From positions 1-64,000 of the forward strand of contig CAIWCC010000206.1 in NCBI GenBank assembly GCA_903911085.1: a stretch of DNA of 64,000 nucleotides, written 5' to 3'. A program made the position numbers and the translations under genes. Source of the stretch: an uncultured Bacteroidales bacterium (lineage in GTDB: Bacteria > Bacteroidota > Bacteroidia > Bacteroidales > Paludibacteraceae). The notes below the pieces were generated by a model. The model did no database searches and was not told the DNA's origin. It saw only the letters and a program-made list of their open reading frames with translations. Shown here piece by piece: positions 1 through 64,000 of this stretch. Each line of letters begins with the position of its first letter. The first letter of the stretch is position 1.

Positions 1-808
1 AATCTTAAATCTCTGTTTTTGAGAGCTATAAACGTTTAATCTATATAAACTCTAATGCAAAAATTACGCATGAAAAGATTTTAAATACTCTTGCTCAGTT
101 TGTCCAGGCGTTGGTATAAATTCTGCTTTTTCCCACCTCGCTGGAGCAGTCTGTGAACTGTGCCAATACATAGGTTGAAATATAATTCTGTTTTTTTTTG
201 AAAATAGTTATCTCACAGGTTGCTGACCTGCGACAGCATTAGTGAGTTACCGTTATTGGTTTGTAGTAATGTGGTAATTAACAGACCTAACAGGTTTTAG
301 ATGAAGCGTCTTTTTTTTGTAGCTATCGGAATCGTTGGGTGGAAAGGAAAACTACTGATGTTCAGATAAATAAATAGGTTAACAGAAGTGAGTTGAATTT
401 AATTTGAACCCCGTTAGTTGGGCTGTAAAAAATTCGCAATTGATAGAAAAATATCTTCGTTCCATTTTTATTGTTGAAACTATTCTAATTCAAAAACAAA
501 ATCAAAAAATTGAACGCGGATTTACACTGATTAAGCGGATAAGACGGATTTTCCTATTTAAGACGGATTTAAAATTGACTTTGTTAATTGATTTTAAGAG
601 AAAAATCAAAAATGCTTGCATTTTTTCTTATCTGTTTTTAATACCCTAAATCGTCGTAAATCAGCGTTCTATTAATTTGTCTCTTTTGGGGACGAAGTTT
701 TTAAAGATATATAGTTAATTTTTACACCCCACCCGTTAGCAAATTTAATAAAAATAGAATATTAGAAAGCAGAATGGATATAATGAATTGGAATAAATAA
801 ATTAATGC
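1..808. other. Intergenic flank with repeat remnants
   Basis: No convincing gene is seen in about 800 bases. Bases 1-34 resemble 3423-3456 (shared core TCTTAAATCT then GTTTTTGAGAGC). Bases 52-137 copy the 3' end of the glycosyltransferase gene at 2149-3084. The stretch around 520-560 has the Gln/Lys-rich low-complexity look common between Bacteroidota genes. A short open frame at 404-649 has no recognisable protein features and I do not call it. Confidence 0.6.
52..137 (-). pseudogene. Fragment of glycosyltransferase 3' end
   Basis: Read on the minus strand this segment encodes EKAEFIPTPGQTEQEYLKSF followed by a stop. It nearly duplicates the last 22 or so codons and the 3' flank of the intact gene at 2149-3084 (last residue Ala instead of Ser). 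Homology stops abruptly at about 137, so only the tail is present. It looks like a relic of a duplication or recombination whose other part lies outside the window. Confidence 0.75.
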
Positions 809-1831
809 ATGAAAAAAAATAAAAATGTACCCGCTCAAAACGATACGTTTAATGAGTTTCTGCTTTACACTACTGCAAGTGGGAAGGTGAAAGTAGAAAT
901 ATTTTTGCACAACGAAACTGTTTGGCTAACTCAGGAAAAAATTGCTACATTGTTTGGTGTTGACAGGACAGTAATCACTAAACATCTAAGTAATATATTT
1001 AAAACTAATGAGTTGTCCGAAGATTCAGTATGTGCAAAAATTGCACATACTGCTACTGATGGTAAAACATACCAAACAAAATATTACAATCTCGATGCGA
1101 TAATTTCAGTTGGTTACCGGGTAAATTCTACACAGGCTACTCATTTCCGAATTTGGGCAAGCAATATTCTGAAGGAATATATTATTAAAGGATTTACGAT
1201 GGACGATGAGCGACTTAAAAATCCAAATAATATTTTTGGAAAAGATTATTTCGATGAACAATTGGCACGTATTCGCGATATTAGAAGTAGCGAAAGGCGT
1301 TTTTACCAAAAAATTACTGATATCTATGCGCAATGTAGTGCCGATTATGATATAAATTCCATAGAAACGAAAGATTTTTTTGCAACAGTTCAGAATAAGC
1401 TGCATTGGGCTATAACGGGTCAAACAGCTGCTGAAATCATTTATTCGCGTGCTGATAACGCAAAGACAAATATGGGTTTAACTACTTGGAAAAATGGTCC
1501 AAAAGGTGCTATTCGGAAAACAGATGTAAGTATTGCTAAAAATTATCTAAACGAAAACGAGCTTGATGGTTTAAACAGAATAGTATCAATGTATCTTGAT
1601 TACGCTGAATTTCAAGCCAATAACGGAAAAATAATGTACATGAGAGATTGGGTTTCAAAACTCGATTCTTTTCTTCAATTCAATGAACAGGAGATTCTTA
1701 CTGACTTAGGAAAAGTGTCTGGTGAAATTGCGAAATCAGTTGCTGAAAATGAATATGAAGTTTTCCGCGTTCATCAAAATCAACTTTTCGAAAGTGATTT
1801 TGACAAGGAAATTAAAAAGCGTTTGTTCTGA
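809..1831 (+). CDS. RhuM family protein (virulence RhuM-like)
   Basis: 340 residues, ATG start. The N-terminal half has the RhuM-family signature: VWLTQEKIATLFGVDRTVI at about residues 39-57 (a helix-turn-helix-like segment), then DAIISVGYRVNS near 100 and FRIWAS near 112. The C-terminal half is helical with conserved aromatic and acidic residues. RhuM proteins are widespread in bacteria, often in accessory DNA beside restriction or Fic genes, and their biochemical role is unsettled; the family name comes from a Salmonella pathogenicity island gene. Here it stands alone with no partner, flanked by repeat-rich non-coding DNA, which suggests acquired DNA. Family assignment is confident, function unknown. 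Confidence 0.85.
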   Translation: MKKNKNVPAQNDTFNEFLLYTTASGKVKVEIFLHNETVWLTQEKIATLFGVDRTVITKHLSNIFKTNELSEDSVCAKIAHTATDGKTYQTKYYNLDAIISVGYRVNSTQATHFRIWASNILKEYIIKGFTMDDERLKNPNNIFGKDYFDEQLARIRDIRSSERRFYQKITDIYAQCSADYDINSIETKDFFATVQNKLHWAITGQTAAEIIYSRADNAKTNMGLTTWKNGPKGAIRKTDVSIAKNYLNENELDGLNRIVSMYLDYAEFQANNGKIMYMRDWVSKLDSFLQFNEQEILTDLGKVSGEIAKSVAENEYEVFRVHQNQLFESDFDKEIKKRLF

Positions 1832-2148
1832 TTTTTACTCCTTGCATAATTTTTGCTAGTGCAGATTTGTAATTACGTGCCATACATAATATAGGTATAA
1901 AGTGCTGTTTTATTAGAAGTAGTGGCTGTTTAGGTCACATAATCCCCTCGCTCGTGCCGATTTATAATAGGTTTGTTTCTCGCAAAAGAAATAAACAGTT
2001 TGCTTTTTCAAAACAAGTTACTTGATGTAGGTTTGCACCAGCATCTGAAACGTACTTTTGCGGATATACACAGAGTTGGTTAAAGCTTTGCTAGCTCAAT
2101 TGATTTGATTTCATGTGTAGAGTTGTTTGCATATTCATAATGCAAAAA
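1832..2148. other. Intergenic region, nothing clear
   Basis: 317 bases between the RhuM-like gene and the convergent glycosyltransferase gene. A TACTTTTG string at about 2051 resembles a -7 element, but it would read into the antisense strand of the neighbouring gene. No RNA gene, hairpin or ORF is supported. Confidence 0.4.
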
Positions 2149-3084
2149 TTACGAATGAAAAGACTTTAAATACTCTTGCTCAGTTTGTCCAGGCGTTGGT
2201 ATAAATTCTGCTTTTTCCAAACAATTCAAAGCTTGTAAATCCATTATTGTAGAATAACCCGAACGCACAATGATTTTTTTTGCACCTCTTAGGTATGCTG
2301 CTAATTCAGCACTTGATAAGTGCGATACAAGTGTAACATTTCCAATAGTGGTTTTTTGTATGGTGTTTTGAGGCTGCCCTTTAACTATCAAGGTTTTAGA
2401 TGCTTGGTTCTTATATTTGTCAATAAGATTTTTCTCAAACAACGTCCGTTGTGGTTCCACGCCCGATACAACCGCTACAGTTTCAAAATCAAAATTCGAA
2501 ATTTTGTTTCCTGTATTTTGAAATCGTGATAAAGTACCAATAAATTTTGCATTTTTCGGCAAAGGATATTTATGTGCCAAATCACCTGAGCTACCACCAT
2601 TTTTCTCTGTGTCGGGAATCCAACATTCATTATATTTATTTATAAATGTGCGATGAAGTAGCCATATTGCTGGTTCAAAAGCTTTTAGGTAGTAGGGCAT
2701 TTTTACCATTAATTGATGCGTGATATAAATTGAATGTGTGCTTTTATTCCACATCCCAAATCGGTTGTCGGAAATTACTTGGTCGAAATGTTCGGTTTTT
2801 AAGAGTTTTTTTAACCACAAATGTTCAATAATAATTCCAGATATGATTTTTGGAAAACAGCGAATCATTGACCATAACATCGATTTGTTTTTTGAATACT
2901 GAATAGGATAGGAGGGAAGTTCAATATATCGAAGGGTTGAAAATTCTTGACGCAGAAATTGCAAAGGAAAACCATCCGAAACTATTGTAAGTTCGTGATT
3001 TTCATTTATCAATTGTTGGATTATGGGTACACAGCGAGTGGCGTGACCTAGTCCCCAGTTTAGCGGACAAATAAGAATTTTCAT
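2149..3084 (-). CDS. Glycosyltransferase, GT-B type (GT28/MGT-like)
   Basis: 311 residues. The N-terminus MKILICPLNWGLGHATRCVP has the glycine-rich GLGHATR loop typical of MurG/MGT-like GT-B glycosyltransferases. The C-terminal domain carries the nucleotide-sugar site region with SHLSSAELAAYLRGAKKIIVRSGYSTIMDLQAL and ends in PTPGQTEQEYL. These enzymes move a sugar from a nucleotide or lipid donor to an acceptor; the substrate cannot be told from sequence. The protein ends soon after the GQTEQE motif and may be a little shorter than relatives, but a partial copy at 52-137 ends at the same place, so this end is probably native. Confidence 0.8.
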   Translation of the reverse strand: MKILICPLNWGLGHATRCVPIIQQLINENHELTIVSDGFPLQFLRQEFSTLRYIELPSYPIQYSKNKSMLWSMIRCFPKIISGIIIEHLWLKKLLKTEHFDQVISDNRFGMWNKSTHSIYITHQLMVKMPYYLKAFEPAIWLLHRTFINKYNECWIPDTEKNGGSSGDLAHKYPLPKNAKFIGTLSRFQNTGNKISNFDFETVAVVSGVEPQRTLFEKNLIDKYKNQASKTLIVKGQPQNTIQKTTIGNVTLVSHLSSAELAAYLRGAKKIIVRSGYSTIMDLQALNCLEKAEFIPTPGQTEQEYLKSFHS

Positions 3085-3584
3085 ATTTGATTAATGCGTA
3101 ATTATCCTCTTTTAGGTTTAATGCTGAAATTCTAATTATCAATAGTTCGTTATAAAAAATGTTTTTTTTGAACGCTAAGACGCTAAGTTGCAAAGCCGCA
3201 AAGAAAAACTGAAAGTTTTTGTCTTAGCGTTCTTTTTCTTGGTTGTGAATATCAGGTATTTAAAACTTAGCGGCTTTGCGTTTACTCTTTGTTTGAGTAA
3301 AGCCGCAATTAGTTAAATATTGATATTTAACTAATTATTAATCAATCAGATACGACATTTTATAACGACCCATTGAATTATTAGACTTTATATAAATTTG
3401 TATACTATGAAACTTAGTGTCTAATCTTAAATCTTTGTTTTTGAGAGCAATAAATATTATTCAATATAATATTTGTAGCTTATTAAGCTGCTGATAAATA
3501 ACGTTTTATTTCAGTTCTTAATTCTTGACTCTTGATTCTTAGCTCAAAAGTATTGAATTATATTTCCAGCTACTAATCACCCAA
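3085..3584. other. Intergenic region with inverted repeats
   Basis: About 500 bases without a gene. An inverted repeat has arms GAACGCTAAGAC (3170-3181) and GTCTTAGCGTTC (3221-3232). Next to it are further pieces of the same words (cttagcggctttgcg, agtaaagccgc). This 'aacgctaagacgctaag' style of repeat is familiar from many Bacteroidota intergenic regions. A second repeat at 3423-3456 matches bases 1-34. Confidence 0.6.
3170..3232. repeat. Inverted repeat, 12-bp arms
   Basis: Arms GAACGCTAAGAC and GTCTTAGCGTTC are perfectly complementary across a 39-base centre. It lies upstream of the glycosyltransferase (minus) and downstream of the radical SAM gene (minus), so it might end transcription of the latter, but no strong T-run marks it as a terminator. 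More likely a dispersed palindromic repeat. Confidence 0.6.
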
Positions 3585-4355
3585 TTACCCAGCAACCGAA
3601 ACAATAAATCCATGATTACGTGCTTTTTCAGCAATTTGATTCAATTCTTCAGTAGTCACTTTTTCCAGATTATCGGCAGGCACTTCACGGTCGAGCGAAT
3701 AAATCATTACCTGTTGTGGCCTAATTTCTTTCAATGCATTAATCCAAGCAGCTACCTCTAAATCAGTTGTGTTGTCGAATTTTTCACCCTCAAAATCGCC
3801 ACGAATAAACATTGTTTGAATGATTAATCGACCTTCAAATTTTTTGAGATTTTCGATAAACCATTCTACTTTGGATGTTTTTCCAGTTGGTCTATCTATC
3901 AGTTGCATGGTGTTTTCAATGGCTGAATCAAATTTCAGAATATTATTGTCAATTTTGTTCAAGGCACTGAAAACTTGTGGTTTGTGTATTTGAGTTGAGT
4001 TCGACAATACGCTTACTTTAGCAGTTAGGCAATATTTATTGCGCAAAGTTATTGTATCATCAATAATACCTTCAAAATCGGCATGAAGCGTTGGTTCACC
4101 ATTTCCCGAAAAAGTAATTACATCAGGAATTTGTCCAGCGGCCACCATTTGTTGCAATTTTAATTCGAGCGATTCGCGCACTTGAGTGCGGGTTGGAATT
4201 GGCGATTCGCGCATAGTGGTGTTAAATCCACATTCGCAGTAAATGCAGTTGAATGTACATATTTTTGCATCGATAGGCAATAAGTTTACTCCTAACGAGA
4301 GTCCTAACCTGCGACTACGTATTGGTCCGAAAATTATTTGATCGAAAAGTATCAT
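3585..4355 (-). CDS. Radical SAM protein (COG0731-like)
   Basis: 256 residues from the ATG at 4355; a longer reading from 4385 would need TTG and adds ten residues not typical of the family. It opens MILFDQIIFGPIRSRRLG, then the [4Fe-4S] cluster motif C33-x3-C37-x2-C40 (CTFNCIYC) that binds S-adenosylmethionine. SGNGEPTLH at about 99-107 is the GGE-like SAM-binding motif. This matches the radical SAM family related to wyosine synthesis enzymes that is widespread in bacteria with unknown substrate. It lies 80 bases downstream of dnaG on the same strand and may be cotranscribed. Confidence 0.85.
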   Translation of the reverse strand: MILFDQIIFGPIRSRRLGLSLGVNLLPIDAKICTFNCIYCECGFNTTMRESPIPTRTQVRESLELKLQQMVAAGQIPDVITFSGNGEPTLHADFEGIIDDTITLRNKYCLTAKVSVLSNSTQIHKPQVFSALNKIDNNILKFDSAIENTMQLIDRPTGKTSKVEWFIENLKKFEGRLIIQTMFIRGDFEGEKFDNTTDLEVAAWINALKEIRPQQVMIYSLDREVPADNLEKVTTEELNQIAEKARNHGFIVSVAG

Positions 4356-4435
4356 GCTGATATTGAGTTGAAAACTCTTTCGCAAAGAGTTTAGGATGAA
4401 TTTGATTGCTTAAAGTGTGAGAAAAAAAATAATTC

Positions 4436-6388
4436 TTACAATTTGATAATTACTCTGTCGCCAAGTGTTTTAGAAAGTTGTTTCTTTGCTATTTCTAACT
4501 GACTCATTTCGCGCATTAGCTCATCCACAAGTTTGTGGTTTTTATTTTCGTTGGCAATTTTCATGTCATTGAGTTTCTTTTTGATAAGCGTCAACATAAG
4601 GCTGTTTTTGAATTCAAAAACAACTCGCGGAACCAAGTCAATAAATCTATCAGCGTCTTCTTCTACTTTTTTTATTTTGGAATGAATTTTACTCAATGTG
4701 TATTTCTCCGATAGCAAATCGGCAGTAAGTTGACTAATTGCTATATTTGAGTGATGGAGAAAAAATCGTTCGGCAGTAAAGTTTTTTTGTAGTGAATTGT
4801 TTTTATACTCTTCTAAAATAAGTTCATGCAGTGTGTTTTCAAATACAATATTATCTTGTTCTAGCTCAGCTAATATATAATCGCCCACAGTTACTGCATG
4901 TTGATTTTCAGCATCGGCATAATAGAATAATTTCTCACCAAACTTAACCAATACTTGCAAAATATTCCGTTCTTCATTATCGAATTTGGAAACGCTAACA
5001 GATTGACTAACAAAATCATCCATGTCCTCAAAATTTGGAATGTCATGATTGTCATTTTGCTTGCGGCTAGCATTTTTTTCTTGTTCGTTGTTTTTTAGTT
5101 TATTTATTTCGTAGTAAAGCATTGCTTCTTCTACGTTCAATAATGAGCTACATTCCTTAATATATTCGCCTCTAATTGCAGTATTGGGGATAATGGCAAT
5201 ACTTTTAACGATGTCGATAACCAAGCCAGCACGTTTCACAGGGTCATTGCCCGCATCTGCCAAAAGCAGATTGGTTTTAAACCGAATAAAGTCGGCAGAA
5301 TTTTTATTTACATAGTCGATAAAATCAGAAGCATTGTGTTTTCGGGCAAACGAATCGGGATCATCCCCGTCGGGGAGAAGCAAAACTTTGATGTTCAATC
5401 CCTCTTCCAATAATAAGTCGATACCACGAATGGATGCTTTGATACCAGCTGCATCGCCATCGTAAATCACAGTTACGTTTTCGGTAAAGCGGTGGATAAG
5501 ACGTATTTGACCTGGTGTGAGTGATGTTCCGGATGATGAAACTACGTTTTCTATTCCACTTTGGTGCATCGAAATTACATCGGTATATCCTTCTACTAAA
5601 TAGCATCTGTCTTGCTTTACAACGGATTGTTTGGCAAAATAGATACCATATAGTTCGTTGCTTTTGTGGTAAATTTCCGATTCTGGCGAGTTGACGTACT
5701 TAGCTGTTTTATCGTCTTTTTTTAAAATTCGACCACCGAAAGCCACCACTTTACCCGAAAGCGAATGTACAGGAAACATTACTCTGCCCCTAAAACGGTC
5801 GGCCATGTAATTGTTATCTCCTTCAAAAGTGAGTCCTGTTTTGACAAGAAATTCTTTGTTGTAACCCGCTTTGAGAGCAGCTTGGGTAAATGCATCGCGT
5901 TGGTCGAGACTGTAACCTAGTTGGAATTTCTGAACAATGTCGTCTCTAAATCCGCGTTCGCGAAAGTAACTTAACCCAATTGATTTTCCATCAATATGAT
6001 TGTGGAGTGTATGACTAAAATGTTTTTGTGCAAATTCATTTACCAAAAACATACTTTCTCTATCGTTGCGAACAGCTTTTTCTTCGGCGCTCAGTTCACG
6101 CTCTTGAACCTCAATATTGTACTTTTTAGCTAGAAATTTAAGTGCTTCATAATAAGATATTTGCTCATGACCCATTATGAAATGTACTGCGTTTCCACCT
6201 TTCCCGCAACCGAAACATTTGAAAATTCCTTTGCCGGGTGACACTATAAATGAAGGTGTTTTTTCACCATGAAACGGACAAAGACCAAGCAAGTTCACTC
6301 CGCGCTTTTTAAGAGTAACATAATCCGATACCACATCTTGTATTTGTGCGGCATCGGTAATTCTATCTATGGTTGCTTGATCAATCAT
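4436..6388 (-). CDS. dnaG: DNA primase
   Basis: 650 residues, a normal DnaG length. The N-terminal zinc-binding domain has C37, H40, C58 and C61 (CPFH, then CFGC). The RNA polymerase/TOPRIM core follows, with EGYTD at 266-270 and YDGDAAG at 309-315 holding the acidic residues that bind catalytic metal. The poorly conserved C-terminal third is the helicase-binding region. It makes RNA primers at the replication fork. A TAnnTTTG string (TAGTTTTG, 6425-6418) about 30 bases upstream of the ATG may be its -7 element. Confidence 0.97.
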   Translation of the reverse strand: MIDQATIDRITDAAQIQDVVSDYVTLKKRGVNLLGLCPFHGEKTPSFIVSPGKGIFKCFGCGKGGNAVHFIMGHEQISYYEALKFLAKKYNIEVQERELSAEEKAVRNDRESMFLVNEFAQKHFSHTLHNHIDGKSIGLSYFRERGFRDDIVQKFQLGYSLDQRDAFTQAALKAGYNKEFLVKTGLTFEGDNNYMADRFRGRVMFPVHSLSGKVVAFGGRILKKDDKTAKYVNSPESEIYHKSNELYGIYFAKQSVVKQDRCYLVEGYTDVISMHQSGIENVVSSSGTSLTPGQIRLIHRFTENVTVIYDGDAAGIKASIRGIDLLLEEGLNIKVLLLPDGDDPDSFARKHNASDFIDYVNKNSADFIRFKTNLLLADAGNDPVKRAGLVIDIVKSIAIIPNTAIRGEYIKECSSLLNVEEAMLYYEINKLKNNEQEKNASRKQNDNHDIPNFEDMDDFVSQSVSVSKFDNEERNILQVLVKFGEKLFYYADAENQHAVTVGDYILAELEQDNIVFENTLHELILEEYKNNSLQKNFTAERFFLHHSNIAISQLTADLLSEKYTLSKIHSKIKKVEEDADRFIDLVPRVVFEFKNSLMLTLIKKKLNDMKIANENKNHKLVDELMREMSQLEIAKKQLSKTLGDRVIIKL

Positions 6389-6546
6389 GTTGATTTTTGT
6401 GTGAGAAAATCGGGATGCAAAACTACTTATTTTATTCTACAAAAACGGTTAAACAAAAGTTGTTTTTTCCTATTTGTTTTCTAAATAATTGCAAATGATT
6501 TTTTTTGTAGAAAGTAGATAAATGAAATTGTGTGAAAATCCCTATT

Positions 6547-6831
6547 CTAAAGCATAAAAATGCTAGCAATAAAATACGGCATAGCTGCTGTAAGTAAGCC
6601 AGTTGCAAATTTAAAACTTTCAGTTTTATAAAACACAAACACAAATCCTAAATTTGGCATCACCGAAAGTAATAAAATTTTTCCCAGCAAAAAACTCGGA
6701 TATAATTGCTTAATTGTTTCAAAAAAAGGAGTGTCGATAGGATAAAACTGATTAAGAAATACCCACATAAACCCAATGGGAATCAATAAACCAGGTATAA
6801 ATCCATATAAGAAATGGTTAAAACGTTGCAT
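6547..6831 (-). CDS. Small membrane protein, unknown function
   Basis: 94 residues with three likely membrane segments: about 7-28 (FLYGFIPGLLIPIGFMWVFL), 46-67 and 74-93. The type of protein (short, GFIPGLLIP near the N-terminus) is seen near primase in other Bacteroidota, but no function is known to me. The reading frame has normal codon use and an ATG start. It lies upstream of dnaG on the same strand with a 158-base gap. Confidence 0.6.
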   Translation of the reverse strand: MQRFNHFLYGFIPGLLIPIGFMWVFLNQFYPIDTPFFETIKQLYPSFLLGKILLLSVMPNLGFVFVFYKTESFKFATGLLTAAMPYFIASIFML

Positions 6832-6910
6832 AAAGATAATTTATGATATTTTATAAAAGAAAAGTTGTAATAGATAGAACCTTTTTGGGTTTTACGCTAT
6901 TAGTATTTGG

Positions 6911-7137
6911 ACTGACCTCGTCCAATGAGCCGAAAAATGGAGTGAAGTAGGCGTAGAAAACTTTTATGTTTGAGTGCCGACGTATTCCGTCGGTGCGAGT
7001 TTAAAAGTTTTCAGCCTACGAACGACTGATTTTTCGAGCGAAGTGGGCGGAGTCTTGACTTTTTTTGCTTACTTTTTTGCGTCAAGGCAAAAAAGTGAGT
7101 GGGGTGCGGGGCTAGCCCCGACGAAAACGGTACATTA
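6911..7137 (+). repeat. Dispersed hairpin element, copy 1
   Basis: Starts ACTGACCTCGTCC and ends at TACATTA. It contains a long imperfect hairpin with stem words GAAAACTTTT/AAAAGTTTTC, CCGACG/CGTCGG and GTAGGC/GCCTAC. A downstream module follows: GCTTACTTTTTTGC paired with GCAAAAAAGTGAG, then the palindrome GGGGCTAGCCCC. The same element recurs at 62752-62978 and, inverted and rearranged, at 60371-60698. It fills the gap between surE and the small membrane protein gene. Confidence 0.85.
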
Positions 7138-7165
7138 AATTGCTCCAATTATTTAATTGTGTATT

Positions 7166-7924
7166 TTAAAAATTCCAACTCTTTATTCTATCAATTTCTT
7201 GATAGGCTGTTAGGTCAATTTTAGTAGGTACCACCGATACAAAGTTATTCAAAATAGCCCATTCGTCTGTATCTTCCTCATTAGGTTCATGGTTTTCAAA
7301 ATAACCAGTCAGCCAAAAATAATCTCGTTTTTGTGGGTCAGTTCGCTTCTCAAATTCCTTTACCCATCGTCCGTCGCATTGGCGCGATACTCGAATTCCT
7401 GCTATTGGACCTACAGGCGCATTTACATTTAAGCAAGTTCCGTGTGTTAATCCATTTTTCAAAACCAAGCGGGTAATATTTAAAATAATCGGTTCAAAGA
7501 AACTAAAGTCAATATTTGCCGAATGACTGCAAACCGAAAAACCGATAGAAGCAATACCGTTTTCGCATCCTTCGAGCACTGCACCCATTGTGCCAGAGTA
7601 AATTACGTTGATGGCACTATTCGAACCATGATTTATCCCCGAAACAATTATATCTGGTCGTCTGTCCACAACTTCATTCAAAGCCAATTTCACACAGTCA
7701 GTTGGGGTGCCCGTACAAGAACAACGCAAAAGTCCTGGACGTTCTTCAATTTTTGTAAATCTGATAGGGTGTGTTACCGTAAGTGCATTCGACTGAGCTG
7801 AGCGTGGACCATCGGGCGCCATCACTATTACATCGCCTATTTGACACATTAAGCGAGTTAATACTGCTATCCCTTGTGCATTAGCGCCATCATCGTTGGT
7901 AATTAATATCAATGGTTTTACCAT
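7166..7924 (-). CDS. surE: 5'/3'-nucleotidase SurE
   Basis: 252 residues, the usual SurE length. The N-terminus ILITNDDG carries metal-binding D11 and D12; S42 (GPRSAQS) and N98 (SGINHGSN) complete the metal and phosphate site. SurE is a cytoplasmic phosphatase acting on nucleoside 5'- and 3'-monophosphates. The gene stands alone on the minus strand between a hairpin repeat and a non-coding gap below gldF. Confidence 0.96.
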   Translation of the reverse strand: MVKPLILITNDDGANAQGIAVLTRLMCQIGDVIVMAPDGPRSAQSNALTVTHPIRFTKIEERPGLLRCSCTGTPTDCVKLALNEVVDRRPDIIVSGINHGSNSAINVIYSGTMGAVLEGCENGIASIGFSVCSHSANIDFSFFEPIILNITRLVLKNGLTHGTCLNVNAPVGPIAGIRVSRQCDGRWVKEFEKRTDPQKRDYFWLTGYFENHEPNEEDTDEWAILNNFVSVVPTKIDLTAYQEIDRIKSWNF

Positions 7925-8245
7925 AATTTTATAATTTCGTATATTGATTTTTTTTCTTTAGGAATCTTATATTTAACAGTTTGTGCCTCGTCTTTCTAAT
8001 TGGTGAATATATTTGTTTATTTATTATTAATTATAAGTCATTATATCAGTCAATTACATTGCACTAAAATCTAAATTTTGCAGCCTTAATTTGCGATAAC
8101 TTGTGTAATTTGCGTTCAAAACTGTAAGCAAGCTAAATATTATTATCATTTTGATTTATCGGAATAATAATCCGTTTTTAATTCGCGTTCCAATTCTTTG
8201 CTGGTTCTCGTTTTTATAGTTAAGGTAGTGAGTCTATTAGCAATT
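7925..8245. other. Intergenic gap below gldF
   Basis: 321 AT-rich bases between gldF and surE. In many Bacteroidota gldG directly follows gldF; no gldG-like reading frame is present here. I see no RNA gene or strong hairpin. Confidence 0.5.
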
Positions 8246-8968
8246 CTATTTTTTAATTTTCCAAATAGTTGCTGTCAGAAATGATGCACTCAATACAATG
8301 AAATACAGTACATCACGTGAATCAATAACCCCACGACTCATAGAATTATAATGTGAATGAATTCCCAATGATTCGAATGCCTGAATGAATTGACTTGAGT
8401 TTACAATACTAGCCAATAAATCGAAACCGTAATAAAAAAAGAAGCTTAGTACCACTGCTATAATAAATGAAATGATTTGATTTTGAGAAAGTGACGAACA
8501 AAAAGTACCAATAGCAACATATACAGCAGCTAAAAATATTAGTCCGATAAATGAACCCCAGAAAGCCCCCGAATCTACATTTCCAATAGGTTCAGCAAGT
8601 TGCGATACTGTAAAATAATCTAGTATCGTAGGGAGCAAAGCTATGCATACCAGAAGCCAGCCAGCAAAAAATTTACCTAACACTATTTGAAATTTACTAA
8701 GTGGTTTAGTGACTAATAATTCCCATGTTCCTGTTTGCTTTTCTTCGGCAAATAGCCTCATGGTAATGGCGGGACAAAGGAATAAAAACAACCATGGTGC
8801 AAGATAAAAAAGCCCATCTACATTGGCATATCCAGCATCAATGATGTTATATTCGCCTGGAATTACCCATAAAAATAAACTTGTGAGGAACAAAAAAATA
8901 CCAATAACGATATATCCGGTGGCATTGCTGAAAAATGAACGTATTTCTTTCTTGAAAATCGAAAACAT
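8246..8968 (-). CDS. gldF: Gliding motility ABC transporter permease GldF
   Basis: 240 residues with six likely membrane segments. The N-terminus FKKEIRSFFSNATGYIVIGIFLFLTSLFLW and the later FAEEKQTGTWELLVTKPLS are the characteristic GldF/ABC-2 permease pieces. In flavobacteria GldA, GldF and GldG form an ABC transporter needed for gliding in some species; many non-gliding Bacteroidales also carry gldF and gldG. No gldG or gldA lies beside it. It is transcribed away from the PagL-like gene at 9098. Confidence 0.88.
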   Translation of the reverse strand: MFSIFKKEIRSFFSNATGYIVIGIFLFLTSLFLWVIPGEYNIIDAGYANVDGLFYLAPWLFLFLCPAITMRLFAEEKQTGTWELLVTKPLSKFQIVLGKFFAGWLLVCIALLPTILDYFTVSQLAEPIGNVDSGAFWGSFIGLIFLAAVYVAIGTFCSSLSQNQIISFIIAVVLSFFFYYGFDLLASIVNSSQFIQAFESLGIHSHYNSMSRGVIDSRDVLYFIVLSASFLTATIWKIKK

Positions 8969-9007
8969 TGAAATAAAATTTACAATTAAACAATTTCTAA
9001 TTTATAG

Positions 9008-9040
9008 TTTGCAATTTACTAGCAATTTTTACTATATTTG
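9008..9040 (+). promoter_or_regulatory. Bacteroidota promoter for 9098 gene
   Basis: TTTG (9008-9011), a 21-base spacer, then TATATTTG (9033-9040), matching the Bacteroidota sigma-ABfr consensus TTTG and TAnnTTTG. Transcription would start near 9047, giving a leader of about 50 bases before the ATG at 9098. Confidence 0.65.
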
Positions 9041-9097
9041 CGGTGTCAAAGGTAACCAAAATTATTGAATAGGAAAACAAAACTATCTCTATTAAAT

Positions 9098-10300
9098 ATG
9101 AAAAAAGTCTGTTTAGTATTCATTTTCATGGCTTTAGTCTTCATTGTTTCTGCCCAAACATACCAACAATATAGTTTTAAAGGTCAAGGCATTTATGGCA
9201 ATATTCTAAAGCATACCAAACACTTAAAAGCTTTGGTACAAGGTCCAGCTATTGGTGGCGAAATGGCTGTGGAGTGGCAGACCGTAGGCGAAAAACCTTG
9301 GCAACAGTTTTTGAATTTCCCAGTTGTTGGAATTGGTGCTGTGTGGTTGAATCTTTCAAATCCCGATAAGCTTGGCAATGCACTTGCAATATATCCATAT
9401 ATTAACTTTCCATTGTGGCGCACTCATTATTTTAATTTATATTTAAAAGCTGGGATGGGTGCTAGTTATTTGACTAAAACTTATTATAATACAAATACTG
9501 ACGCCATGGGTAATCTTTTGCCTTTGGATAGTGCCAATGCTGCTATTGGTTCACATCTTAACATCTATTTTTCGGGTGGTGGAAGTCTCGAATTTCCATT
9601 AAATAATGGTTTGAGTGCTGTGGCCGAATATACATGGAATCATGCTTCAAATGGAAGTGCGGTGGCACCAAATTCAGGAATAAATTTTTTAAATGCTTTT
9701 GTAGGCCTAAAGTACTGCCCTAACTATAAAAGCATTGACGAATTTAAGAAAAAAAAATACCATGATATACCTCGAATTCTAACTTATGAAATAGTTGCTG
9801 CCAGTGGTTTTCGTCAACTTTATTATGCTGATAATAAAACTTATCCGACAGCTTCTTTAGCTTTTGGAGTGTATCGCCCGTTTACTAATTTTTATCGTAT
9901 GGGATTGGGAGTAGATGCCTTTTATGATGGTGTTTACGACGGACAAAATAGTCAGGCATGGCAAAGAACTTATATTACCTCCGATGAATTTAAAAACAAA
10001 TTGCGACTTGGTGTTTCTTGGCAACACGAGCTCTTAATTGGACGTATGTCAGCTGGTTTTCACTTTGGTTTATATTTATACAATCCACTCAAAAATCTTG
10101 AGCCTTACACCGATGCCAAAAATGGAACTTTAAATAAATGGCTTATTTATCCTTACAATATTGAAAAAGAGGATGGATGGCTTTATACTCGTGCTGCTTT
10201 GAAATATGCTGTTAGTGATCATTATTTCATTTCGTTAGGCCTAAAAACTCATTTGCAAAAAGCTGAATTTATAGAATGGGGTTTGGGTTACCAACTTTAA
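9098..10300 (+). CDS. Acyloxyacyl hydrolase / PagL-like lipid A deacylase
   Basis: 400 residues from the ATG at 9098 (a longer frame would start at TTG 9065). A signal peptide ends near residue 20 (FIVSAQ). The body is rich in alternating aromatic and glycine beta-strands, as in outer-membrane barrels. NHASNG at 181-186 gives H182 and S184, matching the HxSNG active site of PagL lipid A 3-O-deacylases. A second barrel-like stretch follows residue 230, making it longer than PagL itself, as in Bacteroidota members of the family. It probably removes a 3-linked acyl chain from lipid A in the outer membrane. Confidence 0.8.
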   Translation: MKKVCLVFIFMALVFIVSAQTYQQYSFKGQGIYGNILKHTKHLKALVQGPAIGGEMAVEWQTVGEKPWQQFLNFPVVGIGAVWLNLSNPDKLGNALAIYPYINFPLWRTHYFNLYLKAGMGASYLTKTYYNTNTDAMGNLLPLDSANAAIGSHLNIYFSGGGSLEFPLNNGLSAVAEYTWNHASNGSAVAPNSGINFLNAFVGLKYCPNYKSIDEFKKKKYHDIPRILTYEIVAASGFRQLYYADNKTYPTASLAFGVYRPFTNFYRMGLGVDAFYDGVYDGQNSQAWQRTYITSDEFKNKLRLGVSWQHELLIGRMSAGFHFGLYLYNPLKNLEPYTDAKNGTLNKWLIYPYNIEKEDGWLYTRAALKYAVSDHYFISLGLKTHLQKAEFIEWGLGYQL

Positions 10301-10342
10301 ATAGATTAGTATACTATGTTGTTTGTGGTAAAATGCAGACAA

Positions 10343-10975
10343 TCAATATGCTTGTAATCCAATCAATTTTTTATTCTGCTGTTTTTTCCAAAACCAATCA
10401 TTCACTTTGTAGGTAATAAAAGCGCTTCCCGCACCCAAAATAGCGCCTGCTAACACATCCGAAGGGTAATGAACACCCAGATTCATTCGCGAATAACCAA
10501 CCGAACTTGCCCATAAATAACTTGGTGCAATAACGTACCATTTGGGATATTTTAAACTTAATGAAGTTGCAGTGGCAAAAGCCAATGAAGTATGACCAGA
10601 TGGAAAAGAATTGGAAGTTTCTGAAGTGTAATTTTGAATATCTGGATACGATATATATGGTCTTGATCTACCAAAAGCCTTTTTCAAACCATAAGTCAGA
10701 ACTCCATCTACGCCAATGGATGCGCCAACGTAAATTGCATTTTTCAGCATGTCATCGTCTTTTTCAATTAAAGCAACAACTCCCATAACTAGCGGTGTGG
10801 ATATTGCAACAGCAGTTGTGGAGTTCGAAATGGCTATAGAATAGTTTCGTAATGAAGCTGGTGTTTCATTATTTAGCTTTCTCAATAGCTCAATATCCGC
10901 ATTTTGAGCCGAAATTTGCACATTAAATAATAAAAAGGTGCTGCAAAGCAGAAAAAATGTCGTAAATTTGCACAT
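10343..10975 (-). CDS. PAP2-family phosphatase
   Basis: 210 residues from ATG 10975 (MCKFTTFFLL), which directly begins a signal peptide ending near ISAQ; an upstream in-frame start at 11011 would spoil it. The three phosphatase motifs are present: KKAFGRSRP (98-106), PSGH (125-128) and SRMNLGVHYPSD (162-173, with H169 and D173). These enzymes dephosphorylate lipid phosphates such as undecaprenyl pyrophosphate or phosphatidate at the outer face of the inner membrane; the substrate here is unknown. Confidence 0.88.
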   Translation of the reverse strand: MCKFTTFFLLCSTFLLFNVQISAQNADIELLRKLNNETPASLRNYSIAISNSTTAVAISTPLVMGVVALIEKDDDMLKNAIYVGASIGVDGVLTYGLKKAFGRSRPYISYPDIQNYTSETSNSFPSGHTSLAFATATSLSLKYPKWYVIAPSYLWASSVGYSRMNLGVHYPSDVLAGAILGAGSAFITYKVNDWFWKKQQNKKLIGLQAY

Positions 10976-11067
10976 ATTTTTTTGATGGCAAAGATAAAGC
11001 AAATTCTTCAAATGCTGAACAGATAGGTCGGATAGTAAAAGTAAATGACAAAAAAGTAAATGATTTA

Positions 11068-11592
11068 ATGTTCAAAATTGCCATTATAGGTCCCGAGTCA
11101 ACCGGAAAATCAGCATTAGCAAAATCACTATCCGAATATTTTAGTTCGCCATGGGTACCCGAATATGCACGAGAATATGTTGAAAATCTGAGTGTTCCAT
11201 ATTCGTACAATGATGTTTGCATTATTACTCAAAAACAAATTGAGCAAGAAAACTATTATAGTAGTGATAATGTGTTTAATGAAAAATTTGTTTTTTTTGA
11301 TACTAATTTAATTATTACAAAAGTTTGGTTTCAATATTGTTTCCAGAAAATACCAACCATCTTAACGGAACAGCTCAATAAAAATATTTTTGATTTCTAT
11401 CTGCTTTGTTCTACAGATTTATCTTGGGAAGCCGATTTGGTTCGTGAACATGGTACCGATCGCGAATTCTTTTTTTATTGGTACAAAAATGAAATTGAAG
11501 AAACCCAAAAACCATATGCAATAGTAACTGGTGAAGGTAATGTGCGAATACAGAACGCTATAGCATCATTAAATTCATACTTTTCAAAATAA
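11068..11592 (+). CDS. AAA ATPase, NadR-like nicotinamide riboside kinase
   Basis: 174 residues. Walker A GPESTGKS at 8-15, followed by VPEYAREYVE near 29-38 and FFDTNLIITKVWF near 75-87, the features of the kinase domain of NadR. That domain phosphorylates nicotinamide riboside to NMN. No NMN adenylyltransferase domain is attached, so this is a stand-alone kinase. It ends five bases before the serine acetyltransferase gene, so the two are likely cotranscribed. Confidence 0.82.
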   Translation: MFKIAIIGPESTGKSALAKSLSEYFSSPWVPEYAREYVENLSVPYSYNDVCIITQKQIEQENYYSSDNVFNEKFVFFDTNLIITKVWFQYCFQKIPTILTEQLNKNIFDFYLLCSTDLSWEADLVREHGTDREFFFYWYKNEIEETQKPYAIVTGEGNVRIQNAIASLNSYFSK

Positions 11593-11597
11593 ATTTT

Positions 11598-12467
11598 ATG
11601 GAAAATAGAATACTTGAAACAATAAAAAAACTTTCCAAAATGGAAGGTTACAAGGATGTTTGCCACGAGCAAAGGCAAAATGATCCCATGCCATCCATTG
11701 ATGTACTAAAAGAAATTGTACAACTGTCACGTTCAATTTTATTTCCAGGTTATTTTGGTGATGCTGCTGTAAATACCAATACCATGCTTTACCACATTGG
11801 AGTAAATATTGATAGATTGCAAATGTTACTTTCCCAGCAAATAAAGGCCGGTATGTGTTTTAATGATTCATCAGCATCTGTTTGCAATCAAATGGACCAA
11901 AAATCCAAAGATATTGCCATTTCATTCATAATGCAATTGCCCGATATTCGCGAAAAACTTCATACCGACGTTATAGCCGCATATAATGGCGACCCGGCTG
12001 CCAAAAGTTTTGGAGAAGTTATATTTTGTTACCCCAGCATTCGCGCCATTAGTAATTACCGTATTGCACATGCATTGCTTGAACTTGGAGTGCCGCTTAT
12101 TCCTCGAATAATAACCGAAATGGCTCATTCCGAAACTGGAATTGATATACATCCCGGAGCTGTTATTGGTGAGTATTTTACTATAGATCACGGTACTGGT
12201 GTTGTTATTGGCGAAACGGCCATTATTGGCAAAAATGTTAAGATGTACCAAGGTGTAACACTTGGTGCCAAGAGCTTTCCTCTCGATCAGGACGGCAATC
12301 CAATAAAAGGTATAAACAGACATCCACAAATTGGCGATAACGTAATTATTTATTCCAATTCCACCATACTCGGAACTATTAAAGTAGGAGATGGTGCAGT
12401 AATTGGTGGCAATCTTTGGATAGATACAGATGTGGCTGATGGCGCAAAACTTACACAAAAGAAATAG
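11598..12467 (+). CDS. cysE: Serine O-acetyltransferase
   Basis: 289 residues. The N-terminal helical domain (1-160) is followed by a left-handed beta-helix built of hexapeptide repeats (about 175-280: HPGAVIGEYFTIDHGTGVVIGETAIIGKNVKMYQGVTLGA and on; only the pattern matters). DHGTGVVIGE holds the catalytic histidine and substrate residues. It makes O-acetylserine from serine and acetyl-CoA, the first step of cysteine synthesis. This longer form resembles EpsC/SatA-like enzymes of Bacteroidota. It sits in a short plus-strand run behind the NadR-like kinase. Confidence 0.92.
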   Translation: MENRILETIKKLSKMEGYKDVCHEQRQNDPMPSIDVLKEIVQLSRSILFPGYFGDAAVNTNTMLYHIGVNIDRLQMLLSQQIKAGMCFNDSSASVCNQMDQKSKDIAISFIMQLPDIREKLHTDVIAAYNGDPAAKSFGEVIFCYPSIRAISNYRIAHALLELGVPLIPRIITEMAHSETGIDIHPGAVIGEYFTIDHGTGVVIGETAIIGKNVKMYQGVTLGAKSFPLDQDGNPIKGINRHPQIGDNVIIYSNSTILGTIKVGDGAVIGGNLWIDTDVADGAKLTQKK

Positions 12468-12568
12468 TTTTGTTGATGGTCAAAAACACACCAGTATTTG
12501 ATAATAATTTTGATAAAAAATAAAATGATAGGTGACTAATTTGTGGTTACTGTAGAGAAAGAAAATAT

Positions 12569-13729
12569 ATGGAATTTGAAATGTTAGCAAAAACCTTTAG
12601 AGGTTTAGAAGAAGTATTGGCAACAGAATTGGTAGAAATTGGTGCCAATAATGTGCAAATTCAAAGGCGTGCAGTAAGCTTTACAGGTGATAAAGCAATG
12701 ATGTACAAAGCAAATTTGTGTCTAAGAACGGCATCAAGAGTATTGAAACCGATACTGACTTTTGACGCTTCCAATCCTGACGAAGTGTATGAGCAAGTGA
12801 AAAAAATAAACTGGACTGATTATATGACTGTTGATAGTACATTTGCTATCGACTCAACAGTTTTTTCGGATGAGTTTCGTCACTCAAAATTCGTTTCATA
12901 CCGTGTAAAAGATGCTATTGCCGATTGGTTTTCCGAAAAATTCGATCGTCGTCCATCGGTTCGTTTGGATAGTCCGCAAATGATGATAAATATTCATATT
13001 GCAGAACGTAAATGTACTTTATCACTCGATAGTTCTGGCGAATCGTTGCACAAGCGCGGTTATCGTGTTGCTCAAACCGAAGCGCCACTTAACGAGGCGT
13101 TGGCAGCTGGAATGTTGCTCTTAGCGGGCTGGAAAGGTCAATCAAACTTTGTTGATCCAATGTGCGGTTCGGGAACTTTACTTATCGAAGCCACACTTAT
13201 AGCATTAAATATTCCTCCAGGAATTTACCGTTCGTCATTTGCTTTCGAGAAATGGAACGATTTTGACGAAGAACTTTTTGATACATTATACAACGATGAT
13301 TCCTACGAGCGACCATTTAATTTTAAAATTTATGGTTCGGATAACTCGCCGCGTGCAATAAAGATAGCAGAACAAAATGTGAAAAGTACAGGCTTGAGTA
13401 AATATATTGATTTGAAAGTAATGTCGATACAACAATTGGAATTGCCTGCCGAAAATTGCCTGGTAGTTACAAATCCACCTTATGGTGAACGTATTACTTC
13501 AGATGATATTTATGGCTTATATGCGGCATTAGGCACCACCATGAAGCATAAATTTACAGGCAGTACAGCTTGGGTGATTAGTTCACACGAAGAATGCCTC
13601 GACAAAATAGGATTAAAACCATCCGAACGTATCCGTTTGTTAAATGGAGCACTCGACTGTTGGTATTGCCGATACGATATTTTTGCAGGAAAGCGAAATG
13701 ATTTTGTAGCAAAACGGAAAGAATTTTAG
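12569..13729 (+). CDS. THUMP-domain class I rRNA methyltransferase (RlmL-like)
   Basis: 386 residues. An N-terminal THUMP RNA-binding domain (about 1-160) is followed by a Rossmann methyltransferase with motif I DPMCGSGTLLIEA near 196-208 and the N6/N2-methyltransferase motif NPPYGER from N302. This is the arrangement of the N-terminal half of RlmL, which makes m2G2445 in 23S rRNA; single-domain versions occur across Bacteroidota. The exact target base is inferred. Confidence 0.9.
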   Translation: MEFEMLAKTFRGLEEVLATELVEIGANNVQIQRRAVSFTGDKAMMYKANLCLRTASRVLKPILTFDASNPDEVYEQVKKINWTDYMTVDSTFAIDSTVFSDEFRHSKFVSYRVKDAIADWFSEKFDRRPSVRLDSPQMMINIHIAERKCTLSLDSSGESLHKRGYRVAQTEAPLNEALAAGMLLLAGWKGQSNFVDPMCGSGTLLIEATLIALNIPPGIYRSSFAFEKWNDFDEELFDTLYNDDSYERPFNFKIYGSDNSPRAIKIAEQNVKSTGLSKYIDLKVMSIQQLELPAENCLVVTNPPYGERITSDDIYGLYAALGTTMKHKFTGSTAWVISSHEECLDKIGLKPSERIRLLNGALDCWYCRYDIFAGKRNDFVAKRKEF

Positions 13730-13851
13730 ATTCTTTTGGGCATAAAACGGAAATTGCAAAATAATTCAAATAATTTTTATTGATTAATATAATTCAAATC
13801 AGTTAGTTATGATTTTAGACAATATATTTGTGAATAGAAATTAGAAAACGC

Positions 13852-13882
13852 TTTGCCATTCCAAAAAAAAACCTTACTTTTG
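13852..13882 (+). promoter_or_regulatory. Promoter of tRNA-Leu
   Basis: TTTG (13852-13855), a 19-base spacer, TACTTTTG (13875-13882): an almost ideal Bacteroidota promoter. The start of transcription would fall a few bases before the tRNA at 13893. Confidence 0.85.
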
Positions 13883-13892
13883 CACCGCAATT

Positions 13893-13976
13893 GCCCAGAT
13901 GGCGGAATTGGTAGACGCGCTGGTCTCAAACACCAGTGGATTCACTTCCATGCCGGTTCGATCCCGGCTCTGGGTA
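13893..13976 (+). tRNA. tRNA-Leu (CAA)
   Basis: 84 bases. Acceptor stem GCCCAGA pairs with TCTGGGT (13969-13975, one G-U pair), discriminator A at 13976. The anticodon stem CTGGT/ACCAG encloses the loop CTCAAAC, giving anticodon CAA. A long variable arm and the T-loop GTTCGATCC are present, as expected of a class II leucine tRNA. CCA is not encoded. Confidence 0.96.
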
Positions 13977-13987
13977 CTTTTAAGGCG

Positions 13988-14023
13988 AAACCCTAATTGA
14001 TTTTCAATCAGTTAGGGTTTTTT
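13988..14023 (+). terminator. Intrinsic terminator after tRNA-Leu
   Basis: AAACCCTAA pairs with TTAGGGTTT (extended by TTGATT with AATCAG), then a run of T. It follows the tRNA by about a dozen bases. Confidence 0.88.
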
Positions 14024-14362
14024 GTTTCAGTATTTGCACCATTTTTGCACCGTAAATTGTGCTCAATCGGAAATGTTTTGTTATAAATTTCTTTATGAAC
14101 AAGTTTTAGTAAGTCTGAAAAGAAAAAATCTTATATCTCAAACTTCTCTGAATGAAGCATTGAAATATTTTATTTTGCGTTAAATGATTCAGTTGATGAG
14201 TTTGTACTTCGGTTTTCAAAGTAATTGAGAATCGTCTCGTAATGAGATTGTATTGTAAGTGTTATAGTCCCAAAGGAAAGGTATTGATTTTTGTTAACTC
14301 TGTCATATCATTGAGTAAACTTTATGAATATTGCTCTAAATTTCTGGTTATCAATAAAATGA

Positions 14363-14407
14363 CAAGAGCCAATCTACAAGTGTATTTTACTTATAGATTG
14401 GCTCTTG
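14363..14407 (-). terminator. Terminator of the GH30-GH2-DUF5703 operon
   Basis: Perfect 14-bp stem CAAGAGCCAATCTA with TAGATTGGCTCTTG, 17 bases beyond the GH30 stop on the minus strand, followed by a T-rich stretch in that direction. It ends the five-gene operon that begins at 25271. Confidence 0.8.
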
Positions 14408-14424
14408 TGGATGAAGAGTGGTGT

Positions 14425-15867
14425 TTATTGCTTCATGAATTTGATGCGTTTTTCGGCACCATTATAATTGATTAAAGCAATGTAAGTTCCCGACGCTAAG
14501 TTAGATATATTTATCGTTCTATCTTGAGGATTTTTAATGTTGATAATTTTTTGTCCTAGCGAATTGACAATATATAAACTATTTATGTTATCAATAGTAG
14601 ATAGTTGCAGAAAATTATTTGCTGGATTTGGAAATAATGAAATTTCCGTATTTTTTAAATTATTTACAGCCGATGGCACTCTTTTCACAACGTAGGTAGT
14701 AATACTTTTTGCATCTAAATTATCGGTGAACGAATTGTTAGTACATGTTATTACACCGTCGTTTGAAATCTTTTTTGTGGCAGACGTTACATATTTAGTT
14801 GCATTTACAATGTTTTCATTGCTAAAGTTAAACGTTTGCGATTTTACAGTAGTATTTTTGTTAATCACTACTATCACATCTTGTTCTGGCCCTTTGAAAG
14901 CTTGCATAATTATTCCTGCATTGGGTTGGTAGTTCGATTGAACTCTAAAGTACCCTGGACGAATAAACTTTGAGAATTGCCCCATTGTAGCGCCTTTCAA
15001 CTGTAATGAGCCGTCGGTATTTATCAAGTTGCAGCCAGGAACGCGAAGGTACCACCAGATGTATGCATTCATATTGCCATTCATACAATCTAAAATATCT
15101 TTGGCCATAATTAAACCAGTACCAATTGAATCGCCACCAATGTAGTATTCAGTCATCCAAAGTTTTTTGTTTTTTGAATTTGCCAATGGGTAACTACGAG
15201 CCGATGTTCCATAAATATGACCTCCTATGTATTCGATATTTGCACTTGCAATTGGGTCATTAAGAATTGGATCTGCAAATGTATTTGCAAAATTATAGGC
15301 TTCTGGTGCCATTACAGGCGTACCAATTGATGGGGCATTGGTTTTGCAAAATTCAAGTATTTGAGCTGGAGTCCAAATACATGATTCGTAATCGACCGTA
15401 ATATTCGGTTCGTTTTGAATTGAAATAACATCCACGTTGCCTAAGTAAGTACAAAAACTTTTTAAGTGGGCAGCATAAGCGGCGTAGGATTCGGGTTTGA
15501 GCGAACCTTTAATAATGTTGTTATTATCCTTTAGTGCTGGTGGTGGCGACCAAGGAGTAGCTAAAACCTTAGCACCTCTGGCTTTGGCTTTCACTGCATT
15601 CTTTTTCTCGTCACCCCAACCCGACCAATCTGTGGAAGTTGGTGAAATACGAACACGAATAATGCTAAGTCCTAGTTGTGAATTGGTAGCATTTCCAAAA
15701 CCGGCATCTGCTTCCACATCGGTGATGGCTGTATGCCAGGCTGTACTAGCACCAAAACCATCAATTACTTGCTTTACTTGAGCCACATCTATAGTGGCAG
15801 CCACTTGTGCTTTGGAATAAAAGCAGGTTAAAGAAATGAATACAATGAGAAATAATTTTTTAGACAT
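14425..15867 (-). CDS. GH30 (subfamily 8-like) endo-xylanase, T9SS cargo
   Basis: 480 residues. A signal peptide ends near SKA-Q21. The GH30 barrel has the acid/base E153 in SIQNEPN and nucleophile E240 in LWMTEYY. GQFSKFIRPGYFRV, at the start of the C-terminal beta-sandwich, is typical of the GH30 glucuronoxylanase group that cuts xylan next to a glucuronic acid branch. Residues of about 405-480 (SLFPNPANNFLQLS onwards) form a T9SS type A sorting domain, so it should be secreted to the cell surface. It is last of five genes in the operon and a tandem paralogue of the next. Glucuronoxylan specificity is inferred; the residues that bind glucuronic acid were not checked. Confidence 0.88.
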   Translation of the reverse strand: MSKKLFLIVFISLTCFYSKAQVAATIDVAQVKQVIDGFGASTAWHTAITDVEADAGFGNATNSQLGLSIIRVRISPTSTDWSGWGDEKKNAVKAKARGAKVLATPWSPPPALKDNNNIIKGSLKPESYAAYAAHLKSFCTYLGNVDVISIQNEPNITVDYESCIWTPAQILEFCKTNAPSIGTPVMAPEAYNFANTFADPILNDPIASANIEYIGGHIYGTSARSYPLANSKNKKLWMTEYYIGGDSIGTGLIMAKDILDCMNGNMNAYIWWYLRVPGCNLINTDGSLQLKGATMGQFSKFIRPGYFRVQSNYQPNAGIIMQAFKGPEQDVIVVINKNTTVKSQTFNFSNENIVNATKYVTSATKKISNDGVITCTNNSFTDNLDAKSITTYVVKRVPSAVNNLKNTEISLFPNPANNFLQLSTIDNINSLYIVNSLGQKIINIKNPQDRTINISNLASGTYIALINYNGAEKRIKFMKQ

Positions 15868-16029
15868 AAAGTTGTTTTTTTAGTTGTTATAATTATTAAC
15901 TTAAGCCTATTCAATAAGCTTTTTTAGATTAAATTTTTTGTTAAGTTGATATTAGGGTTTAAAAATTGTCCTAAATTATTGATAATTACATTTTCAAATT
16001 TCCAAATTGAACATTCTCAAATTAATCTA

Positions 16030-17475
16030 TTATTGTTTTATAAATTTGATGTGTTTTTCAATTCCATTTTGATTTATAGTAAGTATATAATTTCCTGTCA
16101 ATAAGGTTGAAATATCTATTGTTGAACTTGTAGGATTATTTATTGATACATATTTCTGACCAATTAAATTTGTAATATAAACGCTTTTTAAATTTTCAAT
16201 AGTTGATAATTTAAGGTAGTCGTGAGCTGGATTTGGATATACTGATATGTTGGCTGTTAAAGTTTCGTTAATTGCCGTTGGAGCTCTTTTTAGTACGTAA
16301 GTAGTTACACTTCTAGCTTCTAAGTCGTCTGTAAATGAATTCGAAGTGCAGGCAATTGTTCCATCGTTGGTAATTCTTTTTGTTGCCGAAGTTACAAATT
16401 TAGTTGCGCTTTCAATATTGGCATTTCTGAGGTTAAAAACTTGTTTTTTGACAACCCTATTGAGGTTAAGTACAACTATTACATCTTGAGATGTGCCTTT
16501 GAACGCTACAGTGTAAATGTTTGGATTGGAATTATAGCTCCCGTTCACTCTCACATAGCCTGGACGGATAAATTTTGAAAACTGCCCCATGGTATATCCT
16601 TTCAGTTTTAGCGCCCCACCAGTATTAATTAAATTACAACCCGGAGTTCTTAAATACCACCATACATAGGCATTCATATTACCATACAAGCAATCCAGAA
16701 TGTCTTTTGCCATTGTCATACAAGTTCCCATTGAGTCAGGATTAAGATAGTATTCTGTCATCCAAAGTTTTTTGCCTAAGGTAGTAGCCAAAGGATAACT
16801 TCTTGTAGAGGTCCCATATAGATGCCCACCAATATAATCAATGTTGGCAGTGGAAGTAGGATTGCTTAAAATTGGATCGGCAAATTTGGAATCAAAATTA
16901 TAGGCTTCGGGTGCCATTACAGGTGTGCCAATTGAAGACGCATTGTTAATACAAAAGTTCAAAATTTGTGTAGGCGACCAAGTGCACGATTCGTAGCTAA
17001 CTGTAATATTTGGTTCGTTTTGGATAGAAACAACGTCAACATTGCCCAAATAGGTACAAAAACTTTTCAAATGTGCCGCATAAGCCGCATACGAGGCAGG
17101 TAAAAGTTCACCTCCAATTGTATTACTATTGGTTTTCATAGTTGCTGGTGGAGACCATGGTGTTGCTAAAACTTTTGCACCTCTGGCTTTTGCCATTTGA
17201 GCGTTAGATTTTTCGGCATTCCAACTTGTATTTGTACTTGTTCCTCCAGGACTAATACAAACTCTTAAAATGCTTAAACCCATTTGGTTAGTGTTATCGT
17301 TACCGAATGAAGCATCTGCTTCGGCGCTCGATATGGCGCCATGCCACGCCGTGCTTGCACCAAATCCATCAATAACTTGTTTTACAGCCGAAAAGTCAAT
17401 AGTTACAGCTACTTGTGCTTTGGTTTGAATGCACAATACTGAAATTAAGACGATGAATAATAATTTTCTAGACAT
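16030..17475 (-). CDS. GH30 (subfamily 8-like) endo-xylanase, paralogue
   Basis: 481 residues, same architecture as the neighbour at 14425: signal peptide to about residue 20, GH30 domain with E154 (IQNEPN) and E241 (WMTEYY), the GQFSKFIRPGYVRV sandwich start, and a T9SS type A sorting domain beginning SVYPNPAHDYLKLS. The two genes clearly arose by tandem duplication and have drifted mostly in surface loops (for example the residues after TEYY). Nineteen bases separate it from the upstream GH2 gene, so it is cotranscribed with it. The pair may split substrate types, such as differently substituted xylans. Confidence 0.88.
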   Translation of the reverse strand: MSRKLLFIVLISVLCIQTKAQVAVTIDFSAVKQVIDGFGASTAWHGAISSAEADASFGNDNTNQMGLSILRVCISPGGTSTNTSWNAEKSNAQMAKARGAKVLATPWSPPATMKTNSNTIGGELLPASYAAYAAHLKSFCTYLGNVDVVSIQNEPNITVSYESCTWSPTQILNFCINNASSIGTPVMAPEAYNFDSKFADPILSNPTSTANIDYIGGHLYGTSTRSYPLATTLGKKLWMTEYYLNPDSMGTCMTMAKDILDCLYGNMNAYVWWYLRTPGCNLINTGGALKLKGYTMGQFSKFIRPGYVRVNGSYNSNPNIYTVAFKGTSQDVIVVLNLNRVVKKQVFNLRNANIESATKFVTSATKRITNDGTIACTSNSFTDDLEARSVTTYVLKRAPTAINETLTANISVYPNPAHDYLKLSTIENLKSVYITNLIGQKYVSINNPTSSTIDISTLLTGNYILTINQNGIEKHIKFIKQ

Positions 17476-17494
17476 AATTATGATTTTTGAGTTG

Positions 17495-20671
<3,177 letters not shown>

Positions 20672-22861
20672 TTAAATATGAGTTATACTGTATTTGTTGC
20701 CAACTTTCGTTTTAAATGTAATAATGTCGTTGGCAATAGTAGTTTTTATTCGTTTTCCATTCTGATCTTTTACTATCAGCATTTTACCTTTCCAAGGATT
20801 TTTGATAATACAAGTTTTGCCTTTTTCGCTTCGAACCAAAACATTACTAATTGTATTATTCTCAAACTTTGCCGAAACAAGAAAAGCACCTTGAGCACGG
20901 AAATCATTGAATGCGATATTTTTCCATTTTTCAGGCACCGCTGGGAAAATGCGGATAATTCCGTTCCAACTTTGTAACAGCATATAATCAATACTTTCAA
21001 CCAGCGAAAGTGGCGTTTCAATTACCGCACCACCACTTTCGAAATACATGGTATTTGGTTGCATCAGCTTTTTCTGTTTCATGCTTTCGATGGTGGCAAG
21101 TGCTTTGTCGCCATTGCCAAGCGTAGCATATATCATACATGCTTTAGTGAAACTAAAACCCGCATATCCATTAGCTTCAGTAAGATTATACCAGCGGTTG
21201 GTCGATTTTTCAATCAATTCCCTTGCGTTTTGGCCTTGTTCGGGGTTTACAGTATGATAAGGGTAAATGCTCATTAAATGACTTGCATGACGATGACCGC
21301 CATCAAAACCCATATCAGCATTCACCATATATCCGTTTTCGTTGGTCGGAAATGCAGCCAAATTATCCAACTTTTCTTGCCAGTCTTTACGTTTTGGGTC
21401 GTTGAATTTCAATTCTTTATCCATCGTTAAAAGCGTTTGAAATACCCACGAAACTGACATTAAACCGTAGTTTGCGTCCGGACTAAGGGGTATTTTGCTA
21501 ACATCTTCGTATTCAGGAGACCTCGATGGATCCAAATGATATTTTCCATCAGCTCCTTTTTGTAAACGGGTAATAAGAAATTCGGCATTGTCTTTAAGCA
21601 TCGGGAATAGTGATTTTCCAATGGCATCATCACCCGAATATTTCCAATATCTCCAATAAAGTTGTAATAACCATGGTAAATTTCCCAGTTCGTCGCCAAA
21701 AGTTCCAATGCCATCGTAGGTCGATAAACGGCCAATGTAAATGCCTTTTCCTTTCGCATTTTTGCTCAATGCGCCCGATTTGTACATCCTATCGATGCAA
21801 GTAATATACGACTTGCCAACATCCAATTTATTGGCAGTAAACATTGGGATATAAGATAGTTGTACGTTTAAATTCCACCAAATTGCCGCCCAAGCCGAAC
21901 CCCAAATCCATGCTCCTTGTGTGTCCATAATTAAATCCGATTTTTCGGACGAAGAACATGCAAATTTGTAAAGCTGAATATACCATATTTTTTGCCAGTA
22001 TGGATCGTCTTTAATTTCGAGGTAGCTGGATTGCATGTATTTATGCCACCATTCCTGATGTCTTTTGGTTATTGCCACATAACCCTCGTTTACAGCAGCT
22101 TGAACTCGTGCTACAGCATCGGTAGTGGCTTCTGTAGCTGCAATATCTACATCTGCATTATCGCTTGTTCCTATTGCAAGGTAAAGTATTTGTGTATCGT
22201 CAGCTTTGGTTATCAGTTTTGATGCCAAAACGTGCGCACCCAATTTTTTCATTTTATTTATCACCAAATCAATGCTGTTTTGTTTGGTCAACTCTGGTTT
22301 TGGCGGTAAATATTCGGCATAATCGCTGATGTTTTGTTTACGGATATAAAAACGTGGTGTAATTCCCCATTCTTCGCGAACGCCCAATTTAGCAGCTTTT
22401 TCACCATTAGTTCCTTTTAGTTCTACTACAAAAACATTGTTTTTACGCTCAGCAAATGCACGCCAAACGATAGAACCATTTTCGGTGTTAATTGTACCAC
22501 TAGCCTCGCCATCGTAAAGGTTCATGCGCATAGTTTGGTTGGTTTGCTTGCCAACAGGTGCAATGATAATATTTCCCGCATATAATTTGGAATCACAAAA
22601 TTCCAGTTTTGGAATTATTGAATGCGAAATAGCCTTGTAATGAGATAATAACATGCGCAATCCATTCGGGTTTTTGGTGTCTTGCATTATCATGGCGCCC
22701 TGAATGCCATCGCCAATGAATGCACCATTGAAAAAACTGGAGTCAACATTGTTGTTCCATGTCAAATCTTGTTTGGAAACTAGCTCTTTCCAGTTGATTT
22801 TTTGAGCTGATAAGCTAAAGGGTAAAATACTGATGATTAATAAAAATAAGTGCTTTTTCAT
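20672..22861 (-). CDS. GH95-like six-hairpin glycosidase, divergent
   Basis: 729 residues, signal peptide to about SLSAQ20. The (alpha/alpha)6 core shows the GH95 landmarks in order: WWNLNVQLSYIP (GH95 has NLEMNYWP), DPSRSPEYED (GH95 acid region SPEN), HRHASHLMSIYP (GH95 HRHVSHLYGLFP) and the closing IRIFPAVPEKW. The segment where GH95 has the DGNFG aspartate reads ESGGAVIETP instead, so the general base is missing or moved. It may cleave a different sugar from the canonical fucosidase, or use another mechanism. Second gene of the operon, between DUF5703 and GH2. Confidence 0.75.
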   Translation of the reverse strand: MKKHLFLLIISILPFSLSAQKINWKELVSKQDLTWNNNVDSSFFNGAFIGDGIQGAMIMQDTKNPNGLRMLLSHYKAISHSIIPKLEFCDSKLYAGNIIIAPVGKQTNQTMRMNLYDGEASGTINTENGSIVWRAFAERKNNVFVVELKGTNGEKAAKLGVREEWGITPRFYIRKQNISDYAEYLPPKPELTKQNSIDLVINKMKKLGAHVLASKLITKADDTQILYLAIGTSDNADVDIAATEATTDAVARVQAAVNEGYVAITKRHQEWWHKYMQSSYLEIKDDPYWQKIWYIQLYKFACSSSEKSDLIMDTQGAWIWGSAWAAIWWNLNVQLSYIPMFTANKLDVGKSYITCIDRMYKSGALSKNAKGKGIYIGRLSTYDGIGTFGDELGNLPWLLQLYWRYWKYSGDDAIGKSLFPMLKDNAEFLITRLQKGADGKYHLDPSRSPEYEDVSKIPLSPDANYGLMSVSWVFQTLLTMDKELKFNDPKRKDWQEKLDNLAAFPTNENGYMVNADMGFDGGHRHASHLMSIYPYHTVNPEQGQNARELIEKSTNRWYNLTEANGYAGFSFTKACMIYATLGNGDKALATIESMKQKKLMQPNTMYFESGGAVIETPLSLVESIDYMLLQSWNGIIRIFPAVPEKWKNIAFNDFRAQGAFLVSAKFENNTISNVLVRSEKGKTCIIKNPWKGKMLIVKDQNGKRIKTTIANDIITFKTKVGNKYSITHI

Positions 22862-22931
22862 TCCGATAAATACAGTGTGAATAATGTGTTTAATAGTTTA
22901 AATTTTAAATAATATACTTTTCGCCGGTTTT

Positions 22932-25271
22932 TTAATTGCTGGTTTGAATGTTTTGAAATATAATATCCTTAGCTCGTTCAACCGGCGTAACGATGAGTTT
23001 TTCTACTTTTCCGTTTTTATAAATACATTCCACCGTAGTATTCTTAGGCGCATGCATCTTGAAACTTACATCCCAGTTTTTGGGCCATGCCGGAAAAAGA
23101 ATAATACGGTCGTCGGAAGTTTGCATCAGCATTTCCTGCAAGCCAATCATGCCGCTTCCACCCCAGTTATGGTCGGGTGTCCAGTCGAAGCCAGGGCCCC
23201 AAAATGCGGGAAAGCGTCTGCCTGAATCCTGCAACTTTTTGATACATAAATCAGCTGCTTCATCGGTTAGACCTAAATCAGCTGCCCATATATTATCTTG
23301 TTTCCAGCCCATTGGACTGCGAAATTCTATTACCTTGGGGTCATATTTCCATGTGTTAAGTGCAATGTCCAAATCTGGTTTACCTACGCCGTAAACGTGC
23401 CACGGAAACACGGGATACAATTGCGGCGATTCTCCATTTTGAATGCGCTCCCATGTTATGGCGGGCGAAATGCAGGTATGTCCGTCAATTTGGCGGAGTG
23501 GGATAGGAGGGATGCGATTCAGCATCGTTTCCCAATCTTTTCGCTCGTTGGCAGTTAAATAATTGGTGGGTAATGCCAACATTCCTTTCAGCACGGTTTG
23601 CAAAGCGGCAATGGTGGAACTTGGATTGTAAGCCATTTTGTAGGTTTCGGCACCCGAACCAGGGAAAATAATTAACTTTCCGTCTTCGGTAAAAGTCCGA
23701 TGTCCTCTTTTGTTGGCAAGATATTGATAATGCTCGTTGAAAAACGTTAAACAGCTTTTTATCAAAGGCATATATTTCGTAATGTCTTTGTTGGCATATC
23801 GGTTTGTTTCCAAAATCATTAGACAAAATTCGAGCGAAGTATCCCACTGATATTCCAGCCAGGCATTGTTTTCCATGCCTTTATCGTACCCAGCAGGGCG
23901 ATGCCAACCATATTCAGCCGGATTTGGCAGCCCGTAGTTTTCCATCTGTTCTGTAAAACTTGCACCTTTGTGACCCCAAGCTTGCTCGGTTCGTATTTCG
24001 GCATTGCGCAGGGCTTTTGTGTAGAAATCAAATTGCGGCTTCATCATATCAAAGTCGCCGGTTTTAATCATAGGGAAATAAACCAAACGCTGATTTTGAG
24101 CGGTCATTGTTCCACCACACCAGTTTCGAAAATCGGGTGTGAGTTTTTTATTTGGGTCAGTAAAAACAGGGTCGTAGGTTAATATTCCACCATTGAATTT
24201 TGTTGGGGAATTGCCGTAAGCGTTGCAGCCCAGCATGTAACGAAACAGTTGGTAGTTGCGTCCCACCTGCCATTCGGGTTTAGAAACATCCGAATTTTCG
24301 GGCTGAATTTGAATATAACTTCTGCTCCAAAACTGTTGCCACCATTCCTGTGTTTTTTGTTTTGCCGTTTTTTTGTTGGCTTTGACTTGCAACTCCACTT
24401 TTGCAAGTCCAGCTTTCCAATCCTCTATCGTTTTTGATTGTTCGGTGTATAAGCAAACGGAAATGTCTATTTTTTTTGAGGGCGATTTGCTCACCATTCT
24501 CCAACCTTCAAAATCGGTATTTACGTATGTTCCTTTGGTGTTGCCGCTGGGAATCAGGTTTGTTCCAAACAGTTTTCCGCCAAAAGTGTTGTTTCTCACC
24601 GGATTGTAGAGCTGACTCTTAACGTTTTCCAGATCCTGTAATTTTACATTGTCGTCAAAAACAGTTTTGTTTTTGTTACGGTGATAAAAAAGGACATTAT
24701 TCCCCTCAAATTCCATATTGTCTTTAAGGGTGTAAATAGTATCGAAAGGAGCAAATTTGTAGGAGTTTTGAAAATTCTCACCCGGACGAAGTTTAAAATC
24801 CTTTGTACGCCAACTTTCGTAGGTTGCTTCGGCCGAAATGGGCTTGTTGGAGCTTATTTCCAAATGAACCACAGGGCTAAATACATCTACCCAAAAGATT
24901 GCTTCCACCTCATTAACTCCATTTTTACCCGATATTTTCACACTACCGGTTTTCAAATCCAATTCCTGTTTAAAATCCTTTTCGGAAAATGGATTTGGCG
25001 ATAATTTAACCCTCACACGACCAAGTTTGTGCAAGCCATTGTTCTCATCGAAGGCATCTGATTTTCCTATATAGAAAAATATTTCGTTGTTTTCAACCCA
25101 CACATTTAACCCTATATCGCCACCACCACAAGGCATTGATTCGGACGAATTTTTACTTTGACTGTTCCAAATTACATTGTAATTTTTGGGAAGAGTTTCC
25201 ATGGTTTTGGTTGCAAATCCAGATAGGTTTGCAACTAAAAATAATAGAATAATGATTTTTTTTTTGTTCAC
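22932..25271 (-). CDS. DUF5703 six-hairpin glycosidase-like protein
   Basis: About 779 residues from GTG 25271, where a signal peptide begins (NKKKIIILLFLVANLSGFA). A longer frame would start at TTG 25343, but the predicted -7 element (25323-25316) lies inside that extension, so the downstream start is preferred. NVIWNSQSKNSSESMPCGGG at the mature N-terminus is the DUF5703 signature. The C-terminal GPGFDWTPDHNWGGSGM followed by ILFPAWPKNWD aligns in pattern with the DGNFG and VLPALPDNW segments of the GH95 enzyme at 29428. It therefore looks like a relative of the GH95 fold with unproven activity. First gene of the operon; a strong copy of the PUL operator motif lies upstream. Confidence 0.75.
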   Translation of the reverse strand: MNKKKIIILLFLVANLSGFATKTMETLPKNYNVIWNSQSKNSSESMPCGGGDIGLNVWVENNEIFFYIGKSDAFDENNGLHKLGRVRVKLSPNPFSEKDFKQELDLKTGSVKISGKNGVNEVEAIFWVDVFSPVVHLEISSNKPISAEATYESWRTKDFKLRPGENFQNSYKFAPFDTIYTLKDNMEFEGNNVLFYHRNKNKTVFDDNVKLQDLENVKSQLYNPVRNNTFGGKLFGTNLIPSGNTKGTYVNTDFEGWRMVSKSPSKKIDISVCLYTEQSKTIEDWKAGLAKVELQVKANKKTAKQKTQEWWQQFWSRSYIQIQPENSDVSKPEWQVGRNYQLFRYMLGCNAYGNSPTKFNGGILTYDPVFTDPNKKLTPDFRNWCGGTMTAQNQRLVYFPMIKTGDFDMMKPQFDFYTKALRNAEIRTEQAWGHKGASFTEQMENYGLPNPAEYGWHRPAGYDKGMENNAWLEYQWDTSLEFCLMILETNRYANKDITKYMPLIKSCLTFFNEHYQYLANKRGHRTFTEDGKLIIFPGSGAETYKMAYNPSSTIAALQTVLKGMLALPTNYLTANERKDWETMLNRIPPIPLRQIDGHTCISPAITWERIQNGESPQLYPVFPWHVYGVGKPDLDIALNTWKYDPKVIEFRSPMGWKQDNIWAADLGLTDEAADLCIKKLQDSGRRFPAFWGPGFDWTPDHNWGGSGMIGLQEMLMQTSDDRIILFPAWPKNWDVSFKMHAPKNTTVECIYKNGKVEKLIVTPVERAKDIIFQNIQTSN

Positions 25272-25315
25272 TCTGAGATGTAATAAACTAATGATTGATA
25301 ATTTCGATTCAAGTA

Positions 25316-25382
25316 CAAATGTATAGTTTCTAAGGGATTTCAATCATTTAGTATGTTACCATTACTATCAGTTTTGTAACAT
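25316..25382 (-). promoter_or_regulatory. PUL operator and promoter, DUF5703 operon
   Basis: On the minus strand: ATGTTAC (25382-25376), 16 bases, GTAACAT (25359-25353), 29 bases, then the -7 element TACATTTG (25323-25316). The outer arms extend to 8 bp (TATGTTAC/GTAACATA). Half-sites are 21 bp apart, two helical turns, as for AraC-type dimers. The same geometry occurs at both GH29 promoters and at GH3. Confidence 0.75.
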
Positions 25383-25527
25383 AATAGTTTTTTAGTGATA
25401 GAAAGAGTTTAAGTATTTGATTTGGCAAATATTATCAGATGGCTGGCGTTTTGTGTCTAATTGAATGGTGGTAAGCTATTTAAATTTGTTTTGTGTAGCT
25501 GGGATAGAAATATGATGTTCACACTGT

Positions 25528-26649
25528 CTATAAAACCACTATTTTCAATGCAAACCCCCGACAGTTCACATCTATTATGTTTAGCAGGTAAATACCTTTT
25601 TGTATCGATTTTTTTTCAATCGAGAAAGTTGTTTCCCATTCACGCTTAAAGGATGTAATATATTGTCCATTGAGCGTTTGTATAGCAAAATCGAAAGGTG
25701 GACGAGCCGCTTTGGGCATCTCAACAGTAGATTTAGAACTGACAGGATTTGGGTAAAGTAGTGGTTTTGCATTCAAATCTACGGTTTCAGGCACTGAATC
25801 TTGTATGCCATTTAACTGATTTACGGCCGACATACAATTGCCCAAATCATAAAAATCAACTGTTACAAAGTTAGGAGATTTTGCTTTTTCCGACATGCAC
25901 TTTTCAAAACGATTGGTGAGAAAAGTTTTAGAATTAACTATTTCCGCTTTAGTTCTAATGCCTGTTCCAATGGTAGCGTTTACCACAAAATGATTTAGGA
26001 TAAACAAATCGTTGGTGGCGTTTCCACGATTAAAATCAGTAGTAAAATTGTCGGTATTGGTTACCTCGAACGATGTTTCTACAGCATATTTCCATATATA
26101 ATGATACCATTTTTGGCTTGAAGACGCATCTTTTTTGTCAGTAAATACCATTAATCTTTTCCCCGAATCTATCATTGCTTGCAACGTAGGCCATTCGTCG
26201 CTGTCGTTTTTTGTATAAGCCATAGTGAGTAAGTCAGATTTGTCTAACTCACTATGAATTTGGTTGGCAGAAACATTACATTCAAAAATAATGGTAACCA
26301 CCTCATTGGGGTTATGAATTAAGAAATCGTAGATTTCATTCAAATTTTTGCTTAATGGCTGCTTACCCAAAAATGATTTACCATGATAAACAGTTGGGAT
26401 GCCATCTACATCATAAACGTCTATCATTAAGGCACGTACTCCGTCTACCAGTTGTCGTGTAATGCTATAATTTTGATTGGGAAATTTGAAATTGTCTTGT
26501 GCCGAATTAAAAGCATTGTGGGTGGTCAGAAAAGCAATTTCATTGTATTTTTTATCGCAAAGAAGCGACGAATTGTTCCATTGAGGGTATGCATTTGTAA
26601 TAACTGCAAATAAAAAGAGTGTTGCAATATAGTTACGTAGCTGATTCAA
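25528..26649 (-). CDS. PI-PLC X-domain-like phosphodiesterase, T9SS cargo
   Basis: 373 residues; the start is TTG 26649, which begins a good signal peptide (to about NAYPQ) and has no in-frame ATG alternative. TTHNAF (H44) and VYHGKS (H89) with MIDVYD match the two catalytic histidines and acidic residue of phosphatidylinositol-specific phospholipase C-like phosphodiesterases. Residues from about 298 (LLYPNPVSSKS) form a T9SS type A sorting domain. The role in a glycan locus is unclear: it could act on phospholipid, on a GPI-like anchor, or merely be a neighbour. It has its own promoter without the PUL operator. Confidence 0.8.
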   Translation of the reverse strand: MNQLRNYIATLFLFAVITNAYPQWNNSSLLCDKKYNEIAFLTTHNAFNSAQDNFKFPNQNYSITRQLVDGVRALMIDVYDVDGIPTVYHGKSFLGKQPLSKNLNEIYDFLIHNPNEVVTIIFECNVSANQIHSELDKSDLLTMAYTKNDSDEWPTLQAMIDSGKRLMVFTDKKDASSSQKWYHYIWKYAVETSFEVTNTDNFTTDFNRGNATNDLFILNHFVVNATIGTGIRTKAEIVNSKTFLTNRFEKCMSEKAKSPNFVTVDFYDLGNCMSAVNQLNGIQDSVPETVDLNAKPLLYPNPVSSKSTVEMPKAARPPFDFAIQTLNGQYITSFKREWETTFSIEKKSIQKGIYLLNIIDVNCRGFALKIVVL

Positions 26650-26677
26650 TGTAAGTAGGTTTTTGCGATTTGTATTG

Positions 26678-26707
26678 CAAAGGTATAACTAAAAGTTTGA
26701 CTACAAA
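26678..26707 (-). promoter_or_regulatory. Promoter of PI-PLC-like gene
   Basis: On the minus strand TTTG (26707-26704), 18 bases, TACCTTTG (26685-26678). Transcription would start near 26671, about 22 bases before the TTG start codon. No GTWWC pair occurs at the position used by the PUL operators, so this gene appears to be outside that regulon. Confidence 0.6.
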
Positions 26708-26772
26708 ACATTGCTGTGCAGAGTTGAAATTTATTGGTCAAAATGCACTTTTATTTTCTGGATTTACCTCAT

Positions 26773-28023
26773 TTACTTAAGGTTCAAATCAATAATTTCC
26801 ATTCCTGCCAATAAAAATGAGCCCAATACATGTCGGTCGTTGGTAGAGGTGGGGCGGTTTAGGTAGAAGTTAATATCGTCGCTAAAATGAGTGCCAATGC
26901 AAACGCCTTCAATTTCGTTATTGGGTGTAATTTTTGTGAGTAATCCGTTCCAGCCTTTCACAGCACAGGTCCGATAGCTTTTAGGCAACCAGCCACTGTT
27001 TATCCCTTTGGCAATGGAATAGGTAAACATGGCCGAACAGGATGTTTCGTGGTATGATGAATTTACGTTAAGTACCTGACACCACAATCCGTTGGTTTGC
27101 TGCAATTTAGTCAGACTTTCTACGTGGGCTTTGAAGCACGACAATAGCTCCTTCCGCTTTGGATGGTTTTTGGGCAGTACATCCAACACTTCCACCATCG
27201 AAAGTATCATCCAACCGTTTCCGCGCCCCCAGTATTGTTTATTGGGGCGGTTTTCGGTGCAATACCATACATGATGAAATAGTTTGTCGGAGGCGTCAAA
27301 CAAATATTTGTTGTAACTACATACTTGATTTACAGCTTCGTTCATGTAGCGTTGTTCATTGGTGAGTTTCCACATTCTGACTAGAAAAATTACCGCCATA
27401 TAAGCATCGTCCGATTGTACCACTTTGCGTCCGTTATCAATCCTAATCAGGGTTTTGTCGGTCCAGCGTGCTTGAACATTGAAAATGTGGTTCTCGAATT
27501 TATCGATAAATGGTTTCAGCCGTTCGTTTTTGGTTTGTGCATACAAATCCACCACATTGGCTGCCAAACCGCAATACCACAGCTCTTTCATGCTGAAATA
27601 CAGGGGATAGGGCGTTTTGATGCCGGTTTGCTGTTGTTGGGAGAAAAATGAAATAGTCTCAGCAAGAAAATTTATTTTTCGGGTGGAATATTGCTGAATA
27701 TCTTCAGTTGTAAAGAGTAAACCTACGCGGTTCATGCCAAAGCAAACCAGCGAATTTTGATATTCCCACTCGTTGAAATCGCTTGCCAGTTTCACTGACG
27801 TTCCGACCTGAATTTCCTGCAACGATTTGTAAATCTGCCCGTTTGCCCTGTCTTTGAATTCGTAATTTGTCAAGGTTAATATCTTCTGCGAAATAGATTG
27901 TAACACTTGTTTTACCTGCATCGTGTCAACAATCGGACTAGTTTTTTCTTTCGAGAAAACCAGTGCCGGCCATTGTAATGCGGTAAGAATAAAAGCTATA
28001 CAGATGATTGATTTTGAATTCAT
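26773..28023 (-). CDS. GH105-like unsaturated uronyl hydrolase
   Basis: 416 residues, signal peptide to about residue 24. The (alpha/alpha)6 barrel carries VVQSDDAYMAV (D205/D206, the catalytic aspartate region) and YWGRGNGWMILS, the WGRGNGW motif shared by GH105 and GH88. These enzymes hydrate the double bond of unsaturated uronic acid at the end of lyase products, releasing the next sugar. It is clearly different from the two 367-residue GH105 proteins in this window. It starts 10 bases after the end of the YhcG-type gene. It could also act on saturated uronyl residues, as reported for some relatives. Confidence 0.8.
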   Translation of the reverse strand: MNSKSIICIAFILTALQWPALVFSKEKTSPIVDTMQVKQVLQSISQKILTLTNYEFKDRANGQIYKSLQEIQVGTSVKLASDFNEWEYQNSLVCFGMNRVGLLFTTEDIQQYSTRKINFLAETISFFSQQQQTGIKTPYPLYFSMKELWYCGLAANVVDLYAQTKNERLKPFIDKFENHIFNVQARWTDKTLIRIDNGRKVVQSDDAYMAVIFLVRMWKLTNEQRYMNEAVNQVCSYNKYLFDASDKLFHHVWYCTENRPNKQYWGRGNGWMILSMVEVLDVLPKNHPKRKELLSCFKAHVESLTKLQQTNGLWCQVLNVNSSYHETSCSAMFTYSIAKGINSGWLPKSYRTCAVKGWNGLLTKITPNNEIEGVCIGTHFSDDINFYLNRPTSTNDRHVLGSFLLAGMEIIDLNLK

Positions 28024-28033
28024 TATTTTATTA

Positions 28034-29239
28034 TCATTTTTCTAGTTCGTTGCTAATATACTCTTTCAATGTCTCAACGGAAGGTAATTCTACAAGATAT
28101 TTCTGAACAAAGATAGTTTGGTCGAGTCCGCCAGTTGCGTATTTTACCTGAGTGTTTCCTTTTTCAGTACACAATAATAAACCAATTGGGGGATTGTCAT
28201 CAGGTGCCATTACTTCATGTTTGAAATAGTTTAGGTACATATTAAGTTGCGAAGCATGTTCGTGTTTAAACTTATCTATTTTCAATTCAACAACTACGTG
28301 ACATTTCAGTATTCGATGGTAAAACAATAGATCGACAAAGAAATAGTCATTATCAATTAAAATTCTTTTTTGGCGTGCTTCAAAACAAAATCCGTGTCCC
28401 ATTTCCAATAAAAAGCTTTGCAAATTATCGAGAATTGCCTGCTCTAAATCGGTTTCAGTTACCAAAGCTCTTTCATTTAATCCCAAAAACTCCAATGCAA
28501 TGGGGGTATTAATGATGTCTTTAGGCTGTAAACGCACTGCCTTTTGATTTGCCAAATCTGATAACGCTTCTTTGTTTTGTGACAAGCCACTGCGCTCATA
28601 GTAAAGTGAATTAATTTGACGTTCGAGTTCTGAAACAGACCAATTGCCTTTAATGGATTCCATTTCATAAAAAGTGCGCTTAACAAAATCTTCTATTTGA
28701 ATTGTTTTTCTAAGATGTGTATATGATAATTTATTTAAAATGAGATTGATAGGTACTCCTTTGAATTCGGCACTTGCCGAGTGCCGAATTATATTATAAG
28801 ATTCGGCACTTGCTGAGTGCCATTTTTCAACATTCAATTCGGCTGTCGGTATCTGCCGAATCTCATCTTCTGTGTCAATCGTTGATAATTTCCAAATTGA
28901 AAAATCAGTTTCGATATTTGGTAATTGTTTGATGGTATCGAAAGGTAAATGATTGCTTATTTCAGTTCCTAATTGGGGATAAGATTTGTAAAATTGGCGG
29001 AATTCACGAAATCGTCTTTCTGTCAATCCTTTGGTATTCAGTTTTGTCTCCAGATTTTGCAATAATCGCTCACCATATTGAGCTCGGTCATTCCCATTTT
29101 GTTCAAACTCAACAATATAATAACCTATCAGCCAATTGCGAATGGTCAAGCCCGTATTTATTGAGTGGGCTGTACTGTTTTGCAATACTGTTTGAACAGA
29201 TTGAATTTGATTTAACAGAGATTCGAAATCGTTTAACAT
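28034..29239 (-). CDS. YhcG/DUF1016 family PD-(D/E)XK nuclease
   Basis: 401 residues. The N-terminal DUF1016 domain (about 1-115) has INTGLTIRNWLIGYYIVEFEQ; the C-terminal domain has the PD-(D/E)XK fold: ILIDNDYFFVDLLFYHR, with the metal-binding Asp, then CHVVVELKIDKF with the ELK motif. Between them, codons for about residues 125-165 contain three palindromic repeats sharing ATTCGGC and GCCGAAT (28764-28861), giving the repeated peptide HSASAE. The family is usually linked to defence or recombination functions. Its place between GH95 and GH105 inside a PUL is unexpected. Confidence 0.88.
   Translation of the reverse strand: MLNDFESLLNQIQSVQTVLQNSTAHSINTGLTIRNWLIGYYIVEFEQNGNDRAQYGERLLQNLETKLNTKGLTERRFREFRQFYKSYPQLGTEISNHLPFDTIKQLPNIETDFSIWKLSTIDTEDEIRQIPTAELNVEKWHSASAESYNIIRHSASAEFKGVPINLILNKLSYTHLRKTIQIEDFVKRTFYEMESIKGNWSVSELERQINSLYYERSGLSQNKEALSDLANQKAVRLQPKDIINTPIALEFLGLNERALVTETDLEQAILDNLQSFLLEMGHGFCFEARQKRILIDNDYFFVDLLFYHRILKCHVVVELKIDKFKHEHASQLNMYLNYFKHEVMAPDDNPPIGLLLCTEKGNTQVKYATGGLDQTIFVQKYLVELPSVETLKEYISNELEK
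28764..28861. repeat. Three intragenic palindromes in the YhcG gene
   Basis: AATTCGGCACT/AGTGCCGAATT (28764-28790), GGCACT/AGTGCC (28805-28821) and ATTCGGC/GCCGAAT (28837-28861). They share words, lie in the linker between the two protein domains and keep the frame open, like palindromic elements that insert in frame in other bacteria. Confidence 0.7.
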
Positions 29240-29360
29240 AGATGTTTTTTTGTCTGTTTTTGGAAATTATCTTTGTAATCACACAATAATCAAGCATGAA
29301 CTTTAGATAAATCATTCATTATCAAATGCGAAACCGCACATTAACTTTATTGATTACGAG

Positions 29361-29390
29361 TCTAACGTCCAAAATTAGTGCTTTTAATTG
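29361..29390 (-). promoter_or_regulatory. Possible promoter upstream of the YhcG gene
   Basis: On the minus strand TTG (29390-29388), 19 bases, TAATTTTG (29368-29361). The leader to the ATG at 29239 would be about 115 bases. This fits the Bacteroidota consensus but is supported by sequence alone. Confidence 0.4.
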
Positions 29391-29427
29391 AAATCACAAC
29401 TCTGTTTTGACACCTAAAACGTTACTT

Positions 29428-31902
29428 TTATTTCGAAACAAGTGTAATTACTTCTCCCGCTTTGGTGTAAATATCGTACATGTAACTCTTTTTCAGGTTA
29501 AGTCCATTTAATTTTGCCTGAGCCGATATTAACGGTTTTTTGCCTGTTGTAGTTTGATAAAATGGGTTGTTGTTTTCTACTTTTGCTGTTGTTAGTTTTG
29601 GGTTTCCAATCAAAGTCCAGTAAGAACGAATGCGACAATTACCTCCCAATTTTGATTTGATAACCAGTTTTGAAATTCTGCCATTTTTCCATACCATCTC
29701 TGCAATTTCGAAACCACCACGGGCGCGAAGTCCGGTTACACGGCCGTTTGCCCAATTATCGGGCAGGGCAGGTAGCACTTGAATAGCGCCGTCGTGACTT
29801 TGCAGCAGCATTTCGTTCATTCCAGCAGTAAATCCAAAATTCCCGTCGATTTGAAACGGCGGACAAGCATCAAACATGTTGGCATAAGTGCCTCCCTCCT
29901 CAGAATATCCTTGCTTATTTGTATCTTTTACTACCAATTTAATTTGATCAGTCATCAGTTTGTAGGCGTGATTTCCATCTTGCAGGCGCGCCCAAAGGTT
30001 TATTTTCCAGTTCATCGACCAGCCAGTTGAGGGGTCGCCACGCTGTATGAGTGAGTTTTGAGCTGCCTCGAAAAGTTCCGGATTACGATATGGCGAAATT
30101 TGATTGGATGGGAAAAGCCCGTACAGGTGCGACACATGGCGGTGCTTGTCGTTCGGGTTGTCCCAGTCGTGCATCCACTCCTGCAATTGGCTGTGTTGTC
30201 CAATTTGCATTGGGGCAAGTTTTGCCTTTGTATCTTCTATTTTTTTTGCAAATGCAGCATCTGTATTCAGTAATTTTGCAGCTTGTGTGGTAATGGAAAA
30301 CAGGTCGAAAAGCAGTTGGTTGTCCATGGTTGTTCCTGCTGAAATGGATTGGTCGGGATGAACGGCGGGTGCATTTTCGGGTGAAACGGATGGTGCCACC
30401 ACCAGCCAACCATGTTCTGGCTCGGGAGTCAGAAAACTAAGGTAGAATTCCGTTGCGCCTTTCAGAATTGGGTAAATGGATTTCAAATATTCCTTGTTGC
30501 CGTTAAATGCATATTTTTCCCATAAATGTTGGCTCAGCCATGCACCTCCCATTGGCCACATGCCCCAAAACGAACCATCTACGGGTCCACAAATTCGCCA
30601 AATATCGGTGTTGTGATGTAGCATCCAACCGTTGGCGCCATACATATCTGTGGCTGTTTTTTTTCCGGTTTCGGACAGTTCGCGAACCATCTGAATCAAT
30701 GGCTCATTCATTTCGGTGAGGTTAGTCACTTCCGATGGCCAATAGTTCATTTCCAAATTGATATTTACGGTGTATTTGCTGTCCCATGCTGCAAAAAGTT
30801 GGTCGGCCCAAAGCCCTTGCAAATTAGCAGGTTGTCCGCCCGGCTGCGAGGAACTGATGAGCAAATAGCGTCCGAACTGAAAATATAGCGCCGCCAAACC
30901 TGGGTCTTTTCCGTTTCCAAAATCTTTGATTCGCACATCCGTTGTCTTTTTTGCAGCTTTGGTTTGTCCCAAGTTGAGCGAAACACGGTTGAAATATTTC
31001 TGGTAATACGCTGTATGATTGGTCAAAAGCTGTTTGTAATTTTTTGCCGAGGCTTTGTTTAAATAGTTTGCCGCACGCTCTTGGGCATTGGCACTAATGT
31101 CTTTGTAATTGACAAAATTAGTAGCAATAGAAACCAGCAAAGTAACGCTGTTGGCATCAGAAATAGTGAGCCGGTTATTTTGGGCACTCATTTTTCCCCC
31201 TTCGGGAATGGCTTTTAGCACAGCCTGAAAATTCACTTTACCCTTAACGGTTTCATGATCGCTTGTGGTGCCTTCCATTTTTAGCAGATTGTTGGCTTCA
31301 GTGCTTATTTTCACTTCCGAAGGACGATCCAGAGATGCCGAGAAACTGATTTTGCCCGGTTTGTCAGCGGTAAGTCGTATCACGATTACCTGATCGGTGA
31401 ACGACGTAAAAACCTCTCTTCTGAAATTAACGCCATTCAACTGATAAGTAGTTGTGGCAATGGCATTTTCAAGATTCAAGTCGCGATAGTAATTTGTAAA
31501 TTTCTCCTGCCCCACAAAATCCAGTTTCAGATTTCCAACGGTTTGATAGGACATGCCGTGCGATGTTTTGGAAATGAATTTGGCATTGGACAAATCCTGC
31601 GCTTCTTTGTATTTACCCTCAAAAATCAGTTGGCGGATAAGTGCCAGATTCTCTTTGGCGTTTGGGTTGTCGTTGTTATTTGGACTGCCCGACCAAACCG
31701 TGTTTTCGTTGAGCTGAATGCGTTCCTGAGCTGGATTTCCAAAAACCATTGCACCCAGTCGGCCATTGCCCAAAGGCAGCGACTCTTCCCATTCCTGAGC
31801 GGGTTTGTTGTACCAAAGTTTTAAATCGGTCGCATTTACTGAGAAAAGTGCACAAAAGCCAATGCACAAAATAAAACTAAAAAAGAATTTTTTCATTGTC
31901 AT
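29428..31902 (-). CDS. GH95 alpha-L-fucosidase or alpha-L-galactosidase
   Basis: 824 residues; either of two ATGs (31902 or 31896) can start the signal peptide ending near SVNA. The N-terminal beta-sandwich (LKLWYNKPAQEWEESLPLGN) is followed by the (alpha/alpha)6 barrel with NLEMNYWP, PSVSPEN (catalytic Glu), HRHVSHLYGLFP and DGNFG (catalytic Asp). All canonical GH95 residues appear present. GH95 enzymes invert alpha-1,2-L-fucosides; in xylan-targeting loci some act on alpha-L-galactose. Either would fit decorations of complex plant xylan or xyloglucan. It lies downstream of the six-hairpin gene, across a palindrome-containing gap. Confidence 0.92.
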   Translation of the reverse strand: MTMKKFFFSFILCIGFCALFSVNATDLKLWYNKPAQEWEESLPLGNGRLGAMVFGNPAQERIQLNENTVWSGSPNNNDNPNAKENLALIRQLIFEGKYKEAQDLSNAKFISKTSHGMSYQTVGNLKLDFVGQEKFTNYYRDLNLENAIATTTYQLNGVNFRREVFTSFTDQVIVIRLTADKPGKISFSASLDRPSEVKISTEANNLLKMEGTTSDHETVKGKVNFQAVLKAIPEGGKMSAQNNRLTISDANSVTLLVSIATNFVNYKDISANAQERAANYLNKASAKNYKQLLTNHTAYYQKYFNRVSLNLGQTKAAKKTTDVRIKDFGNGKDPGLAALYFQFGRYLLISSSQPGGQPANLQGLWADQLFAAWDSKYTVNINLEMNYWPSEVTNLTEMNEPLIQMVRELSETGKKTATDMYGANGWMLHHNTDIWRICGPVDGSFWGMWPMGGAWLSQHLWEKYAFNGNKEYLKSIYPILKGATEFYLSFLTPEPEHGWLVVAPSVSPENAPAVHPDQSISAGTTMDNQLLFDLFSITTQAAKLLNTDAAFAKKIEDTKAKLAPMQIGQHSQLQEWMHDWDNPNDKHRHVSHLYGLFPSNQISPYRNPELFEAAQNSLIQRGDPSTGWSMNWKINLWARLQDGNHAYKLMTDQIKLVVKDTNKQGYSEEGGTYANMFDACPPFQIDGNFGFTAGMNEMLLQSHDGAIQVLPALPDNWANGRVTGLRARGGFEIAEMVWKNGRISKLVIKSKLGGNCRIRSYWTLIGNPKLTTAKVENNNPFYQTTTGKKPLISAQAKLNGLNLKKSYMYDIYTKAGEVITLVSK

Positions 31903-32002
31903 GATTTAAGAGAATTGAATATCTGTATATATTTATTGTTCTACACTCAATTGTGTATGTTTTATTTTTTTATAAGCCTTACATTACAAAATAATAAAAC
32001 CA

Positions 32003-32030
32003 TCCTGATAGCTATCGATAGCTATCAGGA
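32003..32030. repeat. Perfect 28-base palindrome
   Basis: The half TCCTGATAGCTATC is followed at once by its reverse complement with no loop. The TAGCTATCG word is a frequent dispersed palindrome between Bacteroidota genes. It could slow or end readthrough from the six-hairpin gene into GH95, but no T-run follows. Confidence 0.75.
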
Positions 32031-32061
32031 CGGGTGCACATTAGAAATAATAAGGAAAAAA

Positions 32062-32130
32062 GCACAATAGATAAACACCTTTCGGTATTTATGATTCATC
32101 ATAAAAGCTTACGCTTTAATTCTATTGTGT
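32062..32130. repeat. CACAATAG inverted-repeat element, copy A
   Basis: Arms CACAATAG (32063-32070) and CTATTGTG (32122-32129) around a centre with CACCTTTCGGTATTT. A related, larger copy is at 59596-59720 with the centre TACCTATCGGTATTT. Confidence 0.65.
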
Positions 32131-32215
32131 CTTGTTGTAGTTAAATTTATTTTTTAAATAAAGTTTCGTCAGTTGGTAAAAAAATCACCCCTTATTAAAC
32201 GTTATAGATTCAAAA

Positions 32216-33832
32216 TTATTTTTCATTCAACGTAATAAACAACGGTTTATTTGCTTTGATGCTTACTTTATAACCATTGAGTAGGGTTTTACCTTTCACT
32301 ATTTGAATTTTTGGACTATTTGAAAGTTTTACAATATAACTTTTGTTTTTATCAATAGTGTACCATTGTTGATATTGGTTAATGCGCGGATAATCAATAG
32401 GAAAACCCATTAAATCTTTGTAGCGAGGCGCATCAAATTTAAGTGTACCGCTCCACGATTCGGAATTATTTAAAGCTACAATTAACTTTCCATTTTCACG
32501 AACTGCTCCAAGTTGCAGGTTTTTATTCCACTTTACAGGTGCAATTCCCTGCGTTTTCCACAAACAATACATAATAGTAGTGCGTGCAAAATTTCCATCT
32601 CCATGCCAGCCTTCTATCATACCGTCAGTTTTCTGACATTTCCAAAGGTTGTGAATCTCACTATCAAGCCATGACTCAACCGATGCGATGGGTTCGCGAT
32701 TGTACAAATTGAGTGTTCCTTCAATGGCATCGGCATAACCATCGGCACTTCCGTTTTCCCAGTTGTGATTGCGGTAATTGCTGTTGAGCGACGAAAGTGC
32801 TTTTACTAGAGCCTCGCGATAGGCAGGCACCGAATCGATAAGATACACGGAATAAAAAGCATTGTAGGTGTAACCAAAATTGTCTGCCAAACGGGTTGTA
32901 AGTCCTGTGCCATTCAACGGATTTACTTCATCGTAAAAAAGTCCGTCTTCGTTGCGACCTACTTCTAATATGCGGTTTAACATGCTGTGAATGTATGGTT
33001 TCCATGCTTCTTTTTTTTCGGGTGCAGCATAGTGAGCAGCTAAATAAATTTCGCACAAGCCCGAAATAATTTCACAACCATGATCACGAATGCGCAAATG
33101 ACTAGACGCTTTTGTTGGCAATCGTTCGTCGTTCAAATAGTAATCGGCAATTTCGATGCCCCAATCGAGGTATTCTTTTTTACCCGTAAACCAATACATG
33201 CGTGACAAAACCTGTAATAGGTCTCCATTCACTTCTACGGTGGCGCTATTTCCTAGCCAGTTTCCCTTTACCTGCGTTACAAGGCGTGACACAAGTGGTA
33301 CATCATCAAGTATTTCCAACATACGGTTGCTCCACGGACTTTTGCCCAGCCATTCGGTAATCGGAATTAAACCATCTTTCATGTATTCGGCCGAGCCAAA
33401 AACAATTTTACTCGAATCAATCATTTCCTCCTTAAATCCCTTTTTTGTAAATGAATAAGAGTCAGGCAATTTACCGATGCGTGGTGTGAGTGCTCTTTCG
33501 GTTTTCAACATATTCAGCGCCTCATTTTTGAAAAAATCGGGCATAAGAATGGAAGATGTGAGCACCATAAATGGATAATTATCCGCTGCCGCATCCCATG
33601 CGTTCCAATAATCTTTGGAGTCGGTCAGGTTGCGCGGAATAAGTCCAGTAGCAGGGTCGGCATATTTTATCCACGCATTTACGTAGTTAACACAGCGATT
33701 GAAGCCCTGATTCACTAATTTGCCATTTTCGAGTGCTTTTTCACGCGCAAGAGTTTCGGGTTGTGCAAATAATGTAGTTGACAAAATCAACGAAAGTATC
33801 AGAACTCGGAATTTTATTTTTGTCAAAATCAT
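32216..33832 (-). CDS. Six-hairpin glycosidase-like protein (GH154-like?)
   Basis: 538 residues, signal peptide to about TLFAQ. The sequence is dominated by alpha-hairpins with aromatic and acidic motifs: WNAWDAAADNYPFM (about 77-90), VNGDLLQVLSRMYWFTG, HLRIRDHGCEIISG and MIEGWHGDGNFARTT, as in (alpha/alpha)6-barrel glycosidases and lyases. I do not recognise the family with certainty; the pattern reminds me of the GH154 beta-glucuronidase type found in pectin loci, but this is a guess. It starts 9 bases after the GH105 gene, so it belongs to the same transcript. A role on uronic-acid residues is inferred from context. Confidence 0.55.
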   Translation of the reverse strand: MILTKIKFRVLILSLILSTTLFAQPETLAREKALENGKLVNQGFNRCVNYVNAWIKYADPATGLIPRNLTDSKDYWNAWDAAADNYPFMVLTSSILMPDFFKNEALNMLKTERALTPRIGKLPDSYSFTKKGFKEEMIDSSKIVFGSAEYMKDGLIPITEWLGKSPWSNRMLEILDDVPLVSRLVTQVKGNWLGNSATVEVNGDLLQVLSRMYWFTGKKEYLDWGIEIADYYLNDERLPTKASSHLRIRDHGCEIISGLCEIYLAAHYAAPEKKEAWKPYIHSMLNRILEVGRNEDGLFYDEVNPLNGTGLTTRLADNFGYTYNAFYSVYLIDSVPAYREALVKALSSLNSNYRNHNWENGSADGYADAIEGTLNLYNREPIASVESWLDSEIHNLWKCQKTDGMIEGWHGDGNFARTTIMYCLWKTQGIAPVKWNKNLQLGAVRENGKLIVALNNSESWSGTLKFDAPRYKDLMGFPIDYPRINQYQQWYTIDKNKSYIVKLSNSPKIQIVKGKTLLNGYKVSIKANKPLFITLNEK

Positions 33833-33841
33833 ATTTATTTG

Positions 33842-34945
33842 TTATTTCAGTTTCAATTTCAACATTTCGCTACCAGCCAGCAAAAATGCTCCTGTTCCGT
33901 ACACCTGAGAACTTTCTGCCTTGAAGTTTTTGCGGGGATCGTATCCAATCGGCTGACACCAACCTACATAACCTTCTGGTTGAATTAATCCATTTAAACC
34001 TACCCAAGCTTTTTTGACTACAGGAAGAAATTCATTTTTATCTAAAATACCATTATTTATACCCCAAGCCAAAGCGTAGGTATAAAAGCCCGAACCGCTT
34101 GATTCTCCACCTGGAAAGGAGGCGGGGTCGAGTAAACTGGCACGCCACAAGCCATCTTCTTGTTGGAGAGAAGCCACACGCTGTGCCATTTCCTTGAAAA
34201 CGTCAATGTAAAAACCACGCGTTTTGTGATCTTTAGGTAATTCGTTTATCATTAAAACCAATCCACCCATTACCCAGCCATTGCCACGCGACCAAAACAC
34301 TTTTTGTCCGTTCTTTTCGTACCGGTCAGTGGGTTCACCTTTAATTTTAAAGTATAAATCGCGTGCAAATAAATGTTCCTTTTTATCGAATAGTAAATCG
34401 TAACATTCGCGGAAAAGCACATCGCATTTTTCCATGTATTTTGGGTTGTTAGTAGCTGCCGATAGTTTGGCCAACGCAGGAGGCCCCATAAAAAGGGCAT
34501 CGCACCACCACCATGTAATTACCTCAACACCTGTGGTTTTGAATGGTTCTACCAAAAAATCATCCATCATTTTTTGGATAGGAGCAAGCATTTTTGGATC
34601 TTTTTTTACCCTATACACATCAATATAGGTTTGCGCAATGGCATGGTCGTCGGCATGCATGGTGCGTGGGCCTGGTTTCCACTCGTTTTTCTCGCCCATG
34701 TCCATCATTGCGGTCATATATGTTTTGTCTTTTGTTGTTTTATACGCTGCAGAAACGCCTGCATAAAACGCCCCATTTGTCCAATCCCAGAGTTCGTATT
34801 GTGGATGATTTAACTGCCATTTGATAGCATTTAACATGGTCTGTTTAATGTGTTTAGTTTTAAAAATGTCATTGTTTTTATTGCTCGCACTCATTCCTGC
34901 AATTATGGAAATACAAAGAAATAAGGATAATAGTTTGTTTTTCAT
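33842..34945 (-). CDS. GH105 unsaturated uronyl hydrolase, copy 1
   Basis: 367 residues with a signal peptide to about MSAS. HADDHAI (D99/D100) and WWWCDALFM (D149) supply the catalytic aspartates seen in YteR-type enzymes; FWSRGNGWVMGG is the GH105 W-x-RGNGW motif. The product would be a saturated sugar freed from an unsaturated galacturonyl or glucuronyl group in the periplasm. It follows GH3 on the same strand. A second 367-residue copy lies at 60982-62085 and differs at scattered positions. Confidence 0.9.
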   Translation of the reverse strand: MKNKLLSLFLCISIIAGMSASNKNNDIFKTKHIKQTMLNAIKWQLNHPQYELWDWTNGAFYAGVSAAYKTTKDKTYMTAMMDMGEKNEWKPGPRTMHADDHAIAQTYIDVYRVKKDPKMLAPIQKMMDDFLVEPFKTTGVEVITWWWCDALFMGPPALAKLSAATNNPKYMEKCDVLFRECYDLLFDKKEHLFARDLYFKIKGEPTDRYEKNGQKVFWSRGNGWVMGGLVLMINELPKDHKTRGFYIDVFKEMAQRVASLQQEDGLWRASLLDPASFPGGESSGSGFYTYALAWGINNGILDKNEFLPVVKKAWVGLNGLIQPEGYVGWCQPIGYDPRKNFKAESSQVYGTGAFLLAGSEMLKLKLK

Positions 34946-35076
34946 TTTGTTGAATTGTTGATTATAAGTAGTTAGAAGTATTTATTGACATATTTATTAT
35001 CTCGTAAAACGCTCATTTTCTATGACTTACCAATTATTCATTGTTAATTAGCAATTGCTTAATTGTTGCGTGATAA

Positions 35077-37698
35077 TTATTTAATTTCGATGTTGCATTT
35101 TTTCAGTTGGTCATTGTCCGAACTTCCACCCACAAAAATTTCGTATTTTCCGGGCTGCATCTCCATTTCCGATTTTGCAGGATTGAACGAACGGAACGAT
35201 TCTGGTCCTAATTTAAATTCAATGCTTTGTGTCTTTCCAGCTTTTGTGGCTATGCGTTTAAACGCCACCAAACTTTTGGTAGGTTCCATTTGCCCATTCA
35301 GTTTGCGCACATACACCTGAATAACCTCATCGCCATCTTTTTTGCCCATGTTTTTCAAATTAACTTGCAGTTTAACACTACCGCCACAAGCTATTTTTGT
35401 AGATGAAATAATCGGTTTTGAGTAACTGAATGAAGTGTAACTTAGCCCAAATCCAAATGGATAAAGCGGTTTTTCGGTCATAAAACGGTACGTGCGGTTT
35501 TGCATACTATAATCTTCAAAACCCGGCAGCTGAGCCGTTGATTTGTAAAAAGTTACGGGCAATCGTCCAGCAGGATTATAGTCACCAAAAAGCACATCGG
35601 CTACTGCCGTTCCACCCGCCTGTCCGCCATACCAGGCATTGAGCAGCGCATCGTAATTTTTATCCACATTTTGGAGCGCAATGGCACTTCCAGTACAAAG
35701 CACAAACACGACAGGTTTTCCGGTTGCACGTAAAACGCTGAGCAACTGTTGCTGCACTTCGGGCAATTCTATCCATTCGCGGTCGCCGCCTCTGAAACCT
35801 TTGGCCGAAACCGGCATTTCTTCACCTTCCAATTTTGCCGAAAGTCCACCAGCATAAATAATAACATCCACGTTTTCCAACTTTTTGCGCAGTGTTTCAA
35901 ATTCTACAGGACGCTGAGCATACACATCAAACTGAAGATTTGCGCTGAGAGTACCTTGCACATATTCAATTTTTACATTTGATATTTCACCCTTTTTAGT
36001 TTCCAATGCATACACTCTTGTTCTCACAGCATCTTTATACTCCAGAGCCTCTAAAACTGTTTCTCCGTTGATTATGAGTTTGTAACTGTCATCGGCTTTA
36101 ATAGCAAAATACACCTTTCCATTGTATGGTGCCACAAAATTGCCTTCGAAACGAGCCGAAAAGTTTTCGAGATTTACATTCGCAGCAAATTGAGTACCGC
36201 CGGTTGTTGAATAAAGTATTTGATCAACACCTGCCAATTTGCATACAGGTTTGTCGCTCATTGTAGTGTTGTTGAAAAACTCAGCACTCATTCCCGTTTT
36301 TCCTTTTGAGCTAAAGTTATTCATTAGGTTAGTGCGCACGGTGTTATCAACCAAATCACATCCTTTATCGTAAATAATTTCGGCATTGGGGAGTTTTTGT
36401 TCTATTCCTTTCAGAATGGTAGTTGTTGCCGATGGAAAACCATTGTAATTGGCCCAAAGCATTACCGAGTCATTGGCATTCGACCCTATAACTGCCACTC
36501 TTTTAATGCTTTTGCTCAGAGGTAGAATGTTATTTTTATTTTTTAGCAAAGTCATGCTTTCCTGTGCTACTTTCAGAGCCTGCGCTTTGTGCTTTTTGCT
36601 ATCTACTACGCTGTACGGTATTTGCGCCCATTTAACTTTTTCGTCGGAGTCGAACATACCTAAATCGAAGCGCGCTTTCAGAATTCGGCGTACCGCAATA
36701 TCAATCATTTTTTCGTCCACCATTTTATTCTCCACACCAGCTACGAGCGATTTATAACTTCGCCCGCATTCCAAATCAGTTCCATTGAGTACTGCATCCA
36801 CCGATGCCGACAAGGTATCGGCATGTGTTTCGTGATGTCCTTTTTTGTAAAAATCATCTATTGCCCAGCAGTCCGACACAACCATACCTTTATATTTCCA
36901 TTTATTACGCAAAATGTCAACCAGAAGTTTGCCACTTCCACAGCATGGAGCATTCTCAAAACGATTGTAGGCACACATTACTTCCTGCACATTTGCGTCT
37001 TTTACAAGCGCTTCGAAAGCAGGCAAGTACGTTTCCCATAAATCTTTATCCGAAGCTTTTGCATTATAGCTGTGCCTGTTCCATTCGGGGCCACTGTGCA
37101 CGGCAAAATGTTTGGCACAAGCATGAGTTTTAAAAAATTCAGGATCGTTTCCTTGTAATCCTTTTACGGCATTTACACCAAAACGTGTTGTCAGAAATGG
37201 ATCTTCGCCATAGGTTTCCATGCCACGTCCCCAGCGAGGATCGCGAAAAATATTTATGTTGGGTGTCCAGAATGTAAGTCCGTAGTAAATCTCATGTTTG
37301 CCTTCGCTGATGGATTTATGATATTTGGCACGAGCTTCATCCGAAATAATGGTGTATGTGTTAAAATGATCATCAGCGTTAAATGTGGCTGCCATGGCAA
37401 CTGCCTGAGGAAATACGGTGGCAATACCTGCCCGCGCCACGCCATGCAAAGCTTCGTTCCACCAATCGTACTTTGGAATTCCCAACCGATCAATAGCGAC
37501 GGATTTATTCATCATCAGTCCAACTTTTTCTGCAGGAGTCAATCTTGATAATAAATCATTTACCCGTTCATCTCTTGTTAAAGTTGTATTCTGAAATGCA
37601 TTATTTTTGTTCTGTGCAGAAATATTAAAGACAACCAATAAAATAATGGGAAAAGAAAAAAAGAACTTTTTAAAAAAATCAGGAATTGCTTTATGCAT
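35077..37698 (-). CDS. GH3 glycosidase with PA14 insert
   Basis: 873 residues from ATG 37698; the frame extends to TTG 37710 but that would overlap promoter-like sequence. Signal peptide to about NISAQ. Domains: GH3 N-terminal barrel with KH196-197 and nucleophile D276 in MVVSDCWAI; the C-terminal alpha/beta sandwich, interrupted at about 470-590 by a PA14 beta-domain; and a fibronectin-like C-terminal domain ending MQPGKYEIFVGGSS. PA14-bearing GH3 enzymes include beta-glucosidases and beta-xylosidases, and the PA14 domain shapes the substrate pocket. Given the locus, beta-xylosidase or beta-glucosidase are both possible. First gene of a minus-strand operon with an operator copy upstream. Confidence 0.9.
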   Translation of the reverse strand: MHKAIPDFFKKFFFSFPIILLVVFNISAQNKNNAFQNTTLTRDERVNDLLSRLTPAEKVGLMMNKSVAIDRLGIPKYDWWNEALHGVARAGIATVFPQAVAMAATFNADDHFNTYTIISDEARAKYHKSISEGKHEIYYGLTFWTPNINIFRDPRWGRGMETYGEDPFLTTRFGVNAVKGLQGNDPEFFKTHACAKHFAVHSGPEWNRHSYNAKASDKDLWETYLPAFEALVKDANVQEVMCAYNRFENAPCCGSGKLLVDILRNKWKYKGMVVSDCWAIDDFYKKGHHETHADTLSASVDAVLNGTDLECGRSYKSLVAGVENKMVDEKMIDIAVRRILKARFDLGMFDSDEKVKWAQIPYSVVDSKKHKAQALKVAQESMTLLKNKNNILPLSKSIKRVAVIGSNANDSVMLWANYNGFPSATTTILKGIEQKLPNAEIIYDKGCDLVDNTVRTNLMNNFSSKGKTGMSAEFFNNTTMSDKPVCKLAGVDQILYSTTGGTQFAANVNLENFSARFEGNFVAPYNGKVYFAIKADDSYKLIINGETVLEALEYKDAVRTRVYALETKKGEISNVKIEYVQGTLSANLQFDVYAQRPVEFETLRKKLENVDVIIYAGGLSAKLEGEEMPVSAKGFRGGDREWIELPEVQQQLLSVLRATGKPVVFVLCTGSAIALQNVDKNYDALLNAWYGGQAGGTAVADVLFGDYNPAGRLPVTFYKSTAQLPGFEDYSMQNRTYRFMTEKPLYPFGFGLSYTSFSYSKPIISSTKIACGGSVKLQVNLKNMGKKDGDEVIQVYVRKLNGQMEPTKSLVAFKRIATKAGKTQSIEFKLGPESFRSFNPAKSEMEMQPGKYEIFVGGSSDNDQLKKCNIEIK

Positions 37699-37734
37699 AG
37701 TTTGAAACAAAAATAGTTTATAATTTTATCTACA

Positions 37735-37801
37735 CAAAAATAGATTTTCTATCACTATTCATCTGTTTTAAAAGATACATAGATTGTTGTATTTGTAACC
37801 A
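37735..37801 (-). promoter_or_regulatory. PUL operator and promoter, GH3-GH105 operon
   Basis: On the minus strand TGGTTAC (37801-37795), 16 bases, GTATCTT (37778-37772), 29 bases, -7 element TATTTTTG (37742-37735). Transcription would start near 37728, about 30 bases before the ATG. Here the second half-site is GTATC, so the pair reads better as a direct repeat GTWWC than as an inverted repeat. Confidence 0.72.
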
Positions 37802-37854
37802 CCAACTTAAGTTGCTAGTAAATAGATAATTAAAAGCATTGCTGAGTAACATAA

Positions 37855-40800
37855 TTATTCAAATGATACATCTTTTCCTTCAGATTCCATAAATTCGGTA
37901 GGTGTAACACCATAATACAGCCTAAAACGATAGGTAAAATGTGAGTGATTTGCAAATCCGATAGAATATGCAACCTCCGCAATACTCATTTTTTTGTCTT
38001 TAAGCAACTTTTCAGCATATCGAAATTTGAAAATCCTGATATAATCCTGAGCCGATATATTGACTAATTCGTGCATTTTTCGGTTGAGGTGAACGCGACT
38101 TATTCCAACAGACTTGCACAAAAAACTCACATTAAGTTGTTCGTTCGATAAGTTATCAGTCAGCACCTGATTAATACGTTTCATTAATTTATCGTTGTGC
38201 GAAAGTATTTCAATGTCGGGTAATTCCATTTGTTGCTTTTTTTCAAAATGATACTGTAAAGTTCTTCTCATTTCAATAAGCTTATCGATGCGCGTCTTTA
38301 ATAAATCGATATTAAAAGGTTTTATCATATATTCATCTGCACCAGCTGCCAATCCATCTTTTTCGCTCTCGATGGTGTTTTTGGCTGTTAATAAAATAAT
38401 GGGCACATGTGCGGTAATATGATTGTTTCTAACTCTTTTACAAAAAGAAACTCCATCTAGGCCTGGCATCATTACATCGGATATAATTAGATCAGGAGGA
38501 TTTGTAAAAATGGACTTTACCGCCACATCGGCATTAAAACTCTGCTCTATCAAATAGTTTTCTTCCAATTCTTTAGCTAGATAGTTTCGTATTTCATCAT
38601 CATCCTCCACTAAATGAATTGTGGGTTTAGTTTTATGAATTTTCTCCTTTCTTGTGTTTAAATGTTCATTTGCAATGGTTTTATTACTTTCGGGCTGAGC
38701 AATATTTTCATCAATTTCGGAAGACAAAAAATGTTTTCGTCCGAATGGAATGTCGATACAAAAAATGGCACCTTTGCCAACTGGTCGATTATGTGCTTTT
38801 ATGGTTCCGTGATGCAAAGTTACCAACTGGCGACACAAGTGTAAACCTATTCCAGTTCCTGAATTTTTAGGTATAGGTTTCCCACTTTGTATAAATCGGT
38901 CGAAAATACTTTCTATTAAATCTTCTTCAATACCAATGCCCGAGTCGATAACTTCAATCTGGCACAAGGCATTATTGTCGCTGCATACCGAAACTTTCAG
39001 AATGATATCGCTATCAGGTGGCGAAAACTTAAATGCATTGGAGAGTAAATTGATAATCACTTTTTCGAAATGCATTGGGTCAATAAACACATATAGCTTC
39101 TGAAAATCGGAATCAACGGTGAGTTCTATTTGTTTTTCGTCGGTGTAAAACTGAAAATCGGAAGCTAAATTTCGCAAATAGCTCAATAATTCCACTCGCT
39201 GAACCCGTAGTTGGAACAGTCCTTTATCAATTTTACGAACATCCATTATCTGATTTACTAAATTCAGAAGTCGTTGTGCATTTCGATACATCATTTGAAA
39301 CAAATCCCGGTTAAGTTCGTTGGCTTCTTTCAGCAGTCGTTCCAACGGGCTCAATATAAGCGTAATAGGCGTTCTAATTTCGTGAGAAATATTCATAAAA
39401 AACTGCAACTTCATTTCGTTTATTTCTGCCAAATGTTTCAGTTTTTCCCTGTCGGTTTTTTCTTTTTCTTTGGCTTTGATGTATTTGTACACTATTAATA
39501 CAAAGCCGCTTACAATGAGTAGGTAGAGAATTTTCATCCACCAAGTAGCCCACCAAGGAGGCAAAACTCTAACGTTAATTTCGCGCATCTGAACCAAATC
39601 ATTCAAAACTGCTTTCACTTTAAATTTATAATTTCCGTGTGCAAGGTTCGTATAAGTAGCGCTTTTGTCTTTGTTAGGTGGCAGCGATTGCCAGTTTTTG
39701 TCATACCCTTCCATCATGTAATAATACGTTACTTGATCGGAATTGATAAAATTCATAATTTTAAAACGAACTGTAAAGAAACAATCTTTGTATGCCATCG
39801 AAATGTTCTGTGCATCGTTAATATTGGTAGTAATAATGGGTTTACCGCCAGAAAGTTGGTTCACATTTACTGGTTTATTGTACATCAGTAGTTCGGTTAA
39901 AACCAATTGTTCTAATTTTCTATTGTTGGATATTCTGTTAGGATTCAGTTCTACACATCCGTTTATACCACCAAAAAACAAATGCCCATCTGGAGTAATT
40001 GTCATTGCATTACGTTGAAATTCTGGAATTTGAATTCCTTCACTCGCAGTGTAAACGACTGTATTAAAGTTGTTTATATTTATTTTAAATGCTCTGTTAA
40101 ATCCTGATACCCATACACTACCATGCTTATCGTAAACAATAGATGATACTTGAAGTAAATTGAGCTCTGGAGTAGTAATTTTATCCCATTCATTTGCTTT
40201 TTTGTTGAATATATATATTCCCTTATCGGTTCCTATCCATACAGTGTTGTTAACTAGTGTAATGCTTTTTACAGAAATGCCTTTGTTTTTATTCTGCGCA
40301 TATAAAAAATTGCTGAAAACCATATTTTTAAGGTTCAGTTTGGAAATGCCATTTGTAGTACCAGCCCACAAATTGTTTTCATTGTCGGTAAGCAGGCAGT
40401 TTACCCAATTGTTGCAAATATATTTTGAGTTATTTACACTGCCATCTGGTGCTTTAAATGTTGTGAATGTTTCGTTTTTAGTGTCAAATCGGCACAAGCC
40501 ATCGCCGTTTGTAGCGAGCCATAAATAATTGTTATTGTCTTGCGCTATACTCCACAAACGGTCGTTACTCAGCGAATTAGGATTATTCAGTACCCTTTTG
40601 TATTGTTTTTTTATTGTAAGCTTGTTTTTGTCAACACATATCAGCCCATCGTTCCATGTAGCCAGCCATACGTTTTGACTTTTATCTTCAAAAATACTTA
40701 GCACTTTTTTTGTTGGTAAAATTCTTTTGAATTTAGCATTTTTAAATTCGTTGATTGTAGAAATTAGAATGCCATCGCCATCGGTACCAAACCATATTTG

Positions 40801-41874
40801 ATTGTTATTGGCATAAATTGAGTAGACGCACATATCCGAAACTCCTCCCAGCCATGTTTTACAATCAATATTGTAAAATAAACTTTCGGATTTACCCAGC
40901 ATCATCAAGCCTTTATAATTTATGCCACACCAAATATTGTTATCTTTATCAACCAATAACGAGAAAGTTTTATTGATTAGATCGTTAGCCAAATTATTAG
41001 CGGGATTAAATTTTTGTAGTTGATTTTGTTTGTCAATAAAAAAAATACCATTTCCGTCGGTGCTGACGTAAATGGTGCTATCGGGAGCCAAAAATAAATT
41101 GGCTACAGTAAGCCCACGACTATCCGCTATGGTTTCGAAGCTGTTTGTTAGTTTGTTAAAAATGGAAATTCCACCGGTAGTACCAATGTAGACATCTTTA
41201 TTTCTACCTGATGCAATGGCCACTATTTGGTTTTCTACAATGTTGCTGTTGTAGCTTGTAAAATGTTGTGTTCTGTTTCGGGTGGAGTCGTAAATATAAA
41301 TTCCGTTGTTTTCAACAGTAGCATACAAGGTGTTTTGCTTGTCGAAAAATATACGTTTTACAAATTGTGTTGGAATTGATTTTTCTAATTTTGGATCGTT
41401 TTCGAATACATTTTTTTCCGGATTTAGTTTCTTTATTCCTCTTCCAGAAGTAGAAATGAAAAGCTCGTTTTTCGAATTTTGTGCTATATCGGTTACGAAA
41501 AAATCAAAAATTGAGTTGTCGTTGACAAGAACAGGATAAGAGCTGAAATTTTCGGATATTAACGAAAATGACCAAACACCTGAATGCGTTCCTATCCAAA
41601 GTTTCGATTCATTATCGATAAACAATGAAGTTATTAGGTTGTCGGTAAGACCGTTTTCGCATCCATCGCCTATGCCATAATAGGTAAACCTATCTCCATC
41701 AAATTTATTTAACCCATTGTTGGTGGCAATCCACAGAAAACCCCTTTTGTCTTGAATGATTTTGTTAATGCTTGTCCCCGACAAACCATCTTTTGTTGAA
41801 TACTGCCGGTTAAATTGCGCATTGGCAATTTGAAAAAACAACAAAGAGCTTATTAATAGTATTCGTGATTTCAT
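37855..41874 (-). CDS. Hybrid two-component sensor-regulator (HTCS)
   Basis: 1339 residues from ATG 41874; the frame extends to TTG 41919 but a -7 element (41924-41917) overlaps that start. Order: signal peptide (1-19), two seven-bladed Reg_prop propellers in the periplasm (about 25-650, many LWIGT/GI repeats), the YYY domain (690-772), a membrane helix (781-798), HisKA with H831 in NISHEIRTP, HATPase with NLLSNAFKF and NSGTGIG, a receiver with D1133 in ISDVMMPG, and an AraC-type DNA-binding domain (about 1229-1330). HTCS proteins bind oligosaccharides in the periplasm and activate their PUL. It is the only regulator in the window and the natural candidate to bind the GTWWC-N16-GTWWC operators. 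Confidence 0.95.
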   Translation of the reverse strand: MKSRILLISSLLFFQIANAQFNRQYSTKDGLSGTSINKIIQDKRGFLWIATNNGLNKFDGDRFTYYGIGDGCENGLTDNLITSLFIDNESKLWIGTHSGVWSFSLISENFSSYPVLVNDNSIFDFFVTDIAQNSKNELFISTSGRGIKKLNPEKNVFENDPKLEKSIPTQFVKRIFFDKQNTLYATVENNGIYIYDSTRNRTQHFTSYNSNIVENQIVAIASGRNKDVYIGTTGGISIFNKLTNSFETIADSRGLTVANLFLAPDSTIYVSTDGNGIFFIDKQNQLQKFNPANNLANDLINKTFSLLVDKDNNIWCGINYKGLMMLGKSESLFYNIDCKTWLGGVSDMCVYSIYANNNQIWFGTDGDGILISTINEFKNAKFKRILPTKKVLSIFEDKSQNVWLATWNDGLICVDKNKLTIKKQYKRVLNNPNSLSNDRLWSIAQDNNNYLWLATNGDGLCRFDTKNETFTTFKAPDGSVNNSKYICNNWVNCLLTDNENNLWAGTTNGISKLNLKNMVFSNFLYAQNKNKGISVKSITLVNNTVWIGTDKGIYIFNKKANEWDKITTPELNLLQVSSIVYDKHGSVWVSGFNRAFKININNFNTVVYTASEGIQIPEFQRNAMTITPDGHLFFGGINGCVELNPNRISNNRKLEQLVLTELLMYNKPVNVNQLSGGKPIITTNINDAQNISMAYKDCFFTVRFKIMNFINSDQVTYYYMMEGYDKNWQSLPPNKDKSATYTNLAHGNYKFKVKAVLNDLVQMREINVRVLPPWWATWWMKILYLLIVSGFVLIVYKYIKAKEKEKTDREKLKHLAEINEMKLQFFMNISHEIRTPITLILSPLERLLKEANELNRDLFQMMYRNAQRLLNLVNQIMDVRKIDKGLFQLRVQRVELLSYLRNLASDFQFYTDEKQIELTVDSDFQKLYVFIDPMHFEKVIINLLSNAFKFSPPDSDIILKVSVCSDNNALCQIEVIDSGIGIEEDLIESIFDRFIQSGKPIPKNSGTGIGLHLCRQLVTLHHGTIKAHNRPVGKGAIFCIDIPFGRKHFLSSEIDENIAQPESNKTIANEHLNTRKEKIHKTKPTIHLVEDDDEIRNYLAKELEENYLIEQSFNADVAVKSIFTNPPDLIISDVMMPGLDGVSFCKRVRNNHITAHVPIILLTAKNTIESEKDGLAAGADEYMIKPFNIDLLKTRIDKLIEMRRTLQYHFEKKQQMELPDIEILSHNDKLMKRINQVLTDNLSNEQLNVSFLCKSVGISRVHLNRKMHELVNISAQDYIRIFKFRYAEKLLKDKKMSIAEVAYSIGFANHSHFTYRFRLYYGVTPTEFMESEGKDVSFE

Positions 41875-41916
41875 TGTATTAGACGGTCTTAAGAGAAACT
41901 TGAAAAAATTATTCGA

Positions 41917-41924
41917 CAAATTTA
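41917..41924 (-). promoter_or_regulatory. -7 element of the HTCS gene
   Basis: TAAATTTG on the minus strand; transcription would begin near 41910, about 36 bases ahead of ATG 41874. No operator pair lies at the expected upstream position, which fits constitutive low expression of the sensor. Confidence 0.5.
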
Positions 41925-41950
41925 TGATAATAACTTCATAAAAAAAAGCA

Positions 41951-41998
41951 ACGCAACATTAATATTGTATTTTTCTAAAATACAATATTAAGTTGCGT
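41951..41998 (-). terminator. Strong hairpin between T9SS protein 1 and HTCS
   Basis: ACGCAAC pairs with GTTGCGT and TTAATATTGTATTTT with AAAATACAATATTAA around a 3-base loop, giving about 22 paired bases. It lies 68 bases beyond the stop of the gene at 42067 on the minus strand and is followed by a short T-run in that direction, so it probably ends that transcript and separates it from HTCS. Confidence 0.7.
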
Positions 41999-42066
41999 AT
42001 TGCCATTATTTAATTAAAGGGGAACTGCAATTTTCTTTCAAAATGAAAGAATTCATACATAAATCA

Positions 42067-42963
42067 TTATTTCACAATACATTTGCTAGAAAAATTATTT
42101 ACTTTTACTAAATACACTCCTTTGGCTAAGTTGTACGAAATTTCACCATTCACCTTAGTGTTCAAAATTTTAGCACCCGCAAGGTTGAAAATCTGAATCG
42201 ATTTTTCTTCGGCACCATAAATAGTAATTTTTCCTTCGCCACCAATTACTTTTGCAGGTTTAATGCTAATATTTTCGGCTCCCGTACCTACTTTTGCAAC
42301 TAAAGTTATGTCGTCCAAGTAATAATACAATGTACTTGATGTTGAATAAGCCGATGTGCAAAACCCTACACCAATGCGGGTTATTGTGTTGCTTGAAATC
42401 CAGGTAGATGTTGCATTATTGTTTTTCAAGCGACCTTCGCCATCAAATGAAAATGAAAATTCTTTTGTGCCCCAAGCCGTAGAGCAGCCAATGTTTTCGT
42501 AGGCTCCATCAGTTAGGTGTCCAGCAGTGGTAGGATGCCCGTAAAGCAATGTTTGATAATTGCTACTTTGGTTGGCAATGGATGTAGTGGTACTAGTTGG
42601 GAAGTTGGACAGGTCATACTGCACGCGTATTCTCCAATATAAAGCTGATGTAGCCAATGGATTGTACACTTTAAAAGTGATTTTTTCGTAATTGCTCAAA
42701 TCGGTACCTGATGGCAAATCAAAAGTAGGTGTAATGCGGCTCGAAATAGTTTGTACATACAAACACATGTTGTTAGCGTCAAGTGGGTCGGCTACTACTT
42801 TCATTTTGCCTTCTTGCGCTGTAACTTCGCCTGCGTTGTTGCTAATGATGGTAGCCCAGTTTGTGTTAGCACTAATGGCGTTAAAATTGTAGGGAATGTT
42901 GTTGGCTGCGAATGCTACTGCGGTAAAACAACTGAATGAAATAATGAATAATAGTTTTTTCAT
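42067..42963 (-). CDS. T9SS surface protein with CBM-like sandwich, 1
   Basis: 298 residues: signal peptide (to about 20), one beta-sandwich domain (about 25-225), and a T9SS type A sorting domain (about 235-298, ending KVNNFSSKCIVK). The sandwich has LSNYEKITFKVYN (89-101), YWRIRVQYD and YYYLDDITLVAK (213-224). Similar strings occur in the protein at 45207 and in the N-terminal 150 residues of the GH10 xylanase. No catalytic motif is visible. It is best read as a surface glycan-binding protein, taking the place of SusE/SusF-type proteins, which this locus lacks. That function is inferred. Confidence 0.7.
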   Translation of the reverse strand: MKKLLFIISFSCFTAVAFAANNIPYNFNAISANTNWATIISNNAGEVTAQEGKMKVVADPLDANNMCLYVQTISSRITPTFDLPSGTDLSNYEKITFKVYNPLATSALYWRIRVQYDLSNFPTSTTTSIANQSSNYQTLLYGHPTTAGHLTDGAYENIGCSTAWGTKEFSFSFDGEGRLKNNNATSTWISSNTITRIGVGFCTSAYSTSSTLYYYLDDITLVAKVGTGAENISIKPAKVIGGEGKITIYGAEEKSIQIFNLAGAKILNTKVNGEISYNLAKGVYLVKVNNFSSKCIVK

Positions 42964-43026
42964 AAAACAATAAATTTAATTGATGAATATTTTTTATTTG
43001 TCAAATCATTGCATAATTTGATGCTG

Positions 43027-43093
43027 CAAAAATAGTTTTTACTGCTCTGAAAACGCTGTTCTATTTTTACCACAAATTGTAATATAGAAACCA
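43027..43093 (-). promoter_or_regulatory. PUL operator (degenerate) and promoter, T9SS protein 1
   Basis: On the minus strand TGGTTTC (43093-43087), 16 bases, GTAAAAA (43070-43064), 29 bases, -7 TATTTTTG (43034-43027). Each half-site differs from GTWWC or its best copies by about one base, but the spacing is exactly that of the strong copies. Confidence 0.5.
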
Positions 43094-43166
43094 TACAACA
43101 TTATTGTTGAGCATATTATGCGGTTTTATGTAAAACAGTAAGGAATTCTGTTTTTAAAAAAGGTTT

Positions 43167-43233
43167 TTGTTACATGTATGATAAATAAAGTAACAATGCC
43201 AATATTTTTAATGTAGATTATATGTTACTTTTG
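43167..43233 (+). promoter_or_regulatory. PUL operator and promoter, GH29 copy 1
   Basis: TTGTTAC (43167-43173), 16 bases, GTAACAA (43190-43196), 29 bases, -7 TACTTTTG (43226-43233). The leader to ATG 43274 is about 34 bases. The homologous promoter of GH29 copy 2 keeps identical spacing while the middle base of each half-site is swapped. Confidence 0.75.
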
Positions 43234-43273
43234 TGAAAACAAAAATCAATTTTAATCAGTTATCAATAAAAAA

Positions 43274-45124
43274 ATGAGAAAATCAATTCAGTTATTTTTT
43301 GCATTGTTGTGTCTATTGGGATTAGGCGCCACAGCACAAACAAAACGTGGCCCTTCTGTCGAAGAGTTGCGAACAACACCTCAAGAGGCCGATGCCCGAC
43401 TGGGCTGGTGGCGAGAAGCACGTTTTGGAATGTTTGTACATTGGGGTGTATATTCCGACCTGAGTGGCACTTGGAATGGAGTAAAATATGGTGGTTATGG
43501 CGAACATATACAACGCATGGCAAAAATTCCAATTCCTATATATCGCTCCCAAGTGGCTGCAAATTTTAATCCTACAAAATTTAATGCCGAAGAATGGGTA
43601 CAATTAGCCAAAGATGCTGGTGTGGGCTACTTTATTATTACCGCCAAACACCACGACGGTTTTGCCATGTTTAATTCGGCCGTAAATGATTTTAATATCG
43701 TAAAAGCAACACGTTTTGGGCGCGACCCAATGAAGGAACTTTCGGCTGCGTGCAAAAAACAGGGCATTAAATTTGGCTTTTACTATTCACATGCTTTCGA
43801 TTGGGGCGAAGAGAATGCACCTGGAAACGATTGGGATTATAACAATCCGGGTGGTGATAAATTGTTGTCAACCTTTAATTGGTGGGAAAAAGACAGTACG
43901 TTTTTGAGAAAAGCACAAAAATATGTAGACGAAAAATCGATTCCACAAATTGTGGAACTAATAAAAAACTACGATCCAGATATTATGTGGTTTGATACGC
44001 CGCACAAATTGCCCGATTCGGAAAATTGCCGCATAATGGCTGCTGCCCGTAAAGCAAAACCGTCGATGGTGATTAATGGAAGGCTTGTTTATGCCATTGG
44101 CGATTATCAAAATACCAACGACTGTCCCGTTGATTTTTACCCTGTTGCAGGCGATTGGGAAGGTGTGCCAACTACCAACGATTCTTATGGTTACAACAAA
44201 AATGATATGAATTTTAAACCCTATGGACATTTTGTTGGATTACTTGCCAAAGCTGTTGCCAGGGGAGGAAATATATTGATGAACATGGGGCCAAAAGGCG
44301 ATGGCGAAGTGGATGTGAATGATGTACGTATATTTGAGAATATTGGTAAATGGATGGAAAAAAATGGTGAGTCGATTAAAGGATGTGGTCGTACCCCTTT
44401 GCAAGTTCAGGCATGGGGCGAAAGCACACTCAAAGGAAATACACTGTATTTGCATGTTTTTGAATGGCCTAGCAATGGAAAACTGACTGTGGGTGGCGTA
44501 ACAGGAAAAATTAAAACGGCATATTTGTTGGAAAATAAAGGGCAGAAACTGAAAACAAAGTACAACGGAATTGATTTGACTATTCAGGTTCCCAAAGCTT
44601 GTCCGGATACAGTGAATTCTGTTATTGCCATTGAGTTTGATGAGAAACCTACCGGCAATGCTTACCGACTATTATCAACAACTATTTCTCAAAATTTGCT
44701 ACGCAGTTTGGATGCCGATGTTTATGGAGGTGTAAAGTGGGCATCGGGACAAAAGAACAATAATTATGTGCATAAGTGGACCAAACAAGAAGGCGCTATT
44801 AGCTGGAAAATTCGCGTCACTAAAAAAGCCAGCTTCCAATTGTTGGTAAACTATGATGCCCCCGCTGGAAATAAAAGACGGTTTGTAGATGGCGATGCCG
44901 GAAAAGAAATTCAGAAAGAAACCAAAGGTAGCGGTGGTAGTTACAATGTGGTTATTGGTGAAAATAATTTAGTTCAAAAAGTAAAAGTGGGTAAAAATCA
45001 ACAAGATGATTTGGGTACTATTACCTTAAACGCTGGCACTTACGAAGTTTGGATTAAAACAGCGGAAATAACAGGCGACGAATTGTTTAGATGTCAGAAT
45101 CTGGTACTTAAACCGCTGAAATAA
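43274..45124 (+). CDS. GH29 alpha-L-fucosidase, copy 1
   Basis: 616 residues, signal peptide to about GATAQ22. The barrel has RFGMFVHWGVYS (51-62), AKHHDGFAMF (125-134) and the nucleophile D242 in DIMWFDTPH. After the barrel and its beta-sandwich, the last 120 or so residues (about 490-616) form an extra beta-rich domain like those that bind carbohydrate. GH29 enzymes retain configuration and remove alpha-linked L-fucose. No T9SS sorting domain, so probably periplasmic. It has its own operator and terminator, and a second copy begins at 63231. Confidence 0.92.
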   Translation: MRKSIQLFFALLCLLGLGATAQTKRGPSVEELRTTPQEADARLGWWREARFGMFVHWGVYSDLSGTWNGVKYGGYGEHIQRMAKIPIPIYRSQVAANFNPTKFNAEEWVQLAKDAGVGYFIITAKHHDGFAMFNSAVNDFNIVKATRFGRDPMKELSAACKKQGIKFGFYYSHAFDWGEENAPGNDWDYNNPGGDKLLSTFNWWEKDSTFLRKAQKYVDEKSIPQIVELIKNYDPDIMWFDTPHKLPDSENCRIMAAARKAKPSMVINGRLVYAIGDYQNTNDCPVDFYPVAGDWEGVPTTNDSYGYNKNDMNFKPYGHFVGLLAKAVARGGNILMNMGPKGDGEVDVNDVRIFENIGKWMEKNGESIKGCGRTPLQVQAWGESTLKGNTLYLHVFEWPSNGKLTVGGVTGKIKTAYLLENKGQKLKTKYNGIDLTIQVPKACPDTVNSVIAIEFDEKPTGNAYRLLSTTISQNLLRSLDADVYGGVKWASGQKNNNYVHKWTKQEGAISWKIRVTKKASFQLLVNYDAPAGNKRRFVDGDAGKEIQKETKGSGGSYNVVIGENNLVQKVKVGKNQQDDLGTITLNAGTYEVWIKTAEITGDELFRCQNLVLKPLK

Positions 45125-45142
45125 AGTAGATAAATGTAGATA

Positions 45143-45179
45143 AAAAAAGCTGCCTGAAAGAAATACAGGCAGCTTTTTT
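45143..45179. terminator. Bidirectional terminator
   Basis: AAAAAAGCTGCCTG and CAGGCAGCTTTTTT form a perfect 14-bp stem around a 9-base loop, with A- and T-runs at each side. It serves GH29 (ends 45124, plus) and the convergent gene at 45207 (minus). Confidence 0.92.
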
Positions 45180-45206
45180 AGTACATAAAAACGGTTTATT
45201 TTTAGA

Positions 45207-46070
45207 TTATCTAACAATGCATTTTTGGCTTATACCATTCACTTTAACAATGTACAAACCTTTTTCTAGCTGAATGCTTTTTTCTCCGCTAAATTGCTGT
45301 TTAATAAGAATTTTTCCATCAATACTCATTACGTTCAAATCTTTATATTCGCTGCCAGTAAATTGGATCATTCCTTTTGCAACAATAAAATTAGGGATTA
45401 AAGCTATGTCTTTCAATCCTGTACCTTCTTTGGCTACCAATACAATATCGTCCAACGAATAATTTGCGCCGTAGCTCGAGCCATTGGGTGCATTTAAACT
45501 CATACCTACACGGAGTGGTTTAGGATCAATTACTTTGTTGGCCATATCCAATATTTCGCCAGCTGTATTAAATTTAAAAGCAAATTCTTTTGTTCCCCAT
45601 TCGCCTCTTAAACCAATATCCATTGCAGCGCCACTGTTTCGGTTGTCGTCCTGTCCCCAAACCAATGACGTAGCAGTACCAGCCTCATTATTAGCATCGT
45701 ATCTGAATCGCAATCTCCAAAACAATACTTGTCCTACTTCAGTTTCGTTCAACACTTTAAACCGAATAGCTTTGTAGTTACGTAAATCAACACCTTCGGG
45801 TAGGTTAAAAGCTGGACCAAATCTGCCTGAAGGTGCATTGGTAACTTTTAAAATCAAATTGGCTGGATTAAATGCATCAACACGAAGCTTTAAGGAATTA
45901 GCAAAAGATGCCTTTGTTTGGTCACCTGTGATGTCGGCGTACCCCAACCAATCGCCCCAAGTGTCGCCCTCGAAATAATTGTTGTCGAAATTAGCCACTG
46001 TTACATCCGATGCAGCCTGTACATGTATCATGCAACAAGCCATTAATAGAAAGAGAATTGTTTTTTTCAT
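45207..46070 (-). CDS. T9SS surface protein with CBM-like sandwich, 2
   Basis: 287 residues, a paralogue of the protein at 42067: signal peptide to about QAA20, beta-sandwich with LRNYKAIRFKVLN (96-108), FWRLRFRYD, GTKEFAFKF and YSLDDIVLVAKEGTG, then a T9SS type A sorting domain ending KVNGISQKCIVR. It begins 33 bases after the end of GH10 on the same strand, so the xylanase and this protein are probably made together. Candidate surface xylan-binding protein; no enzyme motif seen. Confidence 0.7.
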   Translation of the reverse strand: MKKTILFLLMACCMIHVQAASDVTVANFDNNYFEGDTWGDWLGYADITGDQTKASFANSLKLRVDAFNPANLILKVTNAPSGRFGPAFNLPEGVDLRNYKAIRFKVLNETEVGQVLFWRLRFRYDANNEAGTATSLVWGQDDNRNSGAAMDIGLRGEWGTKEFAFKFNTAGEILDMANKVIDPKPLRVGMSLNAPNGSSYGANYSLDDIVLVAKEGTGLKDIALIPNFIVAKGMIQFTGSEYKDLNVMSIDGKILIKQQFSGEKSIQLEKGLYIVKVNGISQKCIVR

Positions 46071-46103
46071 AAAATTTTAATTTTAATGTTATTGAATTGA
46101 GAA

Positions 46104-47897
46104 TTATTTTTTGAGAATTATTTTTTTAGAACGTAATGAAGTAGCTGTTTCTATTTGAATGATATAAATGCCTAATTTGCAATCAGCAATATGAATCTCG
46201 TTACTGTTAGTTATTGTTTTTACACTTTGTCCCGCAATGTTGAAAAGGGTAATTCGCTTGATGGTTTCATCCGACACAATTTGTATATAATCTGATGTTT
46301 GTATCGTTTTCAAGGCATCTTTTTCAAATCTGATATTGTCAATATCCGTTTTCAATGTTTTGTTAGCAATAGTGTTCAGCACGCCATAGTAAGCCTGTTT
46401 TGGTAAATACTTTGTATCAAAAATCAATGCTTCGCCGCGCGTACTCCCCGAATTTGAAGGTATCCACGAGTACATATCGGTAAATCCCCACATCACAAAA
46501 GTGGGCGAATTATCGTTGCGCAACCAAATATCTGTGAGTGTGGCGTAGTTGATGGCTTGCTGTTTGTAATTTTCGGCAATACCAAAAGCAGCTGTTGGCA
46601 ACGATAAATCAAGCTCTGTAATGATGCAGTTAAGTCCCAGTGGCGCATAACGTTTTATATTTTGCTCCACTTTTGCAGGATTAAACCCGCTCACCGAAAA
46701 ATGGCATTGTAAACCTGCACCATGAATTGGAATCCCTTTATTTTTCATTTTCGATATAAGATTGAACATCGCCTCCGATTTTGAGCCGCCCATTTCTTCT
46801 ACGCCATATTCGTTGAGATACAAAATGGCTTCGGGGTCGGCCTGATGAGCGTACACAAAGGCTGAGTCGATAAAATCATCGCCAATTACTTGTTGCCAAA
46901 TACTTTTGCGTAGTGCCCCACTTCCTTCAAATGGCTCATTTACCACATCCCATTCCTTTACTTTGCCTCTGCAATGACTTACAATATTGATAATGTGCTC
47001 TTTCATGATTTTGAGCAATGTATCGCGCGTATAATTATTGGTATTGGTTAAACCAGTGCTGCCTGCACCCAGCCAACTTGGCAACTGACTGTGCCATATA
47101 AGCGTGTGTCCGCGCAAACGGACATTATTGCGGTCGGTAAACGCAATGAGTTTATCTACATTAGTATAGTTATAGCTGTATCGACTGGAGTGTATTGCGT
47201 AAGGTTTAAATTCATTTTCGGCAACCACGCAGTTGAAATTATCATTCACCGTTTTGTAAAAAATATGCGTTGGCGAATTATAATACAGCGAGTAAAAGTT
47301 AGAGTTATTACCTACACAAGTACCAATATATTTATTTTGCATTGCGGCATATTTACGCAAAGATTTTTCGGCCTCCACCACTGGTATTTTTCTTTCCTTT
47401 AGTTCAATATTATCAATATAATAATCGGCCTGTTCGCTTGATATTCCAAAATCGATGGCTACTGTCATATTACTTTTCCAATTTATGGGATAGGTTTTTA
47501 ATGTCCACGTATTTACAATGCCCTGATTTACTGGATTACTATCTTCGTAATACTTTACGTAATCGAAATAAATTTGGAGTTTTCGCAAATCGGCATCGTT
47601 TGAGTTGCGGTAAATCCTAAATGTTATCGAGTCGTATTCAACCAATGTGCGTGCCGTGGGGAAAGTCAGATTAATGCGCAACAATGTACCCGTGCGTCGC
47701 GAAGTAATGTGTATGGCTTTTCGCGTAGGGTCGGTGGGATTTGCCTCTACAATGGCCGTACCATCTGATGTTGCCGTTCGTTTCATTACAAGCTCTTGCC
47801 CAATTGTTTTTGAATCGATATCAATCAACTGCAAATCTTGCGAATTGATAAAATTTGAACTAATAATAAATGCCAATGCGAAGTAGAACTTTTTCAT
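46104..47897 (-). CDS. GH10 endo-beta-1,4-xylanase, T9SS cargo
   Basis: 597 residues from ATG 47897 (the frame continues upstream to 48029, but the signal peptide starts here and a -7 element lies just before). Signal peptide to about FINSQ. Residues 21-170 form a beta-sandwich like that of the two small T9SS proteins (LVEYDSITFRIYRN, YYIDNIELKER). The GH10 barrel follows (about 185-525) with HTLIWHSQLPSW, acid/base E321 in DVVNEP and nucleophile E428 in ITELD. A T9SS type A sorting domain ends it (about 560-597). It should be the surface enzyme that opens the xylan backbone. Confidence 0.94.
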   Translation of the reverse strand: MKKFYFALAFIISSNFINSQDLQLIDIDSKTIGQELVMKRTATSDGTAIVEANPTDPTRKAIHITSRRTGTLLRINLTFPTARTLVEYDSITFRIYRNSNDADLRKLQIYFDYVKYYEDSNPVNQGIVNTWTLKTYPINWKSNMTVAIDFGISSEQADYYIDNIELKERKIPVVEAEKSLRKYAAMQNKYIGTCVGNNSNFYSLYYNSPTHIFYKTVNDNFNCVVAENEFKPYAIHSSRYSYNYTNVDKLIAFTDRNNVRLRGHTLIWHSQLPSWLGAGSTGLTNTNNYTRDTLLKIMKEHIINIVSHCRGKVKEWDVVNEPFEGSGALRKSIWQQVIGDDFIDSAFVYAHQADPEAILYLNEYGVEEMGGSKSEAMFNLISKMKNKGIPIHGAGLQCHFSVSGFNPAKVEQNIKRYAPLGLNCIITELDLSLPTAAFGIAENYKQQAINYATLTDIWLRNDNSPTFVMWGFTDMYSWIPSNSGSTRGEALIFDTKYLPKQAYYGVLNTIANKTLKTDIDNIRFEKDALKTIQTSDYIQIVSDETIKRITLFNIAGQSVKTITNSNEIHIADCKLGIYIIQIETATSLRSKKIILKK

Positions 47898-47923
47898 ATA
47901 ATATTGCTGTAATAATTTATTGG

Positions 47924-47990
47924 CAAATGTAGGTACATTAAAATTTCCTGCTTGTCTTAATTGTTTCTTGATTTGTGCTAATTGATACAT
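47924..47990 (-). promoter_or_regulatory. PUL operator (degenerate) and promoter, GH10
   Basis: On the minus strand ATGTATC (47990-47984), 16 bases, GAAACAA (47967-47961), 29 bases, -7 TACATTTG (47931-47924). The first half-site fits GTWWC; the second has one mismatch. The leader to ATG 47897 is about 20 bases. Confidence 0.55.
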
Positions 47991-48028
47991 TTGAAAAATA
48001 AGTGGATGAAATGGGCAAAAAAAACACA

Positions 48029-48095
48029 ATGGTCAAAATCACATAAATCATGTATCTAATATGATAATGGCAAAAGCAGGGAATAAATATCTTTG
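48029..48095 (+). promoter_or_regulatory. PUL operator (half) and promoter, SusC
   Basis: GTATCTA at 48052-48058 is a good second half-site, 29 bases before the -7 element TATCTTTG (48088-48095). The first position (48029-48035, ATGGTCA) is a poor match, though TGGT is shared with other copies one base out of register. The leader to ATG 48149 is about 47 bases. It lies back to back with the GH10 promoter. Confidence 0.45.
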
Positions 48096-48148
48096 TGGCT
48101 CAATATAATGCGAACATCAATTTCAGGTTCACCTTAAAAAATATCTTT

Positions 48149-51100
48149 ATGAAGAGAAAATTTAATTTTTATTTTTTGTTGATTGCTTTAACAATGTCTG
48201 CGTTCTCGTACACACAGGCGCAACAATCAACGGTAACTAAAAAAAGTTACGATTTAACAGGAACAGTCAGCGACCAAACCGGGGAACCGATAGTGGGTGC
48301 TAATGTAGTAGTGAAGGGAGAAACTATTGGTACAATAACTGATATTCAGGGCAATTTCAGATTACAAGTAAATGCAAGCACGGTGCTTACTGTTTCTTAC
48401 ATTGGCTTTGTTTCACAAAATATTTCTATCAATGGCAAAACTGTCCTAAAAATTAAACTCACCGAAGATGCCAAAATGCTGGATGATGTAGTGATTGTGG
48501 GTTTTGGAACACAAAAAAAAGTAAACCTCACAGGTGCTGTAGGCATGGTAACGGCTAAAGAATTACAGGCTCGCCCCATACAAAATGCCGTACAAGCCCT
48601 TCAGGGAAAAGTTCCGGGGTTAAATATTTCTACGGCCGGAAACGGTGGCGAATTAAATGCAACCAACAGTATCAATATCCGTGGTACAGGTACTATTGGG
48701 CAAGGTTCATCTGGAAATCCATTGGTGCTTATTGATGGCATGGAAGGCAATATGTCGGCTCTCAACCCGCAGGATATCGAAAGTGTATCGGTACTTAAAG
48801 ATGCCGCTGCATCGTCTATTTATGGTTCCAGGGCTCCTTTTGGTGTTATTTTGGTAACTACCAAAAAAGGAAAGGCCGGACGCACAACCGTGAATTACAA
48901 CAATAGTTTACGCTGGAGTAATCCAGTAAAAGTGCCTCAACTACAAAATTCAGTGGAGTTTACTCGCTACTTTAATGATGCCTCTATAAATGGCAGTGGA
49001 AATCCGTTGTTTGATAATACACAAGTAGGCCGTGTAAACGATTATTTTAACGGAATACTTGCTGCCACAGATGTAATGCCAGCTCACCCTACCAATGGTA
49101 AATGGAACTATGACTTGCCCAACGCCAATGTAAACTGGATGAACGAATATTACCGCCAATGGGCTCCTTCGCAGGAACATGCTGCCAGCATAAGCGGGGG
49201 TAATGCCAACTGGAAATATTATGCGTCTGTTAACTCACTGGATCAGGAAGGATTAATGCGTTATGGAACTGATAAATTTTCGCGATTATCAACAACGGTA
49301 AGCTTAACTGGACAGTTAAATAAATATGTTTCGGTAGATTTGAATTCCCGTTTTATTCGTACCAATTACAACCGCGCTACGGCTATGGACGGTGGATTTT
49401 ATTTGAATGTGCTTCGTCGCGCTCGCCCTACACGCCCAATTAACGACCCGAACGGACTTGGCGCTGGTGACATTAATTACATTAACCAACTTCAAAATGG
49501 CGGAATGAGAACCGAAGAAAACGATTGGTTGTATCAGCAGGCGCGCATTACCATTACACCGATTAAAAACTGGAACATTCGAGCAGAATTTAATTCTAGA
49601 ACAAATACTGGTTTTAATCATGAAGATACCAAACTTACTTATGCTTACAATGTGGATGGGGTAACGCCTTATCGCTCAGCACTTAGCCTTACAAACGATT
49701 ATGTGTACGAGCTAGGGTTCAAATCAAATTTTGTAAACCCCAATATTTATACCGATTATGAATTAAATATCAACAAGCATAATTTGAAGTTTATGGCTGG
49801 ATTTCAGTCGGAACTGTATAAACAACACTTGTTCAGCGCCAAGCGCAACGATATGATTACCACCGCAATTGCAGAGCTAGACAAAACAACTTCGATAACT
49901 ACCGAACTTTCAGGAAACCGTAGTGACTGGGCTACAGCTGGTTTATTTGGACGTATAAACTACGATTATGCTACAAAATACCTTCTCGAACTGAATTTGA
50001 GATATGATGGTACTTCACGATTTAGAGATGAACAACGCTGGGGATTTTTTCCTTCTGTATCGGTTGGTTGGAATGTGGCCAACGAGGCTTTTTGGGAAAG
50101 TATGAGCAGTACGGTTGAAATGCTAAAACTGAGAGCATCTTATGGCGAGTTGGGCAATCAAAATACCAATTCATGGTATCCTACTTATCAAACCATTCCT
50201 ACAAGTACAGCTGCTGGAACTTGGTTGGTGAACGGCGTAAAACCAAACACAGCAGATGCACCCAATTTAATCAGCTCGTCGCTTACATGGGAACGTGTAC
50301 GCAGCTGGAATGCCGGTGTAGATTTTGGCGCATTCAAAAATCGACTCACCGCTTCGTTCGATTATTATAACCGCTATACGTTAAATATGGTTGGGCCTGC
50401 ACCTACACTTCCTGTAATTTTGGGTACTTCGGTGCCAAGTATAAATAATACCGACCTCAAAACTTTCGGGTTTGAACTTTCGCTTGGATGGCGCGATGTG
50501 GTGAACGGTTTTTCGTATGGTGTACAAGCTACTTTAGCCGATTCGCGCACACGGATTTTATCTTATCCCAACGAAACAAACAGCATTGATGCCTACCGAA
50601 TGAATGTAATTACCGATGATATTTGGGGTTACGAAACTGTAGGAATGGCTAAAACCGACGACGAAATGACTGCCCACCTGGCTACTATGACCAATGGTGC
50701 CCAAAATGCCATTGGCTCCAACTGGAAAGCGGGCGACATAATGTATGCAGACCTAAACGGTGATGGAAAAATTAGTGCTGGTGCGCGTACCATGGCCGAT
50801 CATGGCGACTTAGTGGTTATTGGCAATAAAAAACCACGGTTTATGTATGGTTTGAATCTCGATTTTGCTTGGAAAGGAATTGACTTGTCGATGTTTTGGC
50901 AAGGCGTAGGAAAACGCGACTACATGCCCGACACCAACAATATGGTTTTTTGGGGTGCAACAGGTGATCAGTGGTGGTCTACTTCATTAACAGAACACCT
51001 TGATTATTTCAGAAACGATGAAACAAATCCATTGGGCGTTAATCTTGATGCATACTATCCTCGTCCGCTTATTGGCGGTGCTTATGGCGACAAAAATCAC

Positions 51101-51373
51101 AAATATCAAACCCGATATGTACAAGATGCTTCGTATTTAAGACTAAAAAATTTGCAAATTGGTTATACTTTACCTGCCAATATTAGTAAATATATCGGCT
51201 CAACGAACCTGCGTATTTTCCTTTCTGGCGAAAACCTACTAACATTTACCAAACTTAGTTCTACGCTCGATCCAGAATCTATCGGCATAGGTGGAAATGG
51301 ATCTAGCTCATCTGTTGGAACGGTTTATCCACTTTCAACCGTTTATTCGTGTGGTTTAAATATTAATTTTTAA
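48149..51373 (+). CDS. SusC-like TonB-dependent transporter
   Basis: 1074 residues from ATG 48149 (signal peptide to about YTQAQ). A carboxypeptidase-like regulatory domain (LTGTVSDQTGEPIVGANVVV) is followed by the TonB box region DDVVIVGFGTQKK, the plug (NAVQALQGKVPGL, LVLIDGMEGNM, IESVSVLKDAAASSIYGSRAPFG) and a 22-strand barrel ending TVYSCGLNINF. It imports oligosaccharides across the outer membrane with the SusD partner, which starts 19 bases downstream. The substrate is inferred from neighbours to be xylan-type oligosaccharides. Confidence 0.95.
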   Translation: MKRKFNFYFLLIALTMSAFSYTQAQQSTVTKKSYDLTGTVSDQTGEPIVGANVVVKGETIGTITDIQGNFRLQVNASTVLTVSYIGFVSQNISINGKTVLKIKLTEDAKMLDDVVIVGFGTQKKVNLTGAVGMVTAKELQARPIQNAVQALQGKVPGLNISTAGNGGELNATNSINIRGTGTIGQGSSGNPLVLIDGMEGNMSALNPQDIESVSVLKDAAASSIYGSRAPFGVILVTTKKGKAGRTTVNYNNSLRWSNPVKVPQLQNSVEFTRYFNDASINGSGNPLFDNTQVGRVNDYFNGILAATDVMPAHPTNGKWNYDLPNANVNWMNEYYRQWAPSQEHAASISGGNANWKYYASVNSLDQEGLMRYGTDKFSRLSTTVSLTGQLNKYVSVDLNSRFIRTNYNRATAMDGGFYLNVLRRARPTRPINDPNGLGAGDINYINQLQNGGMRTEENDWLYQQARITITPIKNWNIRAEFNSRTNTGFNHEDTKLTYAYNVDGVTPYRSALSLTNDYVYELGFKSNFVNPNIYTDYELNINKHNLKFMAGFQSELYKQHLFSAKRNDMITTAIAELDKTTSITTELSGNRSDWATAGLFGRINYDYATKYLLELNLRYDGTSRFRDEQRWGFFPSVSVGWNVANEAFWESMSSTVEMLKLRASYGELGNQNTNSWYPTYQTIPTSTAAGTWLVNGVKPNTADAPNLISSSLTWERVRSWNAGVDFGAFKNRLTASFDYYNRYTLNMVGPAPTLPVILGTSVPSINNTDLKTFGFELSLGWRDVVNGFSYGVQATLADSRTRILSYPNETNSIDAYRMNVITDDIWGYETVGMAKTDDEMTAHLATMTNGAQNAIGSNWKAGDIMYADLNGDGKISAGARTMADHGDLVVIGNKKPRFMYGLNLDFAWKGIDLSMFWQGVGKRDYMPDTNNMVFWGATGDQWWSTSLTEHLDYFRNDETNPLGVNLDAYYPRPLIGGAYGDKNHKYQTRYVQDASYLRLKNLQIGYTLPANISKYIGSTNLRIFLSGENLLTFTKLSSTLDPESIGIGGNGSSSSVGTVYPLSTVYSCGLNINF

Positions 51374-51392
51374 ATGATTAATTATCAACATT

Positions 51393-53420
51393 ATGAAACA
51401 TAATAATATATATTCGATAAAACTGGCAATAATATTTGCTTTCGCCTTTTTGCTTACTGCCTGTATGGACGATTTTCTCGACCGTCAACCGCTGAGCAGC
51501 ATTGCTACCGAAAATTATTTAACCGATGAAAAACATCTCGAAGCGTATTCAATTCAGCAATACAATTTCTCTTTCTCGGGATCTGTATATCCTTACGAGG
51601 CCGATATTCACAGCGACAATCAATCGGGACGAGGATACAGCAATATATGGATTCCCGGACAGGTAAAAGTGGGAAAAAGTGGTGGTGCTTGGGATTTTAC
51701 ACGCATTTACAAGTTAAATTATTTTTTGAATACTGTGTTGCCACGCTACGAAGCCGGAAAAATTACCGGAAATATTGCGGCAGTAAAGCATTATATTGGT
51801 GAAGTTTATTTTTTGCGTGCGTATGAGTATTTCGACAGATTGAAAGATCTTGGCGACTTTCCAATCCTTACCGAAACGCTGCCCAATGAAAATGATAAAT
51901 TAATTGAAGCAAGCAAACGCCGTCCACGCAACGAGGTAGCACGTTTTATTATTCAGGATTTAGACAAAGCTATAGCATTGCTCAATAATGCCCCTGCAGG
52001 AGCAAAAAACCGCATTACGCTGGATTTGGCTTATTTGATGAAATCGAGAGTGGCATTATTCGAAGGTACATGGCTGAAATATCATAATGGCACCGCCCTT
52101 GTTCCACTTGGCCCAAACTGGACGGGTGCTGCAAAAGATTACAACAGTAACTACGCCTATCCTTCGGGAAGCATTGAAAACGAAATTAATTATTTTCTGG
52201 ATCAGGCAATGGCGGCTTCAAAAGTGGTGGCAAATAAAATTACACTTGTGTCCAACTCAAAATTTATTAAAGAAACAGCTACAACAGCTCCGAATCTTTA
52301 TTTCGAAATGTTTAATTCCGTTTCGTTGGCTACAACCGCCGAAGTACTTTTGTGGCGGTCATTCTCCAACGAATTGGGTGTAAAACACACTTTCAATTCG
52401 GCATTTGTAGATGGTGGTGCCAATGGTTTTACACGCCAGTTTGTGGATGTGTTTTTGATGCAAGATGGACTTCCAGCTTATGCTTCAGCAACCTATAAAG
52501 GCGATAACTACATTGATTCTGTAAAAACGAACCGCGATTGGCGTTTGCGTTTATTCATGAAAGCACCTGGTGAAAAAAACCGATTTTTCAACAATGGAGT
52601 TGCAATCAATGTCACTACCGAACCTATGCCACGTATTTACAACACTAGTTCCAATGCTAGTTTATGCTCTGCCACGGGTTACGATATTAAAAAAGGACTT
52701 TCGTACGAACGTCAAATGTCGGCAACCTATGGTGTTGATATTACAGCAGTTCCCGTTTTTAGAGCTGCCGAGGCTTATCTAAATTATATTGAAGCTTGTT
52801 ACGTACGCACAGGAGTTATAGATGCCGATGCCGACAAATATTGGAAGGCCATACGTACCCGTGCAGGTGTTGACCCGGATTACAGCAAAACTATAGCTGC
52901 TACCGACTTGTCAAAAGAAGCTCCAAACGACTGGGGAACTTATTCGCATGGTCAGATGGTAAACACTACGCTGTATAATATCCGTCGCGAACGTCGTTGC
53001 GAATTTATGGCCGAAGGTTTCCGTTGGGATGACCTCCGTAGATGGAGAGCCTTGGATCAGGTGCAAAATTTCCAACCCGAAGGCATTAAACTTTGGGGAC
53101 CAATGCAGGATTTACGCGCTATATCTACTTCGGTAAAATTGTACAAAGAGTATTTTGTGTATGGCAGTGCGGATGCTACCAAAAACAATGTTTCAGACCC
53201 AGGTATAAGTTCTTATTTACGTATGCAGCAAATTATGACTGGTTCGGGCAACTTGCTCTACAGCACAGGCTATAACTGGTGCGAAGCGCATTACCTTGAC
53301 CCGATTGCTGTTGACCATTTTATTTATACAGCCTCCGATGCGAATGATAAAACTACATCACCCATTTACCAAAATCCGGGATGGCCTATCGAGGCCGATG
53401 CATCACCAATTGGGTTTTGA
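51393..53420 (+). CDS. SusD-like nutrient-binding lipoprotein
   Basis: 675 residues, at the long end for RagB/SusD proteins. The lipobox LLTAC places the lipidated cysteine at C24. The helical TPR-like core has YFLRAYEYFDRLKDLGDFPILTE, AEAYLNYIEAC and the C-terminal RRERRCEFMAEGFRWDDLRRW motif. It is the surface lid that hands glycans to SusC, with which it is cotranscribed. Only one SusCD pair is present for a very large enzyme set. Confidence 0.95.
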   Translation: MKHNNIYSIKLAIIFAFAFLLTACMDDFLDRQPLSSIATENYLTDEKHLEAYSIQQYNFSFSGSVYPYEADIHSDNQSGRGYSNIWIPGQVKVGKSGGAWDFTRIYKLNYFLNTVLPRYEAGKITGNIAAVKHYIGEVYFLRAYEYFDRLKDLGDFPILTETLPNENDKLIEASKRRPRNEVARFIIQDLDKAIALLNNAPAGAKNRITLDLAYLMKSRVALFEGTWLKYHNGTALVPLGPNWTGAAKDYNSNYAYPSGSIENEINYFLDQAMAASKVVANKITLVSNSKFIKETATTAPNLYFEMFNSVSLATTAEVLLWRSFSNELGVKHTFNSAFVDGGANGFTRQFVDVFLMQDGLPAYASATYKGDNYIDSVKTNRDWRLRLFMKAPGEKNRFFNNGVAINVTTEPMPRIYNTSSNASLCSATGYDIKKGLSYERQMSATYGVDITAVPVFRAAEAYLNYIEACYVRTGVIDADADKYWKAIRTRAGVDPDYSKTIAATDLSKEAPNDWGTYSHGQMVNTTLYNIRRERRCEFMAEGFRWDDLRRWRALDQVQNFQPEGIKLWGPMQDLRAISTSVKLYKEYFVYGSADATKNNVSDPGISSYLRMQQIMTGSGNLLYSTGYNWCEAHYLDPIAVDHFIYTASDANDKTTSPIYQNPGWPIEADASPIGF

Positions 53421-53490
53421 AACACTATAAACTGAATGATGTTTATTATTTTAAAGGTATCAATTGTTAGTTTGAATTCGAAAAATAGTA

Positions 53491-53498
53491 TATATTTG
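53491..53498 (+). promoter_or_regulatory. Possible internal promoter before GH3
   Basis: TATATTTG with TTTG 16 bases upstream (53471-53474). A GTATC half-site occurs at 53457-53461, two bases out of the register used by the other operators, and no first half-site is visible. The GH3 gene could use this promoter as well as readthrough from susCD. Confidence 0.35.
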
Positions 53499-53596
53499 TA
53501 AATGGTTGCATAAAAAAAATAGTTTAGGTCGTAAGATATATTTAAACTGTCAACTATCAATTGGTTAATTTTAATACTTAAAATCAATACATTCAA

Positions 53597-55981
53597 GTGG
53601 GAAAATCATTTTTAAAAATTGCATTCATTGCAATTGTCTTAATTTCGGGAAATACATTTGCAGGAACTAAAAAGGCTCCTTCAAAACCTACCCCGTTTCA
53701 AACCGTAGAAACAAAAAAAGTGGTGGATGAGCTTTACAGCCGTATGACTTTGGAAGAAAAAGTAGCGCAATTGTGCGGTATTCGTTCTTCCGAATTGGTT
53801 GAAAATGGCAAACTATCGCTCGAAAAATGTCGCAAGAAAATCCCCAACGGCATTGGGCATATCAGTCAGTACGCTTGTGCGCTGGATATGAATCCCAATG
53901 AGTTGCGCGAATTTGTGAGAGAACTTCAGCATTATCTGATGACTGAAACAAAATCGGGCATTCCCGCCATTTTTCACGAAGAAGCCATAACCGGTGTGGC
54001 AGCCAAAGGAGCTACCATTTACCCACAACAATTGGGTGTGGCCTGTACTTGGAACCCACAGTTGGCAGCCGCTAAAACAGCAGAAACCGCCGAGGCCATG
54101 CGTGCCATTGGAGGTACTGTAGCGCTTTCGCCTATGGTGGATATTATTCGCACAGCGCACTGGCCACGTATTGAAGAAAGTTACGGCGAAGATGGCTACC
54201 TGAGCGCACGTATGGGTGTGGCTTTTGTAGATGGATTGCAAAAAAAAGGATTGAAAGGTGGCGTGGCAGCTTGTAGCAAGCACTTTTTGGGTTATGGTGG
54301 CGGTTCCGAATTGTCCGAAAACGAATTGATTGAAGAAATTCTATTCCCGCACGAAGCTATGATTCGTCAGGCTGGCAGTAAAGTGGTGATGACAGGCTAT
54401 CATAAATTCAGAGGCGTAAATACGGTGTCGAGCGATACATTATTGAAAGTTATTTTGCGTAAATACCTTCAATTTGATGGCATCGTGGTGAGCGATTATT
54501 CTGCCGTAAGCCGTCAGTGGACAGGTAAAACACCGGAGCAACTAAAACAGCGTGGCGTAGATGCTATAAATGCTGGAAACGATTTGGAATTTAGCGATGG
54601 TTGGAGCTATCCCTATTTACCTCAGGCAATGAAAGAAGGTTTGGTAACCGAAAAACGTTTTGAAGAAGCTGTAAAAAGAGCATTGACGCTGAAAGCCAAT
54701 CTTAACATCTTACAAAAAAATGCAAGCTTATTTGCCGAAGGCAATATTGATATTGATAAACCCGAGTGGCGCAAAACAGCCTACGAGCTGGCCTGTCAAT
54801 CGGCCGTTTTATTGAAGAACAATGGCGTTCTTCCACTGATTATTAAAAATAAAAAAGTAGCACTCGTAGGACCCAATGCCAACACATTCTGGTGTATGTT
54901 AGGCGATTATACCTACCAATCTATGTATTCATTTTGGTGGGGCGGAAAAATTGACCCCACGCAACCCAAAATTGTAAGTGTACGCGAAGCATTACAGCAA
55001 AAATTAGATAAAACAACTTCGTTGGCGTACGAACGTGGCTGCGACTGGAGTACTGCCACAGAAGCAACGGTAATAAGAAGCGGTGATGGTGACCCACGTA
55101 CTAAAGCTTTAAAGTTGATGCTGATGGCCAATGCCGATTCTACTAATTGGGATAAAGCCATTGAACTGGGTGCCAACAGCGATGTGATAATTGCAGCTGT
55201 GGGCGAAAATCCTACACTTTGCGGCGAGGGACGCGAACGAAAAGGCATACGTCTGCCTGGTGAACAGGAACGATTTGTAAAAGAGCTCATTGCTACTGGT
55301 AAGCCCGTTGTGTTGGTTATTTTCGGTGGTCGTCCACAGGTAATTGAAGAAATTGCTGACGGTTGCGCTGCCATTTTGCAAGCCTGGTATCCGGGCGAAG
55401 AGGGTGGAAATGCTGTTGCCGACTTGCTGCTTGGCAATGTTACTCCATCGGGCAAACTCTGTGTGAGCTACCCCAAAACGGAAGCAAGAGGTCAGATTTG
55501 TTATAACAATGGCACAGCCACTACCGAAAAAGTGAGCTATCCGTTTGGTTACGGACTTTCGTACACTACTTTTGAATATAGTAATATGCAAGTTCCGCCT
55601 ACTGCAAAAACCTCGTCGAAAGTGATAGAAATAAGTTGTAATGTGAAAAATAATGGTAAAATGAATGGTGCAGAAGTGCTACAACTCTATCTTTCGCCCA
55701 AAGATAATCAACCACTCAAGCCCATTCAGCTCAAAGGATTTCAGCGTATAGAACTTAATGCTGGTGAAACAAAAAAACTGGTATTTGAGGTTTCGCCCGA
55801 GCAGTTGGCACATTATCAACAAGCACAATGGGTGATTGAACCAGGCACTTATGAGTTCAAAATTGGTGCTTCGTCGACAGATATTCGTCTGAAAGGAACG
55901 ATAAAACTCACTGGCGAGAAAGTGAAAATGGAGCGTAAATCGGTCTATTTCTCAGATAACAAACCGGCTGCCTTAAAATAA
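53597..55981 (+). CDS. GH3 beta-glucosidase or beta-xylosidase
   Basis: 794 residues; GTG start, which directly begins the signal peptide (to about TFAG). The barrel has IPAIFHEEAITG (122-133), RIEESYGED (191-199), KHF (228-230) and nucleophile D300 in GIVVSDYSAV. The alpha/beta sandwich and a C-terminal fibronectin-like domain follow (about 680-790). There is no PA14 insert, unlike the GH3 at 35077. The HEEAITG/SYGED pattern is common in xylosidase-type GH3 enzymes. It follows susCD by 176 bases and precedes the DUF6786 gene by 19. Confidence 0.9.
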   Translation: MGKSFLKIAFIAIVLISGNTFAGTKKAPSKPTPFQTVETKKVVDELYSRMTLEEKVAQLCGIRSSELVENGKLSLEKCRKKIPNGIGHISQYACALDMNPNELREFVRELQHYLMTETKSGIPAIFHEEAITGVAAKGATIYPQQLGVACTWNPQLAAAKTAETAEAMRAIGGTVALSPMVDIIRTAHWPRIEESYGEDGYLSARMGVAFVDGLQKKGLKGGVAACSKHFLGYGGGSELSENELIEEILFPHEAMIRQAGSKVVMTGYHKFRGVNTVSSDTLLKVILRKYLQFDGIVVSDYSAVSRQWTGKTPEQLKQRGVDAINAGNDLEFSDGWSYPYLPQAMKEGLVTEKRFEEAVKRALTLKANLNILQKNASLFAEGNIDIDKPEWRKTAYELACQSAVLLKNNGVLPLIIKNKKVALVGPNANTFWCMLGDYTYQSMYSFWWGGKIDPTQPKIVSVREALQQKLDKTTSLAYERGCDWSTATEATVIRSGDGDPRTKALKLMLMANADSTNWDKAIELGANSDVIIAAVGENPTLCGEGRERKGIRLPGEQERFVKELIATGKPVVLVIFGGRPQVIEEIADGCAAILQAWYPGEEGGNAVADLLLGNVTPSGKLCVSYPKTEARGQICYNNGTATTEKVSYPFGYGLSYTTFEYSNMQVPPTAKTSSKVIEISCNVKNNGKMNGAEVLQLYLSPKDNQPLKPIQLKGFQRIELNAGETKKLVFEVSPEQLAHYQQAQWVIEPGTYEFKIGASSTDIRLKGTIKLTGEKVKMERKSVYFSDNKPAALK

Positions 55982-56000
55982 TTCCATACATTGATTTGAA

Positions 56001-57197
56001 ATGAAAAAAGTTCTTTCGGTACTTATTGTCTTTATTTTTATGGGTTTTGGCTGGTGTTTTTTTATAAAAACACCTGAAAAAGGAACATTTGGCTACGACC
56101 TGAAGTTTCTGCAAAAATACCATTCGAACCTTGTTGTTCTTGAAAATGCGGAAGCTACATCGAAGCTGATAATTTTACCCGATTATCAGGCGCGTGTAAT
56201 GACGAGTACAAGTGCTGGAAACAAGGGCGTTAGTTATGGCTGGATAAATCATGACCTGATTGCTTCGGGCAAGTTACAAGCACATATCAATGCTTTTGGC
56301 GGCGAAGATCGGTTTTGGCTAGGCCCCGAAGGTGGTCAGTTTTCTATCTTTTTCAAGAAAGGGGTCAATTTCAATCTCGATAACTGGCAAGTGCCACCAT
56401 CGCTCGATACCGAAGCATTTGATGTGGAGCGGGTAACTAAAAACGAAGCCTTTTTCTCAAAAAAAATAACGTTAGAGAATTATTCAGGTACGCAGTTTTC
56501 TATTTTTGTACAGCGAACTATTCGGTTATTGTCCAAAACAAAAGTGGATAGTTTGTTGGGATTTGTCACTGCCAACGAAGTGGAATTTGTGGCCTACGAA
56601 ACCGATAATGTGGTTCGGAATATCTCAAATCAGAATTGGGACAAAAACACCGGTTTACTCTCGGTTTGGATGTTGGGAATGCTCAATGCAAACGAAAACA
56701 CCACCATTATAGCACCTTACAAACAAGGCGATGAGTCCACGCACGGAAAAATTGTTACGAAGGATTATTTTGGTGATATTCCTAATGAGCGATTGAAAAT
56801 TGGACAAAAAGCCATTACACTGAAAGCTGATGCTAATTTTAGAAGTAAAATAGGTTTGTCGCCTCAGCGCGCTTTGCCTTTTATTGGCAGTTACGATGCT
56901 GAAAATAATGTGCTTACCATTGTGCAATATAGCATGGATAGTACCAAAACAGATTATGTAAATTCGAAATGGGAAATTCAACAGCAGCCTTTTGCCGGCG
57001 ATGTGGTAAATGCCTACAACGATGGACCAGTTAATGGAACACAGCTGGGCAAGTTTTACGAATTGGAGAGTTCGTCGTCTGCCACTGCCCTTGCAAAAGG
57101 CGAAAGTATCAGACATATTCACCGCACCATGCATTTTAAAGCCAATAAAAAGCAACTTAATAATATAGCCGAAAAACTACTTGGAGTTGGTATTTAA
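56001..57197 (+). CDS. DUF6786 family protein, mutarotase-like
   Basis: 398 residues with an N-terminal signal or anchor segment (3-23). INAFGGEDRFWLGPEGGQFS at about 97-116 is the hallmark of the DUF6786 group; the beta-rich pattern resembles galactose mutarotase and related supersandwich proteins. The family is found in Bacteroidota glycan loci; no activity is established that I know of. Between GH3 and GH9 in one transcript, it might interconvert anomers of released sugars, or bind them. That role is inferred. Confidence 0.65.
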   Translation: MKKVLSVLIVFIFMGFGWCFFIKTPEKGTFGYDLKFLQKYHSNLVVLENAEATSKLIILPDYQARVMTSTSAGNKGVSYGWINHDLIASGKLQAHINAFGGEDRFWLGPEGGQFSIFFKKGVNFNLDNWQVPPSLDTEAFDVERVTKNEAFFSKKITLENYSGTQFSIFVQRTIRLLSKTKVDSLLGFVTANEVEFVAYETDNVVRNISNQNWDKNTGLLSVWMLGMLNANENTTIIAPYKQGDESTHGKIVTKDYFGDIPNERLKIGQKAITLKADANFRSKIGLSPQRALPFIGSYDAENNVLTIVQYSMDSTKTDYVNSKWEIQQQPFAGDVVNAYNDGPVNGTQLGKFYELESSSSATALAKGESIRHIHRTMHFKANKKQLNNIAEKLLGVGI

Positions 57198-57239
57198 GAT
57201 TCAATAATTTGAAAATATATTTAAGGGAAAAATTTTAAA

Positions 57240-58964
57240 ATGAAACATACACTATTCGTTCTTATATTTTTATTGTCGTTAAGTGTTTATTCACAAGACA
57301 GTTACAATTACACTTTATTGACTTATTCGCAAGTTGGCTACGATATGTATATGCCCAAAACGGCCATGTTGCAACATGTTGATTCGAGTTTTTTTAAGTC
57401 GGGTACTACTTTTACATTGCGGCAAATTGCTGATAATAAAAACATACTTACCGGTAAAATTAAATCACTTGGCAAGAAGTGGAAAAAGTTTTGGTGGAAG
57501 GTTGACTTTTCAGGTTGCAAACAAGCGGGTGAATATTACCTGCAAATTAGTTACAAGAAAAACTTGCTTTACGAAAGTAAAAAGTCACTGCCCATTACCA
57601 TTGCCAACAATCTGTTGTGGAACAAAACATGGCAGTCTACAGCCCTGTATCACTTACACTTGCGCGATAGTTTGAGCTATAAACCCGAAGGTGGTTGGAA
57701 AGATTGTGGAAGCACGTTGCAAGAAATTAGCAGCCATATTATTATGCTCAATGCCCTCTGCGATTTGTTGGAGTTAAGCCAGAAGAACTTATCGCCCAAC
57801 AACCAACAGGATATTTATAAACAGCTGGTTATTGGGGCAAATTATGTAGCGCTTTGTCAGGATAAGGCAAAGTCGCTCGGACTTGGCGACGGCGCTGTGG
57901 TGCATGAAGTGAGGCGTAACCTCAAAGTGGTAACGGGAAATGTGGCTAAAACTGCCATGATATTGGCCCGAATTTCCCGATTGATGAAAGAAGTAAACCC
58001 CGAACTGTCGGTACAATACAAGGCGCGTTCCATAAAAGCCTTTAATTGGATTGCAAAAAACGGCCCTATTATTCATTGGGAAGATTCTGATTTTTACGCC
58101 ATTACACATGGGGCACCTTACGGAATGAAAACACCACCCAAGGAATGGATGACCCGCGATTTGGTTATGATGATGTGGGCTTCGGTGGAATTGTATAAAT
58201 GTGGTGAACTGGATTATAAGCAAAATGCCATTGACTACGCCGCCAAAATTATGTCCCGACAAGTTAACAAAGAAAAAGCCGAAGGTGGTTTGTACGGGCA
58301 TTTTTACACTTACGATTCGTTCAATTTTACCGAAAAAGCAAATATCCATTGTGGTGCCTGGGATGCCAATTATAAGGCTTACAATCAGGGAGGACATTTT
58401 CCTCATTATCTGATTCCAATGATTGAGATGATGAATTTATGGCCCGAAAACCAACAGGCTGGTAATTGGAAAAAATGTGTTCGAAATTTTGCGTATCATT
58501 ATTTTTTGCCCGCTACAAACCAAAATCCATTTAAGATATTGCCGGCAGGTTATTATAAAAATGAGGGATTGCTCAATTGGAGTGGTTGGTACCACGGTCA
58601 CAACAAGATTTTTGGTTATGCCGCCGCATTGGCCATGGAGTTTTATCATTTATACAACGACCGTCGGTTTATCGAAATTGCAGTGGGAAATCTACAGTGG
58701 ATAGCGGGACTACATTCGGGCTTTCATAAAAACAACGATAGCTTTTCGGCAAGTATGATAGTTGGCATTGGCAACCGTTCCAAAGCCGACTGGGATACCA
58801 TGCGTGGCACTATAACCAATGGTTTTGACGCCGATGCACAATTCAAACTCACACGCCCAAGCAAAGAAACCGATTTACCTACCGTTTTTGGCGACGAGGG
58901 CGGCATTCATCATCCTGCCGGCTGGGTAAGTGGACTTACGAGATTGTATTTGTACAGCAAGTAG
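57240..58964 (+). CDS. GH9-like glycosidase, divergent active site
   Basis: 574 residues, signal peptide to about VYSQ. An N-terminal Ig-like domain (25-120; YSQVGYDMYMPKTAML is typical of GH9 enzymes with CelD-type N-termini) precedes an (alpha/alpha)6 barrel. Where GH9 cellulases have GGWYDAGD with two catalytic aspartates, this protein has GGWKDCGS (151-158): D155 is kept but the second is S158. The C-terminal end reads DEGGIHHPAGW rather than the usual NEVAIDYNA. It is probably a GH9-family glycosidase with altered chemistry or substrate, or a binding protein. Last gene of the susCD operon. Confidence 0.72.
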   Translation: MKHTLFVLIFLLSLSVYSQDSYNYTLLTYSQVGYDMYMPKTAMLQHVDSSFFKSGTTFTLRQIADNKNILTGKIKSLGKKWKKFWWKVDFSGCKQAGEYYLQISYKKNLLYESKKSLPITIANNLLWNKTWQSTALYHLHLRDSLSYKPEGGWKDCGSTLQEISSHIIMLNALCDLLELSQKNLSPNNQQDIYKQLVIGANYVALCQDKAKSLGLGDGAVVHEVRRNLKVVTGNVAKTAMILARISRLMKEVNPELSVQYKARSIKAFNWIAKNGPIIHWEDSDFYAITHGAPYGMKTPPKEWMTRDLVMMMWASVELYKCGELDYKQNAIDYAAKIMSRQVNKEKAEGGLYGHFYTYDSFNFTEKANIHCGAWDANYKAYNQGGHFPHYLIPMIEMMNLWPENQQAGNWKKCVRNFAYHYFLPATNQNPFKILPAGYYKNEGLLNWSGWYHGHNKIFGYAAALAMEFYHLYNDRRFIEIAVGNLQWIAGLHSGFHKNNDSFSASMIVGIGNRSKADWDTMRGTITNGFDADAQFKLTRPSKETDLPTVFGDEGGIHHPAGWVSGLTRLYLYSK

Positions 58965-59073
58965 ATTGGCTCAAAAATCCGCTTTGCAGTCTGAGTTCAG
59001 GATAAGCAATAAATGAAAAATAGAATATGTGAATAAAATTAGATGATTATCAGGTAGTTCTAATGTCATGTTT

Positions 59074-59101
59074 CGGTGCTTCCGACTTGACGGAAGCACC
59101 G
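59074..59101. terminator. Hairpin after the GH9-like gene
   Basis: CGGTGCTTCCG and CGGAAGCACCG form a perfect 11-bp stem around ACTTGA, about 110 bases after the end of the operon. The T-run is weak (TAATATTC), so it may be a transcript-protecting hairpin or repeat rather than a true terminator. Confidence 0.5.
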
Positions 59102-59595
59102 TAATATTCAATAAACTAAGCATTGCTTATTCCGAACACATGTTTGCCTCAAATATGCATAAAGCTCTTGCAATACAATGCATTACTACTCTCGAAGTTT
59201 AGATTTGAGCACTACAGATTTTATCTTTACTAAGGGTGCATACTTGTATTTTTGAGCGTCATATAGATTTTCTACTTTTTGGATCTCACAGCATCGTATT
59301 TGTATCGCTTCTCCTTTTTTCTTTATCCAAGTGAGGGTTTCAATGGGAGTGAAGCCCTCACTATGTTGAACAAATAAAACCGAAATACATTGCTGCATTT
59401 CGGTTTCTGTTGAAAAAATAGTATTGTAAACTTAAACTGATATAAGACTTTTTTTGTTTGTTTTGATTGTTATACAATGTCAGGATAAATGATGCTAGAT
59501 ACAGCATCTTTTTTTTTTTGAAACTAATACCTACGCTTCAGGTTTCTACTAATCAATTTAATTCTCTCTAATTCTACTTTACCAAATTAAGAAGA

Positions 59596-59720
59596 AAACC
59601 ACAATAGGCACAATAGAAAAGATAAATCAATAATTATAAAGGTCACAATAGACAAATACCTATCGGTATTTTTGATGAAAGCATTGTTTGTATTGTGACC
59701 TATTGATTCTATTGTGGTTT
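59596..59720. repeat. CACAATAG inverted-repeat element, copy B
   Basis: Outer arms AAACCACAATAG (59596-59607) and CTATTGTGGTTT (59709-59720); inner arms AGGTCACAATA (59640-59650) and TATTGTGACCT (59691-59701); both pairs are perfect. The centre has TACCTATCGGTATTT. Related to the shorter element at 32062-32130. Confidence 0.75.
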
Positions 59721-59760
59721 AACTGTTTTCAATTTGTATTTAGTAAAGTAGAATTAGAAT

Positions 59761-60370
59761 TTAGAAAATTACTTTTCTAACTGATGGTTTGCTTCCATTT
59801 TGCATTTACACTGTATAAATGCCTTTGGCACTCAACTTGATTTCCATGGTAGAACTGTTTGCAGTTTTATTTACTACCAATCGGCCCAATGCATCATAAA
59901 TCCTTACAACTGTGGAAGGCGCAATATTTTGCAACATCAATTTTCCATTTGCTATCGCAAAATTTGCATCTACATTCATGTCAATTATTTCATTGCCCGT
60001 AGGTACACGTTGTGCAGTGATAGTAAAACGTGTATTGTTGGTACCAGCATCAGATGTAAAGCTATAATTGGTAGTCATCAAATCGGTTACTGTACCATTT
60101 AATTTATCCAACAACAACAATTTAGACAAGCTTGGTGCTTGTGCTGCATCGGCACTGATAGTGGTAGTGCCGACTGTTTTGGTGTAAATTCCTACTGGGA
60201 AGTTTTGCACTTCGGTCATTGGCAATGCATTGAAACCATAATTTACGCCACCTAATTGAGTGTAAATTTGTGGTTTATCAGTACCAGTACCTACCCATTT
60301 TTCCAAATCCTCACCAATTTGATAAGCAGAGGTTTGATCATTGTCCATAATCAAATTGGTATTATCGATG
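59761..60370 (-). pseudogene. Truncated T9SS-secreted protein
   Basis: The open part encodes about 190 residues of an extracellular beta-rich protein. Near its end is the sorting-domain pattern NIAPSTVVRIYDALGRLVVNK, then KGIYTV, then an in-frame TAA (59806-59808), after which the frame continues MQNGSKPSVRKVIF to a second stop at 59761. That tail is the expected end of a T9SS type A sorting domain, so a stop has arisen inside it. The 5' end is cut off at about 60370 by the hairpin repeat, leaving no start codon or signal peptide. Doubly broken, hence a pseudogene. The original function is not visible. Confidence 0.8.
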
Positions 60371-60698
60371 CCCGCGCCCCACTTCCTTTTTTGCATTGAC
60401 GCAAAAAAGTAAGCAAAAAAACACCTTACCCGCCGCCTACTGCACCCTCTCCTGACCTCTATCCCCCTAACGGGTACTTTCCCCTAAAAGGGAAAGAAAT
60501 AGGACTTTTTTAATATTTGGAGAGGGAAAATAGTAATTGAAGTGTTTGACCTCGTCCAGTGAGCCGAAAAATCAGTCGTTCGTATGCTGAAAACTTTTAA
60601 ACTCGCACCGACGGAATACGTCGGCACTCAAACACAAAAGTTTTCTACGCCTACTTCACTCCATTTTTCGGCTCACTGGACGAGGTCAGTCCAAATTC
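60371..60698 (-). repeat. Dispersed hairpin element, copy 2 (inverted, rearranged)
   Basis: 60371-60420 is the module with TTTTTTGCGTCAATGC (minus strand) and CCCGCGCCCC. 60547-60688 is the hairpin module, flanked by perfect 26-bp inverted repeats (60547-60572 and 60663-60688, TGACCTCGTCCAGTGAGCCG and complement). The hairpin is nearly the same as in copy 1. Between the modules is a stretch with ACGGGTACTTTCCCC-type intergenic words. Confidence 0.82.
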
Positions 60699-60981
60699 AA
60701 TAGCGCAAAATAGATAATGAGTTTTTAATACATAATTGATTTCCTATTACCTAAGCTTCACTAAGAATATTTTTACAAATTAAGAACTCTTAGGAAAAAA
60801 CATAAATGTTTTTTTAGAATAGTCGATTTATTTTAAAATATTTATGTTTTAACGTAGTGTTCTCATAATATAATGATTCAATAACCATAGTGTCCCACGA
60901 AAACAATTGGTATTGTGCCCTAACTAACTTTGTGATTAGTCTTTTATTTTAAATCACAGAATATACTAATCTATATAATAG

Positions 60982-62085
60982 CTATTTTATTTTCAATTTC
61001 AACACTTCGCTACCAGCCAATAAAAATGCACCAGTTCCATACACCTGACTACTTTCAGCCTTAAAATTCTTGCGAGGGTCTGCGCCAATTGGCTGACACC
61101 AACCCATGTAACCTTCGGGTTGAATTAATCCGTTTAGGCCGATCCACGCTTTTTTTACTACAGGAAGAAATTCATTTTTATCTAAAATACCATTATTTAT
61201 ACCCCAAGCTAACGCATAAGTATAAAATCCCGAACCACTGGATTCACCACCAGGGAATGATGCTGGGTCGAGTAAACTGGCACGCCACAGACCATCTTCT
61301 TGCTGAAGTGATGCTACTCGTTTAGACATTTCTTTAAAAAGGTCAATGTAAAAGCTGCGTGTTTTGTGTTCTTTTGGTAATTCGGTAATCATTAAAGCTA
61401 AACCTCCTATTACCCAGCCGTTTCCTCTCGACCAGAATATTTTTTGTCCGTTTTTTTCACGTCGATCTGTAGGATTATCTTTAATTACGTAGTATAAATC
61501 GCGTGCAAATAAGTGTTCATTTTTATCGAACAATAAATCGTAACATTCGCGGAAAAGTACATCACATTTTTCCATGTACTTTGGGTTTTTTGTAGCTGTT
61601 GATAGTTTTGCCAACGCTGTAGGTCCCATAAAAAGTGCATCGCACCACCACCATGTAATTACCTCAACACCTGTAACTTTGTGTGGTTGTACCAAAAAGT
61701 TGTCCATCATTTTTTGGAATGGTTCAAGCATTTTTGGGTCTTTTTTTATCCGATATACATCAATATAGGTTTGTGCAATGGCATGATCGTCGGCATGCAT
61801 GGTGCGTGGACCTGGTTTCCACTCGTTTTTCTCGCCCATGGAAATCATTGCGTCCAAATATACTTTGTTTTTTGTAGTTTTATAGGCTGCCGAAATTCCT
61901 GCATAAAACGCTCCATTTGTCCAGTCCCACAGGTCATATTGTGGATGAGTCAACTGCCATTTGGCAGCATCGAGCATGGCTTTTTTAATAACTTTTGGTT
62001 TAAAAACATCATCGTTTTTAGTCATTGCACTTAATCCTGCAAACATTGCTATACAAAGCAACAAGGATACTCCTTTGATTCTCAT
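60982..62085 (-). CDS. GH105 unsaturated uronyl hydrolase, copy 2
   Basis: 367 residues, the same length as the protein at 33842 and alike along its whole length, including HADDHAI, WWWCDALFM and FWSRGNGWV with the catalytic aspartates. The reading frame is intact, so it may still be functional. Upstream of it, instead of an intact GH3 gene, are only remnants of GH3 and HTCS, and no TAnnTTTG with operator is seen. It is part of a decayed duplicate of the 33.8-45 kb segment. Confidence 0.9.
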   Translation of the reverse strand: MRIKGVSLLLCIAMFAGLSAMTKNDDVFKPKVIKKAMLDAAKWQLTHPQYDLWDWTNGAFYAGISAAYKTTKNKVYLDAMISMGEKNEWKPGPRTMHADDHAIAQTYIDVYRIKKDPKMLEPFQKMMDNFLVQPHKVTGVEVITWWWCDALFMGPTALAKLSTATKNPKYMEKCDVLFRECYDLLFDKNEHLFARDLYYVIKDNPTDRREKNGQKIFWSRGNGWVIGGLALMITELPKEHKTRSFYIDLFKEMSKRVASLQQEDGLWRASLLDPASFPGGESSGSGFYTYALAWGINNGILDKNEFLPVVKKAWIGLNGLIQPEGYMGWCQPIGADPRKNFKAESSQVYGTGAFLLAGSEVLKLKIK

Positions 62086-62110
62086 TTTTGTTGTTTTTTT
62101 ATAGATTTAA

Positions 62111-62599
62111 TTATTTGATTTCGATGTTACATTATTTTTTGTCATTCTCGGTACTCCCATCCACTAAAATTTTATAATCGCCAGGCTGCATGTCCATTTT
62201 CGATTTAACGTCTATTTCGACATTAAAACTCTGTTCCATTTGATAGGATTCGACCAACTCTAATGCAAGATTTGTTCTTATTTCGTCATTGGCTCCCACT
62301 AAATGAAGTGTGGCTATCGTAATTTTGAATTTTCTTTTATTTATATTGTTCTGAGCTAATCGGCTCATATATAATTAGTTTGTAGCTGTTTTTGGTTCTG
62401 CATTGTATTCTGCATTTTTCGGAAGGTTATATTGATTCCGTCCGAAAGGAATATCGATACAAAAAATGGCTTCTACGCCATCGAGGCGGTTATGTGCAAT
62501 TTGGGTTCCGTGCTTTTGAGTTACCAACTGGCGACACAAATATAAGTTTTTTCCGGTTCCTGAATCTTTAAAAAGAGTATGCCCACTTTGAATCCACAA
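62111..62599 (-). pseudogene. Chimeric remnant of HTCS and GH3 genes
   Basis: Read on the minus strand, 62599-62375 matches HTCS residues of about 995-1060 (IQSG, LCRQLVT, AIFCIDIPFGR). The ATP-lid motif is decayed (NSGTGIG has become DSGTGKN). After stops, 62330-62212 matches the receiver start (HLV..DEIR, EQSFN, VKS). It then runs in frame into the last 30 or so codons of GH3 (KMDMQPGDYKILVDGS), where the original stop region also carries an extra TAA. The order is that of the intact HTCS, GH3 and GH105 genes, with about 3.4 kb deleted between the receiver and the GH3 tail. Confidence 0.85.
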
Positions 62600-63128
62600 A
62601 ATTAAGACAATTTGTTCATATAAAAAAGCAATCTTGCATTAATTCTCTTTATCAAATTTAAAAATAATCATCTATTGTACATGAAAAAAATATAGTTTAG
62701 TAATGTTTTGAAATTGAATAATTTAATTTGTACGCGACTAATGATAAACGGACTGACCTCGTCCGGTGAGCCGAAAAACAAGTGAGATAGGCGGTTAAAA
62801 ATTGTCCATGTTTGAGTTCCGACGTATTTCGTCGGAATGAGTTTGGACGATTTGAGCCTATCGAGCGCAAGTTTTTCGAGCGAAGTGGGCGAAGTCTTGA
62901 CTTTTTTTGCTTACTTTTTTGCGTCAAGGCAAAAAAGTGAGTGGGGCGCGGGGCTAGCCCCGATTAAAAATAGTACATTATTTTGTTTCAGTTACTTACA
63001 TAATTATTATTGCGATTGCATTTATTTTTTTACAATAAGTTGTATTATTGAACCCAAAATATATTTTTTCAAACCATAATATATTTTTTTACCTTCATCA
63101 GCGAAAAATGTGTTTACAAATAGATTTT
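62600..63128. other. Non-coding region with hairpin element
   Basis: About 530 bases before the GH29 copy 2 operator. Mostly filled by dispersed hairpin element copy 3. An open frame at 62837-63079 runs through the repeat and is treated as spurious. Confidence 0.6.
62752..62978 (+). repeat. Dispersed hairpin element, copy 3
   Basis: Same order as copy 1: ACTGACCTCGTCC, a long hairpin, AGCGAAGTGGGCGAAGTCTTG, GCTTACTTTTTTGC with GCAAAAAAGTGAG, GGGGCTAGCCCC, and a final TACATTA. The hairpin stem has changed on both sides compared with copy 1: AAATTGTCC/GGACGATTT in place of GAAAACTTTT/AAAAGTTTTC, ATAGGC/GCCTAT in place of GTAGGC/GCCTAC, and TTCCGACG/CGTCGGAA. Confidence 0.85.
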
Positions 63129-63195
63129 TTGTAACAGGCACTAAAAAATAGGTTACAATGCTAATAACTATTGTTTATATTATAAGTTACTTTTG
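63129..63195 (+). promoter_or_regulatory. PUL operator and promoter, GH29 copy 2
   Basis: TTGTAAC (63129-63135), 16 bases, GTTACAA (63152-63158), 29 bases, -7 TACTTTTG (63188-63195). Spacing is identical to GH29 copy 1 although the bases between have diverged, which argues that the site is still under selection. Confidence 0.75.
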
Positions 63196-63230
63196 TAAAA
63201 ACAAAAAATAACTTATCCAATTTAAATCAA

Positions 63231-64000
63231 ATGAAAAAATCAATTCAATTATTTTTTGCCATTTTAGTGCTGTTGACAATAAGCGCATCAGCTCAAACCA
63301 AACGTGGCCCATCGGTAGAAGAAATGCGCACAACACCTCAAGAGGCCGATGCCAGATTAGGTTGGTGGCGCGAAGCACGGTTTGGTATGTTTGTTCACTG
63401 GGGCGTGTATTCCGACTTGAGCGGAACATGGAATGGTGTGAAATATGGTGGTTATGGTGAACACATACAGCGTATGGCCAAAATTCCTATTCCGGTGTAT
63501 CGCTCTCAAGTGGCCGCAAATTTTAATCCTACAAAATTTGATGCCGAGGCGTGGATTAAATTAGCCAAAAAAGCTGGTGTGGGTTACTTCATAATTACGG
63601 CAAAGCATCACGACGGTTTTGCAATGTTCAATTCAGCTGTTAGCGATTTTAATATCGTGAAAGCCACACGTTTTGGGCGTGACCCAATGACGGAGCTTTC
63701 GGCAGCCTGCAAAAAATACGGCATTAAGTTTGGCTTTTATTATTCACATGCTTTCGATTGGGGCGAAGAGAATGCACCTGGAAACGACTGGGATTACAAC
63801 AATCCGGGAGGTGATAAATTGCTGTCGACCTTTAATTGGTGGCAAAAAGACACTGTGTTTTTGCGTAAAGCGCAGAAGTATGTCGACGAAAAATCGATAC
63901 CACAAATTGTAGAGCTTATCAAAAACTATGACCCTGATATTATGTGGTTCGATACGCCCCACAAATTGCCCGATTCGGAAAATTGCCGTATCATGGCTGC
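63231..64000 (+). CDS. GH29 alpha-L-fucosidase, copy 2 (runs off the end)
   Basis: The first 256 codons are present; the gene continues beyond the window. ATG 63231, signal peptide to about ASAQ, then RFGMFVHWGVYS, AKHHDGFAMF and the nucleophile motif DIMWFDTPH, all as in the copy at 43274. The frame is intact to the end of the window. Differences from copy 1 are scattered substitutions such as WIKLAKKAG for WVQLAKDAG. Its promoter keeps the PUL operator. Confidence 0.92.
   Translation, partial: MKKSIQLFFAILVLLTISASAQTKRGPSVEEMRTTPQEADARLGWWREARFGMFVHWGVYSDLSGTWNGVKYGGYGEHIQRMAKIPIPVYRSQVAANFNPTKFDAEAWIKLAKKAGVGYFIITAKHHDGFAMFNSAVSDFNIVKATRFGRDPMTELSAACKKYGIKFGFYYSHAFDWGEENAPGNDWDYNNPGGDKLLSTFNWWQKDTVFLRKAQKYVDEKSIPQIVELIKNYDPDIMWFDTPHKLPDSENCRIMA

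Follow-up and report, generated by a model that had tools for sequence, protein, structure and literature searches.

A two-part element at several sugar-degradation promoters of an uncultured Bacteroidales bacterium looks like the docking site of an HTCS-type sugar sensor

In Bacteroidales, glycan use is governed to a large part by HTCSs. The text of Ravcheev et al. (2013, PMC3878776) describes Bacteroides HTCS motifs as direct repeats averaging 21 bp that close paralogues share; in B. thetaiotaomicron, the paralogues of HTCS_Rgu-1 (BT4111/BT4124) have one motif and a joint regulon, HTCS regulons also take in distant operons, and 20 of the 36 HTCSs were without a predicted motif in 2013. ChIP-seq of the HTCSs BT0366 and BT1754 located direct binding near the PULs they control and near distant ones, and passages of that report (PMC3404733) give neither motif nor geometry for comparison. 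Outside the HTCSs, a close described system is XylS at Pm, an AraC/XylS dimer whose operator, according to the text of PMC5481539, is made up of two direct repeats in which a box A on the 5′ side precedes a box B on the 3′ side, with the proximal repeat beside RNA polymerase.

The 64,000-nucleotide stretch analyzed here (the window) carries a two-part element that looks like the docking site of an HTCS, a sugar sensor of known kind, because published Bacteroides HTCS motifs have the same form (PMC3878776). As in B. thetaiotaomicron, the putative operator is a tandem direct repeat of about 21 bp upstream of PUL genes (PMC3878776), and as in the XylS operator each repeat appears to be built of a box A followed by a box B. 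The box letters differ, being TGCA/GGTA six apart in XylS and GTWACA/RATR five apart in these operators, as does the promoter, with a sigma-ABfr −7 element here and a −10 element at Pm (PMC5481539). The text on the B. thetaiotaomicron operators, logos and supplements aside, contains no fixed −7 distance and no spelled-out motif letters (PMC3878776). More broadly, the HTCS and XylS passages covered, including those of PMC3878776 and PMC7366714, state no fixed distance from operator to −7 element.

On both strands of the window, the exact pattern GTWWC-N16-GTWWC-N31-TAnnTTTG matched four times, at 25380 (−), 37799 (−), 43169 (+) and 63131 (+), and not once in 200 first-order Markov shuffles of the window, which rules out chance as the source of the four. 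With their −7 elements, these operators precede the DUF5703 gene (25316..25382, −), a GH3 gene (37735..37801, −), GH29 copy 1 (43167..43233, +) and GH29 copy 2 (63129..63195, +). Thus the identical geometry that an earlier note on this DNA had reported for four promoters holds; its 29-base spacer before TAnnTTTG is correct when counted from the end of its 7-mer and becomes 31 when counted from GTWWC. The analysis confirms a shared two-part element at several sugar-degradation promoters, at a fixed distance from the transcription start.

Weaker sites form a graded series. With one mismatch allowed, three window matches were found against 0.07 expected, before T9SS-type protein 1 (43091, −), before GH10 (47988, −) and at 5445 (−), the last lying within another ORF (4436–6388) and probably due to chance. 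Two mismatches gave three matches (0.96 expected) and three mismatches gave 14 (10.8 expected); since the SusC site (48031, +) is one of these 14, it is not significant by the earlier pattern alone. A weight matrix built from nine sites and scored over 465,092 positions gave 15.8 for GH10, 11.7 for SusC and 4.9 for T9SS-type protein 1, with 15, 17 and 32 positions, respectively, equal or better; for comparison, scores reach 2.9 within 400 bp upstream of the gene for YhcG. Under leave-one-out, seven of the nine sites had at most 10 positions scoring equal or better, the exceptions being GH29 copy 2 (24 positions) and the site before an MFS gene on contig C169 (23 positions). With the genome-wide model R2, built from 11 sites of this genome, the SusC site of the window reached only E = 1, and the T9SS site was absent among the 55 genome-wide matches listed. 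Of the three weaker sites that the earlier note had placed in the same register, GH10 (47924..47990, −), which sits inside a 5′ extension of the GH10 ORF (probable start 47897), makes a good fifth operator and the probable SusC operator (48029..48095, +) a fair one, while the operator-like site of T9SS-type protein 1 (43027..43093, −), detected by pattern and matrix, remains weak. The promoters of the PI-PLC-like gene and of the HTCS gene lack the operator, as previously described, with best matrix scores of −12.1 and −2.8 in the 400 bp upstream.

The two halves look inverted at first sight, and had been described as such, but the operator is probably a 21-bp tandem repeat whose inverted appearance is incidental. 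Scored as a direct repeat over 19 columns, the sites peak at an offset of 21 (3.76, against at most 1.0 at 12 other offsets tried). In further sites of the same genome, box B is present after each GTWACA, and upstream of the first nothing is conserved: averaged over the 30 columns that precede the first half in 12 sites, conservation is 0.26 bits, compared with 0.18 for random columns, and the positions where an inverted repeat would hold a mirrored box B score 0.0–0.3. The nine core columns alone favor the inverted over the direct repeat (3.13 versus 2.75, sums of columns), and the inverted-repeat score over 15 columns is 3.5; the tandem reading therefore rests on box B and on published precedent. 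We rejected the inverted repeat because box B has no mirror image upstream, even though the core columns, taken by themselves, agree with it. The AraC-type geometry at a 21-bp period proposed in the earlier note is supported by the offset-21 peak and by the architecture of published HTCS motifs, which is the same (PMC3878776).

The fit of the core columns to an inverted repeat could also point to a different dimeric regulator, for instance Cur (BT4338), a CRP-like protein whose consensus halves TATGTT/AACATA, as quoted in the text of PMC11501099, share TGTT/AACA-like letters with these half-sites. We consider this extremely unlikely: the Cur halves lie 4 bases apart and those of the operators 16, and the Cur site TATGTT-N4-AACATA was rejected as a candidate, having no exact match in the window. 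The window comes closest to it in the second half of the GH3 site, with two mismatches; nine more places lie within the limit of three mismatches, all of them with three, and one of these is in the DUF5703 site. Strong operator sites moreover track a class of HTCS DNA-binding domain, contrary to a Cur site.

Other families of Bacteroidales show the same spacing between tandem operator and −7 element at their HTCS loci, where it is the top of 713 spacing combinations. A first set placed 4 of 23 matches in one of the 713 cells, and ten other loci placed 6 of 47 in that same cell. TGTAAC yields 10 matches in this test, and none of the 179 remaining letter permutations yields more than two. An initial control set, of 12 loci, gave six geometry matches because it contained loci fetched for model matches; by locus, the matches fall on L195, L103, L104 and L196 (one each) and L197 (two), with none at the 13 others of the 18 loci. 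Several of these 13 had likewise been chosen for weak model matches, which leaves no region as a wholly neutral control; better controls are the permuted letters and the 712 remaining cells.

Within this geometry, counting back from the end of the −7 element, the box A halves start at 65 and 44 bases, and the promoter-proximal box B (box B2) lies at the −33 position, ending 21 bp upstream of TAnnTTTG. A TTTG at spacers of 17–22 is absent from all seven operator promoters of the window; the PI-PLC promoter, without an operator, has one (TTTG-N18-TACCTTTG, 26678..26707, −). Lack of TTTG is not confined to promoters with an operator: at TATATTTG before the second of the GH3 genes (53491), TTTG and operator are both missing. 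Box B2 at −33, together with the absence of TTTG there, suggests AraC/XylS-like activation, and the overlap of the proximal half with the −33/−35 element corresponds to the class II position of XylS/AraC proteins. That box B2 occupies the −33 position could also be expected of an element intrinsic to the promoter (UP-like, or a variant −33) that serves no regulator, but the sequence-specific box A halves upstream and the restriction of strong matches to few genes and genomes leave this explanation a next to negligible probability.

Turning to the genome and genus, the scans scored 107 or 150 candidates per genome, out of thousands of first-look candidates. Model R1, built from four sites, gave seven matches at E < 0.01 in this genome, of which four had served for training, and another two in the 47 other genus genomes. 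R2 gave 16 matches in this genome at the same cut-off, spread over six contigs; 11 of the 16 belong to its training set, and 15 of the 16 lie outside ATG-initiated ORFs of at least 150 aa and 36–162 bases upstream of one. The operators of this genome precede PUL genes, including SusC, the window SusC site itself being only fair; the gene downstream on contig C63 encodes a leucine-rich repeat protein and is not obviously a glycan gene. A shared regulon, as proposed earlier, is supported, but R2 matches on another five contigs speak against limiting it to a single locus with seven promoters. A search of the genome's contigs for related loci returned one distant locus only.

An HTCS DNA-binding domain at least 74% identical occurs in 3 of 48 genus genomes. 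R2 matches at E ≤ 4e-4 were found in all three genomes with the close domain versus 1 of 45 without it (Fisher 2e-4, at cut-offs picked after the list was known); strong matches are thus retained where an orthologous regulator occurs. At E < 0.01, matches also appear in 9 of the 45 genomes without the close domain, and some of these may be sites of other HTCSs; genome G002 has two at E ≤ 4e-4 and a best domain only 37% identical. The spacing of the site before the MFS gene is kept in genomes G004 and G067, and the intergenic alignment of C169, G004 and G067 is little informative because gene order differs.

Likeness of sites could also stem mostly from common descent of duplicated promoters, under little selection. 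The GH29 copies are duplicates, as are, by their first residues, two DUF6383-type genes on C169 with near-identical operators. We regard this as very unlikely, given that the sites precede unrelated genes (GH106, GH10, GH3, GH2, MFS and SusC) and that the geometry recurs in other families of Bacteroidales; moreover, both GTWAC halves are kept in each GH29 copy with different W bases. GH29 copy 2, with 616 aa and 87.5% identity to copy 1, is itself intact, contrary to its earlier description as part of a decayed duplicate; the decayed-looking neighbor is an HTCS/GH3-like remnant.

The candidate regulator is the HTCS encoded in the operator locus (37855..41874, −), which combines a sensor (Reg_prop propeller and Y_Y_Y), a kinase (HisKA and HATPase_c), a receiver and HTH_18. 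The earlier note had assigned the operator to this protein. Published architecture, domain co-occurrence and other HTCS loci support an HTCS operator; assignment to the window HTCS alone is unsupported because a second HTCS, on contig C13, shows 57% identity overall and 74% within the DNA-binding domain, shares the stretches SRVHLNRKM and SHFTYRFR, taken as recognition helices, and has a SusC promoter of its own with this kind of operator. Possibly, the operators serve only one of the two proteins, the window promoters being either trans targets of the C13 HTCS or cis targets of the window HTCS. Both the shared stretches and the C13 SusC operator are compatible with this, and operators also occur on C15 and C169, two contigs on which the HTCS DNA-binding domain has none of its 14 matches. 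In G004, a single gene separates a C13-type HTCS (86% identical) from an alpha-galactosidase with 90.5% identity to that of C169; this gene order had suggested that C13 and C169 might be one broken locus, but the intervening G004 gene was not found at either end. The window HTCS, however, sits among 5 of the 16 genome matches, the usual cis arrangement, and no feature splitting the sites into two classes was seen. Service by a single HTCS therefore appears rather unlikely.

Thus, we propose, with good confidence, that the operator is a tandem two-box site at 21 bp bound by an HTCS dimer, with box B2 replacing the −33 contact in a class II-like manner. Each half-site would consist of box A (GTWACA), five bases and a box B of about RATR. 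A dimer of the HTCS response-regulator/AraC-type domain would occupy both half-sites, we infer in dependence on phosphorylation, and the bound protein in this genome would be the window HTCS, its C13 paralogue or both. At box B2, the dimer would probably stand in for the missing −33 contact, recruiting sigma-ABfr RNA polymerase for class II-like activation.

A wider reading, which we advance tentatively and hold slightly short of an even chance, is an order-wide HTCS promoter grammar—A-B half-sites at 21 bp, 31 bases to TAnnTTTG and box B2 in place of −33—with two paralogues sharing one operator here. If so, HTCS targets could be read from any Bacteroidales genome, HTCS clades would differ only in box letters, and two paralogous HTCSs with one operator would tie together gene clusters on six contigs. 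The operator is useful for mapping regulated genes, and a rigid operator–promoter geometry would make HTCS targets predictable, let clusters without their own regulator be assigned and offer a direct mutational test of HTCS activation at sigma-ABfr promoters.

The polysaccharide-utilisation locus on contig C206, part of a source genome of 6.25 Mb in 269 contigs, comprises genes for SusC/SusD, GH10, GH3, GH29, GH95, GH88, DUF5703 and one HTCS (37855–41874, minus strand). The operator pattern that the earlier note had described as shared among promoters here, counted as GTWWC-N16-GTWWC-N31-TAnnTTTG, was recovered as four exact matches in the window and in none of 200 shuffles. Three more matches carry one mismatch; the one-mismatch match at 5445, which sits within another ORF, is probably due to chance. 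A YhcG/DUF1016 PDDEXK nuclease gene (28034–29239, minus strand) is embedded in the locus. A stretch at 62100–62640, flanked by GH29 copy 2 and the second GH88 gene, looks decayed; by eye, its three-frame translation resembles parts of an HTCS kinase/receiver together with a GH3 C-terminus. By eye, similar noncoding stretches on either side of the duplicated part (60547–60692 and 62753–62900) contain sequence such as cctcgtcc(a/g)gtgagccgaaaaa; they are possibly a repeat used in the duplication.

A whole-genome search with R1, a sequence-only model built from four window sites, listed 33 matches. Beyond the training sites, three were new and full-length at E < 0.01: C15:8523 lies upstream of a GH106 gene, C15:17048 of a GH10 gene, and C169:5944 of a GH3 gene that shares 67% identity with the window GH3; the remaining 26 were at E 0.375 or worse. 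A nine-site matrix, combining these seven sites with those of the SusC gene on C13 and the MFS gene on C169, conserved GTWACA (box A) in each half and, behind each half, a second box (box B, about GATA and AATGRT). Across 12 sites, the mean of the columns 5′ of the first half was 0.26 bits, random columns giving 0.18. Of these 30 columns two reached 0.7; the places where an inverted repeat would mirror box B gave 0.0–0.3. Direct-repeat similarity over 19 columns peaked at 3.76 at offset 21, never exceeding 1.0 at the 12 others tried. The half-sites are thus probably arranged in tandem; taken by themselves, the nine core columns score higher as an inverted repeat (3.13, summed from columns) than as a direct one (2.75), which accounts for the inverted look of the sites in the note. 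Bacteroides HTCS motifs are described in PMC3878776 as direct repeats averaging 21 bp.

R2, a later model from 11 sites, returned 16 matches at E < 0.01 in the same genome, 11 of them training sites: five each on C206 and C169, two each on C15 and C13, and one each on C63 and C65. Fifteen lie outside ORFs (ATG-ORFs of at least 150 aa), 36–162 bases ahead of one; the sixteenth (GH10) lies within a 5′ extension of its own ORF. One C13 site lacks TAnnTTTG. The genes behind the matches encode GH106, DUF5703, GH29 (two, copy 2 named by identity to copy 1), GH3 (two), GH10 (two), SusC, GH2, MFS_2, two DUF6383-type proteins (one by search), a leucine-rich repeat protein, one further protein and a GH59-like protein below Pfam's cut-off. 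Two C169 sites, L101:2617 and L101:5410, have almost identical operators, both ending TAATTTTA; a tandem pair of similar T9SS-type genes is found there, one matching DUF6383. A shared regulon is supported, but not its restriction to seven window promoters, given the matches on the five other contigs. The window SusC site has an R2 E of 1, and the T9SS-type protein 1 site is absent from the 55 matches listed for R2. None of 14 HTCS-domain matches is located on C15, C169, C63 or C65; to the extent that contigs can show it, regulation of the sites there would therefore act in trans.

Those 14 places match the window HTCS DNA-binding domain at E ≤ 1e-10; the only other close one is an HTCS on C13, 74% identical in the domain and 57% overall, the next being 37%. 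The stretches SRVHLNRKM and SHFTYRFR are identical in the two proteins, and the C13 SusC promoter carries the same operator as the window. The predicted assignment to an HTCS is supported, but not that to the window HTCS alone, because of this paralogue; PMC3878776 describes close HTCS paralogues as holding motifs and regulons jointly. The REC loop motif is AHVP in the window HTCS and SHIP in the C13 paralogue, S/CHIP being reported for most HTCSs in PMC11253607; AHVP may weaken an inhibitory REC–DBD contact. Between the C13 HTCS and its divergent gene (L017, about 14720–14870) lies a 21-bp repeat that has no TAnnTTTG at the usual minus-strand position.

Among 48 genomes of the genus, a DNA-binding domain at least 74% identical occurs in three (G000, G004 and G067), which alone carry R2 matches at E ≤ 1e-5; at E ≤ 4e-4, G002 has them too, and at E < 0.01 nine of the 45 genomes without a close domain do, G002 included. 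Fisher tests of domain against matches gave 6e-5 and 2e-4 at the first two cut-offs, which were picked only after the list had been seen, and part of the agreement is common ancestry of the loci. Some weaker matches may be sites of other HTCSs; an HTCS domain of 42% identity stands about 450 bases away from one of them (G071:C31:28632). One G002 contig bears two sites of the same geometry (L103:10426 and L104:9667, both minus strand), preceding a SusC-like gene and a GH106-like/DUF5703-like operon; the best DNA-binding domain in that genome is only 37% identical. In G067, an HTCS fragment with a close DNA-binding domain stands at the start of contig C68 (L198), with one TAA in an open frame.

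Turning to the promoters, PMC7366714 gives the sigma-ABfr elements as TAnnTTTG at −7 and TTTG near −33, the latter reported there as not found in one other Bacteroidetes. The check covered the seven operator promoters of the window, none of which has TTTG at spacers of 17–22, and those of the PI-PLC-like gene and the second GH3 gene. The PI-PLC-like gene, as previously noted, has no operator, and bears TTTG-N18-TACCTTTG instead; TATATTTG, ahead of the second GH3 gene, has neither an operator nor TTTG. From the end of the promoter-proximal box B to the −7 element is 21 bp. The operator parallels the XylS arrangement at Pm as described in PMC5481539, two 15-bp direct repeats each with box A 5′ and box B 3′, and an HTCS dimer bound here would take over the role of the −33 contact.

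Around nine HTCS loci in relatives, 16 stretches were searched, 523 kb with both strands counted. There, TGTAAC pairs before TAnnTTTG gave 23 hits over 713 spacing combinations, and the combination (15, 31), which matches the original register, was the fullest with four (by eye, three SusC genes and one MFS transporter). With this combination fixed beforehand, it again ranked top (six of 47 hits) in a second set of 18 stretches, which surround ten additional HTCS loci from nine order-level genomes. By eye, the genes at these six (two SusC, an MFS transporter, and GH43-like, esterase-like and mannonate-dehydratase-like genes) point to xylan. TGTAAC thus totals ten hits in this combination, and no other arrangement of the same letters exceeds two; two of the ten (L023 and L210) are not independent, because they are near-identical and come from one genus. 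On sequence grounds, the predicted operator is most likely an HTCS operator, a kind already known; the part worth pursuing is its fixed distance to the −7 element across families.
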